From positions 1-48,443 of the forward strand of contig JAOTWP010000016.1 of NCBI GenBank assembly GCA_029862975.1: a DNA stretch of 48,443 nucleotides. Direction: 5' to 3'. This DNA comes from Acidobacteriota bacterium (GTDB taxonomy: Bacteria > Acidobacteriota > Thermoanaerobaculia > Multivoradales > JAHEKO01). The notes below the pieces were generated by a model. That model ran no database searches, was not told the origin of the DNA, and saw only the letters and a list, made by a program, of their open reading frames with translations. A program made the position numbers and the translations under genes. Below, piece after piece: positions 1 through 48,443 of this stretch; the first letter of the stretch is position 1; every line of letters begins with the position of its first letter.

Positions 1-648
1 AGCCGCCTCGAGCTCGCAGCCGGGGCGATCAAGGTCGGAGCGCTCACCGCCCGCTCCCGGGCCGCGGACGGCAGCTGCCCGGGCGTCGACCTGCTCGACC
101 TGCGCGGCAGCAACCGCGCGCCGGGCACCGGCACGCACGACCCGGGGGGGGACCGGTTCGAGCTCGCCACGCCGCTGACCGTCGAGATCGGTGGCCACTC
201 CCGCAGCGGCCGCTTCGCCGTGGAAGGCCGCTACTCGAACCGGCCGCCGGTGGCCCGCATCGCCTCCGTGGCTCCGGATCTCTACGATTTCTCCGACTGG
301 GGCTGCCCGCCTGTGCAGGCGCAGGCGCTCGACGGCGGCTGGGTGTGGCCCGACCCGCCGGAGATCCGCGCCAACCGCCCGGAAGGGCTGGAGGTCGAGT
401 TCTCCTCGGTGTCTTTCGACCCCGACGGCGCCGGCGCCCCGGCGCCGGGCAACGAGGGGCCGCGGGTCGACATCGTCGCCGAGCAGTGGTCGCACTGGCG
501 GGACGGCGACTACGAGCATCTCGGCGTCGGGCGGACGCTGCCGCTCGCGATCTACCCCAAGGGCCCGCTGCACCGCGTCCTGCTGACCGTCATCGACCGC
601 AGCGGCGCCCGCTCGCAGGCGGAGTGCCGTTTCCTGGTGATCGACTAG
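1..648 (+). CDS. C-terminal part of a secreted-type protein with a PKD-like domain (5' end outside window)
   Basis: The frame is open from base 1 to a TAG at 646-648, so the gene begins upstream of the window; 215 residues are visible. From about visible residue 80 there is a PKD/Ig-like pattern: NRPPVARI, then SVSFDPDG, a central W in EQWSHW, and near the end HRVLLTVIDRSGARSQAEC. That order (PPVA, S-x-DPDG, W, LTV-D-x-G) is typical of extracellular PKD-like beta-sandwich domains. The visible N-terminal half (ELAAGAIKVGALTARS...) is not recognisable. An internal GTG at 220 could mimic a start, but the frame is clearly coding before it. The role is unknown; extracellular binding or a structural module is the best guess. 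Confidence 0.6.
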   Translation, partial: SRLELAAGAIKVGALTARSRAADGSCPGVDLLDLRGSNRAPGTGTHDPGGDRFELATPLTVEIGGHSRSGRFAVEGRYSNRPPVARIASVAPDLYDFSDWGCPPVQAQALDGGWVWPDPPEIRANRPEGLEVEFSSVSFDPDGAGAPAPGNEGPRVDIVAEQWSHWRDGDYEHLGVGRTLPLAIYPKGPLHRVLLTVIDRSGARSQAECRFLVID

Positions 649-678
649 TCCCGCGCGGCGCCTGCTGAAGACAATGGA

Positions 679-723
679 GCTTGACATTATGTCGTCAGTC
701 CTGTACCTTCTCGCATGTCAAGC
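679..723 (+). promoter_or_regulatory. Dyad-rich promoter/operator candidate upstream of the 68-aa orphan
   Basis: A consensus -35 TTGACA lies at 681-686, with a weak -10-like TACCTT 17 bp downstream (704-709). The -35 is embedded in two overlapping dyads. One is GACAT-T-ATGTC (683-693). The other is a perfect 9-bp inverted repeat, GCTTGACAT (679-687) against ATGTCAAGC (715-723), separated by 27 bp. The three ATGTC half-sites would suit a dimeric repressor covering the promoter. The sequence is directly seen; the regulatory role is inferred. Confidence 0.45.
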
Positions 724-753
724 AACCACGACAAAATGAGAAGGGAGTACGAC

Positions 754-960
754 ATGAACGATCGCCAGTCCCCCCCGCCGCGTCCCACGACGCTCGTTGC
801 CCGCGTCAAGGCCTACTACGGGTTCGCCGAGCCGGGCCTGACCTTCCGCGAGCGCTGCGCCATCTTCCAGGAGAACGAGCGCCGCTCCTGGGCGCGGCTG
901 CTGGGCTCGCGCCGGCCGGAGGACGCCTGCATCAGCCGGCTGCCTCCGGCCGCCGACTAG
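754..960 (+). CDS. Small orphan protein, 68 aa
   Basis: The start is ATG 754, because AAGGGAG (741-747) sits 6 nt before it. An upstream in-frame ATG at 715 falls inside the candidate operator and has no ribosome-binding site. The protein is charged and has no signal peptide or membrane segment. After a Pro-rich start it reads as a likely helical region (TTLVARVKAYYGF, then TFRERCAIFQENERRSWARL) with two Cys (in ERCAIF and EDACIS). I do not recognise the family. It stands alone between a PKD-like gene and a peptidase behind its own dyad-rich promoter, so it may be autoregulated or stress-controlled (inference). Confidence 0.55.
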   Translation: MNDRQSPPPRPTTLVARVKAYYGFAEPGLTFRERCAIFQENERRSWARLLGSRRPEDACISRLPPAAD

Positions 961-1177
961 CTCGCTCGTCTCGCGCCGTGGCGTCCGCGCCCGGTTGGCT
1001 CAGGAGCCCGTGAGAGGCCGGAGCGAGCGGCCGGAGCCAGCCGGGCAGCGGCGGGGCCTTCCGGCAACGCAGGAGTCTCGGCCTCGGGAGAGCGGATCCC
1101 CTGCCCGCTCGTGCTAGCCTCCCACCGATCCCGCGAGCGGGTCGCGCGGACCACCGACGACGAACCGGAGGCCCCCC

Positions 1178-2773
1178 ATGGCGACTTCCCACGGCCGGCA
1201 CGCTGCGCCGGCAATCCCATCGCTGATCCTCCTCGCGCTCCTGGCGGCGACGTCGGGCGCCGCGCAGGAGCCGGAGGTGGAGGCGCGCGAGGCGCCTCCG
1301 GCGGCCGAAGAAGAAAAGCTCCCCGAGCGCAAGCTGCCGGCCGACATGGCGCTGACCAGGACGGCCGAGGCGACGATCCGGGGCGAGCGGGTGCCGTACC
1401 GGGTGACGACGGGCACCCAGCCGGTCTACGGCGAGGACGGGGCCACGATCGCGGCGCTCCACTACACCTACTACGAGCGCACCGGGGTCGCCGACGTGGC
1501 GCGGCGGCCGCTCTTCATCTCGTTCAACGGCGGGCCGGGCTCGGGGTCGCTGTGGATGCACCTCGGCTACACGAGCCCGAAGCTGCTGGTGATCGACGAC
1601 GAGGGCTTTCCGGTCCAGCCCTACGGGGTGCGCGACAACCCCCATTCGATCCTCGACGTCGCCGACATCGTCTACGTCAACCCGGCCAACACCGGCTTCT
1701 CGCGGGTGCTCGACGACGAGATCGACCGCGAGCTCTTCTTCGGCGTCGAGGCGGACATCACCTATCTGGCCGACTGGATCGACGTCTTCGTCTCGCGCCA
1801 CGGGCGCTGGCGCTCGCCCAAGTACCTGATCGGCGAGAGCTACGGCACGACCCGGGTGTCGGGCCTGGCCGGGGCGCTCCAGGACCGCCACTGGATGTAT
1901 CTCAATGGCGTCATCCTCGTCTCGCCGACCGGGCTCGGCATGGTGCCCGAGGGGCCCGCGCCGCGGTCCCCGGTGCTGAAGCTCCCGTACTACGCGGCCG
2001 CGGCCCACTACCACGGCAAGCTGGCCCCGGACCTCCAGGAGCTCGCGCTGGGCGCCGTCCTGGCCGAAGCCGAGAGGTTCACGCTCGACGAGTACCTGCC
2101 GGCTCTCTCGCGGGGCGGCTTTCTCGACGAAGACCGGCGCCGCGAGATCGCGCGGCAGGTCGCCCGCTACGCCGGGATCTCGGAGACCTTCGTGCTCGAC
2201 CACAACCTGGCCGTGCCCGCCTCCGCCTTCTGGAAGGAGCTCCTGCGCGAGGAGGGCTACACGATCGGCCGGCTCGACTCGCGCTATCTGGGGATCGACC
2301 GCAAGGCCGCGGGGGAGGAGTACGACTACCCGCCCGAGCTGACCTCCTGGAACCACGCCTTCGCGCCCGCCATCAACCACTACCTGCGCGAAGAGCTCGG
2401 CTTCGAGACCGACCTCCAGTACTACCTCTTCGGCCCCGTCCGCCCCTGGGAGGGCCGCGGCGACCACGACGTGGCCGAGGAGCTGCGGCGAGCGATGGCG
2501 CAGAACCCCTTCCTCAAGGTGATGGTGCAGTCGGGCTACTACGACGGGGCGACCGACTACTTCACCGCCAAGTACGTCCTCTGGAATCTCGACCGCAGCG
2601 GCCGGCTGACCGACCGCATGCGCTTCGAGGGCTACGAGAGCGGCCACATGATGTACCTGCGCAGCGTCGACCTGGCGCAGGCCAACCAGCACATCCGCGA
2701 GTTCATCACGGCCTCGACGCCGGCCGAGGGAGAGCCGGCGAGCTACGGGAGGGTCGGCGGCCGCGGGGAGTGA
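1178..2773 (+). CDS. Secreted serine carboxypeptidase (peptidase family S10)
   Basis: This 531-aa protein has an N-terminal signal peptide (hydrophobic 13-25, AAQ cleavage region near 29) followed by an acidic linker. S10 hallmarks are clear. The oxyanion-hole loop NGGPGSGS is at 117-124. The nucleophile Ser221 is in GESYG. A candidate catalytic Asp456 is in SGYYDGATD, and His490 is in GYESGHMMY. The spacing and length fit the bacterial S10 branch. GGAGG (1167-1171) lies 6 nt before the ATG. It probably trims C-terminal residues from peptides in the periplasm or medium. Flanking genes are unrelated, so it is likely monocistronic, with stacked dyads after the stop. The assignment of the Asp is by motif only. 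Confidence 0.9.
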   Translation: MATSHGRHAAPAIPSLILLALLAATSGAAQEPEVEAREAPPAAEEEKLPERKLPADMALTRTAEATIRGERVPYRVTTGTQPVYGEDGATIAALHYTYYERTGVADVARRPLFISFNGGPGSGSLWMHLGYTSPKLLVIDDEGFPVQPYGVRDNPHSILDVADIVYVNPANTGFSRVLDDEIDRELFFGVEADITYLADWIDVFVSRHGRWRSPKYLIGESYGTTRVSGLAGALQDRHWMYLNGVILVSPTGLGMVPEGPAPRSPVLKLPYYAAAAHYHGKLAPDLQELALGAVLAEAERFTLDEYLPALSRGGFLDEDRRREIARQVARYAGISETFVLDHNLAVPASAFWKELLREEGYTIGRLDSRYLGIDRKAAGEEYDYPPELTSWNHAFAPAINHYLREELGFETDLQYYLFGPVRPWEGRGDHDVAEELRRAMAQNPFLKVMVQSGYYDGATDYFTAKYVLWNLDRSGRLTDRMRFEGYESGHMMYLRSVDLAQANQHIREFITASTPAEGEPASYGRVGGRGE

Positions 2774-2788
2774 GGGAAGCGTCCCCTG

Positions 2789-2840
2789 GCAGGGCACCCC
2801 CTGCAGGTGCCGACCTGCCGGGGTAGCCTCGCGAGCTACC
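2789..2840 (+). terminator. Cluster of three stem-loops after the S10 peptidase gene
   Basis: Three perfect dyads follow the stop within 70 bp: GCAGGG-cacc-CCCTGC (2789-2804), GCAGGT-gccg-ACCTGC (2803-2818) and GGTAGC-N7-GCTACC (2822-2840). The first two share GC at 2803-2804, so they would compete. There is no T-tract, so this is either a factor-assisted terminator or an RNA 3'-stabilising structure. Confidence 0.4.
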
Positions 2841-3014
2841 TGGCTGGGGGGTGTCCGGGACAGGAAGCACGGGTAGCATAAAAGATTCGACAAGGGGCCG
2901 ATCGGCGGCGACCCTGCGAAGCCGCTCGCGGTCGGGCGCTCGACGCAGCTGAGAACGCCGTTCCTCGGAGCGTCGGGAGTCCTTCCGCTGTCCCACGCCC
3001 GGAAGGAGACGACG

Positions 3015-4049
3015 GTGGCCAAACCAGTTCTGTTCCTGCTGCATGGCATGGGGAAGCACCCCGCAGGATGGTCCGGGGAGGTCGAGCGGAAGCTGACCGA
3101 GATCGGCCGCCGGTACCCCTCCGTCGAGGGTGACCTGGCTCGACAGTTCGATCTGCAGGAGATCGCTTACGACGACGTCTTCGAGTCCCAGCTCGAGAGG
3201 CTGGAGGAGGACGTCGCCACGCTCAAGGCCAGCTCTCTGTTTCCCGCCGTCGAGGACGCCGTCGACTGGCTCGACGGGGCGACGCAAGGAGGCTTCCTCT
3301 GGACACACGCCGCCGACGTCGTGTTCTACCTGTCGCGTCACGTGCGCAACGCGGTCGTTTCGAAGGTCGCTGCGGCGATGGCGCGGACGATCGCGGAGAA
3401 GAACGACGGCACGACCAAGTTCCACATCCTGGCCCACAGCCTCGGCACGTCCGTGGCGACCGAAGCCGTAGCGGCGCTCGCGGATCCGATCCCCGCGGTC
3501 GGCTGGGCTGGCCTTCCTTCCGGCTTCCGTTTCGGAGAAGTGTTGATGATCGCCAACGTCAGTCGCCTCCTCCAGCGAGCGGAGGCGAAGGCCTATGGCA
3601 GCCGGCTGCTCCCTCAGGTGTCTCCCGGTGGGCGCTTGGCGACCAACTATTGGAACTTCGCGCATCGCTTCGATCCGATCCCGCGCCTGCGCCAGTTCGA
3701 CTTCCAGACCGTCTCTGTTTCCGGCTACCGATCCCTGACCAAGCTCGAGCACTTCTACGAGCGCAACATCCACTCGCTTCTGCACTACCTCGAGCACCCC
3801 CTCGTGCATGGGCCGGTCGTTCGGATCCCGCGGCTCGGGAATCTCCACCACCTGCTCTGGAAGCAGGCTGCGGACGAGTACTTCGATGACGCCGCGAAGA
3901 GGTTCGGCGGCGAGTTCTCGACCGTGGCCGAGGTCGTTGCGCTGCGCGACGAAATCGAGAGTCGCCAACCTGGACATCCGGAAGACAAGGATCTCCTGAT
4001 CCCGAATCTCGAGAAGGTCCTGGACACGTTGAAGGAGGTGCTGATGTGA
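3015..4049 (+). CDS. Alpha/beta hydrolase (lipase/esterase-like)
   Basis: 344 aa, starting at GTG 3015 with GGAAGGAG (3001-3008) 6 nt upstream. The N-terminus VLFLLHGMGKH (residues 5-15) is the strand plus HG oxyanion element of alpha/beta hydrolases. The nucleophile elbow is AHSLG with Ser142. There is no signal peptide, so it is probably cytoplasmic. A long helical insertion (about residues 20-130) separates the two motifs. The acid and His are not certain; His-rich stretches near 245-275 (EHFYERNIHSLLHYLEH) are candidates. It overlaps the next gene by 4 bp with a strong internal SD, so the two are translationally coupled. The substrate is unknown. Confidence 0.75.
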   Translation: MAKPVLFLLHGMGKHPAGWSGEVERKLTEIGRRYPSVEGDLARQFDLQEIAYDDVFESQLERLEEDVATLKASSLFPAVEDAVDWLDGATQGGFLWTHAADVVFYLSRHVRNAVVSKVAAAMARTIAEKNDGTTKFHILAHSLGTSVATEAVAALADPIPAVGWAGLPSGFRFGEVLMIANVSRLLQRAEAKAYGSRLLPQVSPGGRLATNYWNFAHRFDPIPRLRQFDFQTVSVSGYRSLTKLEHFYERNIHSLLHYLEHPLVHGPVVRIPRLGNLHHLLWKQAADEYFDDAAKRFGGEFSTVAEVVALRDEIESRQPGHPEDKDLLIPNLEKVLDTLKEVLM

Positions 4050-5221
4050 GCGAGCCGACGCAAGGAGCCCGCAGGGACGGCAGCCCGTCGCCGGCTCACG
4101 AAGCTCTCGGCTGCTTCGTCGCGCTGCTCGTGGGCGCTTCGGCACCGGCCATGCCGGCCGACGTCGACGCTCTCGAGGCCGCGGCGCTGCTGCGCGTCGA
4201 GGCGCGGATCGAGTGCCAGGAGACCCCGCCGGACGAGCGGGACGCGCCGTGCGATCGCTGTGCCGAGGGTCTCTACCCTCTGGAGGAGCATCTGCCCGCG
4301 GTCGTCGCCTGCGAGGCGAGGCACTGGCTTGGCTTGATCGCCGAGAACGCGGCGCTGCCGCCCTGCGCCCGCCAGTCCATGGGCGCCCGCCTCGCAGAGC
4401 TCTCCGCGCCCTGGCCGCTGGCTCGTCTGCAGCACGAGTACGTGCCGCAGCGATTCGCGATCGAGCGGCCACAGATGTCGCTGGATCCGGATGACCCCAT
4501 GGGCGTCACCTTCGGACGCTGGGTTCTTTTCGAGGGCGCTCCGGACGAGGTCGAGCTCGCGCGGGAGAGCGGCACGCCTGCAGCCGCCGCGGAGGCCTGT
4601 ACCGTGGCCGACGAAGGGGGGCGAGCCCAGCTGGTCGAGGCCGCCGTGAGCGTCAACGGCTACGCCGCCAGGGCCAACCAGGGGTTGCTGGCCCGCGGCG
4701 CCGAGGGCCTCGCACGGCTGCGCGACGACTGGGCCTGGTTCCTGGCGGAGGGGCTCGGACAGTTCCCCTGGGAGCGGGCGATGAACGCCGCTCTCGATCG
4801 GCGAGGAGGCATCGACGTCTTGCCGAAGCGGCAGTGGGTCCTGTTCCATCCCTCCGTCGCGTTCGAGATCGACGAAGCGGATCTCGACCTCGACAATCTC
4901 CGGGTGCAGGAAGCCCTTCTCGTCGAGCCCCTCGGATTCGTGCGCTACGAGTTCGGGGGCACGCCCGACAAGGCCGAGCGAAGCCTGTGGGGAGCGTCGT
5001 TGCTGCTCTCCGTGCGCAATGACCGAGATCCCGGCTACGGTCTCCTTCTGCGGCGCGGCACGCTCGGGCTCGGCGCCATCTCGCGCGAGGTCGTCGGGGA
5101 GGACGACAGCGCGACCGACGAGGTCTCCGTCGTGCTGACCATGGACGTGTTGGGTCGTCTACAAAAGGGGCAGGAGAAGTACCAGCGGTACAGCCGAACG
5201 TTGTCCACGCTTCTCGATTGA
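4046..5221 (+). CDS. Hypothetical protein coupled to the alpha/beta hydrolase
   Basis: 391 aa, starting at GTG 4046 inside the hydrolase stop (GTGA, 4046-4049). AAGGAGG at 4032-4038 is 7 nt upstream, so coupling is well supported. Residues about 19-38 (HEALGCFVALLVGASAPAMP) are mildly hydrophobic and could be a signal peptide after a long polar N-region. A cysteine cluster follows near 57-71 (CQETPPDERDAPCDRC). The rest is acidic and mixed alpha/beta, with no motif I know. The C-terminal third is strand-rich (KRQWVLFHPSVAFEID onwards). The fixed pairing suggests it acts with the hydrolase as partner, substrate or immunity-like protein (speculative). Confidence 0.6.
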   Translation: MSEPTQGARRDGSPSPAHEALGCFVALLVGASAPAMPADVDALEAAALLRVEARIECQETPPDERDAPCDRCAEGLYPLEEHLPAVVACEARHWLGLIAENAALPPCARQSMGARLAELSAPWPLARLQHEYVPQRFAIERPQMSLDPDDPMGVTFGRWVLFEGAPDEVELARESGTPAAAAEACTVADEGGRAQLVEAAVSVNGYAARANQGLLARGAEGLARLRDDWAWFLAEGLGQFPWERAMNAALDRRGGIDVLPKRQWVLFHPSVAFEIDEADLDLDNLRVQEALLVEPLGFVRYEFGGTPDKAERSLWGASLLLSVRNDRDPGYGLLLRRGTLGLGAISREVVGEDDSATDEVSVVLTMDVLGRLQKGQEKYQRYSRTLSTLLD

Positions 5222-5249
5222 AGAAGAGGGGAGAGGCCCCCGCGCCTCC

Positions 5250-5270
5250 GCCGCGGGGAATGCCCGCGGC
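5250..5270 (+). terminator. Stem-loop after the hydrolase operon
   Basis: A perfect 8-bp inverted repeat, GCCGCGGG-GAATG-CCCGCGGC, lies 29 bp past the stop of the 391-aa gene. No T-tract follows. It is the likely 3' end of the two-gene transcript. Confidence 0.4.
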
Positions 5271-5377
5271 CGCCCCGCCGTAGGCGATCCGAGGCCGTTG
5301 ACGCCCGTGGCGCCCGCCACTACGCTGGCGGGTATCCGGAGACCAGAGCTCTCGCGGGCGCGAGGAAGGAGTCCGTC

Positions 5378-5854
5378 ATGGAATGGTGGCTGTGGGCGAT
5401 CGCGGGTCTGGCGCTCCTGGCCCTGGAGATGTTGATCTCGGGTCTGCTCATCTTCGTGTTCTTCGGCGCCGCGGCCATCGTGATGGGAGTCCTCGCGGCG
5501 CTGGGCCTGGCGGGACCGGTGTGGCTCCAGTGGGTGCTGTTCTCGCTGCTCTCGGTCGTCTCTTTGATGACCCTGCGCGGCCCGATCGTCAGGCGGTTCG
5601 ACCGCCAGGACGACAAGGACCCGGGCATCGACTCGCTGCTGGGCCAGCCCGTCGTCCTGCTCACCGACCTGGCGCCCGGCGCGCCGGGCAAGGCGGAGCT
5701 GCGGGGCGCTTCCTGGAGCGTCGTCGGCGTCGGGGAGCTCGCGCTGCCGCGCGGCGCGCGCTGCGTCGTCGAGGCCGTCGACGGCCTGACCCTGCACGTC
5801 CGGGGTGCCGACGAGGCGCCGCCCGGCAACCCCTTGAGAAGGAGATCGAGATGA
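5378..5854 (+). CDS. NfeD-like membrane protein
   Basis: 158 aa with three to four hydrophobic segments in the first 68 residues (WWLWAIAGLALLALEMLISG onward), then a soluble C-terminal beta-domain of the OB-fold NfeD type (GQPVVLLTDLAPG ... GVGELALPRGARCVVEAVDG). Short NfeD proteins of this length pair with SPFH/stomatin proteins in many bacteria. Here the stop overlaps the start of the next gene (ATGA, 5851-5854), which is the classic arrangement. Its likely role is membrane microdomain or quality control with the SPFH partner. GGAAGGAG precedes the ATG at normal distance. Confidence 0.85.
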   Translation: MEWWLWAIAGLALLALEMLISGLLIFVFFGAAAIVMGVLAALGLAGPVWLQWVLFSLLSVVSLMTLRGPIVRRFDRQDDKDPGIDSLLGQPVVLLTDLAPGAPGKAELRGASWSVVGVGELALPRGARCVVEAVDGLTLHVRGADEAPPGNPLRRRSR

Positions 5855-6795
5855 CCGCCACGCTGTTCGTCGCCCTCGCCCTCGCGATCCTCGTGATCGT
5901 CGTCATCGCCAAGACCGCCGTCGTGGTGCCGCAGCAGAACGCCTACGTCGTCGAGCGGCTCGGCAAGTACTCCCGCACCCTGCCGGCGGGCTTCCACATC
6001 CTCGTGCCGTTCTTCGACCGCGTCCGCTACAAGCACTCGCTCAAGGAGACGGCGATCGACATCGCGGAGCAGATCTGCATCACCCGCGACAACGTCCAGG
6101 TCGGCGTCGACGGCGTGCTCTACATGAAGGTGATGGATCCCAAGGGGGCGTCCTACGGCGTTGCCGACTACCTCTTTGCCATCACCCAGCTGGCGCAGAC
6201 GACGCTGCGCAGCGAGATCGGCAAGATCGAGCTCGACCGCACCTTCGAGGAGCGCACCCACATCAACGTCCAGGTCGTCAACGAGCTCGACAAGGCCTCG
6301 GACCCGTGGGGCATCAAGGTGCTGCGCTACGAGATCAAGAACATCAACCCGCCGCACGACGTGCTGGCCGCGATGGAAAAGCAGATGCGCGCCGAGCGCG
6401 AGAAGCGCGCCACGATCCTCACCTCGGAAGGCCAGCGCGACGCCTTGATCAACTCGGCCGAGGGGCGCAAGCAGGAGGTCATCAAGGCCTCGGAGGCCCG
6501 CAAGCAGCAGCAGGTCAACGAAGCCGACGGCGAAGCGGCGGCCATCCTGGCGGTGGCGACCGCGACGGCCGAGGGCCTGCGGCAGGTGGCCGCGGCGACC
6601 AAGGTCGACGGCGGCGCCGAGGCCATCCAGCTCAAGATCGCCCAGCAGTACATCGAGCGCTTCGGCGAGATCGCGGGCGCGAGCAACACCCTCGTGCTGC
6701 CCGCGAGCGTGGCCGACGTGGGCTCGATGATCGCCCTGGCGATGAACGCCGTCAAGAGCGCGGGAGGGCCGCCCGCTCCCGAGCCGTCCCCCTGA
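5851..6795 (+). CDS. SPFH/Band 7 (stomatin/QmcA-like) protein
   Basis: 314 aa. ATG 5851 is chosen because AGAAGGAG (5837-5844) is 6 nt upstream; the open frame before it only reads through the NfeD gene. An N-terminal membrane anchor (about 5-20) is followed by VVPQQNAYVVERLGKYSRTL, the signature start of the Band 7 domain, which runs to about 190. Next comes an Ala/Glu/Lys-rich coiled-coil region (AEREKRATILTSEGQRDALI, then AEGRKQEVIKASEARKQQQV) used for oligomerisation. A Pro-rich tail ends the protein. It should form large membrane-bound assemblies with NfeD; the precise client is unknown. Confidence 0.92.
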   Translation: MTATLFVALALAILVIVVIAKTAVVVPQQNAYVVERLGKYSRTLPAGFHILVPFFDRVRYKHSLKETAIDIAEQICITRDNVQVGVDGVLYMKVMDPKGASYGVADYLFAITQLAQTTLRSEIGKIELDRTFEERTHINVQVVNELDKASDPWGIKVLRYEIKNINPPHDVLAAMEKQMRAEREKRATILTSEGQRDALINSAEGRKQEVIKASEARKQQQVNEADGEAAAILAVATATAEGLRQVAAATKVDGGAEAIQLKIAQQYIERFGEIAGASNTLVLPASVADVGSMIALAMNAVKSAGGPPAPEPSP

Positions 6796-6906
6796 GGCGG
6801 GCGGAGAGCCCGGAGCCGGCGGCGGCTGCCGTGCGAGCGTCTCCCGTAGCGGCCGAATCAAAAACGCCGCGTCGCCGTAGTAGCTGCAGGGAAGGAGATT
6901 GGAGAG

Positions 6907-7827
6907 ATGACCGACGCCCCCATGTCGTTGACGGCGCCGCTGGCCCGCGGTTGGGACCGGATGGTGCAGATGCTCTTCCGCCCCTTCGACCTCGCCAAGT
7001 GGCTGGTCGTCGGATTCGCCGCCTGGCTCGCCGGTCTCGCCGACGGCGGCAACTACGGGGGCAGCTACGGGCCCGGCTCCGACGGCGACGCCGGCATGAG
7101 CCGCGAGAAGATCGTCGAAGACGCTCGCGCGGGCTGGGAGTGGCTCCTTGCCCACGAGCTCGTGGCCGGGCTCATCGCCGCCGGCTGTCTGCTCCTCCTC
7201 GTGCTCGTCCTCGTCGTGCTGTGGGTGAGCTCGCGCGGCAAGTTCGTCTTCCTCGACAACGTGGTGCACGACCGGGCCGAGATCGCCGCGCCGTGGACGC
7301 GTTTCCGCCGGCTCGGCAACTCGCTCTTCTTCTTCCGCCTCGTCGCCGGCCTCGTCTGCATTCCCGTCGCCCTCGGCCTGGCCGGGCTCGGCGCCTGGCT
7401 CGCCCTACGGCCCGGAGGCTGGGCGCACGAGGAAGGCGTCGCGGCGATCGCCGGCATCGCCGGGACCGCGGCGCTCGCCGCCGTGGCGGTCGTCGCGGCG
7501 CTCTACCTGTTCTTCTTCCTCAACGCCTACGTCGTGCCGCTGATGCACCGCCACGATCTGGGCGTCCTGGCGGCCTGGCGGAGATTCCTCGACCTGGCTT
7601 GGGGGCACTGGGGCTCGCTGGTGCTCTCGGGGCTCTTCGTCTTCGTCCTCTACGCGCTGGCTTTCTCGGCGATCGTGGTCACCGGCTTCATGACCTGCTG
7701 CCTGGGCTTCCTGCTGCTCGCCCTGCCCTACGTCGGCACCGTCCTGCTGCTGCCCCTGATCGTCACCTACCGCGCCTTCACCGTCGAGTTCATCGCCCAG
7801 CTCGATCCCGAGCTCGGTCTGCGGTAG
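6907..7827 (+). CDS. Polytopic membrane protein (DUF4013-like architecture)
   Basis: 306 aa, starting at ATG 6907 with GGAGATTGGAG just upstream. After an amphipathic N-terminus (PLARGWDRMVQMLFRPFDLA) and a Gly-rich GGNYGGSYGPG segment there are about five membrane segments: 85-108, 138-168, 180-205, 232-255 and 258-285. The Gly-rich head, the conserved-looking FDLAKWLVVGFAAWLAGL and the alternating hydrophobic blocks resemble a family of uncharacterised membrane proteins often beside SPFH genes. The 111-bp gap from the SPFH gene has no obvious terminator, so co-transcription with NfeD/SPFH is plausible. The function is unknown. Confidence 0.7.
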   Translation: MTDAPMSLTAPLARGWDRMVQMLFRPFDLAKWLVVGFAAWLAGLADGGNYGGSYGPGSDGDAGMSREKIVEDARAGWEWLLAHELVAGLIAAGCLLLLVLVLVVLWVSSRGKFVFLDNVVHDRAEIAAPWTRFRRLGNSLFFFRLVAGLVCIPVALGLAGLGAWLALRPGGWAHEEGVAAIAGIAGTAALAAVAVVAALYLFFFLNAYVVPLMHRHDLGVLAAWRRFLDLAWGHWGSLVLSGLFVFVLYALAFSAIVVTGFMTCCLGFLLLALPYVGTVLLLPLIVTYRAFTVEFIAQLDPELGLR

Positions 7828-7840
7828 CCGGCGGCGGGAA

Positions 7841-7860
7841 CGCTGCGAACCGGCGCAGCG
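7841..7860 (+). terminator. Stem-loop after the NfeD/SPFH/membrane-protein cluster
   Basis: A perfect dyad, CGCTGCG-AACCGG-CGCAGCG, lies 13 bp past the stop at 7825-7827. No T-tract follows. Confidence 0.4.
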
Positions 7861-8001
7861 AGAGGTCTCGGGCCGGCCGCTTCCGTCCCCGGGGGTATTC
7901 GCAGGCAGCGCCCGGGGCCGGGGGTGGGAACTTCCCTGCTCGCGCTGCGTTACCCTCGTGGCGAGAGCGCCCGGGACAGGTGGGCCCAAGGAGGAGACGA
8001 G

Positions 8002-9426
8002 GTGAACCGAAGATCGATGTCGATGCCGTGGATCGTCATGACCGCCGCCGTGTCCGCCCTGGCGCTGCAGCCGCAGAGCGCCGCCGGGCTGCTCACGGCC
8101 TTCTTCGAGGCCCTCAACTCGGACGATCCGGGTGCCGTGACGGCGTTCTACGCCGACGGGGCGACGGAGCAGTTCCGAGCCCGGCGAAGTCCGGAGCAGG
8201 AGCGGGCGTTCTACGAACGGGTCCACAGCGAGCTGGGCAGGCTCACCGTGCGGGAGCTGCGCCGGGTGAGCCCGGCCCGGGCGGTGGCGACGCTGAGCGC
8301 CGAGAAGGTCGAGATGCCGGTCGAGTTCGCCTTCGAGCTGGCGGGCGGCAAGATCGACGGCTTCTCGGTGAGCGTCGGCGGTCCTCCCGGCGGGCGGGAA
8401 GCGAGGCTGCAGCTGCCCCCGGGCGGGGGTTCCGACGAGCTGTGGGCCAGCCTCGATCGCCGGCTCCGGGAGCTGGCCGCGGCGGACGAATTCTCGGGCG
8501 TGGTGCTCGTGGCCGAGAACGGCGAGCCGGTGTTCCAGCGCGGCTACGGTCAGGCCGATCGCGGGGCGGGGCGGCGGGTGGCGATCGGCACCCGCTTCGA
8601 CGTCGGCTCGATCACCAAGATGCTGACCAAGATCGCCATTGCGCAGCTCGCCCAGGCCGGCCGGCTGGAGCTGACCGACACGATCGCCCGGCACCTGCCG
8701 GAGTATCCCGATCCGGACGTAGCTCGCAAGGTGACGATCCAGCAGCTTGTCGATCACAGCTCGGGCCTGGGCGACATCTTCAACCGGCGCTGGGAGGAGG
8801 CCGACCGGAGCCGGTTCCTCGAGCCCGTGGACTTCTTCGCCCTCTTCGCCGGCGAACCGCTCCAGTTCGAGCCCGGCGAGCGCCGGGCCTACTCCAACGC
8901 CGGCTACGTCACGCTGGGGGCGATCGTCGCCGCGGTCTCGGCACGGCCGTACTCCGAGTTCGTCGCCGAGAAGATCTTCGAGCCCGCCGGCATGACGGCT
9001 TCGGGGTTCCCGGCCAGGGACGGCAGCGATCCGGAGATCGCGGTCGGATACACGCGCGGCGGACCGACGGGCGGCCATACCGGGGCCGTGGGCCCGCTCG
9101 AGTCGAATCTCGGCATGCTGCCGGTGCGCGGCTGCCCGGCCGGCAGCTCGACGCACGCGGCCGCGGACCTGCTGAAGCTGGACCGGGCCCTGCGGTCCGG
9201 CGAGCTGCTGGACCCGGAGTGGACGGCCTGGGTCTTCGGCTCGCCAACGGTCGAGGACGGCAGCGACCTGCAGCTCGGAGTCGCGGGCGGCGGACCGGGC
9301 GTCAGCGCCGGCTGGGAGAGCGACGGCGCGCTGACCGTGATCGTGCTGGCGAATCTCGATCCGCCGGCCGGCGAGGGGCTGGCGGTGGAGCTCTACCGAT
9401 CCCTGTCCGAGCGCCGCGTCCCCTGA
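8002..9426 (+). CDS. Beta-lactamase-fold serine hydrolase with N-terminal NTF2-like domain
   Basis: 474 aa. GTG 8002 is the start because AAGGAGGAG (7988-7996) precedes it directly; the frame upstream (from 7924) lacks a good site. After a signal peptide (about 8-26), residues about 27-125 look like an NTF2/SnoaL-type domain (LLTAFFEALNSDDPGAVTAF). The class C beta-lactamase/DD-peptidase fold follows. SxxK is S203-ITK206, YxN is Y297-S-N299, and an HTG triad is at 359-361 in place of KTG. These define penicillin-binding-protein-like esterases and peptidases (family S12). It is periplasmic. The substrate is unknown; HTG instead of KTG favours an esterase or peptidase over a true beta-lactamase. 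Confidence 0.85.
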   Translation: MNRRSMSMPWIVMTAAVSALALQPQSAAGLLTAFFEALNSDDPGAVTAFYADGATEQFRARRSPEQERAFYERVHSELGRLTVRELRRVSPARAVATLSAEKVEMPVEFAFELAGGKIDGFSVSVGGPPGGREARLQLPPGGGSDELWASLDRRLRELAAADEFSGVVLVAENGEPVFQRGYGQADRGAGRRVAIGTRFDVGSITKMLTKIAIAQLAQAGRLELTDTIARHLPEYPDPDVARKVTIQQLVDHSSGLGDIFNRRWEEADRSRFLEPVDFFALFAGEPLQFEPGERRAYSNAGYVTLGAIVAAVSARPYSEFVAEKIFEPAGMTASGFPARDGSDPEIAVGYTRGGPTGGHTGAVGPLESNLGMLPVRGCPAGSSTHAAADLLKLDRALRSGELLDPEWTAWVFGSPTVEDGSDLQLGVAGGGPGVSAGWESDGALTVIVLANLDPPAGEGLAVELYRSLSERRVP

Positions 9427-9433
9427 CCCGGCC

Positions 9434-9862
9434 TCACGCGAGCGGATTGACGTGCTCGATTCCCGCGAATCGCTTGAAATCGTTGTCCGTGGAGTAGACC
9501 GCGCAGCCGTGCTCGATGGCCAGGGCGGCGAGGTGGGCGTCGGAGGTGAGGTTCCCGGCCGTCCCGGTAGCGAGGGTCAGGTTGCGGAAGATCGGCCAGT
9601 GACGGGCGCCCGGAGCCACGGCGGTGACGAACGGCTGGTCGAGCCAGGAGTCCACGTAGGCCAGCGCCGCCTCGGGGGGGAGGGGAGCTCCGACGATGCC
9701 CGCGCGCGTCGTCAAGCGGACGAACGCCAGCGCGACGATCCACGCCAGGCCGACCCGGGTGGTGCCGGAGAGAGTCTCCTCCAGCCACCGCCGGGCCGGG
9801 CGGTGGAGCGGCGAATCCGCGTCGATGGCGTAGATGAGGAGGTTGGCGTCGACGAGGATCAC
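9434..9862 (-). CDS. vapC: VapC-type PIN-domain toxin
   Basis: 142 aa, a typical VapC length. It starts MILVDANLLIYAID with acidic Asp5. The C-terminal acidic cluster is D108 (TSDAHLAALA) and D126/D128 (STDNDFKRF), which would coordinate Mg2+ for RNA cleavage. The central acidic position found in many PIN proteins is not obvious (region ALAFVRL), as in some PIN subfamilies. The start ATG overlaps the antitoxin stop by 4 bp (9859-9862), the usual coupled layout. The target RNA is unknown. It ends 7 bp from the convergent hydrolase gene with no room for a terminator. Confidence 0.9.
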   Translation of the reverse strand: MILVDANLLIYAIDADSPLHRPARRWLEETLSGTTRVGLAWIVALAFVRLTTRAGIVGAPLPPEAALAYVDSWLDQPFVTAVAPGARHWPIFRNLTLATGTAGNLTSDAHLAALAIEHGCAVYSTDNDFKRFAGIEHVNPLA

Positions 9863-10128
9863 TTGCGCAGCTCGATCTTCCGCGCGATCCCCTCGTCCTC
9901 GAGGGCGTCGGCCAGCTGCAGAGCCTTGTCGAGGTCGATTCCCGGCCGGACGCCCCCCAGGGCCACCGGCACGACCCGGTAGCGTTTGCCCTTCGCCGGC
10001 GCCGCGCCGGCGGCGAGCCCGGCGCGCAGGGTCTCGTTGACCGCCGCCTTGAACGACCTGCCCGTCCGGTGCGCGGCCTCCCTGAGGGCCGTGGCGACGT
10101 CGTCGTCGAGCGTCAGAGTCGTTCGCAT
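9859..10128 (-). CDS. vapB: VapB-type ribbon-helix-helix antitoxin
   Basis: 89 aa. The N-terminus MRTTLTLDDDVATALREAAH is a ribbon-helix-helix DNA-binding motif: a beta-strand with alternating residues, then helix A. It is followed by GRSFKAAVNETLRAGLA. The C-terminal half (DLDKALQLADALEDEGIARK) should wrap the toxin. It is expected to bind and repress its own promoter, where direct repeats are seen at 10131-10169. It precedes and overlaps vapC by 4 bp. Confidence 0.88.
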   Translation of the reverse strand: MRTTLTLDDDVATALREAAHRTGRSFKAAVNETLRAGLAAGAAPAKGKRYRVVPVALGGVRPGIDLDKALQLADALEDEGIARKIELRK

Positions 10129-10130
10129 GG

Positions 10131-10169
10131 AAGCATCATAGCAGAGTCTTTGCGCACATCAAAGCATCA
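10131..10169 (-). promoter_or_regulatory. vapBC promoter with direct-repeat operator candidate
   Basis: Read on the minus strand, TTGATG (10162-10157) and TATGAT (10140-10135) are separated by 16 bp, a good sigma-70 match for this high-GC genome. The -10 ends 6 bp before the vapB ATG, so the transcript should be leaderless or nearly so. TGATGCTT occurs twice on the minus strand (10169-10162 and 10138-10131), flanking the promoter as a likely VapB(C) operator. Confidence 0.55.
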
Positions 10170-10223
10170 CCGCTTGGGACTCACGTTGGACGCGAGGCGT
10201 TGGGCGCGATGCCGAGTCCTGGG

Positions 10224-12593
10224 CTACTTGAAGACGATATCGCTAGGCGAGAGTGCGGGCTCGAGCGAGACGCGGCGCAGGCGCAGCGCGTTGGCGATCA
10301 CGGACACCGAGCTGAAGCTCATCGCCGCGGCGGCGATCATCGGTGAGAGCAGCAGGCCGAAGAAGGGGTAGAGAACGCCCGCGGCCACCGGCACGCCGAC
10401 GGCGTTGTAGGCGAAGGCGAAGAAGAGGTTCTGCTTGATGTTGCGCATGGTGGCTCGCGAGAGCCGGATCGCGCGGACGATGCCGGCGAGATCGCCGCGG
10501 ACGAGGGTCACGTCGGCGCTCTCCATCGCCACGTCGGTGCCCGTTCCCATGGCGATGCCGACGTCGGCCTGCGCCAGGGCCGGGGCGTCGTTGATGCCGT
10601 CGCCCGCCATGGCGACCCGGCGGCCCTCGTGCTGCAGCCTCTCGACCGTCGCCTTCTTCTGGTCCGGGAGGACTCCGGCGATCACCTCGTCGAGGCCGAG
10701 CTCGCGAGCCACGACCCCGGCGGTCGCCCGATCGTCCCCGGTGAGCATGAGGATGCGGAGGCCCTCGGCCCGGAGGGCGGCGATCGCCTCGCGACTGGTG
10801 GCCTTGATCGGATCCGCGACGCCGAGCAGACCGGCCGCCCGGCCGTCGATCGTGACGAACATCACCGTCTGGCCGGCCTGCCGCAGCTCCCCGGCCCCGG
10901 CCTGCAGCGCGGCGGCCGCTCCGCCCTCGGTCAGCAGGCGCTCGTTGCCGACCGCGACCCGGCGGCCCTCGACGGTGCCGACGACGCCCAACCCGGTCCG
11001 CGAGGAGAAGTCCGCCGGCGAAGCCAGGGTGAGCGCGCGCTCCTCGGCCGCGCCGACGATGGCCGCCGCCAGGGGATGCTCGCTCGCCCGCTCGAGGCCG
11101 GCGGCCAGCCGCAGCAGCTCGGTCTCGTCGAACGGATCGGCCGGCTCGACGGTGACCAGACGGGGCCGCCCCTCGGTCAAGGTCCCCGTCTTGTCGATGA
11201 CCAGGGTATCGACTGCCCGCAGCGTTTCGAGCGCCGCGGCGTTCTTGAACAGCACGCCGCTCGTGGCCCCCTTGCCGGCGGCGACCATGATCGACATCGG
11301 AGTCGCCAGACCGAGGGCGCAGGGGCAGGCGATGATGAGAACCGCCACGGCATTGACGACCGCGTAGGCGAGGGCGGGCGCGGGGCCGAAGACGCCCCAC
11401 ACGATCAGGGTGAGGAGCGAGCAGGCGAGAACCGCCGGCACGAACCAGGCCGCGACGGCGTCCGCCAGCCTCTGAATCGGCGCCCGGCTGCGTTGCGCCG
11501 CCGCCACCATGGCGACGATCTGCGCCAGCATGGTGTCCGCTCCCACCCGCCGGGCCTCGATGACGAGCGATCCCCGCCCGTTGACGGTGGCGCCGACGAC
11601 CCGGTCGCCGGTCTTCTTGTCCACCGGCAGGGGCTCGCCGGTGACCATCGATTCGTCGACCGCGCTCCGGCCGTCGACGACGATGCCGTCGACCGGGACC
11701 TTCTCGCCCGGACGCACCCGCAGGCGGTCACCGACCACCACCTGCTCGAGGGCGACGTCGACCTCGCTGCCGGCGTCTCCGATCCGGCGCGCGGTGTCCG
11801 GCGCCAGCTCGAGGAGCGAGCGGATCGCGGCGCCGGTGCGGCTGCGGGCGCGCAGCTCGAGCACCTGCCCGACCAGAACCAGGGCGACGATGGTCGCGGC
11901 GGCCTCGAAATAGACCCCGACTCGGCCGTGGCCGTCGCGGAAGGCCGCGGGAAAGACGCCGGGCGCGAGGGTGGCCACGACGCTGTAGACGTAGGCCACG
12001 GCCACGCCCAGGCCGATCAACGTGAACATGTTGGGGCTGCGGTTGCGAACCGAGTCGACCGCGCGGGCGAAGAAGGGCCAGGCGCACCACAGGACGACGG
12101 GCGTCGCCAGGATCAGCTCGAGCCAGGGGCCGGCCGCGCCGCCGGCCAGCCGGTCGACGCCGAGGCCGGGGATCATCCGGCCCATGGCGAGCACGAGAAG
12201 CGGCACGCTGAACGCCACGCTGACCCAGAGGCGGCGGGTCATGCCCGCGAGCTCCCGGTCGTCGCCGGAGTCTCCGGCGGCGGGCACCCTGGGCTCGAGC
12301 GCCATGCCGCAGATCGGGCAGCTCCCCGGCCCGTCGCGCACCACCTCCGGGTGCATGGGGCAGGTCCACTCGCCTCCGGTGGGGGCCGGCGGCGCGTCTG
12401 CCGCCCCGGCCGCCGGGGCCGCATAGGCGGTCGGATCGGCCTCGTACTTCTGCTGGCAGCGGGGGCTGCAGAAATAGACGCTGCCGCCGCCGGTGGCGAC
12501 CCGGAACTTCGCGGCGGTCACGGCGACCTGCATGCCGCAGACCGGATCCGTAGCGAGCGTGCCGTCAGCCGGTGGGTGGTGGGTGTGCGCCAT
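10224..12593 (-). CDS. copA: Cu(I)-translocating P1B-type ATPase with YHS and heavy-metal-binding domains
   Basis: 789 aa from ATG 12593. That start gives a His-rich MAHTHHPP N-terminus, but AAGGAG is 13 nt upstream; ATG 12632 (802 aa) is an alternative. A YHS domain (ATDPVCGM ... YFCSPRC, about 14-50) and an HMBD (TCPMHPEV ... [10 protein letters not shown], about 77-100) replace the usual MXCXXC domain. The actuator TGE is at 318-320, the Cu site CPC at 423-425, the phosphorylated Asp467 is in DKTGT, and the hinge is GDGINDAP. The TM7/TM8 signatures AYNAVGVP and MSFSSVSV match the P1B-1 Cu(I) exporters. It is last in the Cus cluster, 79 bp after cusA, and pumps Cu(I) from cytoplasm to periplasm. 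Confidence 0.93.
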
Positions 12594-12672
12594 GGCGCGG
12601 TGCGTTCTCCTTGAGTTGGGGTGAGCGGTCATGGCCTTCAAGAGGGTCGTGGGGAAGGCAACGCCGATTCCC

Positions 12673-15600
12673 TCAGTCGGAAGCCTCGGCGAGCTCGGCG
12701 GAGGGTTTGCGCCCCAGCGACCGCGCGCGCCAGAGGAAGTAGATCGCCGGGAAGACCAACAGCTCGCCGGCGAACGAGGTGATGATGCCGCCGACCATGG
12801 GCGCCGCGATCCGGCGCATGACGTCGGCTCCGGCCCCGGTGGCCCAGAGGATCGGCACGAGCGAGACGAGCACCGTGGAGACGGTCATCATCTTCGGCCG
12901 GATCCGCTGCACGGCGCCGTGGTGCACGGCGTCGGCGAGGTCGCGCCGGGTGCTCATCCGCCCGCGCTCGCGGGCGCGCTCGTAGGCGAGGTCCAGGTAG
13001 AGGAGCATGACGATCCCGGTCTCGGCGTCGAGACCCGCCAGGGCGATGACCCCGACCCAGACGGCGATCGACCAGTTGTAGCCCAGGAGAAAGAGCAGCC
13101 AGATCGAGCCGACGAGCGAGAAGGGGATGGCCGCGAGCACGATCCCCGTCTTGACGATGGACCTGGTGTGGTAGTAGAGGATCAGGAAGATCAGGGCGAG
13201 AGTCAGGGGCACGATGAGCGCCAGCCGCGCCTTGGCCCGCTCCATGTACTCGTACTGGCCGGACCACACGAGGGTGTAGCCGGGAGGGAGCGTGAGGTTG
13301 GCGGCGACCTCCGCTTTGGCGCGCTCGACCCAGCCGCCGATGTCGATGCCGCGCAGGTCGACGTAGACCCAGGCGTTGGGCCGGGCGTTCTCCGACTTGA
13401 TGCTCGGTGGGCCCTGGTTGATCTCGATCCTCGCGAGCTGGCCGAGCGGCACCTGGGCACCGCTCGGGGTGGCGACGAGGATGTCGCGCACGGCCACCGG
13501 GTTGTCGCGCAGCTCGCGCGGGTAGCGGACGTTGATCGGGTAGCGCTCGAGCCCCTCGACCGTGTAGGAGACGTTCATCCCGCCGACCGCCGACTGGATG
13601 ACGTCCTGCACGTCGCCCACGGTGACCCCGAACCGGGCCGCCGCCGAGCGGTCGATCTCGAAGTCGAGGTAGCTGCCGCCCATCACCCGTTCGGCGAAGG
13701 CCGAGAGGGTGCCGGGCAGGGGCTTGACCAGCCTTTCGATCTCGCGTGCCAGGCGCTCGAGCTCGCTCAGGTCGGGTCCGGCGACCTTGATCCCGACGGG
13801 CGTTCGGATGCCGGTCGAGAGCATGTCGATGCGGGTCTTGATCGGCATGGTCCACGAGTTGGTGACGCCGGGGATCTGGATGGCGCGGTCCATCTCCTCG
13901 ATGAGGCCGTCCTTGGTCAGGCCGGGCCGCCACTCGCTCGGGTCCTTGAGCCGGATCGTGGTCTCGAGCATCGAGAGCGGCGCCGGGTCGGTCGCCGTGC
14001 GGGCCCGCCCCACCTTGCCGAAGACCGACTCCACTTCGGGGAAGCTCATGAGGATGCGATCGGTCTGTTGCGCCAGCTCCTTGGCCTTGCTGATCGAGAT
14101 CCCCGGGAAGGTCACCGGCATGTAGAGCAGGTCGCCCTCCCACAGCGGAGGCATGAACTCGGAGCCGATGCGCTGCAGGGGTACCCAGGTCACGAGCAGC
14201 GCCACGGCCGCGGCAACGACGACCAGCCGGCGCCGGCGCAGGACCAGGCGCAGGACCGGGGTGTAGAGGAAGCGCAGCAGGCGCGACACGGGGTTGGCCT
14301 CTTCGCTGCGGATGCGGCCGCGGACGAACCAGTACATGAGCACCGGGATCGCGGTGACCGCGAGGATCGCCGACAGCCCGATGGCGTAGGTCTTGGTGAA
14401 GGCGAGCGGGTGGAAGAGCCTGCCTTCCTGCGCCTGGAGGGTGAAGATCGGCAGGAAGGAGACCGTGATCACCAGCAGGGTGAAGAAGAGCGTCGGCCCG
14501 ACCTCCTGGGCCGATCGCAGGATGATCTCGTAATGGCTGCGCTCGCCGCGCCACTCCTCGTAGTGCTTGTGCGCGTTCTCCACCATGATGATCGCGGCAT
14601 CGACGAGCACGCCGATCGAGATGGCGATGCCGCCGAGCGACATGATGTTGGCGCCGAGCCCCTGCCATTTCATGACCACGAAGGCCAGCAGGATCGATAC
14701 CGGGATCGACACGACGGCGACGAAGGCCGAGCGGAAGTGGAAGAGGAAGAGCAGGCAGACGAGGGCGACGACGATCATCTCCTCGACCAGCGTGTCCCTC
14801 AAGGTGGCGATGGCGCGCTCGATCAAGCCGGTGCGGTCGTAGGCGATCGAGACCTCGACGTCCGCGGGCAGGCCGTCTTCGAGCTCGGCCAGGCGCTCCT
14901 TGACCCGCTCGATGGTCGACCGGGTGTCGGCCTCGCTCCTCACGATGACGATCCCGCCGACGGTCTCGCCCTCGCCGTTCCAGTCCACCATGCCGCGGCG
15001 GATGTCGGGGCCGATGGTGATGTTGGCCACGTCGCGCAGGAGGATCGGCACCCCGCCGCTGCCGCTGTCGAGAACGACCTCCTCGAGGTCGCTGATCCGG
15101 CGGACGTAGCCGCGGCCGCGGACCATGAACTCGCGCTCGGCCATCTCCACGAGGCGCCCGCCGACGTCGGCGTTCGAGCGCTGGATGGCCTGGCGCACGC
15201 GCGCGATCGGCAGGTCGTAGGCGCGCAGCCGCACGGGATCGATCTCCACCTGGTACTGGCGGACGAAACCGCCGATCGAAGCCACCTCGGCGACGCCCTC
15301 GACCGCCGTCAGGCCGTAGCGCAGATACCAGTCCTGGAGGCTGCGCAGCTCCTCGAGGGAGCGGGTCGGCGAGTTGAGGACGTACATGAACGCCCAGCCG
15401 ACGCCGGTGGCGTCGGGCCCGAGCTGCGGCGTGACGTCGGGGGGCAGGTCGCCGGACAGCGCCGAGACGTACTCGAGGACTCGCGAGCGCGCCCAGTAGA
15501 GGTCGGTCCCGTCCTCGAAGATGACGTAGACGAACGACAGCCCGAAGAACGAGTAGCCGCGTACCACCTTGGCGTAGGGCACGGCCAGCATCTTGGACGT

Positions 15601-15807
15601 GATCGGGTAGGTCACCTGGTCTTCGACCACCTGCGGCGCCTGGCCGGGAAACTCGGTGAAGACGATGACCTGGACGTCCGACAGATCGGGGATGGCGTCG
15701 AGACGAGTCTCGGTCACCGCCCAGATGCCGCCGCCGATGGCGAGGAGGAGGGCCAGGCAGACCAGGAGCCGGTTGTCGAGGGACCACTCGATGATTCGAT
15801 TGAGCAT
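12673..15807 (-). CDS. cusA: CusA-like heavy-metal RND efflux pump
   Basis: 1044 aa, full RND length with 12 membrane segments and two large periplasmic loops. It starts [26 protein letters not shown] traits include [15 protein letters not shown] near the N-terminus and the TM4 acidic motif [16 protein letters not shown]. The three methionines known to bind Cu(I)/Ag(I) in E. coli CusA are conserved in context: [18 protein letters not shown] and RIDMLSTGI. That favours monovalent Cu/Ag over the divalent-metal CzcA type. It starts 10 bp after cusB. It should form the inner-membrane trimer of the CusCBA conduit. Confidence 0.95.
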
Positions 15808-15817
15808 CGCCGGGCCC

Positions 15818-17242
15818 TCAGTGGTCGTGGTTCGGCATCGGGGCCGGCGGCCCGTCCGCCGTTTCGCCAGTCGTGGCGGGCGCGGCCGCGGCCGCGATCA
15901 TCCTCTGGATGGCTTCCTGGACGTTGGCCTCGGAGTCGAGGAGGAACTGGCCGGAGGTGACCACCAGCTCGCCCTCTTCGAGGCCGGTCAGGACCTCGAC
16001 GAGTCCCTCGCCCTGCTGGCCGAGCGAGACTTCCCGCGGGCTGAAGCTCCCTGCCGCCTGCTGGACGATGACGATGTCGCGCCGTCCGGTGCGGATGACG
16101 GCGAGGCTGGGAACGGTGAGCGTGGCCGCGGCCGCCTGCGGGTGGAAGACGATGGTGGCGAACATGCCCGGCCGCAGCGTGCGATCGGGGTTGGGCACCT
16201 CGATCTTGACCCCCAGCGTCCGGGTCTGCTCGGACACCTCCGGCTCGATGTAGCGCACCTTGCCGGTGAAGGTCCGGTCGGGGAAGTAGCTGAGCGTGAA
16301 CTCGGCCTCGGTGCCCTCGTGGATCCAGGCCATCTGCTGCTCGAAGAGCTGGACCGAGAGCCAGAGGCTCGACAGATCGGCGATGTGGAACAGCTCCGTG
16401 CCGGGCTTGACGGCCATCCCCTCGAGGCCCGGCTGCCGCCGCATGATCACGCCGTTGGCCGGCGAGACCACGCTGAGCGTGCGGAACACCTCGCCGGTCT
16501 CCTCGAGCTGGCGCACCTGGTCGGCGCCGATGTCCCAGTAGCTCAGGCGGGTGCGCGCGGCGTCGGCCAGGGCCTCGGCTCGAGCGCGGGTCTCGGCGGG
16601 GGCCGCGGCCAGCCGCTTGGCGTAGTCCAGAGCGGAGAGGAGCTCCTGCTGCGTCTGCACCAGCTCCGGCGAGTAGATCTCGAACAGGGGCGCCCCCCGC
16701 CGGACCGCCTCGCCGACGTAGTTGGCGTAGACCTTCTCCACCCAGCCGTCGAACTTGGTGGTCACCGTCACCATCCGCTCCTGGTCGAACTCGAGGGTGC
16801 CGACGCTGCGGATCCGCTGCTCGAGCTCGCGCCGGGTCACGCGCTCGGTGCGCACGTTCATGTTCTGGGCCACCGTCGGGTCGATGTTGACGGTCGCGGC
16901 GGCGCCCGCCGCCTGCCGCGCTTCGCCGGCACGGACCGGGATGTAGGCCATGCCCATCTCGTCCTCGAGCGGGACCGGTGAGGTGATCGTGGGGTCCATG
17001 GGGTTGCGGTAGAAGAGGATCTTCCCGTCGTCCTCGGCGGCGCCGCCGTCCGCCGCGGCGGCAGCGGCCGGCGAGCCGGTCATGGCGGCGTGGCTCATGG
17101 GTGCCGGGGCGCCGCCGCGCAGGCGGTCGTCGAGCGTGTGCCAGTGGCCGGGATCGAGGAAGACGAGGACGCCGAGCCCGAGGCCGAGGGCGGTCCACAA
17201 GAAGGCCCGCAGCGGTCGTTTGGAGTCTGTCGGTCGAGTCAT
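15818..17242 (-). CDS. cusB: CusB-like periplasmic adaptor (membrane fusion protein) with HMBD
   Basis: 474 aa. ATG 17242 is chosen because it overlaps the OMF stop (TGATG, 17244-17240); a longer open frame upstream only reads the OMF gene antiparallel-free in another frame. An N-terminal signal anchor (about 12-30) is followed by a Met/His segment (PMSHAAMTG). A heavy-metal-binding domain follows (ILFYRNPMDPTITSPVP and EDEMGMAYIPV, about 75-102). Then come barrel-sandwich and hairpin elements (VTTKFDGWVEKVYANYVGE, SPELVQTQQELL). The tail ends in PMPNHDH. It links CusA to the outer-membrane channel and can bind Cu(I) in the periplasm. Confidence 0.93.
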   Translation of the reverse strand: MTRPTDSKRPLRAFLWTALGLGLGVLVFLDPGHWHTLDDRLRGGAPAPMSHAAMTGSPAAAAAADGGAAEDDGKILFYRNPMDPTITSPVPLEDEMGMAYIPVRAGEARQAAGAAATVNIDPTVAQNMNVRTERVTRRELEQRIRSVGTLEFDQERMVTVTTKFDGWVEKVYANYVGEAVRRGAPLFEIYSPELVQTQQELLSALDYAKRLAAAPAETRARAEALADAARTRLSYWDIGADQVRQLEETGEVFRTLSVVSPANGVIMRRQPGLEGMAVKPGTELFHIADLSSLWLSVQLFEQQMAWIHEGTEAEFTLSYFPDRTFTGKVRYIEPEVSEQTRTLGVKIEVPNPDRTLRPGMFATIVFHPQAAAATLTVPSLAVIRTGRRDIVIVQQAAGSFSPREVSLGQQGEGLVEVLTGLEEGELVVTSGQFLLDSEANVQEAIQRMIAAAAAPATTGETADGPPAPMPNHDH

Positions 17243-18597
17243 CAGAGGGTCTCCGAAGGGTCGAGCGCAGCCAGGGGGAGGCCGAGGGCGCCCTCGAGCC
17301 GAGCCCGGGCGACGAGGTAGTCGGTCTCCGCCCGGGCGACGGCGGCCTGGGCGTCGAACAGCACGTGCTCGGCGTCGAGCAGGTCGAGGGCGTTGAGGGC
17401 TCCGGCGACGTAGCCCGAGGTCGCCGAGTCGAGCGCTTCCTGCGCTTGCACGACGAGCACCTCGCGGATCAGGCCGAGCTGCCGCCAGCGGATGGGGATC
17501 TGGGCCGCGAGCTCGCTGACGTCGCGCTCGAGGCGGGCCGCGAGCACCCGGCGCTCCTCCTCGCTCTGCTGGCCGGCCGCGGCGGCCTCCTCGATCCCGG
17601 CGGCGATCCTGCCGCGCCACAGAGGAACTGCGACCGTTGCCTGGAGGCCGAGGATGTCGTCGCCGTTGCCCGGCGGCGGCTGGAGCCGGCCGGGCGCGTC
17701 GTCGCGCGTCCCCACGAGCGTGTAGGTGACGCCGACCATGAAGTCGGGGCGGCGCGCGAGACCGGCGAGGTCGGAAAGCGAGTCCGCGCGCTCGATCCTG
17801 CGCCGCGCGGCCCGCAGGTCGGGACGAGCGGCCAACGCGAGCTCGACCAGGCGCTCGGCGTCCAGGCTCGGCGGCTCCGGCGTGGGCGGCGTGAGCGCCG
17901 GCAGGGGCGCGGACGGCCGCCGGTCGCGCAGGGCGTTGATCTCGGCCCGCAGGACGAGCCGGCGGGAGTCGAGCTCGAGCAGCTGATGATCGACGCCCGT
18001 GATCGCCGCCTGCAGCTGGATGACGCCCTGGCCGGGCCCCGAGCCGGTGGCGTAGCGGGCTCGCGCGATCTGCTCGTGCTGCGCGAAGTGGTCGCGGATC
18101 GACTGGTGGATCACCGCCAGCCGCTCGACGAAGGCCAGCTCCAGCAGCTGGACCCGCACTTCGGTCACGAGCTCGAGGCGGATCGCGTCGGCCTCGGCCG
18201 CGAGCGCGGCGGCTTCGAGGTCCGCCGCCGCGGCGCGAGTCGTGAGCTTCGCCCGCCAGGGCAGGGCCTGCGAGGCGGTGAGCGTCATCTCCTGCGGCCC
18301 GACGCGGGTCTCCGGCGTCAAGACGAACGCCGTCACTCCGACGGTGGGGTCGGGCAGGGCCTTGACCTGGGGCGCGCGCTGCTCGGCGGCCCGCGCGCGA
18401 GCCTCGGCCGCGGCGACCCGAGGGTTGCGGGCCAGGACCTCGTCCACCAGCGCCCGCAGCTCGGGCTCCGCGAGATGGTCGAGGATGGGCGCGACGGCGC
18501 TGTCGGCGGCCGCCGGCGCCGTCAGGAAAACGGCGAAGGCGAAGCCGCCGGCGCAGACGCGCTCGACGGCGGTACGAAAAAGCCTCGGAACAGACAT
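17242..18597 (-). CDS. cusC: TolC/CusC-like outer-membrane efflux channel
   Basis: 451 aa from ATG 18597, which has AGGAGGA (18610-18604) 6 nt upstream; the GTG at 18603 abuts the SD and is rejected. A signal peptide spans about 14-32. Two OEP repeats are visible. The first has ELRALVDEVLARNPRVAAAEARARAAEQR. The second starts at SLDAERLVELALAARPDLRAARRRIERADS. Both are long-helix, Ala/Leu/Arg-rich, with a strand motif (LGLQATVAVPLWRG). It is translationally coupled to cusB (TGATG). It provides the outer-membrane exit duct. Confidence 0.9.
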   Translation of the reverse strand: MSVPRLFRTAVERVCAGGFAFAVFLTAPAAADSAVAPILDHLAEPELRALVDEVLARNPRVAAAEARARAAEQRAPQVKALPDPTVGVTAFVLTPETRVGPQEMTLTASQALPWRAKLTTRAAAADLEAAALAAEADAIRLELVTEVRVQLLELAFVERLAVIHQSIRDHFAQHEQIARARYATGSGPGQGVIQLQAAITGVDHQLLELDSRRLVLRAEINALRDRRPSAPLPALTPPTPEPPSLDAERLVELALAARPDLRAARRRIERADSLSDLAGLARRPDFMVGVTYTLVGTRDDAPGRLQPPPGNGDDILGLQATVAVPLWRGRIAAGIEEAAAAGQQSEEERRVLAARLERDVSELAAQIPIRWRQLGLIREVLVVQAQEALDSATSGYVAGALNALDLLDAEHVLFDAQAAVARAETDYLVARARLEGALGLPLAALDPSETL

Positions 18598-18670
18598 GGT
18601 CACTCCTCCTGCACAGGGATCGTCTACGGACGCGAGTCCGTGACCGCTTCCGGCTGGGTGAGGAGTGGAC

Positions 18671-19018
18671 TCAGATCAGGAGCGTCGCGAAGAGCGAGTA
18701 GAGCGGCGGCCCATGGCGGGCGGTGGTCGCCGTCGGCGCCCGCTCGCCCGTGCCGGCGTGGCGCTCGGCGCTGCGCTCGCACGCGACCACCGCGGTGAGC
18801 CCGGCGGGCCGCTGGCCCTCGATCGTGATCTCGGGCGGCTGGCTCGTCGCCCCCTCGCAGCAGAGCATCGTCGGGCCGCCGAAGCCGCAATGAGCCGACC
18901 TGGCGCCCGTCTCCATGGCGCAGTTGCCGTCCATGCAGGCGCCGACCGCGGGGGCGAGGGCGAGTACCGCCCACAGCGCGAGGCCGAGGGCGACGGTCGC
19001 TGAGCGCAGCGAGCTCAT
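18671..19018 (-). CDS. Small exported Cys-rich protein leading the copper-efflux operon
   Basis: 115 aa. A signal peptide (about 6-26, ending VGA) is followed directly by C28MDGNC33AM, then H43-C44, T-M-L-C53-C54 and C80: six Cys plus Met and His, a composition suited to soft-metal binding. The C-terminal half holds a strand-like segment (PPEITIEGQRPAGLTAVVAC), a polar linker and a hydrophobic end (PPLYSLFATLLI). It is 73 bp upstream of cusC on the same strand with no terminator, so it is most likely the first gene of the operon. I do not recognise a family. The inferred role is periplasmic copper sequestration or delivery to CusB/C. Confidence 0.65.
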   Translation of the reverse strand: MSSLRSATVALGLALWAVLALAPAVGACMDGNCAMETGARSAHCGFGGPTMLCCEGATSQPPEITIEGQRPAGLTAVVACERSAERHAGTGERAPTATTARHGPPLYSLFATLLI

Positions 19019-19209
19019 GAAGCGAGTATAGAGGAGATGTCAAGAACAAGGGCGCGAGCGTCTTCGGTCGCTCGAGCCCGGTACCGGTCCTGGCTCTCTT
19101 GCGCCGTTGGATCCGGCCGTTCGAACCGGCGCGCTCCGACCGGGATCGGACGGCGGGCGGGGATTCGGTGACAGGATGCCCGTCTCGGTGCTTGCGCGGA
19201 GAATGAGAG

Positions 19210-20115
19210 ATGGTCCCCCTGCCGATCGGCCGTGAAAGCCGCCTCCCGCCCCGGTATCCGCTGCTGCTCATCGCGCTTTCCGCCGTCTGCTTCGCCCTGA
19301 TGGGGGTGGCGACGAAGCTGGCCGCCGGCTACCTGTCGGGCGGCCAGATCTCGTTCGCCCGCTTCGTGGCGATGCTCGCCCCCGTGCTGCTCGTGCCCTC
19401 CCTGCGGCGGCGGGCGACGACCTTCGAGCGCGGCGATCTGCTGCTCTATCGCGGAGTCCTCGGCGGGCTGGCGGCGCTCATCTACTTTCTCGCCATCCAG
19501 CACATCCCGATCGGCCTGGCCACGCTTCTGAACTTCACCTCGCCGGTGTTCAGCGTGATCTTCGCCGCGCTCTTCCTGCGCGAGGGCTTCGATCCGCGGC
19601 TGCTGGCGCCGGTGGCGGTCGTGCTCGCCGGCGTGGCCCTGGCGGCCGGCGCCGACGCTCCGTCCCTGGGCGCCGCGAGCTTCGGGCGCTGGGAGCTGGC
19701 CGCGCTGGGCTCGGCGGTCCTCGCCGGCGCGGCGGTGACGGCCGTCCGCGCGGCGCGCCGGACGGAGAGCTCGTGGTCGATCTACGGCAGCTTCAGCCTC
19801 TTCGGGCTGCTCGCCGCGGCGCCCGTGGCCCTCGTGGATCTTCCCGCCCGTCTGCCCGCCATCGCCTGGCTGTGGCTCGCCCTCGTCGCCGCCAGCGCGA
19901 TCGCCGCGCAGCTGCTGATGACCTTCGCCTATCGTTGGGTGACCAACCTGCAGGCCGGGATCGTCCTCCAGCTCACCGTCGTCCTCAGCCTCGCGGCCGG
20001 GACCCTCGGCCTCGGCGAGCGCCTCACGGCGCTGCAGACCGTGGGCTGTGCCGTCACCCTGGCCGGCGTCATCGGCGTCATCCTCCTCCACGCGCCGCCG
20101 CGCGCGGTGACCTGA
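19210..20115 (+). CDS. EamA/DMT-family transporter
   Basis: 301 aa with about ten membrane segments in two EamA repeats: PLLLIALSAVCFALMGVATK at about 17-36 and, after the mid-loop, GRWELAALGSAVLAGAAVTA. Typical EamA features are the end-of-TM4 motif SPVFSVIFAALFLREGF and, in repeat 2, GLGERLTALQTVGCAVTLAG. Family members export amino acids, purines, S-adenosylmethionine or other small metabolites; the substrate cannot be told. It is divergent from the copper operon, with 191 bp between starts. Confidence 0.88.
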   Translation: MVPLPIGRESRLPPRYPLLLIALSAVCFALMGVATKLAAGYLSGGQISFARFVAMLAPVLLVPSLRRRATTFERGDLLLYRGVLGGLAALIYFLAIQHIPIGLATLLNFTSPVFSVIFAALFLREGFDPRLLAPVAVVLAGVALAAGADAPSLGAASFGRWELAALGSAVLAGAAVTAVRAARRTESSWSIYGSFSLFGLLAAAPVALVDLPARLPAIAWLWLALVAASAIAAQLLMTFAYRWVTNLQAGIVLQLTVVLSLAAGTLGLGERLTALQTVGCAVTLAGVIGVILLHAPPRAVT

Positions 20116-20135
20116 GCCACCTCTCGTCTGGGCCG

Positions 20136-21035
20136 TCAGACGCGGCGGATCGGTCCGGCGCGGTCGAGGCCGAACGAAAGGGCGCAACTGGCTCCGAAGT
20201 CCGGCGCCGGGCCGCTCAGACCGGTGACGACCTGCACCTGCCAGCGCACCTTGCCGAGGCCGCGCGCTCCGACGCCGGCCAGGGCGCGCGAGCTCTCTCC
20301 CGCGACCACGGCCTCGATGCCCTGGAGCCAGCCGAAGAGGAAGACGCGCTCGGCCAGCGGCGGGCTCTCGATGCCGGCGTAGGCGTCAAGCGCGTCCTCG
20401 AGCCGCACCCAGGGCGGGTCGCCGAGGCGATTGAAGCCGAGGCCGCCGAAGGCGCTCAGAGACCAGAGCTCGTACTCACCCGCGACGCCGATGCGAAGGT
20501 CGAGCTCGCCCGTCCCCAGGTTCTTCTCTTCGTCGGCGGTCGGCACCTTCGCCTCGAGCTCGAGGTCGGCTCGATACTCCTTGGCGCCGCCGCCCGCCAG
20601 CGTCCAGTCGAGGCCCAGCCACAGGTCTCCGAGGCCGCTCGTCCACTCCTCCCGCGGCGACGCGATCGGCTCGAACGGATCGAGCTGGTCCGGCTCGGAG
20701 GGGCCGGCACCGCCAGGTGCCCCCGGGCCCGGACCGGCGCCGCCGGTGCCGCCGCGACGGCGGGGGTCGACGGGCACCGGCCCGAGGCCGGCACCCAGCA
20801 CTTCGTTGCTCGACCTGACGCGCAGGAAGGGGACGTCGGCTCGCAGCCGCAGCCGGTCGCCCGTCCGCAGCCGCAGGGTGGTGGCCTGGATGTCGACCTC
20901 GGCCGCAGCGCCGAACGCGTTCGCGACGAACGAGCCGACGAGCGCTACCTCGGGATCGTCGAGCATGCCGCCGCGGGCCGCCGGCATGAGTGCGACGGCG
21001 AGGGAGAGAAGCGCAGCCGGGCGCGCGGCGCGCAC
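20136..21035 (-). CDS. Outer-membrane beta-barrel-like protein
   Basis: 299 aa from GTG 21035, one base after the upstream gene's TGA (21039-21037), with a purine-rich GGAGGGGG just before. A signal peptide, about 1-20, reads RAARPAALLSLAVALMPAARG. The rest is alternating beta-strands: GDRLRLRADVPFLRVRSS, then LGDLWLGLDWTLAGGG, then GTGELDLRIGVAGEYELW. It ends in an aromatic/hydrophobic strand. The LGDLWLGLDW / KVPTADEEKNLGTGELD pattern resembles the MetA-pathway-of-phenol-degradation/transporter group of barrels. A Gly/Pro-rich insertion (about 100-125) is unusual. It is tightly coupled to the 149-aa gene, suggesting joint function at the outer membrane. Confidence 0.6.
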   Translation of the reverse strand: MRAARPAALLSLAVALMPAARGGMLDDPEVALVGSFVANAFGAAAEVDIQATTLRLRTGDRLRLRADVPFLRVRSSNEVLGAGLGPVPVDPRRRGGTGGAGPGPGAPGGAGPSEPDQLDPFEPIASPREEWTSGLGDLWLGLDWTLAGGGAKEYRADLELEAKVPTADEEKNLGTGELDLRIGVAGEYELWSLSAFGGLGFNRLGDPPWVRLEDALDAYAGIESPPLAERVFLFGWLQGIEAVVAGESSRALAGVGARGLGKVRWQVQVVTGLSGPAPDFGASCALSFGLDRAGPIRRV

Positions 21036-21036
21036 G

Positions 21037-21486
21037 TCAGCCCCCTCCGCCGCGCCCGCTGCCGCCCGCTCCCTTCTGGCGGCCGGGGCCCCTGCCTTCA
21101 CCGAGTCGGGCCCGGTCGCGTGTGCGCAGGAGGTTGCCAGATCTGTCGCGCAGCCTGAGCCTCTCTCTCGTCGTCTGGTTGCGGATCGCGCGCACGTCGC
21201 AGTACTCGTCACCGGGCTTCATCTGGCGCATGAGACGCGCCCTGACCCGCTCGCCGACCTGAGGGCAAGGCTTGCACGGCCCGGCGCCGAGCCTGAGGCG
21301 CAGCTCCTGGCCCTCGCGGGTGCGGATGCGCAGCTCGTTGAGCTCCGCCTGATTCCGCGTTTGGGTCTCCTGCTGAAGCTGGACCTGAATGACCTCGCCT
21401 TCTACGTAGTAGCGCTTGGCCGGGGCGGGCGACGCCACCAGCGCCGCCGCGAGGCCCAGCGCGAAAAGGACTGCCGGCTTCCTCAT
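21037..21486 (-). CDS. Small exported protein with CxxC motif and basic Gly-rich tail
   Basis: 149 aa from ATG 21486, with AAAGGAG upstream. A signal peptide (MRKPAVLFALGLAAALVASPAPA-type, about 1-23) is followed by a small beta-domain (YYVEGEVIQVQLQQ, LRIRTREGQELRLRLG). Then CKPC (about 71-74) and another Cys in DEYCDVRAIR. The tail is strongly basic (RERLRLRDRSGNLLRTRDRARL) and ends Gly-rich. I do not recognise a family; the fold may be OB/SH3-like. The next gene starts one base after its stop, so the two form an operon. Confidence 0.6.
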   Translation of the reverse strand: MRKPAVLFALGLAAALVASPAPAKRYYVEGEVIQVQLQQETQTRNQAELNELRIRTREGQELRLRLGAGPCKPCPQVGERVRARLMRQMKPGDEYCDVRAIRNQTTRERLRLRDRSGNLLRTRDRARLGEGRGPGRQKGAGGSGRGGGG

Positions 21487-21669
21487 CTTTCGTCTCCTTT
21501 GCTCGTTTTGCCGTCCTGCATTCTTCGTCGCCGTGTCGGGTGCTCGCCCGGGTGCATTCCGGACGGTTCCTCGACCGCGCGCTGGGAAAGGGGGCGGGGC
21601 CGAAGCCCCGCCCTGACACGGAGGCGGGGGAGATGCCGAAGCTCTGCCACCCACCATGAAGAGCCGTTG

Positions 21670-24600
21670 CTACGGCTCAGGAGCCTCCTCGGGCCAGAAG
21701 ATGACCCGCCGGAACCAGAGGTCGTTGAGGGTCGACTCCTCGGGCTCCCAGGGGTACCAGCGGGTGATCTCCTCACCCTCTTCTTCGAAGGGCGGGACCA
21801 TCTGATGGTAGATGGCGTAGACCTTCGAGCCGTCGGACGTCGCGCGGAGCTGGCACTCGCCCTGCTCCTCCTCGTCGCCCTTGGCCAGGAAGTCGTAGCG
21901 CCACACCGTCTCGCCGTAGCCCTGGTTGCTGTTGGCGCCGCCGATGACCCACGGGATCTTGAGATAGTGATCGCCGTAGTCCACGGAGCGGGTGTACCAG
22001 ATGTCGGTGGGCGGCGCCTCGGGGGTCACCGTGGTGCCGCCGGTGGACTTCAGGTTGTCCCCGCCGCCCCAGGCGACGAAGAAGACGTTGTCGACGTACT
22101 CGTCCTCGATGAAGCGCAGCACCGGCATCGTGCCGTCGCGCCCGTCGAGCGGGTAGACGGGCGGGGTGGCCCCGATCCGTGGATCCGACGAGGTCTCCTT
22201 GTTGTTGTCGAACTCGGAGACCTTGCGCGCGGGCTCGAAATCACCCGGTCCGATCGGCGTGCCGGTGATGACGCACTCCAGGTCGTCCGGAGAGCACCAG
22301 TCGACGCACTCGGGGTCGAAGCCAGAGTAGACCGGCGGCGTGTTGCCCGTGCCGTCGTCGTCCGGTGCCGTCGGGTCGGACCGCCACTCGCGACAGTAGT
22401 TGACTCCCGCGCCGTCGAGTACGGCCGGAGTCGTCGTCCACGTCTGCCCGCCGTCGAACGACCGCCGGACGTAGAAGTTGTAGCGGTCCCGGCCGTTGCG
22501 CGCCGCCGCCCAGTTGGGGGACCAGGCGTAGGCGGTGGCCAGGAAGTCGCCGCGGACGAAGCCCCGGTGGCTGCGGGCGTTGGAGTACATCCCCGGGCAG
22601 CTCGCCAGGTCGCAGACCGACGTGTCGGCCACTCCGTACGACTCGTCGCCCAGGTTGTAGTCGTTCTGCGTCCACAGCAGCACCTTGTCGGTGCCATAGA
22701 CGTCGTCCGTCGGGTCGTCGGGCGTGTCGTCCTCGGGCCCGGCATCGACCGCGAGATCGATGTCGGCCGACGTCAGGTTGACGTGGTCGCGCCGCGGATA
22801 GGGATCGTTGAACACGCCACCGCAGAGCCGGTCGCCGGAGGCCTCGCCCCAGACGTTGCACATGTAGCCGGTTGCCGAGGGTTTGTCCCCGGCTCCGTTG
22901 GGGCATGCAGGCAGGGTGAACGTCTCGTCGAGGTAGGTCGTGCACTCGAAGTTCTCGAACCGGTACGGGCTCCCCGAGCCGCTCTTGACCAGCCTGCGGA
23001 TGAAGACGTCCGCCGGCCGTCCCTGTCCCTCTTGGCCCTGCTTGTAGATGATCGCACCGAGGGTGTTGGAAGCCCCCATCTTGCTCGGCGACTGCATGAT
23101 GAAGCGCACCCGCCGCGCGATCTCGGTGCGGTACTGCAGCAGGCCGAGAGTCGGATCGGGCATCCACTCGCAGGTGGCCGGGTCGTCAGGGTCCGTGCAA
23201 TCCTGGCGGTCGAAGTAGAGCGGCACCGGCTCGCCCAGCGTGCAGGTGCAGGTCGGGTTGGTGCCGTCGTAGTCCTCGCCGCACCATTGCGGGTAGAGGC
23301 CGCCGCACAGCGCCGGCAGGTTGACGATGTGGCCGGCGGAGACCAGGTCGGGCTGGGCGAAGTCGAACGAGTGATAGATCACGTTCTTGCCGAGGTCCTG
23401 CTTGATCGGCTTGTCCTGGCCCGGATCCTCCGGTTTCCCGAGGATGATGTCGTCGACGGGGTTGGAGCTCTCGTCCGTGGTCTCGTGCTCCGAGGCCGCC
23501 AGCGAGTGGCCCATGCCCTTCGACTCCTCGTAGCCCAGGAGCACCCAGGCGCTCCGGGTCCCGTCGGGCCTGGTGTAGGGCTGCATCTGCATGTTCGGCC
23601 GCGAAGCCGAGATGTCGCCGTCGAGCAGCCGCCCGTCGGACGTCGTGCAGACGAGCTTCGAGGCGCCCGCCACGTTGGTGAAAGCGTACCAGCGCTCGTG
23701 GACTGCGGTGCCGGGCAGACCTTCCATGTAGGAGTTGGTCCCCGAGGTGTCGCACAGATCGAGCGTCCCGCCGCGGTCGACGTAGTACTGATAGTCGGGT
23801 ACGCCGTCCTGGTCGTTGTCGATCGTCTTGGCCAGGTAGGCGTAGCGCTTCGTGCCGGTCATGTTGCCGTAGAGACCCTTGAGGTCTTCGCAGTCCGGAT
23901 CGCCCTGGTGGTCGTCCGGATCACAGCAGGTGGCCGGATCGGCGTCCGGATGGCCGCAGAACTCGCTGGCGATCTCCTCGGGATCGATCGGCACGAAGGT
24001 GCCGTCTTCGACGACGGGGAAGCACACCGGCTCCGTGCCGCCCGGCGGCGTGACGCACTGCTCGCTCTGGACGACCTTCAGGGTGTCGGTGTTGACCATG
24101 TCGTTGTCCGACACGCGGACCGGCAGCGCGAAGGGCACGAGCGCCTTCGGCCTGCCGAGGCCGGGCTTCTCGTCCGGGCCGCCGCTCTCCGGCGGGCCGC
24201 CGGGAACGAAGTTCTCGTCGACCAGCGCGAAGTCGTCGTAGGAGATGAAGGTGTACCAGATGTCCGACTTGTGGTTGGAGATGGCGCCGCTCCAGCCCTG
24301 GCCGGGGCCCTTGCCCTTGCCGGGCCGCAGACCGTCGGGATCCTCCTGCCAGGCGATCGCGAAGCCGGCGCCGCGGGCCGAGCCCGCCGCGGGGATGTAG
24401 GCGTCGCGCCGCCCGGACGTGATGCGCTCCGGCTTGTACCAGACGATGTCGCCGAGATCGACTCCGCGGACCTCGCAGGTGCCGGTGCCTGGCCCCGTGC
24501 AGCACTCGTAGGGCACTCCGACGCCGGTGCAATCGATGTTGTCGTCGACGGTCAGAGAGCCGAACGTGCCGGCGTCGAGCTCGCGCTGCGAGACGATCAC

Positions 24601-26457
24601 CCCGCGAGCCGCCCACAGGCAGCTGTAGGGGATCTCGCCGATTCCCAGCTCGGCCACGTCGTCCACCTCGTCGTAGTCCACCGACTGCTGATGGCCGCGC
24701 ACCCCCCAGATGTCCGTGACGTAGTACTCGTCGTCGTAGGGGTAGTCCGGCTCGCAGACCAGGGTGCCCTGCTCTTCGTTGCCGCGGCAGACCGACTCCG
24801 GCGTGCCGTCGCCGTCGAGGTCGACGCAGTCGTCGGGGTACACCTCGCAGTTGTCGATCGCGTAGCGCGGGTTGCCGCTCTTGCAGAACTTACTCTCCCA
24901 GACGTTCAGGATGTAGTTGTCGTTGACCTTGAGGTAGGGCGACCCGGCCGTGCCTGGGAAGGGCTCGCCGGTCTCGAGATCGAATGACGAGAGGTCCGCC
25001 ATCCGCGAGACGTTCATCCGCTTCCAGGTGGTGCCGTCGTCGCGGGAGACCGCGGTGAAGATGTCGGTGGAGAAGCGGTGCGGCCAGAACTCGGTCGTCA
25101 CCTGGTCGTCGTAGATGTCGATCACCTCGCGATAGGTGGTGACGATCGGCTTGGCCACCTCGCGGCACTCGATGAGGGTGATCACGCAGGCCAGGGGATC
25201 CTCGTAGTCGCGAGGGTCGCACTCCGCGGCCGCCGGATCGCCGCCGAGGCGCCACTCCTCGTAGGGAACCCCGAGCGTGTCCTCGTCCGGGTCGTAGATG
25301 CCGTCGCCGTTGACGTCGACGCACAGCGACGGGTCGCCGTTCGACCGCAGGCCCGGGAAGTAGACCGGCATCACCTCGAGCTTCTGCTTGTTCTCGCCGA
25401 AATCCTCGGTCTTGGAGATGTTCTTGCGAAAGATACCGCTGGCGTTCAGGCCCGCTTCCAGGTTCCCCTGGGCGTCGGCCTCGGAGACGACGGCGAGCTC
25501 CGAGCCTCCGACCCCGTCGCAGGTGGCGACCGTCTGAGTCAACAGCTCGTCCACCAGGAGAGCGTCGCCCCAGTCGACGGTCGGGCCCGCGACGCTCTCG
25601 AAGCAGGCCACGACCTCGGGCAGGAGCACGATCTTGCCGTCGTGCTGCTCGGCGCCCGAGTCCTCGTCCAGGGTCTGGAGGGTTCGCGCCACGCCGAGAA
25701 CCCGCGGGTCGCTCGTATCGGCGCCGCTCCACAGGTCGATCGGCGACACCTTCTTGGCGCCGAGAGCGTCTCCCAGGGGCACGGAGCCGAGGGCGAAGTC
25801 GAGGGTCTCGCCCGGGAAGTAGTAGAAGCTGCCGCCGGTCTCCTCCGTCTCGGCGCCCGTGACGCCTTCCTGGGTCGGGCCGCGATAGCTGAGCCCCTGC
25901 ACCGGCGAGTCGATGAACTGGCCGCGCTGCGGGTGGGCCAGCAGGTAATCCAGGTACCAGAACGTGCTGTCCGAAGGGTTCTCCGGTACGAGCTCGTAGG
26001 GACCCTTGACCCAGACGTCGAGCTCCGCGTCGTCCTCCAGTCTCACGGCGTCCGCGTGCACCGCGAGGATCCGCAGGCGCTCGTCCGCCGATGTGGAACC
26101 CCAGGAGAAGCCGAGGTCGTCCTGCAGGTCGAGCACGACGTCGCACAGGACCGCGGAACCGCCGTTCTCAAGGCAGTCGTGCTTGAATGGGAACGCGCCC
26201 GGCTTGGGCTTGCCGTTCTTGACCGGCAGGTCCCCGATGTCGGTGCCGACGAAGGCCTGGACGTCGACGAGCTCGTAGCCGGGATCGGCAACGAGCTTGA
26301 AGTGGAATTTCTTGGGCGAGTTCCAGAAGCTGCTGAAACCCACCTGCCCGGCCTCGTCGGACCAGAGCGGCAGCTCGTAGAGTCCCGGGCCCTGGGCGAG
26401 CGCGCCGCCGGCCAACAGCGCCATGAGCGCAGCGAATACACAACCTCCGTGTTTCAT
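21670..26457 (-). CDS. Giant secreted Asp-box (BNR-like) beta-propeller protein
   Basis: 1595 aa with a signal peptide (about 5-21, ALAQ end). Two sialidase-type Asp-boxes (S-x-D-x-G-x-x-W) are clear: SRDDGTTW near 470-477 and RSFDGGQTW near 1332-1340. They suggest propeller blades far apart in the chain. Acidic Ca2+-loop-like stretches occur near 381 (DVNGDGIYDPDED), 545 (DLDGDGTPES) and 880 (DNDQDGVPDY). It is Cys-rich for a secreted protein (pairs such as YECCTG, DPATCCDPDD). It lacks the FESGDTSxWS tag and ends WPEEAPEP. It resembles very large 'choice-of-anchor' surface proteins, but I cannot confirm the family. It lies 159 bp after the sigma-54-controlled 132-aa gene and may be co-regulated. 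Confidence 0.65.
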   Translation of the reverse strand: MKHGGCVFAALMALLAGGALAQGPGLYELPLWSDEAGQVGFSSFWNSPKKFHFKLVADPGYELVDVQAFVGTDIGDLPVKNGKPKPGAFPFKHDCLENGGSAVLCDVVLDLQDDLGFSWGSTSADERLRILAVHADAVRLEDDAELDVWVKGPYELVPENPSDSTFWYLDYLLAHPQRGQFIDSPVQGLSYRGPTQEGVTGAETEETGGSFYYFPGETLDFALGSVPLGDALGAKKVSPIDLWSGADTSDPRVLGVARTLQTLDEDSGAEQHDGKIVLLPEVVACFESVAGPTVDWGDALLVDELLTQTVATCDGVGGSELAVVSEADAQGNLEAGLNASGIFRKNISKTEDFGENKQKLEVMPVYFPGLRSNGDPSLCVDVNGDGIYDPDEDTLGVPYEEWRLGGDPAAAECDPRDYEDPLACVITLIECREVAKPIVTTYREVIDIYDDQVTTEFWPHRFSTDIFTAVSRDDGTTWKRMNVSRMADLSSFDLETGEPFPGTAGSPYLKVNDNYILNVWESKFCKSGNPRYAIDNCEVYPDDCVDLDGDGTPESVCRGNEEQGTLVCEPDYPYDDEYYVTDIWGVRGHQQSVDYDEVDDVAELGIGEIPYSCLWAARGVIVSQRELDAGTFGSLTVDDNIDCTGVGVPYECCTGPGTGTCEVRGVDLGDIVWYKPERITSGRRDAYIPAAGSARGAGFAIAWQEDPDGLRPGKGKGPGQGWSGAISNHKSDIWYTFISYDDFALVDENFVPGGPPESGGPDEKPGLGRPKALVPFALPVRVSDNDMVNTDTLKVVQSEQCVTPPGGTEPVCFPVVEDGTFVPIDPEEIASEFCGHPDADPATCCDPDDHQGDPDCEDLKGLYGNMTGTKRYAYLAKTIDNDQDGVPDYQYYVDRGGTLDLCDTSGTNSYMEGLPGTAVHERWYAFTNVAGASKLVCTTSDGRLLDGDISASRPNMQMQPYTRPDGTRSAWVLLGYEESKGMGHSLAASEHETTDESSNPVDDIILGKPEDPGQDKPIKQDLGKNVIYHSFDFAQPDLVSAGHIVNLPALCGGLYPQWCGEDYDGTNPTCTCTLGEPVPLYFDRQDCTDPDDPATCEWMPDPTLGLLQYRTEIARRVRFIMQSPSKMGASNTLGAIIYKQGQEGQGRPADVFIRRLVKSGSGSPYRFENFECTTYLDETFTLPACPNGAGDKPSATGYMCNVWGEASGDRLCGGVFNDPYPRRDHVNLTSADIDLAVDAGPEDDTPDDPTDDVYGTDKVLLWTQNDYNLGDESYGVADTSVCDLASCPGMYSNARSHRGFVRGDFLATAYAWSPNWAAARNGRDRYNFYVRRSFDGGQTWTTTPAVLDGAGVNYCREWRSDPTAPDDDGTGNTPPVYSGFDPECVDWCSPDDLECVITGTPIGPGDFEPARKVSEFDNNKETSSDPRIGATPPVYPLDGRDGTMPVLRFIEDEYVDNVFFVAWGGGDNLKSTGGTTVTPEAPPTDIWYTRSVDYGDHYLKIPWVIGGANSNQGYGETVWRYDFLAKGDEEEQGECQLRATSDGSKVYAIYHQMVPPFEEEGEEITRWYPWEPEESTLNDLWFRRVIFWPEEAPEP

Positions 26458-26547
26458 GTCCTATCCCTCTCTCTTGGTGGCTCGGATCGCTCCCAAGCCG
26501 CGGTCCATCCGGGCGGACCCCGATTGCCGAGACGCGAACTCCCTCTC

Positions 26548-26567
26548 GGCGGACGGCTGGGTCCGCC
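26548..26567 (-). terminator. Stem-loop between the 132-aa gene and the giant protein gene
   Basis: A perfect dyad, GGCGGAC-N6-GTCCGCC, lies about 50 bp after the 132-aa gene's stop and 90 bp before the start of the 1595-aa gene. It could end, or partly attenuate, the sigma-54 transcript. No T-tract follows on the minus strand. Confidence 0.35.
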
Positions 26568-26616
26568 AACCTCCGTGTCTGCGACGGCCCCCGCTGGGAG
26601 GGCGGGTCGGGGTGAG

Positions 26617-27015
26617 TCAGACGGAGGGTGGTCCGCGCGGCGGCGGCAGCCGGTGGAACAGCTGCTCTCGGGTCGGCGGCTCGGTGGGCCGCGCGAGGGG
26701 GGTGACGCTCAGCGCGAGCAGCCATGCCGGCGCCTCGGGAGCCAGCGACGGCTGCTTGTTCAGGCGGGCCGTCGGGTGTTCGGGCAGGAGCTTGCCCTGG
26801 TGCCGGTCGAAGTGCGCGCACGGGGCGCCGCAGTCCGAGCCGGCGAGGACGGGAGTGCTGGTGACGACCGCGGAAAGACCGGCCGAGGAGGAGTGGAGAT
26901 CCGTCGAGCTGCCGAAGAGCACCAGCGCGGCCAGCACGCCGACGAGTCCTCGCAAGCGGGATGCTCTGTTGGCGGGTGCCGTCATCGAAGCGCTCGAGGT
27001 CTTCCCCGTGATCAT
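26617..27015 (-). CDS. Small exported CxxxC protein under sigma-54 control
   Basis: 132 aa from ATG 27015. AAGGAA (27027-27022) precedes it, and the -24/-12 promoter would start transcription near 27031, ruling out the longer reading frame from 27045. A hydrophobic segment, about 22-36 (RGLVGVLAALVLFGS), serves as signal peptide or anchor. Then come C62GAPC66AHFDRH, a Cys/His cluster that could bind metal or cycle as a disulfide. The C-terminus is Pro-rich and basic (REQLFHRLPPPRGPPSV). No known family. It is divergent from the activator gene, whose enhancer sites lie between them. Confidence 0.6.
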   Translation of the reverse strand: MITGKTSSASMTAPANRASRLRGLVGVLAALVLFGSSTDLHSSSAGLSAVVTSTPVLAGSDCGAPCAHFDRHQGKLLPEHPTARLNKQPSLAPEAPAWLLALSVTPLARPTEPPTREQLFHRLPPPRGPPSV

Positions 27016-27040
27016 GGGCTCTTCCTTGACGTGGCAGAAC

Positions 27041-27055
27041 AGCAAGAGTCGTGCC
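27041..27055 (-). promoter_or_regulatory. Sigma-54 (-24/-12) promoter
   Basis: On the minus strand the sequence is GGCACGACTCTTGCT. Against the consensus TGGCACG-N4-TTGCW it matches every position except the leading T (here C). GG and GC have the required 10-bp spacing. The -12 GC is at 27043-27042, which puts the start site near 27031 and a leader of about 15 nt before ATG 27015. Confidence 0.8.
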
Positions 27056-27098
27056 GCCCTCGGCGCGAGGCTCGATCGCGCTTTCGATGCGCCCGTCC

Positions 27099-27112
27099 TG
27101 CCATCCGTGGCA
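27099..27112. promoter_or_regulatory. Upstream activator site 1 (TGCCA-N4-TGGCA)
   Basis: A perfect 5-4-5 dyad centred at 27105.5, about 51 bp upstream of the -24 GG. It shares the pattern TGCCR-N4-YGGCA with the second site. It is a candidate binding site for the Fis-type HTH of the divergent activator. Confidence 0.6.
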
Positions 27113-27128
27113 TACTCGATCGAGGGCG

Positions 27129-27146
27129 TCTGCCGGATTCGGCAGA
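27129..27146. promoter_or_regulatory. Upstream activator site 2 (TCTGCCG-N4-CGGCAGA)
   Basis: A perfect 7-4-7 dyad centred at 27137.5, exactly 32 bp (about three helical turns) from site 1. It lies 22 bp before the activator's own ATG, so it could also mediate autoregulation. Confidence 0.6.
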
Positions 27147-27167
27147 TCGCTCCTGGGAGAGCGTTGC

Positions 27168-28496
27168 ATGGCAGCCGCAGGCACTGGACCCCCTCACGGA
27201 GTCCAGCTTCCCTCGGTCCTCGAGTTCCTCAGCGAGCCGGCGATCGTGATCGGCGAGGACTACCGTATCGTCGCCGCCAACGACGCCTATCGCGAGCGGT
27301 TCGCCGGTGGCGAGACGGTGCGTGGCAGGCTGTGCTACGAGGTTTCGCACCACTTTCCCTCGCCCTGCGACGAGCTCGGAGAGCGCTGCCCGATCCTGAC
27401 CTGCCGGCAGACCGGCGAGGCGACCCAGGCCCTGCACGTCCACCACACCCCACGCGGCGAAGAGCACCACGTCGTCACGACCCATCCGCTGCGCGACGCG
27501 GCGGGCGAGATCCACGCCTACCTCGAGGTGATCCGCCCGAGCGCGATCGCCGCCGCCGGCGACGAACGCGAGCGTCTCGTCGGCCGCGCCCCGGTCTTCA
27601 ACCGCATGCTCGAGCTGGCGGCGCGGGTGGCGCCGAGCGACACTCCCGTGCTCCTGCTCGGTGAGTCCGGCACCGGCAAGGAGCTGCTGGCGCGCGCCGT
27701 CCACGCCAGAAGCGCCCGCGCCCGAGGGAACTTCGTGCCGCTCGACTGCTCCGGGCTGAGCGAGACGCTCTTCGAGAGCGAGCTCTTCGGGCACGAGAAG
27801 GGCGCCTTCACGGGCGCTTCGCAGAGCCACCAGGGTCTCGTGGAGGCAAGCCGCGGTGGCACGCTGTTTCTCGACGAGGTGGGCGACATCCCCCTGTCTC
27901 TCCAGGTCAAGCTGCTGCGCCTGCTCGAGACCGGCACGTTTCGCCGGGTCGGCAGCGCCGAGCGGCGCGAGGTCGACTTCCGGCTGGTCTGCGCGACGCA
28001 CCGCGACCTTCAGGAGATGATCGACGAGGGGGCTTTCCGCCAGGACCTGTACTACCGGATCAGCGCCTTCCCGATCCGCCTACCGCCGCTGCGCGAGCGC
28101 CTGGAGGACCTGCCGCTGATCATCTCCCACCTCCAAAGAAGGCTGGGACTGGAAGCCAAGACGATCCATCGGGAAGCGTTGGCCGCCCTCGAGGCCTACC
28201 ACTTCCCCGGCAACGTCCGCGAGCTGCTCAACGTCCTCAGCCGGGCCTCGCTGCTGGCCGACGGCGACACCATCCTGCCCGAGCACCTGCCCGACGAATG
28301 CCTGCGCCCGGCACCGGGCCCGCGCGAGATGCGCGCGGCGGACGGGGTTCGGCCCCTGGCCGAGATCGAGCTCCAGTACGTGCGCTGGGCCGCGGCCCGG
28401 ATCCCGGACGACCGCCGTGTCCTCGCGAGCCGGCTGGGCCTGAGCGAGCGCAGCCTCTACCGCAAGCTCAGCAGGCTCCGGGCCGTCGAGCCGTAG
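27168..28496 (+). CDS. Sigma-54-dependent activator with four-cysteine PAS sensor domain
   Basis: 442 aa from ATG 27168 (GGGAGA 7 nt upstream). The PAS-like domain, about 13-122, contains C56, C67, C74 and C79 in the order RLCYEV, SPCDEL, RCPILTC, then a His-rich strand (LHVHHTPRGEEHHVV). This is a metal- or redox-sensing look rather than a phosphoreceiver. The AAA+ domain is complete: Walker A GESGTGKE 165-172, sigma-54 contact GAFTGA 212-217, Walker B GGTLFLDE 230-237, and FPGNVREL 346-353. The Fis-type HTH spans about 418-438 (ASRLGLSERSLYRKLSRL). It most likely activates the divergent 132-aa gene through the two dyads between them. Confidence 0.93.
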   Translation: MAAAGTGPPHGVQLPSVLEFLSEPAIVIGEDYRIVAANDAYRERFAGGETVRGRLCYEVSHHFPSPCDELGERCPILTCRQTGEATQALHVHHTPRGEEHHVVTTHPLRDAAGEIHAYLEVIRPSAIAAAGDERERLVGRAPVFNRMLELAARVAPSDTPVLLLGESGTGKELLARAVHARSARARGNFVPLDCSGLSETLFESELFGHEKGAFTGASQSHQGLVEASRGGTLFLDEVGDIPLSLQVKLLRLLETGTFRRVGSAERREVDFRLVCATHRDLQEMIDEGAFRQDLYYRISAFPIRLPPLRERLEDLPLIISHLQRRLGLEAKTIHREALAALEAYHFPGNVRELLNVLSRASLLADGDTILPEHLPDECLRPAPGPREMRAADGVRPLAEIELQYVRWAAARIPDDRRVLASRLGLSERSLYRKLSRLRAVEP

Positions 28497-28502
28497 CGTG
28501 CC

Positions 28503-29951
28503 TCAGGGCACGGTGCTCGACCAGGCCGACGTGTCGCCGCTCTCGAAGCCGTCGGCGAAGATCTCGGGGGTGTAGCCCATGAACACCCTGGTGCCGGTGC
28601 AGGTGCCGATCCACAGATCGAGGGCGCCGTCGTTGTTGATGTGCAGGGCCTCGACGTCGAACGTGCCTTGGAGGGTCCAGGGGCGGCTGGCGCCGCCGAG
28701 AGGGTCGGAGTAGGTGATGGCGGGCGGCGTGCCCACGCCCCTCAGGAGCGTGAGCTGGCGGCTGCAGCCCGGGATGTCGGTGTCGACGTCCGCGACGAGG
28801 ACGTCGAGGATCGTGTCGCCGTCGAGGTCCGCGAACTTCACGTTGCCGCCGAAGAAGCTCGTGTTGGGGCTGTTGCTGACGGGTGTGGGCGTGAAGTCGG
28901 CGTGGCCCTGGCCGTCGTTGCCGGTGTTGACGAGGTACCGGTCCTGGCCGTCGTCGACGACGAAGAGATCGAGCCGGCTGTCCTGCGTGAAGTCGGCCGG
29001 CTCCGCCATGTAGGGCGCCAGCGTGTAGACGGTGTCCATGAAGACGAAGTGGCCGGTGCCGTCGTTGTAGAGGATGGAGACGGCCGGGGCCGGGCCGGAG
29101 CCCTCCGGGGCGTCGCCTTCCGGGCCGGACGCCCGCCGCGCGGCGAGCTCGCCGGTACCGCTCGAGTTGTTCTTGATGATGTCGAGGAAGCCGTCGCCGT
29201 TCATGTCGGCGATGTCGGCGTCCGTGCCGAAGGTGGCGTCGACCATCATGGGAGTCAGGCGCCGCGTCGTCTCGTCGGTGAAGAAGCCCGCGCCGTTGTT
29301 GATCAGGAGGCGGTCCTCCATGTCGTTCTGGTAGTCGGTGAAGTAGAGATCGGGCCGGCCGTTGCCGGTGACGTCGCCGACGCCGAGGCCGCAGAACTTG
29401 GGCCCGTTGCCCGTCGGCGACTCGAGGAAGGGCAGCCGGAGCGGCTCGTACACGAAGCCCTGCCAGACGCCCGCGGACTCGCCCTGGTTCATGAGGATCC
29501 GCGGCTGCTCGCCGAAGGTGCCGCTCGTCACGATGTCGAGCCAGGTGTCGCCGTCGACGTCGGCCAGCTCCACGTCGCGGTCGTCCGTCGCGTCGAGGAA
29601 GTCGGGCGCCAGCGTCGCCGTGCGGTCGGTCATCACGCCGTTCTCGTTCATGAAGAGGACGTTGCGGAAGCCGCCCGGGTTGGTGAACGGGATCTTGCGC
29701 ACGACGATGAGGTCGGTGTCGCCGTCCTTGTCGACGTCGCCGGAGGTGATGTCCTTTTCCCGGATGTCGTTGATGCCGACCTCGGGATCCGAGACGATGC
29801 GGGTGCTCGTCTCGTCGACGAAGGTCACCCAGTCGCCCGCCAGGGCGGCGCCGGGGAGGATCAGCCCCGCGGCGAGAAGGAGGGCGAAGGCGCTCGGCAG
29901 CGCGGCGGAAAGGCCCTTGCGGACCGAGGGACGGCTCTTGTTGGACGGCAC
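28503..29951 (-). CDS. Secreted FG-GAP/VCBS repeat protein with C-terminal FESGDTSxWS tag
   Basis: 482 aa from GTG 29951, with AAGGAG 8 nt upstream. A signal peptide spans about 15-38. At least six FG-GAP/VCBS blades carry the Asp-rich calcium loop: DVDKDGDTDL, DVDGDTWLDI, DVTGNGRPDL, DMNGDGFLDI, DLDGDTILDV and NNDGALDLWI. It is thus a likely seven-bladed integrin-like propeller. It ends IFADGFESGDTSAWSSTVP, the tag shared with four other genes here. It converges on the sigma-54 activator gene with 6 bp between stops. Ligand and role are unknown. Confidence 0.85.
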   Translation of the reverse strand: MPSNKSRPSVRKGLSAALPSAFALLLAAGLILPGAALAGDWVTFVDETSTRIVSDPEVGINDIREKDITSGDVDKDGDTDLIVVRKIPFTNPGGFRNVLFMNENGVMTDRTATLAPDFLDATDDRDVELADVDGDTWLDIVTSGTFGEQPRILMNQGESAGVWQGFVYEPLRLPFLESPTGNGPKFCGLGVGDVTGNGRPDLYFTDYQNDMEDRLLINNGAGFFTDETTRRLTPMMVDATFGTDADIADMNGDGFLDIIKNNSSGTGELAARRASGPEGDAPEGSGPAPAVSILYNDGTGHFVFMDTVYTLAPYMAEPADFTQDSRLDLFVVDDGQDRYLVNTGNDGQGHADFTPTPVSNSPNTSFFGGNVKFADLDGDTILDVLVADVDTDIPGCSRQLTLLRGVGTPPAITYSDPLGGASRPWTLQGTFDVEALHINNDGALDLWIGTCTGTRVFMGYTPEIFADGFESGDTSAWSSTVP

Positions 29952-30061
29952 GGGCGAGGCTCCTTCGGGTAGATCGGGTCGACGAATCGCGACTCCGGGT
30001 GGACTCTCTCCGCGGCAGGAGGCCTGCCCCTCGGGGTCGGGCGTGCCGGCGGCGATGGCGT

Positions 30062-30067
30062 ATTATA
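30062..30067 (-). promoter_or_regulatory. Possible -10 element (TATAAT) for the FG-GAP gene
   Basis: A perfect TATAAT on the minus strand, rare in this GC-rich sequence, about 110 nt before GTG 29951. No good -35 is visible 16-18 bp upstream, so the call is tentative. Confidence 0.3.
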
Positions 30068-30116
30068 CGGTGATCGCGGCGTTGGCCGGCAAGGCGCCGG
30101 CAGGTATGGCTCCTGG

Positions 30117-30154
30117 ACCGTTCCGTCGCACCGCACACCGTTCCGACCGTTCCG
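30117..30154 (+). repeat. Three direct repeats ACCGTTCCG upstream of the cytochrome c peroxidase gene
   Basis: ACCGTTCCG occurs at 30117-30125, 30137-30145 and 30146-30154, that is with 20-bp and 9-bp periods, 50-90 bp before ATG 30204. Position and repetition suggest an operator. Confidence 0.4.
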
Positions 30155-30203
30155 GCGCAGCCGGGTCCAACGACCACGACATCAGGTAGGGATTCGAACC
30201 TCG

Positions 30204-31937
30204 ATGAGTCAGCCCTCGCAACCGCTCCTCCGCCACGCGGCTCTGGCCGCGGCCCTCGTCCTCCTGCCGCTGACCGCGCGAGCGCAGCTGCCGCCGCCGC
30301 CCGAGCCGCCCGGCAATCCCGTGACCGCCGCCAAGGTCAACCTCGGCAAGGTGCTCTTCTGGGACGAGCAGATCTCGTCGACCCGCACCGTCTCGTGCGG
30401 CACCTGCCACCTCCCGGAGGTCGGTGGCGAGGACCCGCGCTCGGGGGTCGATCCGCTGGCCGTCAACCCCGGACCGGACGGCGTCTTCGAGACCCTCCCC
30501 TGCGCGCCGGCCGACCCCGTGTGCGACGACGTCTTCGGCTCCCCGGGCGTGCCCTTGAGCGGGGCCGACGGCCTCTACGACTGGAGCACCCACTTCGGCC
30601 TCCTGCCGCAGGTGACGCGGCGCAAGACGGTCTCGTCGATCAACGCCGGCTACTCGGACACTCTCTTCTGGGACGGCCGGGCGCCGGAGGTGTTCGTCGA
30701 CCCGGTGACGATGAACGTGGTGCTGCCCAGCGGCGCGGCGCTCGAGAGCCAGGCCGTAGGGCCGCCGACGAGCGACGTCGAGATGGGCCACGTGGACCGG
30801 GTGTGGACGGACGTGCTGGCGCGGATCGACGCCTCCGTGCCCCTCGCCCTCTCCCCCGAGGTGCCGGCGGATCTGCTCGCCTGGATCGGCGGCCGCAGCT
30901 ACGCGCAGCTCTTCGCGGAGGCGTTCCCCTCCGAGGGGATCACGGCGCCGAACGTCGCCATGGCGATCGCCAGCTACGAGCGCACCCAGTTCACCAACCA
31001 GAGCCCGTTCGACGACTTCATCGGCGGCGACAACGACGCGATGACCGCGCAGGAGATCGCCGGCCGCGGCGTCTTCACCGGCGCCGGGCTGTGCGACAAC
31101 TGCCACCAGAACGCGCTGATGAGCGACAACACGTTTCGCTACACCGGAGTGCGGCCGCAGGACGAGGACCAGGGCCGCATGGAGGTCACCGGCGATCCCC
31201 TCGACGAGGGCCAGATGCGGGTTCCCAGCCTGCGCAACCTCGAGCTGCGCGCGCCCTACATGCACAACGGGCGCTTCGCGACGATCGAAGAGGTCATCGA
31301 GTTCTACGACCGCGGCGGCGACTTCACCGGCTCGAACCTCGATCCCTCGATCCAGGCGCTCGAGCTCACGCAGCAGCAGAAGGACGACCTGCTCGCCTTC
31401 CTCACCCGGCCGCTGACGGATCCCCGGCTGGCCGCGGGGGAGTTCCCCTTCGACCGGCCGACGCTCTACACGGAGTCCTCGCGGGTGCCGGTGATCGAGG
31501 GCGCCGGGCTGCCGGGCAGCGGCGGCCTCGTGCCCGAGGTCGTGGCCCTCGAGCCGCCGCTCGTCGGCAACCCCAGCTTCACGGTCGGGGTGTGGAACGG
31601 GCTCGGCGGCGCGGACGCCTGGCTGCTCATCGACGACCAGGACCCCGGCCTGACGCGCCCCGGCACCGCCGACTTCCACATCGAGATGATCTCCCTCGAC
31701 GGCGCCGGAGAAGGCGACGGCTTCGGCTCGGTGAGCATCCCGATCCCGAACGACCCGGCGCTCGCCGGCAAGGAGTGGTTCGGCCGTTGGTACGTCATCG
31801 ACACCGGCGGCGGCTCGGACGAGGCGGTCAGCAAGGTCTTCCGCTTCAAGACCTTCGAGATCCAGCAGCAGACGGCGATCTTCGCGGACGGCTTCGAGTC
31901 CGGCGACACGTCGGCCTGGTCGGCGACCGTCCCCTGA
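30204..31937 (+). CDS. Di-haem cytochrome c peroxidase (MauG/CcpA-like) with C-terminal extension and tag
   Basis: 577 aa with a signal peptide (about 10-28, ARAQ). Two c-type haem sites are present: C65GTCH69 and C297DNCH301. The typical N-terminal NLGKVLFWDEQIS and the mid-section WDGRAPE place it in the bacterial di-haem peroxidase family. The peroxidase region ends near 400 (LLAFLTRPLTDPRL). A further 150-residue beta-rich domain follows (SFTVGVWNGLGGADAWLLID), then the tag IFADGFESGDTSAWSATVP at the very end. The family is usually about 330-400 aa, so the extension is additional. It probably reduces H2O2, or oxidises a protein partner, in the periplasm or at the surface. The start has only a weak SD. 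Confidence 0.9.
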   Translation: MSQPSQPLLRHAALAAALVLLPLTARAQLPPPPEPPGNPVTAAKVNLGKVLFWDEQISSTRTVSCGTCHLPEVGGEDPRSGVDPLAVNPGPDGVFETLPCAPADPVCDDVFGSPGVPLSGADGLYDWSTHFGLLPQVTRRKTVSSINAGYSDTLFWDGRAPEVFVDPVTMNVVLPSGAALESQAVGPPTSDVEMGHVDRVWTDVLARIDASVPLALSPEVPADLLAWIGGRSYAQLFAEAFPSEGITAPNVAMAIASYERTQFTNQSPFDDFIGGDNDAMTAQEIAGRGVFTGAGLCDNCHQNALMSDNTFRYTGVRPQDEDQGRMEVTGDPLDEGQMRVPSLRNLELRAPYMHNGRFATIEEVIEFYDRGGDFTGSNLDPSIQALELTQQQKDDLLAFLTRPLTDPRLAAGEFPFDRPTLYTESSRVPVIEGAGLPGSGGLVPEVVALEPPLVGNPSFTVGVWNGLGGADAWLLIDDQDPGLTRPGTADFHIEMISLDGAGEGDGFGSVSIPIPNDPALAGKEWFGRWYVIDTGGGSDEAVSKVFRFKTFEIQQQTAIFADGFESGDTSAWSATVP

Positions 31938-31989
31938 GGCGAGCCGCCACGGCCGCCCGGCAGCGGCGAGGCGCCGATCCTCTCCCCGC

Positions 31990-33675
31990 TCAGGGTCGGA
32001 GGGTGACGCCGGACGAGGGCGCCGCCGGCATGACGAGCAGTCGGTCGCGAGGAGCGCCGTCGAGCTTGCGGACGGTGCCGTCGGGCCAGCGGACGCGCAC
32101 CGTGAGCTCGGCGGCGGGCTCGCTTCCGAGGCCGAAGTAGGCGTCGGTGGCGTCGACGGACTGGTAGCTGCCGCCGCCAGTGATCCATCGCCGCTGGGCT
32201 CCGGCCGGCGTCTCGAGCTCGACGAGGCTGCCGGTCGCGTGGAGGTTGCCGGCGTCTCCCCGGAGACCAACGGCGAGGGAGGGGGCGGGCCCCGAGTCGT
32301 TGAAGAGGGCCAGCACCGGCCCGTTGAGGGTCGTCATCAGGACGTCGACGTCGCGGTCGCCGTCGAGGTCGCCGAAGGCGGTGGCGCGGCCGTGGTAGCG
32401 CTCCTCGCACCACGGGGCGGCGCAGCCCGCCGGCTCGAACCGGCCCCGGCGGCGCTCGAGCACGAGTGGCCGCTGGGCCCAGGCGGCGCCCACCTGGGGG
32501 TCGTCCATCTCCGGATAGACGTGGCCGCCGGCGACGAACAGGTCCTCGTCGCCGTCGAGGTCGAAGTCGTAGAAACCGCAGCCCCATCCCAGGTGCGGGC
32601 GGCTGCTCGCGGCGACCCCGAACTGGGCCGAGCGGTCGTCGAAGAAGCCGTCTCCGAGGTTCAGGTGGAGGGTGTTGGTGTCGTCGGAGAAGACGCTGAT
32701 GAAGAGGTCGGGGTCGCCGTCGGCGTCGACGTCGGCCGGGGCGATGCCCATCGTGGCCTGCGTCGTTCCCGCGCCGTTCGCCGCGACCCCGGCGACGGTC
32801 GCCGACTCCTCGAAGACGAGCTCGCCGCGATTGTGGAACAGGTGATCCTCCGTCGAGTCGTTGCCCACGAAGACGTCGGGCCGGCCGTCGCCGTCGAAGT
32901 CGAGGACGCGCACGCCCAGCCCGTAGCCCGGTCCTCCCGGCGGCAGGATGCCCGCCGCGGTAGTGGCGTCCCGGAAGCGGCCGCCGCCGAGGTTCTCGAA
33001 GAGGGCGTCCGGCTGCGGGTCGAGCCCGCGCGGCCCGGCCATCACGGGGACGCCCTTGAAGGCGTTGCCGGCCCGCTCGGGAGGGTGCGCGGCGTCGAAG
33101 GCGAGGTAGTTGACGACGTAGAGGTCGAGATCGCCGTCGCCGTCGAGATCGGCGAAGGCGGCGCTCGTCGACCAGCGGGGGTCCGCGACCCCCGCCTCGC
33201 TCGCCACGTCGACGAAGCGCCTGCCGCCGCCGGCGGCGGCCTCGTTGCGCAGCAGCGCGTTGGCGCCGTAGCAGGTGACGTAGAGGTCGTCCCAGCCGTC
33301 GCCGTCGTAGTCGCCGACCGCCGCTCCCATCGCCCAGCGAGTGAGCGTGAGGCCGACCTGGCGGGTCACGTCCGCGAACGTCCCGTCGCCGCGGTTGGCG
33401 TAGAGGCGCGACCCGGGGCCGAGCTCGGGCGCGGCGAGGGTCGCGCCGTTGGCGAGGAAGACGTCGAGGTCGCCGTCGCCGTCGTAGTCGAAAAGAGCGA
33501 TGCCGCCGCCGTTGACCTCGAGGATCTCGCGGCTCGGCATGCCGCCGCTGGTCATCACGAGATCGAGTCCCGCCGACTTCTCGGCGATCGTGAAGCGGAT
33601 CGCCGCCTCGCCGCCGGACGGGCCGAGCGCGCCGGCGACCAGCGCCGCCGCCGCCAGGGCCGGTCGTCTCCTCAT
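31990..33675 (-). CDS. CRTAC1-family secreted protein (FG-GAP propeller plus ASPIC/UnbV domain)
   Basis: 561 aa from ATG 33675; a longer open frame to 34269 only shadows the TPR gene. A signal peptide spans about 5-24. Repeated FG-GAP calcium loops (YDGDGDLDVF, YDGDGWDDLY, LDGDGDLDLY, FDGDGRPDVF, VDADGDPDLF, LDGDEDLFVA, LDGDRDVDVL) form the propeller. The C-terminal ASPIC/UnbV domain shows VRWPDGTVRKLDG. This architecture is common in Acidobacteriota and Planctomycetota, often next to TPR genes, as here (32 bp to the TPR gene, same strand). It has no tag. Role unproven. Confidence 0.9.
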   Translation of the reverse strand: MRRRPALAAAALVAGALGPSGGEAAIRFTIAEKSAGLDLVMTSGGMPSREILEVNGGGIALFDYDGDGDLDVFLANGATLAAPELGPGSRLYANRGDGTFADVTRQVGLTLTRWAMGAAVGDYDGDGWDDLYVTCYGANALLRNEAAAGGGRRFVDVASEAGVADPRWSTSAAFADLDGDGDLDLYVVNYLAFDAAHPPERAGNAFKGVPVMAGPRGLDPQPDALFENLGGGRFRDATTAAGILPPGGPGYGLGVRVLDFDGDGRPDVFVGNDSTEDHLFHNRGELVFEESATVAGVAANGAGTTQATMGIAPADVDADGDPDLFISVFSDDTNTLHLNLGDGFFDDRSAQFGVAASSRPHLGWGCGFYDFDLDGDEDLFVAGGHVYPEMDDPQVGAAWAQRPLVLERRRGRFEPAGCAAPWCEERYHGRATAFGDLDGDRDVDVLMTTLNGPVLALFNDSGPAPSLAVGLRGDAGNLHATGSLVELETPAGAQRRWITGGGSYQSVDATDAYFGLGSEPAAELTVRVRWPDGTVRKLDGAPRDRLLVMPAAPSSGVTLRP

Positions 33676-33707
33676 CTCGGGTCCATGGGAAGCCGGGCGA
33701 CTCCGGC

Positions 33708-34556
33708 TCAGCCCGGCAGCCGGCCGGCGCCGGGCGCGGGTCCCGCCTTCGCCGCCTCGAACCGCCGCCGCGCGTCCGCGGCGCCCTCCTCGTCGCCCAG
33801 CCGCTGGAGGACGCGGGAGAGGGTGAAGAGCGCGTCGCCCTCGTCCGGGACGAGCTCGAGGGCCAGCTCGAGCTCGCGCCGCGCCGCCGGGAGATCGTCG
33901 AGCCTCAGGTACAGGTCGCCGAGACGCGCGCGAGCCCGGCCCGCCATGGGCGGATCGTCCTGCGCGACGGCCAGCTCGAGGGTCGTGGCGAGGTGCCGCC
34001 GGGCGCCGTCGATCTCGTCGCGATCGAGGTCGATCAAGCCGAGGGCGTAGTGGGCGGCGGTGTAGTCGGGCTTCACCGCGAGCAGCGACTCGAACATCTC
34101 CTCGGCCTCGTCGAGCCGGCCGAGAGAGTAGAGGCTCCACCCGTAGGGCGGCCGCGCGGCGATCTCCTGGGGGTCGGCCGCCAGCGCCCTGGCAAAGAGC
34201 GTCGCGGCGACCTCGAAGCGGCTCTCCTTGTAGTAGGTCAGGGCAAGCAGCGCCGTCGCCCGCGCCCACCCCGGGTGCGCCTCGACGATGGGCGCGAGCC
34301 GCGCCCGCGCCGCCCCGTTGAGCCCGGCGTCGATCAGCTCCTTGCAGCGCGCCATCTCGCCCGGCGGCGGCAGCGGCGCGGGGGGCGAGGGCGTCTCGGC
34401 GGACCGCGTCTCGTCGGACTGCGTTTCTGCGAGCCGCGTTTCCGCCCGGAGCTCCGCCGGCCCGGTCTGACCGGCGGCCGGCGCGGTCGCGGTGGTCGCG
34501 AGGATCGACGCCAGCAGGATGCCGGTCGCCGAGACAAGACGCGCTCGGAGCTCCAC
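33708..34556 (-). CDS. Exported TPR protein paired with the CRTAC1 gene
   Basis: 282 aa. A signal peptide (about 10-29) is followed by a low-complexity Ala/Glu/Thr segment (RAETRLAETQSDETRSAET). From about 70 to 270 there are five or six tetratricopeptide repeats, for example YSLGRLDEAEEMFESLLAVKPDY and DLPAARRELELALELVPDEG. It is a scaffold for protein-protein contacts in the periplasm. It lies upstream of and on the same strand as the CRTAC1 gene, so the two are probably one operon. Confidence 0.82.
   Translation of the reverse strand: MELRARLVSATGILLASILATTATAPAAGQTGPAELRAETRLAETQSDETRSAETPSPPAPLPPPGEMARCKELIDAGLNGAARARLAPIVEAHPGWARATALLALTYYKESRFEVAATLFARALAADPQEIAARPPYGWSLYSLGRLDEAEEMFESLLAVKPDYTAAHYALGLIDLDRDEIDGARRHLATTLELAVAQDDPPMAGRARARLGDLYLRLDDLPAARRELELALELVPDEGDALFTLSRVLQRLGDEEGAADARRRFEAAKAGPAPGAGRLPG
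34393..34452. repeat. Four imperfect 15-bp tandem repeats inside the TPR gene
   Basis: Units gtctcggcggaccgc, gtctcgtcggactgc, gtttctgcgagccgc and gtttccgcccggagc run in register at 34393, 34408, 34423 and 34438. They encode the five-residue (A/D)ET-type repeat of the linker after the signal peptide, so copy-number change would stay in frame. Confidence 0.6.
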
Positions 34557-34599
34557 GCGAGCAGTGTATCTTCCCGCGGCTGCGGGGCCGTCGCGCTCC

Positions 34600-34917
34600 C
34601 TAGCCTCTGCGGGCGGACAGACCGATCGCTGAGAGCGCGGCCACGGCGGCGACGGCGGCGAGGATGAGCGTCATTCGCAGGTACGGCTCGCCCGCCTCGA
34701 GGCGCGCGGAGGTCAGGGCCACGAGCGTCCGGATCCACTCGAGCGTTCCGAGCAGCAGCGCGACCTGGAGGACGCGGACCGCCCAGCTCTCCCGGGCGAG
34801 GAGCAGGAACGGCGCCGCCAGAAGCACGAGCGCGATCAGCGCATGGCCGCCGCGCAGGAAGTGCGCCGCCAGGAGGAGGAAGCTGACGATCACGCCGGTG
34901 GTGCGGAGTGCGCGCAT
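34600..34917 (-). CDS. Small polytopic membrane protein
   Basis: 105 aa with four hydrophobic segments (about 7-20, 26-41, 46-60, 82-100), starting MRALRTTGVIVSFLLLAAHF. Short charged loops (LARESWAVR, EWIRTLVALTSARLEAGEPY) separate them. No enzyme motif is visible. It lies between the TPR gene and a winged-helix regulator on the same strand, with gaps of 43 and 34 bp, so all four genes from 37093 to 31990 could be one transcript. Function unknown. Confidence 0.6.
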   Translation of the reverse strand: MRALRTTGVIVSFLLLAAHFLRGGHALIALVLLAAPFLLLARESWAVRVLQVALLLGTLEWIRTLVALTSARLEAGEPYLRMTLILAAVAAVAALSAIGLSARRG

Positions 34918-34951
34918 CGAGTGATTCTACGGCGTCGGCGGCGGGAGCTCG

Positions 34952-37093
34952 CTAGCCGCGCGAGCTTCTCGCCAGCAGCTCTCGGAAGCCGGGCTCGTCG
35001 CGCAGCGGGTCCCAGCGCGGATCGAGCTCGAGCAGGCGGCTCGAGATCGGGGCGGGGATGGAGAGGAGGTTCTCGAGCTCGGCGAGAGCTCCTCGTCGGT
35101 CGCCGGTCAAGAGCCGCACCCGGGCCAGGGCCTCGAGCCGGATCGGTCCGGCGACGGCGTCCTCGGCGACCGGCGTGAGCTCTACGGCTCTGCGCGCGGC
35201 GACCAGCGCCGCCTCCCGCTCGCCGAGCCCGGCGAGGACCTCGGCGAGCGTGGCGAGCGCCCGGCCGTCGGCGGGTCGAACGGCGAGGCGTCCCTCGACG
35301 AGCCGGCGGGCCGATCGCAGCTCGATCGTGGCCTCGTCCTGCCTTCCCAGCAGCTCCAGGGTGATCGCCTTCAGGTGCGACTTCGGGGTCAGATGCAGGT
35401 AATCCTCGAGCAGCTCCAGGGGCGAGCGCTCGAGGCGGTCGAGCGCCGCCTGGTAGTCGCGCTCCTGGATCTCCTGCTGCCACCAGACGATCAGGGCCGA
35501 CGGGTGGTCGGCGTCCGGCATCGCTGCGAGGGTCGCGCGCGCTTCCTCGAGATTGCCCGATCCGAGCCAGTGGTTGAGGACCGCCAGCACGTAGGCCGAG
35601 CTCTGGTCCGGCTGCAGCTCCAGGGCCCGCCGGTACAGGCGGTCGGCCTCGCCGTAGTGCCTCATCATCATGTGCGTGAAGCCCAGACTCGTGGGGAGCC
35701 GGGGATCGCGGGGCGCCAGCTCCAGCGCCCGCCGCGACCGCTCGAGCGATCGCTCCCAGCTGCCGCGCTGGCGCAGGATGATCCCCAGGCTGCGGTAGAC
35801 CTCGCTCTCGTTCGGCAGCCCCCGGGCCGCCGTCTCGAGCGCCTCGATCGCGAGCTCGTACTCCCGCCGGGCCGCGTGGTACTGGCCGCGGGCGTAGTGC
35901 GCCAGGGGAAGGTCACGGTCGAGGGCGAGGGCCGCGTCGAGCGCCTCCTTCGCTCTCGCCAGGCGCTCCGGGGAGCGATCGAGGCCGATGGCGAAGCTGC
36001 TCGAATGGATCGCGGCGAGCGCCGCCTGGGCGACGGCGAAGGAGGGGTCGAGGGTGACGGCGCGCTCCCAGGAGGAAGCGATGATGCGCATGTTCTCGGT
36101 CGACCAGAAGTCGGGACGGCGCAGGCGGGCAAGGCCCATGAGGTAGGCCTGATAGGCCTCGGGGTCGGCGGTTCTCGGCTCCAGCAGCTGCGACTGCTCG
36201 GCCGGGTCGAGCGCCACGTCGAGCTGCCGCAGGACGCCCTGGGCGATCTCGATCTGCATGCCGATGACGTCCTCGAGGAGGCCGTCGAAGCTGTTGGCCC
36301 AGACGTGGCTGTCGTCGGCGACCCGGATCAGCTGCGGCGAGATCCGCACGCGGTAGGGCTCCTGACCGCTGGACTCCCAGCGCACGCTGCCCTCGAGGAT
36401 GTAGTGGACCGCGAGCTCCGCTCCGATCTCCCCGGCGCTCTTAGAACTGCCGGCGTACTGCTGCGCGCTCTGGCTCGAGATGACCCTGAGGTCGCCGGCG
36501 GCGGCGAGGCGGGTGGTGATCTCGTCGGTGATGCCGAGCGCGAAGTCGTGGTGGTCCGGCGAGCCGAGGCTCTGGAACGGCAGCACGACGATCCGCTCGG
36601 CCGCGGCCGGCGCGGCGCCCGCCTCGGGAGGCCTCGCGGCGCCGAAGTGCCGGGAGGCGAGCAGAGCGGCGAGCGCCAGCAGGACGAGGGCGAAAAGCGC
36701 CGCGATGCCGCGCTGCGCGAGAGCCGCCGCGGGGATCTCGGGCGGCCCTTTCTGCCGAGCGTCGAGCGGCTCCACTTCCGCGATCAGCCGGTAGCCGCGC
36801 TTGGGGATGGTCTCGATGAACCGCGGATCGCGAGCGTCGTCGTCAAGGGCGCGGCGCGCGTCGGCGACGACGCGGGTGAGCGCCGAGTCGGCGATGATCC
36901 GGCCCTGCCACACCGCCGCGACGATCTCGTCCTTCGACACGACCTGGCGGGCGTTCCCCGCCAGGAGGGCCAGCAGGTCGATCGCCCTGGGCTCGAGGTG
37001 CCTGGTCTCGCCGCCGCGGCTGATCCGGTTGAGATCCCGCCGCACGAGCCAGTCGCCGAGCTTGAAATCCCCAGCTGCTGACTGCAGAGGCAT
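34952..37093 (-). CDS. CadC-like membrane regulator: winged helix, TM segment, TPR sensor
   Basis: 713 aa. Residues about 8-110 are an OmpR/PhoB winged helix (LEPRAIDLLALLAGNARQVV, then ALTRVVADARRALDDDA and IETIPKRGYRLIAEV). A single membrane segment lies at about 128-147 (RGIAALFALVLLALAALLAS). Next is a TolB-N/adenylate-cyclase-associated-like region (IVVLPFQSLGSPDHHDFALG to VLRQLDVAL), then TPRs to the C-terminus. With the DNA-binding part inside and the TPR part outside, it is a one-component transmembrane regulator. Its nearest candidate targets are the genes directly downstream and the divergent secreted protein at 37277. Confidence 0.87.
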   Translation of the reverse strand: MPLQSAAGDFKLGDWLVRRDLNRISRGGETRHLEPRAIDLLALLAGNARQVVSKDEIVAAVWQGRIIADSALTRVVADARRALDDDARDPRFIETIPKRGYRLIAEVEPLDARQKGPPEIPAAALAQRGIAALFALVLLALAALLASRHFGAARPPEAGAAPAAAERIVVLPFQSLGSPDHHDFALGITDEITTRLAAAGDLRVISSQSAQQYAGSSKSAGEIGAELAVHYILEGSVRWESSGQEPYRVRISPQLIRVADDSHVWANSFDGLLEDVIGMQIEIAQGVLRQLDVALDPAEQSQLLEPRTADPEAYQAYLMGLARLRRPDFWSTENMRIIASSWERAVTLDPSFAVAQAALAAIHSSSFAIGLDRSPERLARAKEALDAALALDRDLPLAHYARGQYHAARREYELAIEALETAARGLPNESEVYRSLGIILRQRGSWERSLERSRRALELAPRDPRLPTSLGFTHMMMRHYGEADRLYRRALELQPDQSSAYVLAVLNHWLGSGNLEEARATLAAMPDADHPSALIVWWQQEIQERDYQAALDRLERSPLELLEDYLHLTPKSHLKAITLELLGRQDEATIELRSARRLVEGRLAVRPADGRALATLAEVLAGLGEREAALVAARRAVELTPVAEDAVAGPIRLEALARVRLLTGDRRGALAELENLLSIPAPISSRLLELDPRWDPLRDEPGFRELLARSSRG

Positions 37094-37244
37094 TGCGGAT
37101 CCTCTCTATGGCGAGATTACCACCCGAGCTGCCGCGCCTCTTCGCCTGACTCGCGGAGCGACCCCTGGGCGAGGACCGAGGAATAACACAGGAAGAACCT
37201 CACGACTCCGGCCGCGTGCTCGGTGAGGATGAAGGTCCGACAGA

Positions 37245-37261
37245 GGACCCCTGAAGGGTCC
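37245..37261 (+). promoter_or_regulatory. Hairpin abutting the SD of the 177-aa secreted gene
   Basis: A perfect dyad, GGACCC-ctgaa-GGGTCC, ends 2 nt before the SD AAAGGAG (37264-37270). In RNA it would form a small stem next to the ribosome site; in DNA it could be an operator for the divergent regulator. Confidence 0.35.
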
Positions 37262-37276
37262 GGAAAGGAGTCTGCG

Positions 37277-37810
37277 ATGAGACGTTCCTCGAAGCTCGCC
37301 CTCCTCACCCTGGTCACCCTGGCTCTCGCCCCCGCCCTGGCGATCGCCGCCCCGCCGGACGGGGTGGCGGCCGATGGCCACGACTGGCTCGGCTTCTGCA
37401 ACCCGGCCGGCACCTGGCTCGGCACCGCCAGCACGTCCGGCGCCGTCGTCGTGGCAACCGTCGTTCCGGCCGGGGTCGGCAGATTCGCCACTCTGGGCGA
37501 GTCGGTGGCCGACGACCCGACCTTCGGCGGGGCGCTCCCGGCCGTGGCCGCGAGCTCCAACCGCGCCGACCTGCGCCGGACCGGGCCGCGGACCTTCGAT
37601 TCGACTGGGATTCGGTACGGTTGGGACGAGAATCTCGCGGTGGTGTGGATCGAGCGATCCGAGACCGTGTCGGAGTTCAGCCCGCAGTGCGACAGCGCCA
37701 CCGTCTCCGGGCTGTATCACTACTACGGGGGGTGGCAAGATCCCTTCGGCGAAGATCTGCCGGCCTACGGCACGTACGCAGGCGGCGCTGAGGTCGTGCG
37801 ACTGCCGTAG
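37277..37810 (+). CDS. Secreted hypothetical protein
   Basis: 177 aa from ATG 37277, with AAAGGAG 6 nt upstream; earlier in-frame starts (37223) fall in the presumed leader. A signal peptide, about 5-25, reads SKLALLTLVTLALAPALAIA. The mature part is Gly/Asp/Ser-rich and probably beta-structured: HDWLGFCNPAGTWLGTASTS, then YGWDENLAVVWIERSET. The repeated idea 'trp-Leu-Gly-x-Ala' and the two Cys (GFCNPAG and PQCDSA) suggest a small disulfide-stabilised barrel. I do not recognise a family. It is divergent from the CadC-like regulator, which may control it. Confidence 0.6.
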   Translation: MRRSSKLALLTLVTLALAPALAIAAPPDGVAADGHDWLGFCNPAGTWLGTASTSGAVVVATVVPAGVGRFATLGESVADDPTFGGALPAVAASSNRADLRRTGPRTFDSTGIRYGWDENLAVVWIERSETVSEFSPQCDSATVSGLYHYYGGWQDPFGEDLPAYGTYAGGAEVVRLP

Positions 37811-37996
37811 GTCCCGAAGCGGCCGGTGGGGGCGCGCGGAGCGGGCGTTCGGGCGGCGACGCCCTCTTTCCTTTCCGCGGGCGGGGAAGGGGCTCCCGGT
37901 ATCATCGCGCCTTCGCCGGCCGTTGGAGTCGCTCGCCGCATGGATCGCTCTTTGCCCCAGCCCGCTGCCCCGGTTCACGATCGGACCGCAGCCGGC

Positions 37997-38887
37997 ATGC
38001 GCCGCTGCGCCTTCCTGACGATGGCCGACCGCGCCGGCTACGTCATCGACGACGAGCTGGCCGAGGCGCCGCTGGCGGCGCTCGGCTGGCGCGTCGACAC
38101 GGTTCCGTGGGACCGGCCCGGAGTCCCCTGGGAGCGCTACGAGGCCGTCGTCGTCCGCTCGTGCTGGGACTATCACCGGCGGCCGGAGGAGTTTCTGGCG
38201 GTGCTCGAGCGGATCGTGGCGACGGGAGCGCGGCTCGAGAACGATCTCGAGCTGATCCGCTGGAACCTCGCGAAGAGCTACCTCGCGGACCTCGCGGCAC
38301 GCGGCGTGGCGATCGTCCCGACGCTCTGGCGCCCGCGGCTCGCCGCCGGCGAGCTCGACGGGCTGTTCGCGGCGCTCGCGAGCGAGGAGATCGTCGTCAA
38401 GCCGGTCGTGGCGGCCAGCGCCGAGGGTGCGTTCCGGCTCGATCGGCGGGCGCTGCGCCGGCGGCGGGGCGAGGTGGAGGAGTACTTCGCGGAGCGCGCC
38501 CTCATGGCCCAGCCCCTCGTGCGGGCCGTGCTCGACGAGGGCGAGCACTCGCTCTTCTACTTCGCAGGCGAGCTCAGCCACGCGGTGGTCAAGACGCCGC
38601 GGCCGGGCGATTTCCGATCGCAGGAGGAGCACGGCGGCGCGGTGCGCCCCGCCCGCCCGAAAGCGGAGCTCCGCGCCGCGGGCGACGCGGCCGTCCGGGC
38701 CCTGGATGCGGCGCCGCTCTACGCCCGCGTCGATCTCGTGCCCGCCAACGACGGCGGCGGCCTCTGGCTGATGGAGCTCGAGGCGGTCGAGCCGTCGCTC
38801 TACCTGCGGATGGACCCGGGGGCGCCCGGCCGCTTCGCGCGGGCGCTCGTCTCGCGAGTGAGTGGCTGCTCGAGAGCGGCGAGGTAA
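37997..38887 (+). CDS. ATP-grasp domain protein (RimK/glutathione-synthetase-like)
   Basis: 296 aa from ATG 37997 (MRRCAFLTM is the usual family start). No clear SD; ATG 37940 is an alternative. Recognisable parts are the N-terminal lobe (DDELAEAPLAALGWRVDTVP and VVVRSCWDYHRRPEEFLAVL), RWNLAKSYLADLAARGVAIV, the ATP-binding lysine strand EEIVVKPVVAASAEGAF, EHSLFYFAGELSHAVVKTPR, and the Mg2+/carboxylate end ARVDLVPANDG ... LMELEAVEPSLYL. Such enzymes join a carboxylate to an amine or thiol using ATP. The product is unknown and neighbours give no clue. Confidence 0.82.
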   Translation: MRRCAFLTMADRAGYVIDDELAEAPLAALGWRVDTVPWDRPGVPWERYEAVVVRSCWDYHRRPEEFLAVLERIVATGARLENDLELIRWNLAKSYLADLAARGVAIVPTLWRPRLAAGELDGLFAALASEEIVVKPVVAASAEGAFRLDRRALRRRRGEVEEYFAERALMAQPLVRAVLDEGEHSLFYFAGELSHAVVKTPRPGDFRSQEEHGGAVRPARPKAELRAAGDAAVRALDAAPLYARVDLVPANDGGGLWLMELEAVEPSLYLRMDPGAPGRFARALVSRVSGCSRAAR

Positions 38888-38926
38888 CGCGTCTGTAATC
38901 CACGAGCGTGCAGGCTTGCGCCCGTG

Positions 38927-40162
38927 ATGCGCCATCGTGCGTCTTCCGCCTTCTGGAGGGCTCTCCTCGCCGCCGCGGCGATCGGCGCCGCGGCGGCGCC
39001 CGGGCGGGCCCAGGAGATCCTCTGGTCCCGCACCTATGGCGACGCCGACGCGGAGACCGCCTGGGCGGCCGACAACACGGCGGACGGCGGATTCGTTCTC
39101 TTCGGCTACGAGGACACCGCCTCCGGTGATGATTTCCTGCTGATCAAGACCGACTCCGAAGGCAACGAAGAATGGTCCCGCACCTGGGGCGGCGGGTCGA
39201 CCGACTGGGGCTTCTCGGTGCGGCAGCTGCCCGACCAGGGGTTCGTGGTCGCCGGGATGTTCGGCACCGGCTCGCAGATCCACGACGCCTACCTGGCCCG
39301 CACCGACCCGCAGGGCAACCTCCAGTGGAGCCGCCAGTACGGCCTGCCGGCGGTCGACGAGCGGGCGCACTCTGTGTGGCCGACGGCGGACGGCGGCTTC
39401 GTCTTCGTGGGGCAGCAGCGCGTCGGCGGAGTCCCGTTCGACAGCTACGACGTCTGGCTGGTGAAGACCGATGCCTCGGGCAACATGGAGTGGGACGCCC
39501 TCTACGCCCGGGAGAGCTTCGGGAACGACATCGGCCTGGCGGTGCAGGAGACCACCGGCGGCGGGTACATCATCGGAGGGCTGACCCAGAGCTCCGACTG
39601 GGCCTGCTACCTCCTGCGCACCGACGCGATCGGCAACCTCGTCTGGGCGAACACGTACGGCGGCGGCTCCGCGGGCGGGGAGTGCAACGACGTCCTGCAG
39701 ACCCCGGACGGCGGATTCGTCGGCACCGGGTGCGCCACCCCGAGCGGCGACTGCGACGTCTTTCTCGTGCGCACGGACGCCGACGGCAACACGCTCTGGG
39801 AGAGGAACCACGGCGGTGGCGCCGACGACCTCGGACAGTCGCTACGCCGCCTGCCGGACGGCGGCTTCGCGATCGCCGGCCAGACCGGGTCCGAGGGCGC
39901 CGGGGGCTGGGACGTCTACATCGTGCGGACCGACGCCGAGGGCAACGCGCTCTGGACCCAGACCTTCGGCGGCGAATCGGACGATCGCGGCTGGCAGATG
40001 CTGCGCACGACGGACGGCCATCTGGCGGTCGCCGGGTGGTACGCGTCGCCCGGCGCGGACTGGCTCGATGCCTTGCTGATCAAGCTGAACGGCAGGACGC
40101 CGGTCTTCGCGGATGGCTTCGAGAGCGGGGACACCTCGGGATGGTCTGCGACCATCCCGTGA
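38927..40162 (+). CDS. Secreted beta-propeller protein with C-terminal FESGDTSxWS tag
   Basis: 411 aa from ATG 38927 (a GTG immediately before is also possible). A signal peptide spans about 10-30. Seven or so repeats of about 50 residues follow the pattern 'W-x-R-T-Y/W-G-G ... DGGF-V-x-G ... D-x-F/Y-L-x-K/R-T-D-x-x-G-N'. Examples are DGGFVLFGYEDT, DGGFVFVGQQRV and DGGFAIAGQTGS, each followed by a KTD/RTD-x-GN turn. It ends VFADGFESGDTSGWSATIP. The 3' end of the gene is duplicated just downstream (40217-40285). Confidence 0.82.
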   Translation: MRHRASSAFWRALLAAAAIGAAAAPGRAQEILWSRTYGDADAETAWAADNTADGGFVLFGYEDTASGDDFLLIKTDSEGNEEWSRTWGGGSTDWGFSVRQLPDQGFVVAGMFGTGSQIHDAYLARTDPQGNLQWSRQYGLPAVDERAHSVWPTADGGFVFVGQQRVGGVPFDSYDVWLVKTDASGNMEWDALYARESFGNDIGLAVQETTGGGYIIGGLTQSSDWACYLLRTDAIGNLVWANTYGGGSAGGECNDVLQTPDGGFVGTGCATPSGDCDVFLVRTDADGNTLWERNHGGGADDLGQSLRRLPDGGFAIAGQTGSEGAGGWDVYIVRTDAEGNALWTQTFGGESDDRGWQMLRTTDGHLAVAGWYASPGADWLDALLIKLNGRTPVFADGFESGDTSGWSATIP

Positions 40163-40285
40163 GCTGTCCCTCTCCCGGTCGTCGCGCCCGCTGCTGACGC
40201 ACCGGGCGCCCCAGAGCGAGAGCGGGGACACCTCGGGATGGTCTGCGACCATCCCGTGAGCTGTCCCTCTCCCGGTCGTCGCGCC
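40120..40285. repeat. 69-bp perfect direct repeat of a tag-encoding 3' end
   Basis: Bases 40120-40188 and 40217-40285 are identical over 69 bp, with 28 bp between. Copy 1 covers the last 43 bp of the propeller gene (ESGDTSGWSATIP and stop) plus 26 bp after the stop. Copy 2 has no gene attached, is offset by 97 bp (not a multiple of 3) and ends 2 bp before the stop codon of the convergent amidohydrolase gene. It is a recent duplication, or the scar of a lost second tagged gene. Confidence 0.9.
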
Positions 40286-40287
40286 GG

Positions 40288-41949
40288 CTACGGCTCCTCG
40301 TAGACGGTCGCTCCGCCGACCACCGTCCGCAGGACCCGGACCTCGGGGATCGAGGCCGGGTCGACGGCCAGCAGGTCGCGCGAGAGCACGACGAAGTCCG
40401 CGAGCTTGCCGGCCTCGAGCGTGCCCAGGCTCTCCTCCTGGAATCCGGCGTAGGCGTTGGCCGCGGTGTAGGCCCGCAGGGCCTGCTCCACGGTGACCTT
40501 CTGCTCCGGCACCCAGCCGCCGGGGTGGGCGCCGTCGGTGGTGCGGCGGGTGACGGCGGCGTAGATGCCGAGCAGCGGCTCGATCGGCGCCACGGTCCAG
40601 TCGGACCCGAAGGTGACGCGGGCGCCGGCGGCGAGGAGATCTGCGAAGGCGTAGGTCGTGCGAATGCGGTCCCCTCCGATCCGCTTCTCGGCCCAGCGGC
40701 CGTCGTCGATCGCGTGGTAGGGCTGCATCGAGGCGACGACGCCCAGCGCGGCGAAGCGGGCGATGGCGGCGGCCGAGAGATGCTGGGCGTGCTCGACGCG
40801 GAAGCGACGGCCGGCGGTGGCGTCGCCGCCGACCCGCGCGAAGGTCTCGAGCAGCCAGTCGTTCGCCCGATCGCCGATCGCGTGCACGGCGACGTGCAGC
40901 CCGGCCGCGTCGGCGCCGGCGATCCGCGACGCGAGCTCCTCGAGATCGCCGAGGGGGAAGCCGCGGGTTCCGGGGGCGTCCGCGTACGGCTCGTAGAACC
41001 ACGCCGTCGTCGACCCCAGGGAGCCGTCGACGAAGCCCTTGACGCCGCCCCAGCGCAGCCGCGCGTCGCCGCGGCCGTGGGCTTCGACGTAGGCGGCCAT
41101 CCGCCGCCAGTCCTCGAGGGGGACGAAGGAGTAGACCCGCAGCGCCAGCCGGTCCGCTGCGCGGGCGCGGCGAAAGGTCGCAAGCGAGCTCCACTCCCCG
41201 TCGCTCATGTCGTGGATCTGGGTGACGCCGGCCACCAGCGCGTGCCGCTGGGCGGCCGCGAGCGCGCGATCGAGCTCCGCCTCCGAGCGGGGCGGGATCG
41301 CGGCGGCGATCAAGGCCATCGCCGCGTCCTTGAAGACGCCGGTCGGCCGGCCGCCGGCGTCGCGCACGATCTCGCCTCCCGCGGGGCTCGCGGTCTCCGG
41401 CGTCACGCCGGCCAGGGCCATCGCCTTCGAGTTGGCCAGCGCCATGTGGCCGTCGAGGCGGGTGACGAAGACCGGCGTCTCCGGGGTGTGCTCGTCGATC
41501 CAGTCCCGGCGCGGCAGCTCGCCGCCCCAGAGCTCGTGGTCCCAGTCGCCGTTGAGGATCCAGCCGCCCGCGGGGACGGTCGCGGCGAACTCGGCGATGC
41601 GGGAGGAGAGCTCCGCCGGCGTCGCGGCGTCGCGCAGCTGCACCCCGGCGAGGCCGAAGCCGCCGGCGATGAAGTGGGTGTGGTTGTCGATGAGCCCGGG
41701 CGCGACGAACGCTCCCGCGAGGTCGATTCGCCGCGTCTCCTCAGCCGCCAGCGCCAGGACCTCCGCGTCGCTGCCCACGGCCACGAGAAAGCCGTCGCGC
41801 ACGGCCAGCGCCTGCGCCCGGGAGCCGCCGGGCACGCCGGTCCAGATCGAGCCGCCGTGGTACACGACGTCGGGACGCGGTGCCGGCTCGGGGCTCGCGC
41901 AGCCGAGCGCGAGGGCCGGCAGGAGCAGGAGCGGGCGGCGGCGGCTCAC
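40288..41949 (-). CDS. YtcJ-type amidohydrolase, predicted lipoprotein
   Basis: 553 aa. MSRRRPLLLLPALALGC17AS is a lipoprotein signal with Cys17 as acylation site, so the enzyme is probably membrane-anchored outside the cytoplasm. The metal-dependent amidohydrolase fold is marked by LIDNHTHF (His90, His92), GGVKGFVDGSLGS, the histidines in HVAVHAIGD and RVEHAQH, and GSDWTV with the catalytic Asp. The full set fits the YtcJ/exoenzyme-regulatory-like amidohydrolase 3 branch. The substrate is unknown (N-acyl amino acids or cyclic amides are typical of the superfamily). Confidence 0.9.
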   Translation of the reverse strand: MSRRRPLLLLPALALGCASPEPAPRPDVVYHGGSIWTGVPGGSRAQALAVRDGFLVAVGSDAEVLALAAEETRRIDLAGAFVAPGLIDNHTHFIAGGFGLAGVQLRDAATPAELSSRIAEFAATVPAGGWILNGDWDHELWGGELPRRDWIDEHTPETPVFVTRLDGHMALANSKAMALAGVTPETASPAGGEIVRDAGGRPTGVFKDAAMALIAAAIPPRSEAELDRALAAAQRHALVAGVTQIHDMSDGEWSSLATFRRARAADRLALRVYSFVPLEDWRRMAAYVEAHGRGDARLRWGGVKGFVDGSLGSTTAWFYEPYADAPGTRGFPLGDLEELASRIAGADAAGLHVAVHAIGDRANDWLLETFARVGGDATAGRRFRVEHAQHLSAAAIARFAALGVVASMQPYHAIDDGRWAEKRIGGDRIRTTYAFADLLAAGARVTFGSDWTVAPIEPLLGIYAAVTRRTTDGAHPGGWVPEQKVTVEQALRAYTAANAYAGFQEESLGTLEAGKLADFVVLSRDLLAVDPASIPEVRVLRTVVGGATVYEEP

Positions 41950-42110
41950 GCCGTCAGTGTAGCGCGGCGAGCAGGCTCCGCTCGCGCAGCGGCGGTCTCG
42001 TTCGTCCTGGCGCGCATCCCGTGGCGGTCGACCTCGCCTGAGCCGTCGGACGGGCCGCTCGCGGGAGCGCCGTCACGGTGGCCCCGGAGGGAGGCGTCGC
42101 CGACCCGGTC

Positions 42111-43640
42111 TCAGGGCACGGTGGCCGACCAGGCGGAGGTGTCGCCGGACTCGAAGCCATCGCTGAAGATGGAATCGGGCGGCGTGGGGTCGAGCTCGAT
42201 GGCGAAGAGGTAGGAGCGCGGATCGGCGGGCGGCGAGCCGTCGGCGACGGTGAACGTGCTGACGTAGGCGGTGGCGCCGTCCGGCGTGATGCGCGGATGG
42301 TCGGTGCCCAGGACCCGGAAGCCGGGGTAGGGGTCGCCCGGCAGGCCGACGGTCCACAGCTCCTCGCCGGTGGCGGCGGAGAAGGCCTTGACGAATCCCG
42401 GATCCCCGTAGTCCGGCACCCCCGACAGCACGAGGGTCGTGCCGTCCGGCGTCACGCTCGGGCGGTCCATGACGTAGTAGGTGGGGTTGAGCCAGCGGCG
42501 CGTGGCGGTGGCCGCGTCGACGGCTTCGAGATGCCCCGGCGTGACGACGTAGAGCGTGTCGTCCGGGCCGATCGCGAGCTCCTCCATGCCGTTGCCGTTG
42601 GCCGGATCGTAGATCCACAGCGTCTGCCCGTTGGACGGGTCGATCGCCTGCACCGCCCAGCCCGCGCTGCCGGCGAAGGAGGGCGCGTAGATCCGGCCGT
42701 CGGTGTCGAGGACCGGCTCGTGCGCGATGTCGCCGCCGAGGCCGGTGGCGAAGCGCTGGTCGCCGTCGAGGCTGAAGGCGTAGACGGGGCCGCCGCTGTA
42801 GTTGTTCTGGTGCATGTACAGCTGATCGATCGGACCGCCCGGGGTCGACGGCCCGAAGAGCACCTCGGTGCCGAACGGGCTGCCGTAGTCGTGCATCGGC
42901 GGGTCGCCCCGATTCGACCATTGCAGCGCGCCGCTCGCGGCGTCGAGCGCGAAGGCGCCGATGCCCAGGTCGAAGCCGCCGTAGACCGAGCCGTCGGGGC
43001 CGACCGTCGGCGCCACCTGGATCCCCTGGGCGCTCGGGTCCTCGAACTGCCAGAGAATCTCGCCCTGGTTGGAGATCGCCCAGAGGGTGTAGATGCTGCC
43101 GACGTAGAGCGTGCCGTCGGGGCCGGCCGTCGGCGGCGCGTACGGGTACCAGTCGACCGTCTGGATCCACAGGAGCGCTCCGTCGGGCGACAGCGCGTAG
43201 ATGAACCCGTCGACCGCGCCATTGCAGTGGAGGTAGAGGGTGCCGTCCGGCGCGAGGGCGGGCCGGTACCAGAGGTCGCTCGAGTCGGCCTCGAAGGTCC
43301 AGCGCACCCGGCCCTGCGGCTGGCGGGCGGTCACCGTGAGCGCGACCTCGTTGCTCTGCTCCCCGCCGACGACCAGGTAGAGAGGGGCGGAGCCGAGCGG
43401 CGCGGCCTCCGGCACGTAGGCCACCACCCGCGAGCCGGTCCAGGTGGTCGTCAAGGCGGGTAGCCCGGCGATGAACACCTCGCCCGCGGAGCCGAAGCCC
43501 GAGCCCGAGATCGCCACGCGTCCGCTGCGCGGAAGCTCGGAGCTCTGGATGCCGGTGATGACGGGCTGGGCGGCGGCGGCGGCGGCGAGGCCGGCCGCCA
43601 GGAGGGCCGTCACGAGGATGCTCTGCGCGGACCGGGCCAT
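42111..43640 (-). CDS. Secreted IPT/TIG plus PQQ-like propeller protein with C-terminal tag
   Basis: 509 aa. A signal peptide spans about 5-24. Residues about 26-103 are an IPT/TIG Ig-like domain (PVITGIQSSELPRSGRVAIS, GSGFGSAGEVFIAG). From about 110 a PQQ/BamB-like beta-propeller follows, with repeats such as PALAPDGTLYLHCNG, PTAGPDGTLYVGSIY, PTVGPDGSVYGGFD and LAIGPDDTLYVVTPG, and W-containing strands (GALLWIQT, GEILWQFE). It ends IFSDGFESGDTSAWSATVP. Export and display at the surface are likely; the ligand is unknown. It is divergent from the GT-C-like gene. Confidence 0.85.
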   Translation of the reverse strand: MARSAQSILVTALLAAGLAAAAAAQPVITGIQSSELPRSGRVAISGSGFGSAGEVFIAGLPALTTTWTGSRVVAYVPEAAPLGSAPLYLVVGGEQSNEVALTVTARQPQGRVRWTFEADSSDLWYRPALAPDGTLYLHCNGAVDGFIYALSPDGALLWIQTVDWYPYAPPTAGPDGTLYVGSIYTLWAISNQGEILWQFEDPSAQGIQVAPTVGPDGSVYGGFDLGIGAFALDAASGALQWSNRGDPPMHDYGSPFGTEVLFGPSTPGGPIDQLYMHQNNYSGGPVYAFSLDGDQRFATGLGGDIAHEPVLDTDGRIYAPSFAGSAGWAVQAIDPSNGQTLWIYDPANGNGMEELAIGPDDTLYVVTPGHLEAVDAATATRRWLNPTYYVMDRPSVTPDGTTLVLSGVPDYGDPGFVKAFSAATGEELWTVGLPGDPYPGFRVLGTDHPRITPDGATAYVSTFTVADGSPPADPRSYLFAIELDPTPPDSIFSDGFESGDTSAWSATVP

Positions 43641-43930
43641 GGAACGCTCCTTTCCGACGGCCGGTGCGACTCGAGGCCGAGCGCGCGGCCCGTCTCTCGA
43701 GCGTAGGCTAGCCCGCGGCGGATTACAGAGAGGTGAACAGCGCTGCCGACGGTGCCTCGCTCCGGCTCAAGAGCGCGAGAGCTCCCGCGGCGCCCGGTGC
43801 CGGCGGCCGGACGCAGCGTTTCCGGCAGGTCCGCTCGGCGCGCTAGACTCGAAGGCAGGGAAAGTCGAGAGTTTGGGCGCAGGGTGCCCTTGCGGTTGGG
43901 ACCGGGAGGAGCGCCGGGAGACGCGAGAGG
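43641..43930. other. Divergent intergenic region, no gene seen
   Basis: 290 bp between two divergent starts. It must hold promoters for both, but I see no convincing -35/-10 pair, repeat or structured RNA. Open frames here are short and unsupported. Confidence 0.5.
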
Positions 43931-45415
43931 ATGAGCGAGGGGAGGCGACGGGTGGCCTGGGCGGTGCTTGCCCTCGCGCTGGCCACGCTGCCGTTCCTGG
44001 TCTCCGACTTCGTACCCTGCGTCGACCTGCCGCAGCACCTGGGCCAGCTGCGGCTGTTCGGCGAGGCGTGGCACGATCCGGCGGGGTCGCTCGAGATCCG
44101 CTGGTGGACGCCCTACTGGCTCGTCTACGCCTTCCTGGCGGTGCCGTGGCTGCTGGCGCCGCCCCTGGTGGCCGGGAAGGTCGCGCTGCTCTTGCTGGTC
44201 TGGCTGCAGATCGCGATGATCCACTTCCTGGCGGCGCGCTTCGAGCGACCCGTCGGCGGTGCCTTGCTGGCGTCGGCGTTCGTCTTCAGCCAGATCTTCT
44301 ACTGGGGATTCCTCAACTTCGCCTTCGGCTGGCTCGTCTGCGTCGGCTGGCTGCTGCTCGTGCGGGGGTTCTCGAGCGAGCGGCAGCCCTGGCGCGCCGC
44401 CCCGGTCTTCTTCGCCGCGGCGGCCGCGCTGTACTTCGGCCATGCCTTGTGGTTCGGCGCCGGAATGGCGTATCTCGCCATCGACGCGTGGCTCGCGCGC
44501 CGCCCGTGGCGCGAGCTGCGATGGCGCCTCGCCGGCGTCCTGCCCGTGCTCGTCACGGCCGGCGTCTGGTTCACCTTCTATCGCGGCTCGGTGGAGGACC
44601 GGGATCCGTCGTGGCTGATCCTGCCGCCGGAGCGCCTGGTCCCGACCTTCTTCGGGCCGGCCAGCCTCGGCGCCCTCCGCGGCCCCCTCGAGGGGCTCGT
44701 TCTCGTCGTCGCCGGGCTCTGGATTGCCGTCTCGCTGGTCGCCAACCGGCGGCAACGGTGGTGGGGGTGCGAGCCGCGCCTCGCCGCCTTCGGAATGCTG
44801 CTGCTCGCCTTCTATCTCGTGCTGCCGAACGAGTACGTCAACGCGATTCAGTTCAGCGACCGCTGGCTGCCGTTCGCCTGGATCCTGCTGCTCCTCGCGG
44901 TCGGCAGCCCCCCGCTGCGGCCCGGCCTGCGCCGGCTGGTCCCGGCCCTGCTCTTCGCCTCCCTGATGCTCGTGACGGCGAGCGCCTGGCTGCGGTTCGA
45001 GCGGGTCGAGCTCACGGGCCTCGCGGGGTCTCTGGCGGCCCTGCCACCGGAGCCCAGGGTCGTGGGGCTGTCGTACCTCGAGCGCAGCCGCTACGTCATC
45101 GGGCGGCCCTTCATCCAGCTGTTCTCGTGGAGCTACGCCTTGCGCGGCGGGAGCCTCAACTTCTCCTTCAGCGAGTTCCCGACGAGCCTCGTCGTCGACA
45201 CCCGCGGAGAGAACCCCTGGACCCAGGGGCTGGAGTGGAACCCGAAATGGGTCCGCAAGAGCGATCTTGAGCATTTCGACTTCGCGCTGGTGCAGGGGGA
45301 CGCCGCCGCGCACGCGAAGATGACGACGCTCGGCCTCCTCGAGCCGGTGACCCGGCAGGGAAGGTGGCGGCTCTACCGCGTCGAGCGGACCGCCCCCCTG
45401 GTCCCCTTGCGGTAG
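43931..45415 (+). CDS. Polytopic membrane protein, GT-C glycosyltransferase-like
   Basis: 494 aa with about ten to eleven membrane segments. After TM1 the first loop holds VPCVD32LPQH36LGQLRLFGE. An Asp plus His in the first extracytoplasmic loop is the hallmark position of GT-C enzymes that use polyprenyl-phosphate sugars. The C-terminal 90 residues are soluble (RVVGLSYLERSRYVIG ... RWRLYRVER). The Trp/Phe-rich helices and the DLPQH loop are suggestive but no family is certain. It could instead be an uncharacterised membrane protein. Start ATG 43931. Confidence 0.65.
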   Translation: MSEGRRRVAWAVLALALATLPFLVSDFVPCVDLPQHLGQLRLFGEAWHDPAGSLEIRWWTPYWLVYAFLAVPWLLAPPLVAGKVALLLLVWLQIAMIHFLAARFERPVGGALLASAFVFSQIFYWGFLNFAFGWLVCVGWLLLVRGFSSERQPWRAAPVFFAAAAALYFGHALWFGAGMAYLAIDAWLARRPWRELRWRLAGVLPVLVTAGVWFTFYRGSVEDRDPSWLILPPERLVPTFFGPASLGALRGPLEGLVLVVAGLWIAVSLVANRRQRWWGCEPRLAAFGMLLLAFYLVLPNEYVNAIQFSDRWLPFAWILLLLAVGSPPLRPGLRRLVPALLFASLMLVTASAWLRFERVELTGLAGSLAALPPEPRVVGLSYLERSRYVIGRPFIQLFSWSYALRGGSLNFSFSEFPTSLVVDTRGENPWTQGLEWNPKWVRKSDLEHFDFALVQGDAAAHAKMTTLGLLEPVTRQGRWRLYRVERTAPLVPLR

Positions 45416-45479
45416 GGCAGGGTCGCTCCGGCGGGCGCGCCGCGTAAGCGGCGGACGTGACGGCCGGGAGCGGGCCGGC

Positions 45480-46565
45480 TCAGGGGATGGTCGCCGACCA
45501 TTCCGAGGTGTCCCCGCTCTCGAAGCCATCCGCGAAGAGCACGCGGGGCGTCAGCAAGACGGGCAGCCACGCTCCGGTCGCGAGCTCCACGGCCTGCCCC
45601 AGAATCTCGCCGCGCTGGTTGATCCTCGCGACGGCCAGGAGCTGCGCGCCGGACGCCGGATCGATCAGCTCGGAGAGGAAGCGCACGCCCGTCGCCTCCG
45701 TCCAGATCCACGGGTGGGGTCCACCGGCGTCGAGATTGCCGACCACCTCGCCCCGATCGTTGATGGCGGCGGCGCCGGCTCCGCCGCCGAAGCTCCCGAT
45801 CTCGCTCATGCCGGCCGCGTCCGTGAAGAGGAACGGCACGTGGCCGTTGCCGTTGGCCTGGGCCGCTTCGCCGACGACGTCTCCAGAGCCGTTGATCGAC
45901 CAGGCCCAGGTGAGAACGCGATCGCCCAGGGGCGGCAGGGTCTCGGTGCCGAGGCCCGGCGTGTACCGGAAGGCGACGTTGGAGACGTAGTAGCCGACGA
46001 CCTGCCCCGCGGCGTTCAAGTAGGTAGCCCAGGCGTCCTCCTGGACCAGGGACATCGGCGCCCCGACCGGGGCGAAGAAGGCGTTTCTCGGCTCGGACGA
46101 GGACGGCTGCCGCGAGGTGCCAGCGACCTCGCCGCTCGCGTTGATGCCGGCGGCGTTGCTCATCGTGTCGCCGGGCAGCGTCCCGAGCATCTCAAAGACG
46201 CCGTCGGCGAGCCGCCACGCTTCGCCCCAATCGTAGCCGCCGTCGCCGACGATGACGCCGGCGTCGTTGACGTCGATCGCCCGGTAGCTCGAGAGCCCCG
46301 GCGGAGCCGGCAGCAGCTGGGTCCCGGTCGCCTCGGTCCAGAACCAGGCCTTGAGCGTCAGGGGGGAGCCCACCAGCGTTTGACCGACGACCAGGCCGGC
46401 GTTGTTGAAGCCGCTCGGGATGGTCGAGAAGGAGCCCGGAATCAGGGGCAGGAGCCGGACCGCGTACTCCGGCTCCTGCGCCCGCCCGGAGGCGCAGCAG
46501 AGCAGCCAGCAGAGAGCGAAGGCCGTAACGTGGCTGCGGCGGGAAACACGCGATCCTCGGGTCAT
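45480..46565 (-). CDS. Secreted HAF-repeat protein with C-terminal tag
   Basis: 361 aa from ATG 46565; the longer frame to 46682 lacks a signal-like start. A signal peptide, about 11-29, reads HVTAFALCWLLCCASGRAQ. Seven repeats share N-x-x-G-x-x-x-G: FNNAGLVVG, VNDAGVIVG, INASGEVAG, LNAAGQVVG, INGSGDVVG, INDRGEVVG and INQRGEILG. Each is followed by W/F-rich strands (AWFWTEATG, PWIWTEATG). This is the HAF/DUF3466-like propeller repeat. It ends LFADGFESGDTSEWSATIP. The stop region resembles that of the 38927 gene beyond the stop codon. Confidence 0.82.
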   Translation of the reverse strand: MTRGSRVSRRSHVTAFALCWLLCCASGRAQEPEYAVRLLPLIPGSFSTIPSGFNNAGLVVGQTLVGSPLTLKAWFWTEATGTQLLPAPPGLSSYRAIDVNDAGVIVGDGGYDWGEAWRLADGVFEMLGTLPGDTMSNAAGINASGEVAGTSRQPSSSEPRNAFFAPVGAPMSLVQEDAWATYLNAAGQVVGYYVSNVAFRYTPGLGTETLPPLGDRVLTWAWSINGSGDVVGEAAQANGNGHVPFLFTDAAGMSEIGSFGGGAGAAAINDRGEVVGNLDAGGPHPWIWTEATGVRFLSELIDPASGAQLLAVARINQRGEILGQAVELATGAWLPVLLTPRVLFADGFESGDTSEWSATIP

Positions 46566-46697
46566 CGGCTCTCTCCATGGGGTCCATCGCAGTTCGAGCG
46601 ACCGGCTCCGCACGAGGCTACCGGCCGCGGGGTTACGCCGCCATGACAGTCGGCGCTCTTCCCGCCGGCCGCTTCTGTTCACGGGCGCACCGTGGGA

Positions 46698-46728
46698 GTC
46701 GCGGGCCGCCTACTGCGCGGCCCGCGAC
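46698..46728. terminator. Strong 12-bp stem-loop downstream of the ICMT-like gene
   Basis: A perfect inverted repeat, GTCGCGGGCCGC-N7-GCGGCCCGCGAC, lies 90 bp after the ICMT-like stop and 130 bp before the HAF gene start, both on the minus strand. It is the longest perfect hairpin I found. No T-tract is present. Confidence 0.5.
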
Positions 46729-46818
46729 CACCTCCCCGCCGCTGCCGAGGTCGGGGTGTGCGAGGTGCTCGACTGCCTGCTCGCCTGGAAGCGGCGCCCG
46801 AGCAGCGCGGGCTTCGCC

Positions 46819-47367
46819 TCAGAACACGAACGGCACGAAGCGGCGCGTGCGCTTCATGTAGTCCCGGTACTCCTCGCCGAAGCGCGCCAGGTTCTCGAGC
46901 TCTTCGGCCTTCGCCGTCGCCGCCAGAGCCAGGGTCGCGACGGCCGCCAGTGCGAGCGTCGCGGCCGACACGGATTTCAGCACCGCGCCCCAGGTCAGGA
47001 AGAGCAGGGACGAGTACATGGGATGGCGGACGTAGCGGTAGACGCCCGTCGTGACGAGACTCTCGGTCTTCTCCCACTCGAACTCGGGTGACCCCTCGCT
47101 CGTCGGGGCGGACCCTCCGGCGCGGTGGAGGAGGACGACACCCCAGACGACGAGGACGATCGAGAGCACCAGCAAGAGCCACGAGACCAGCTGCCGCGCG
47201 CCGAGGGGGTGCGCCAGCCAGTGCGGAGCGTTGACCACGACGAGAGCGAGAATGGCCTCGAAGGCGAAGAAGCGGTAGAAGCCGTGCGAGGCAGGCCGCA
47301 GCAAGGAGCGTCGCGAGATCCAGGCGATCAGGACGGAGCCCAGGGCGAAGGCGAGGACGGAGATCAT
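46819..47367 (-). CDS. Isoprenylcysteine carboxyl methyltransferase-like membrane protein
   Basis: 182 aa from ATG 47367. Four to five membrane segments: 1-18, 31-45, 56-78, 120-135 and 138-155. The C-terminal signature is YRYVRHPMYSSLLFLTWG followed by GEEYRDYMKRTRRFVP, the S-adenosylmethionine-binding region of the ICMT/PEMT-like family. Bacterial members methylate membrane-embedded substrates, mostly unknown. It begins 7 bp after the stop of a 43-aa tag-only ORF. Confidence 0.85.
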   Translation of the reverse strand: MISVLAFALGSVLIAWISRRSLLRPASHGFYRFFAFEAILALVVVNAPHWLAHPLGARQLVSWLLLVLSIVLVVWGVVLLHRAGGSAPTSEGSPEFEWEKTESLVTTGVYRYVRHPMYSSLLFLTWGAVLKSVSAATLALAAVATLALAATAKAEELENLARFGEEYRDYMKRTRRFVPFVF

Positions 47368-47374
47368 GAGCTCG

Positions 47375-47506
47375 TCAGGGAACGGTCGCAGTCCATCCCG
47401 CGGTGTCGCCGCTCTCGAAGCCGTCGGCGAAGAGGTTCTCGCCCACGACGCAGGCCGAAGGCGCTGCGACTCCGACCCGACAGGGGGAGCGGCAGGCACT
47501 CATCAT
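47375..47506 (-). pseudogene. Tag-only 43-aa ORF, probable 3' remnant of a tagged secreted-protein gene
   Basis: ATG 47506 to TGA 47377-47375 encodes 43 residues. The last 19 are LFADGFESGDTAGWTATVP, the same tag as on five full-length proteins. The 24 residues before it contain four Cys and no signal peptide. The frame is closed by a stop at 47566-47564 and has no good SD. The most likely reading is the surviving end of a gene truncated by the divergent DUF5946 gene, whose ATG lies at 47558. A genuine tiny tagged peptide cannot be excluded. Confidence 0.6.
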
Positions 47507-47557
47507 CTCACGGAGCGCCCGCGATGCGGCAGCCCTCGTGCGAAGATCGCCGGGCCC

Positions 47558-48064
47558 ATGGAGTCACCCTGCTTCTCCTGCGGCGCCGTCGTCGCCGATT
47601 GCGACGGGCCGGTGCACCCCTACATGGCCTCCTCGCCCGGCTGCTGGGCCGCCTTCGGCGAGGTGCTGGAGCGGGAGTACTCGGCCGCGGCGTACGCGAA
47701 GAACCACCGGCTCACGGTGGACGCCTACGCCGTGCAGCATCCCGGCGAGCCCTCGCCGCAGAGCGTCCGCTCGGTCGCGCTCCACCTCGTCAGCCTGCAC
47801 CTCGTCCTCGAGCGCGGCGTCGCCCACGCGCACGCGACCCGCGTCCTCCAGGCCGCGAGCCGGGAGAGCCCGGCCTTCTACCGGCTCGTACCGCCCGCGA
47901 GCCTGGGGACGGTGACCGTCCGCGACGTCTTGGACGGACGGAGCGCCGAGGAGCATCTGCACGCGGTCGCGCGCTGGGCCGAGAGCGCCTGGCTCGCGTG
48001 GGCGGACTGGCACGACCAGGTCGCGGCGTGGGCGCAGTCGCTCCTCCGGCACGGTGCGAGGTGA
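47558..48064 (+). CDS. DUF5946-like protein
   Basis: 168 aa from ATG 47558, chosen because MESPCFSCGAVVADCDGPVH is the family-like start; the open frame upstream crosses the tag-only ORF. The N-terminal C-x-x-C ... C pattern, LEREYSAAAYAKNHRLTVDAY, AVQHPG and the Arg/His-rich helix VRSVALHLVSLHLVLERGV match my memory of DUF5946, a widespread family of unknown function. Two Cys-x-x-Cys-like half-sites plus conserved His suggest metal binding (inference). Its frame continues open for 99 codons after its TGA. Confidence 0.65.
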   Translation: MESPCFSCGAVVADCDGPVHPYMASSPGCWAAFGEVLEREYSAAAYAKNHRLTVDAYAVQHPGEPSPQSVRSVALHLVSLHLVLERGVAHAHATRVLQAASRESPAFYRLVPPASLGTVTVRDVLDGRSAEEHLHAVARWAESAWLAWADWHDQVAAWAQSLLRHGAR

Positions 48065-48361
48065 CCCGGAAGAGGCGCACCGGAGAGCGGCCGGCGCGGA
48101 CGAGCGCGCTGCAGCGAGCCGACGGAGACGACACCCCCCGAGCCGCCCTTCTGCGAAGGAGGGGAGTGCGCGCCCCCCGGAGGCCATCCGGGCGACGAGG
48201 GACCTGGCCATATCAATATCTGCGACGAATTCCCGGTTCTCTGCACCGACGACATCAATGAGGGCGGCGACAATGGCTACGAAATCACGACCTACGGCGG
48301 TGGCGCGGTGTGCTACGTTCACAACACGACAGGATCGATCGTATGCATCCAGTACTACTAG
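48065..48361 (+). pseudogene. Startless Cys-rich reading frame in frame with the DUF5946 stop
   Basis: From the TGA at 48062-48064 the same frame stays open to TAG 48359-48361 (98 sense codons) but contains no plausible ATG/GTG/TTG start before GTG 48317. The C-terminal half looks like real protein: FCEGGECAPPGG, then INICDEFPVLCTDDINEG, then GGGAVCYVHNTTGSIVCIQY, with regularly spaced Cys. It is distinctly less GC-rich (region 48205-48361). It may be the end of a small secreted or peptide gene joined by deletion, or, less likely, readthrough of the TGA (followed by C). Confidence 0.4.
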
Positions 48362-48401
48362 TGGGTCAGTCCTTCGAGAGACTTTCCTGGGAGATGGGCT
48401 G

Positions 48402-48443
48402 ATGTCGCAGACCCAGCGGCCTTCTGCGCGATCCAACGACGAC
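48402..48443 (+). CDS. Start of a gene running off the window (partial)
   Basis: ATG 48402 with GGGAG about 9 nt upstream opens a frame (MSQTQRPSARSNDD...) to the end of the window. It is too short to identify. Confidence 0.3.
   Translation, partial: MSQTQRPSARSNDD

Follow-up and report, generated by a model that had tools for sequence, protein, structure and literature searches.

Introduction

The PEP-CTERM/exosortase (PMC1569441) and GlyGly-CTERM/rhombosortase (PMC3237569) systems are outlined by Haft as many-to-one systems of C-terminal modules, and donor-strand complementation is described, in the outline given in PMC6615685, for pili. The system analyzed here has the defining features of neither PEP-CTERM/exosortase nor pilus donor-strand systems. 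It is built on a short tag borne by unrelated secreted proteins of an Acidobacteriota genome, and a natural split-domain tag/catcher system, in which the catcher is a small protein lacking exactly this segment, is in our opinion its best explanation and a likely one. The core of the tag was not found in this context in the abstracts and open papers searched, and an earlier description elsewhere is possible; the accessible portion of the literature on C-terminal sorting in Acidobacteria and on natural split domains contained nothing relevant.

Results

Tagged Proteins of the Window

The window is the whole analyzed stretch of 48,443 nt of Acidobacteriota bacterium GCA_029862975.1 (contig JAOTWP010000016.1, positions 1 to 48,443). 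An earlier note on this DNA had claimed that five of its proteins share the tag at their C-terminal end, and the endings were confirmed in all five (Table 1). The sixth tag of that note was located as well, in a frame whose stop is separated by 7 nt from the start of a downstream ICMT-like methyltransferase gene. In addition, the window holds a local duplication of a tag end, about 97 bp downstream, at 40215.

Table 1. Tag carriers in the window and the positions of their tags.
Feature	Position	Strand	Tag	Tag position	Remark
Cargo 1, secreted FG-GAP protein	28503..29951	-	IFADGFESGDTSAWSSTVP	28506-28562	
Cargo 2, secreted MauG/MbnH-like di-haem peroxidase	30204..31937	+	IFADGFESGDTSAWSATVP	31878-31934	
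Cargo 3, secreted SBBP/delta-60-like propeller	38927..40162	+	VFADGFESGDTSGWSATIP	40103-40159	
Cargo 4, secreted TIG + PQQ/BamB-like propeller	42111..43640	-	IFSDGFESGDTSAWSATVP	42114-42170	
Cargo 5, secreted HAF-repeat protein	45480..46565	-	LFADGFESGDTSEWSATIP	45483-45539	Likely start 46565
Orphan tag	47375..47506	-	LFADGFESGDTAGWTATVP	47378-47434	43-codon frame without cargo body

The Tag in the Source Genome

The source genome (G000) amounts to 4.49 Mb in 309 contigs. Searched with the codons that spell DGFE-x-GD, it gave 86 exact matches versus none for the reversed pattern. The consensus comprises 19 residues, [IVL]FxDGFESGDTSAWSxTVP. Conservation was scored on the surroundings of all 86 matches: the stop occupies exactly the same C-terminal position in 78 of them, the tryptophan is kept in all 86, the phenylalanine at -2 in 85 and the final proline in 83, so that residues left unspecified by the search are conserved to the same degree as the specified ones. 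Codon positions 1, 2 and 3 within the tag carry 1.59, 1.67 and 1.12 bits of information, respectively, and serine is encoded by AGC (35), TCC (33) and TCG (10); the flanks carry 0.33 bits upstream and 0.22 bits past the stop. Given the third-position variation and the drop to background immediately after the stop, the tag is conserved as protein and not as a copied DNA repeat.

A signal peptide was predicted by a permissive home-made heuristic in 61 of 64 complete tagged ORFs versus 41 of 64 untagged control ORFs, in line with the claim that the tag is selective for secreted proteins. The tagged bodies span FG-GAP, Kelch, BNR, PQQ and HAF propellers, M36 and S8 peptidases, multicopper oxidase and di-haem peroxidase. 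No Pfam or NCBIfam model matches the bare tag.

Placement and Distribution of the Tag among Relatives

In relatives, the core [IVL]FxDGFE(S/T)GDT(S/T)xW is constant, and the residues past the tryptophan are variable or missing. Strict C-terminal placement, a point that the earlier note wanted checked, does not hold, since in proteins of relatives the tag also occurs directly after the signal peptide, i.e., at the mature N-terminus (L193, L224, L393, and L396), or opens a longer domain (L133, L211, and L054).

Across 396 genomes of the phylum, a set of genera has 10-111 tag copies per genome, and the tag is nearly absent elsewhere. Named matches belong mostly to Thermoanaerobaculia (Acidobacteriota), with scattered single matches in other phyla. 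For the survey of the order a looser pattern was used, FxDxFExGxxxxW; it yielded 1 to 155 matches in 49 of 72 genomes, the reversed control yielding none, and no tag in any of the 21 genomes of one genus (g3).

The tagged families identified by NCBIfam include choice-of-anchor B and Q proteins and M36 peptidases matching models whose names refer to myxosortase, rhombosortase and T9SS; elsewhere, the choice-of-anchor and M36 families bear GlyGly-CTERM, MYXO-CTERM or T9SS signals. Comparison of choice_anch_B (TIGR04312) orthologues across the order revealed that their C-terminus is exchanged between genera. First, in most tag-rich genomes it is the bare tag. Second, in tag-poor sister genera from the family of the source genome (G415, G414, G408, and G416) it reads D(D/G)FESG...W followed by some 180-190 residues (long forms L258, L260, L265, and L271). 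Third, it is an unrelated domain in G406 and Cys-rich repeats in the copies examined from G246 and G396. Finally, in G417 and G407 the chain stops with the body and has no added module. This exchange and the families that bear the tag support its being a selective, swappable module of secreted proteins.

The Tag as the Beginning of a Jelly-Roll Domain

Alignment of the long forms shows the tag as the first ~19 residues of a domain of about 200 residues; this alignment and the predicted fold described below identify the tag as the opening segment of a jelly-roll of the LamG/ConA-like type. Two long forms were modelled with AlphaFold2 from 4-row alignments; each showed a beta-sandwich core (pTM 0.65 and 0.64), and the tag was unplaced in both (pLDDT ~30). 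Foldseek searches with these models retrieved laminin G and agrin with a probability of 1.00 (E ~1e-2), as well as PL7 alginate lyase, galectin and legume lectin (E 2.6e-6 to 1e-4), which assigns a LamG/ConA-like fold to the long forms, themselves homologous to the catcher. The jelly-roll, including the catcher, matched no Pfam or NCBIfam family at the cut-off, sub-threshold Pfam matches of one catcher being polysaccharide lyase and CBM11, and a profile search of the catcher or long form against PDB sequences yielded nothing significant.

In LamG/ConA-like folds the first strand adjoins the last one, which in the catcher would be the SFYLDEFESFR-like strand. The first strand would therefore be a plausible donor strand at the open edge of a domain devoid of it, and the usability of the tag at either end of the cargo would follow from such an arrangement.

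A Small Secreted Protein Devoid of the Tag Segment

A search of the order with the long-form alignment retrieved tags, long forms and, in addition, small proteins that align only from about position 20. These catchers consist of a signal peptide joined directly to the jelly-roll minus the tag segment, with a mature length of ~190 aa and the N-terminal start SP|NTSLAVTNAAAIDGNFGLEV. The source genome has its catcher at 46494-47081 of contig 303, alongside the 86 tags. The strand-less model matches this genome twice, once at this catcher and once at a long form on contig 99. The long-form model picked up one more copy, L054 on contig 239, which stands alone and is self-completed.

Sorting of 72 non-redundant jelly-roll copies, in which the segment score settled borderline cases, so that the figures are descriptive and not a test, gave a tag-like segment upstream of 36 of 38 embedded copies, and the segment was missing from all 34 copies that directly follow a signal peptide. 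The two exceptions among the embedded copies are L310, with a diverged segment, and L210, itself a mis-sorted catcher. L242 combines signal peptide, tag and domain within one chain, and the long form L391 of G372 reads LFADGFESGNTSAWSVTVP-KR-NALAVNAPAALLGSFGLEV, that is, the end of a tag, two residues and the start of a catcher. Judged from these alignments, the view that the strand-less proteins lack exactly the segment represented by the tag is supported.

Co-Occurrence of Tag and Catcher

The earlier note had suggested looking for a gene family that tracks tag abundance, and the small secreted strand-less jelly-roll protein is such a family. Within the order, the domain is present in 43 genomes, all 43 of which have tags, and is missing from all 23 tag-free genomes. 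Six genomes are tagged with no detectable domain: G411, G418, G421 and G422, with completeness of at most 81%, G402 (35 loose-pattern tags, no detectable catcher, 93% complete) and G419 (15 loose-pattern tags, no detectable catcher, 91% complete). Among the 396 genomes of the phylum, the domain was found in 10/10 genomes with at least 10 tags versus 5/386 others; four of these five (G246, G144, G198, and G372) have one or two loose-pattern tags, and G200 has a catcher and zero tags by this pattern. Fisher values range from 1e-13 to 1e-16, the relatedness of genomes being ignored; when the order was collapsed to 28 genera, the counts were 24/1/0/3 (p = 0.0012). Tag-rich genomes usually encode one catcher each, as reflected by tag-to-domain ratios of 74:1 (G015), 56:1 (G152), and 106:1 (G380). 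The last genome lies outside the order; it has 106 loose matches, and its single domain is strand-less. The cultivable Acanthopleuribacter pedis KCTC 12899 has genes for one fused and one strand-less form, and a bare tag was not found in it.

Adjacent Genes

In eight genomes (G408, G409, G413, G415, G417, G441, G198, and G372) the gene directly after a tagged one, in the same orientation, encodes a signal peptide and the strand-less domain. In the first six, the mature domain starts ~75-135 bp past the stop of the tag, and the cargo is a DUF1501 protein in the two cases tested; the start codon of the catcher overlaps or almost touches the tag stop in G417 and G413, and the catcher copy of G415 is apparently frameshifted. 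In G198 and G372, which belong to another class, the tag forms the mature N-terminus of the paired cargo, a Cys-rich protein, and the cargo gene is separated by no more than a few bases from the strand-less gene behind it. The sole tag of G198 belongs to this pair, and the only other tag of G372 sits in a fused long form. The adjacent gene pairs are the strongest evidence for a partnership between the tag and the strand-less domain.

Clustering of the neighbors of tagged genes revealed no machine, only common genes: pairs of Ser/Thr kinase and ECF sigma factor, dehydrogenase, and sulfatase. Sulfatase-superfamily genes make up 16 of 76 catcher neighbors as a raw count, and several catcher loci contain glycan genes (DegT, Asn synthase, GT4, GT1, MBOAT, FkbM, and epimerase).

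Discussion

Proposed Mechanism

From co-occurrence, gene adjacency and the exact absence of one segment, a functional partnership of tag and catcher in some form is very probable. Physical strand complementation of the catcher by the tag is also probable, with somewhat less certainty; we only infer the strand insertion, as AlphaFold left the tag unmodelled. The cargo would carry only the first strand and turn of the jelly-roll, mostly as its last residues, and the remainder of the domain would be made separately as a small secreted protein, usually one per genome. The two would be exported separately, and after export the tag of the cargo would take the place of the edge strand that the catcher lacks, in a donor-strand style, whereby one lectin-like module could become common to dozens of cargos. 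In the fused forms of the sister genera the same contact between tag and domain would be intramolecular. The completed lectin-like domain could then tether the cargos to a surface ligand that all of them share, most likely polysaccharide. The LamG/ConA-like fold is typical of polysaccharide binding, and the sub-threshold Pfam matches of one catcher and the sulfatase-superfamily and glycan genes near catchers point the same way. Tethering of cargo to polysaccharide by catcher and tag is suggested by the evidence at hand, and we advance it tentatively. On a broader scale, the split beta-sandwich may serve as proteome-wide docking, with up to ~100 tagged secreted proteins per genome assembled and tethered on surface polysaccharide by one catcher, a proposal to which we give equal weight for and against.

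Capping of donor strands by periplasmic chaperones is established for pilus assembly, and by analogy the strand-less jelly-roll could be a periplasmic escort or secretion adaptor, which caps the tag in the course of export and passes the cargo to an outer-membrane channel with no permanent tether. A single soluble catcher serving many cargos would agree with this role; however, the fused long forms hold the domain on the cargo permanently, which is needless for a transient escort, and the lectin-like fold and the glycan genes among the neighbors count against it. We consider this alternative unlikely, albeit the most viable of those weighed here.

The tag was interpreted in the earlier note as a C-terminal sorting or anchoring signal. 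The part concerning a selective module of secreted proteins stands, whereas the proposed reader, an unknown outer-membrane or secretion machine, is not supported: the gene that tracks the tag encodes a soluble jelly-roll, and it is probably a small protein of this soluble kind that reads the tag. A sorting signal for such an unidentified machine, with the jelly-roll being unrelated or just another cargo, would suit both the selectivity for secreted proteins and the choice-of-anchor and M36 bodies, which bear sorting signals elsewhere. It fits poorly with tags at the mature N-terminus of cargos and at the start of the domain, or with a domain lacking precisely the tag segment that co-occurs with tagged genes and adjoins them. 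SprA of T9SS had no match in 18 genomes of the tag group, the 14 control genomes yielding none either, so that this search had no positive control. On balance, this reading is improbable.

Alternation of tag and long form among genera might also be expected if the tag were a vestige left by repeated loss of a C-terminal jelly-roll, with no partner or function. In view of 86 copies that are nearly invariant yet differ in synonymous codons, no match to the reversed pattern, some 155 tag-pattern matches in one genome, and a retained strand-less secreted partner, for which decay cannot account, this explanation is highly improbable. A DNA-level repeat or mobile cassette that encodes the tag by chance, suggested by the duplicated tag end and the orphan tag of the window, is ruled out by codon diversity, evident from the mixed serine codons and third-position variation, together with background conservation straight after the stop.

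Comparison with Known Systems

If the split-domain reading is true, protein sorting or display in diderms would be possible through intermolecular domain completion, in which the recognition step needs neither a membrane anchor, a protease nor a dedicated channel. It would also make the extracellular proteome more accessible in Thermoanaerobaculia, known mostly via environmental genomes. The so far unexplained tag becomes part of a hypothesis with two components, and two synthetic genes would suffice to test it in vitro.

As in the published outlines of PEP-CTERM and GlyGly-CTERM, many short C-terminal modules correspond here to one partner, and the kinds of cargo coincide; PEP-CTERM, as outlined there, goes with exopolysaccharide genes, and the catcher loci seem similar. 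The differences are that the tag has no transmembrane helix, basic tail or cleavage motif and may be N-terminal, and that the catcher is soluble and not a protease. The hydrophobic helix and basic end of PEP-CTERM, GlyGly-CTERM and MYXO-CTERM are absent, as the earlier note had stated for PEP-CTERM: the 19-residue tag is acidic, and the chain closes with W(S)xTVP or with the tryptophan itself. T9SS resembles the present system in that M36 peptidases and choice-of-anchor proteins are secreted with a module at the C-terminus, but its C-terminal domains are far longer than the tag; T9SS CTD models did not match the tag, and the full-length M36 model matched the peptidase bodies.

In chaperone-usher pili, the incomplete beta-sandwich of one secreted chain receives a strand from the terminus of another, as is proposed here. 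Unlike in those pili, a LamG/ConA-like jelly-roll, in most genomes with a single gene, would be the acceptor, dozens of enzymes and propellers that are unrelated to each other would be the donors, with the strand usually at the C-terminus, and no polymer is implied; membership in the chaperone-usher family is not claimed for the tag and catcher.

Cohesin-dockerin and SpyTag/SpyCatcher share with the present system a modular short tag on the cargo and a single receptor module. No dockerin repeat was recognized in the bare tag by Pfam models, and, among the matches shown for tagged proteins, the single one to Dockerin_1 falls within FG-GAP repeats, outside the tag. SpyTag originated as one strand of a beta-sandwich, from which it was split off. 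Unlike in both of these systems, the sequence of the tag is unrelated, the proposed split is natural and genome-wide, and there is no sign of a covalent bond. If correct, our proposal makes the tag and catcher a natural counterpart of engineered tag/catcher pairs and supplies a family of such pairs that would have co-evolved naturally.

Additional Tag Copies and Domain Variants

Outside the five cargo genes, the window contains an orphan frame with the tag, probably a remnant of a lost cargo gene. In addition, a second copy of the tag end of cargo 3 (a propeller gene) together with the bases that come after it, ESGDTSGWSATIP*AVPLPVVAPA, lies some 97 bp further downstream, in a different frame. 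In the solo secreted proteins L054 and L242/L352, signal peptide, tag and jelly-roll form a single chain, i.e., these are versions of the catcher, the proposed tag partner, completed by their own tag.

Coordinates of tag copies and self-completed forms of the proposed catcher
Feature	Location	Strand	Remark
Orphan tag frame	window 47375-47506	-	43 codons; stop 7 nt before ICMT-like gene
Duplicate of cargo 3 tag end	window 40215-40290	+	
L054	G000 (source genome) C239:23218-23718		
L242/L352	G408		

Several paired or fused jelly-rolls (L210, L214, L326, L331, and L211) carry an additional repeat-like insertion of about 60 residues between strands, reading CTVDDTLALT...FEAC...GATFRSGE... The tag core also occurs internally, as a single copy each, in L132, L164, L120, and L199 from Peribacter, Acidimicrobiia, and Chloroflexi assemblies, in which no jelly-roll domain was detected.

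In a Cys-rich secreted cargo family (L393, L396, and L224; NCNCYFSGDC...FCNWGP) the tag is at the mature N-terminus; the sole member searched, L393, had no match in Pfam or NCBIfam. The choice_anch_B body was found with C-terminal modules other than the tag, a GSCPGSVTITARN-type domain in L257 (G406) and Cys-rich repeats in L266 and L280 (G396 and G246), which are possible alternative anchors. Genes for a Ser/Thr kinase and an ECF sigma factor recur near tagged genes in different genomes (L125, L126, L149, L039, and L187).
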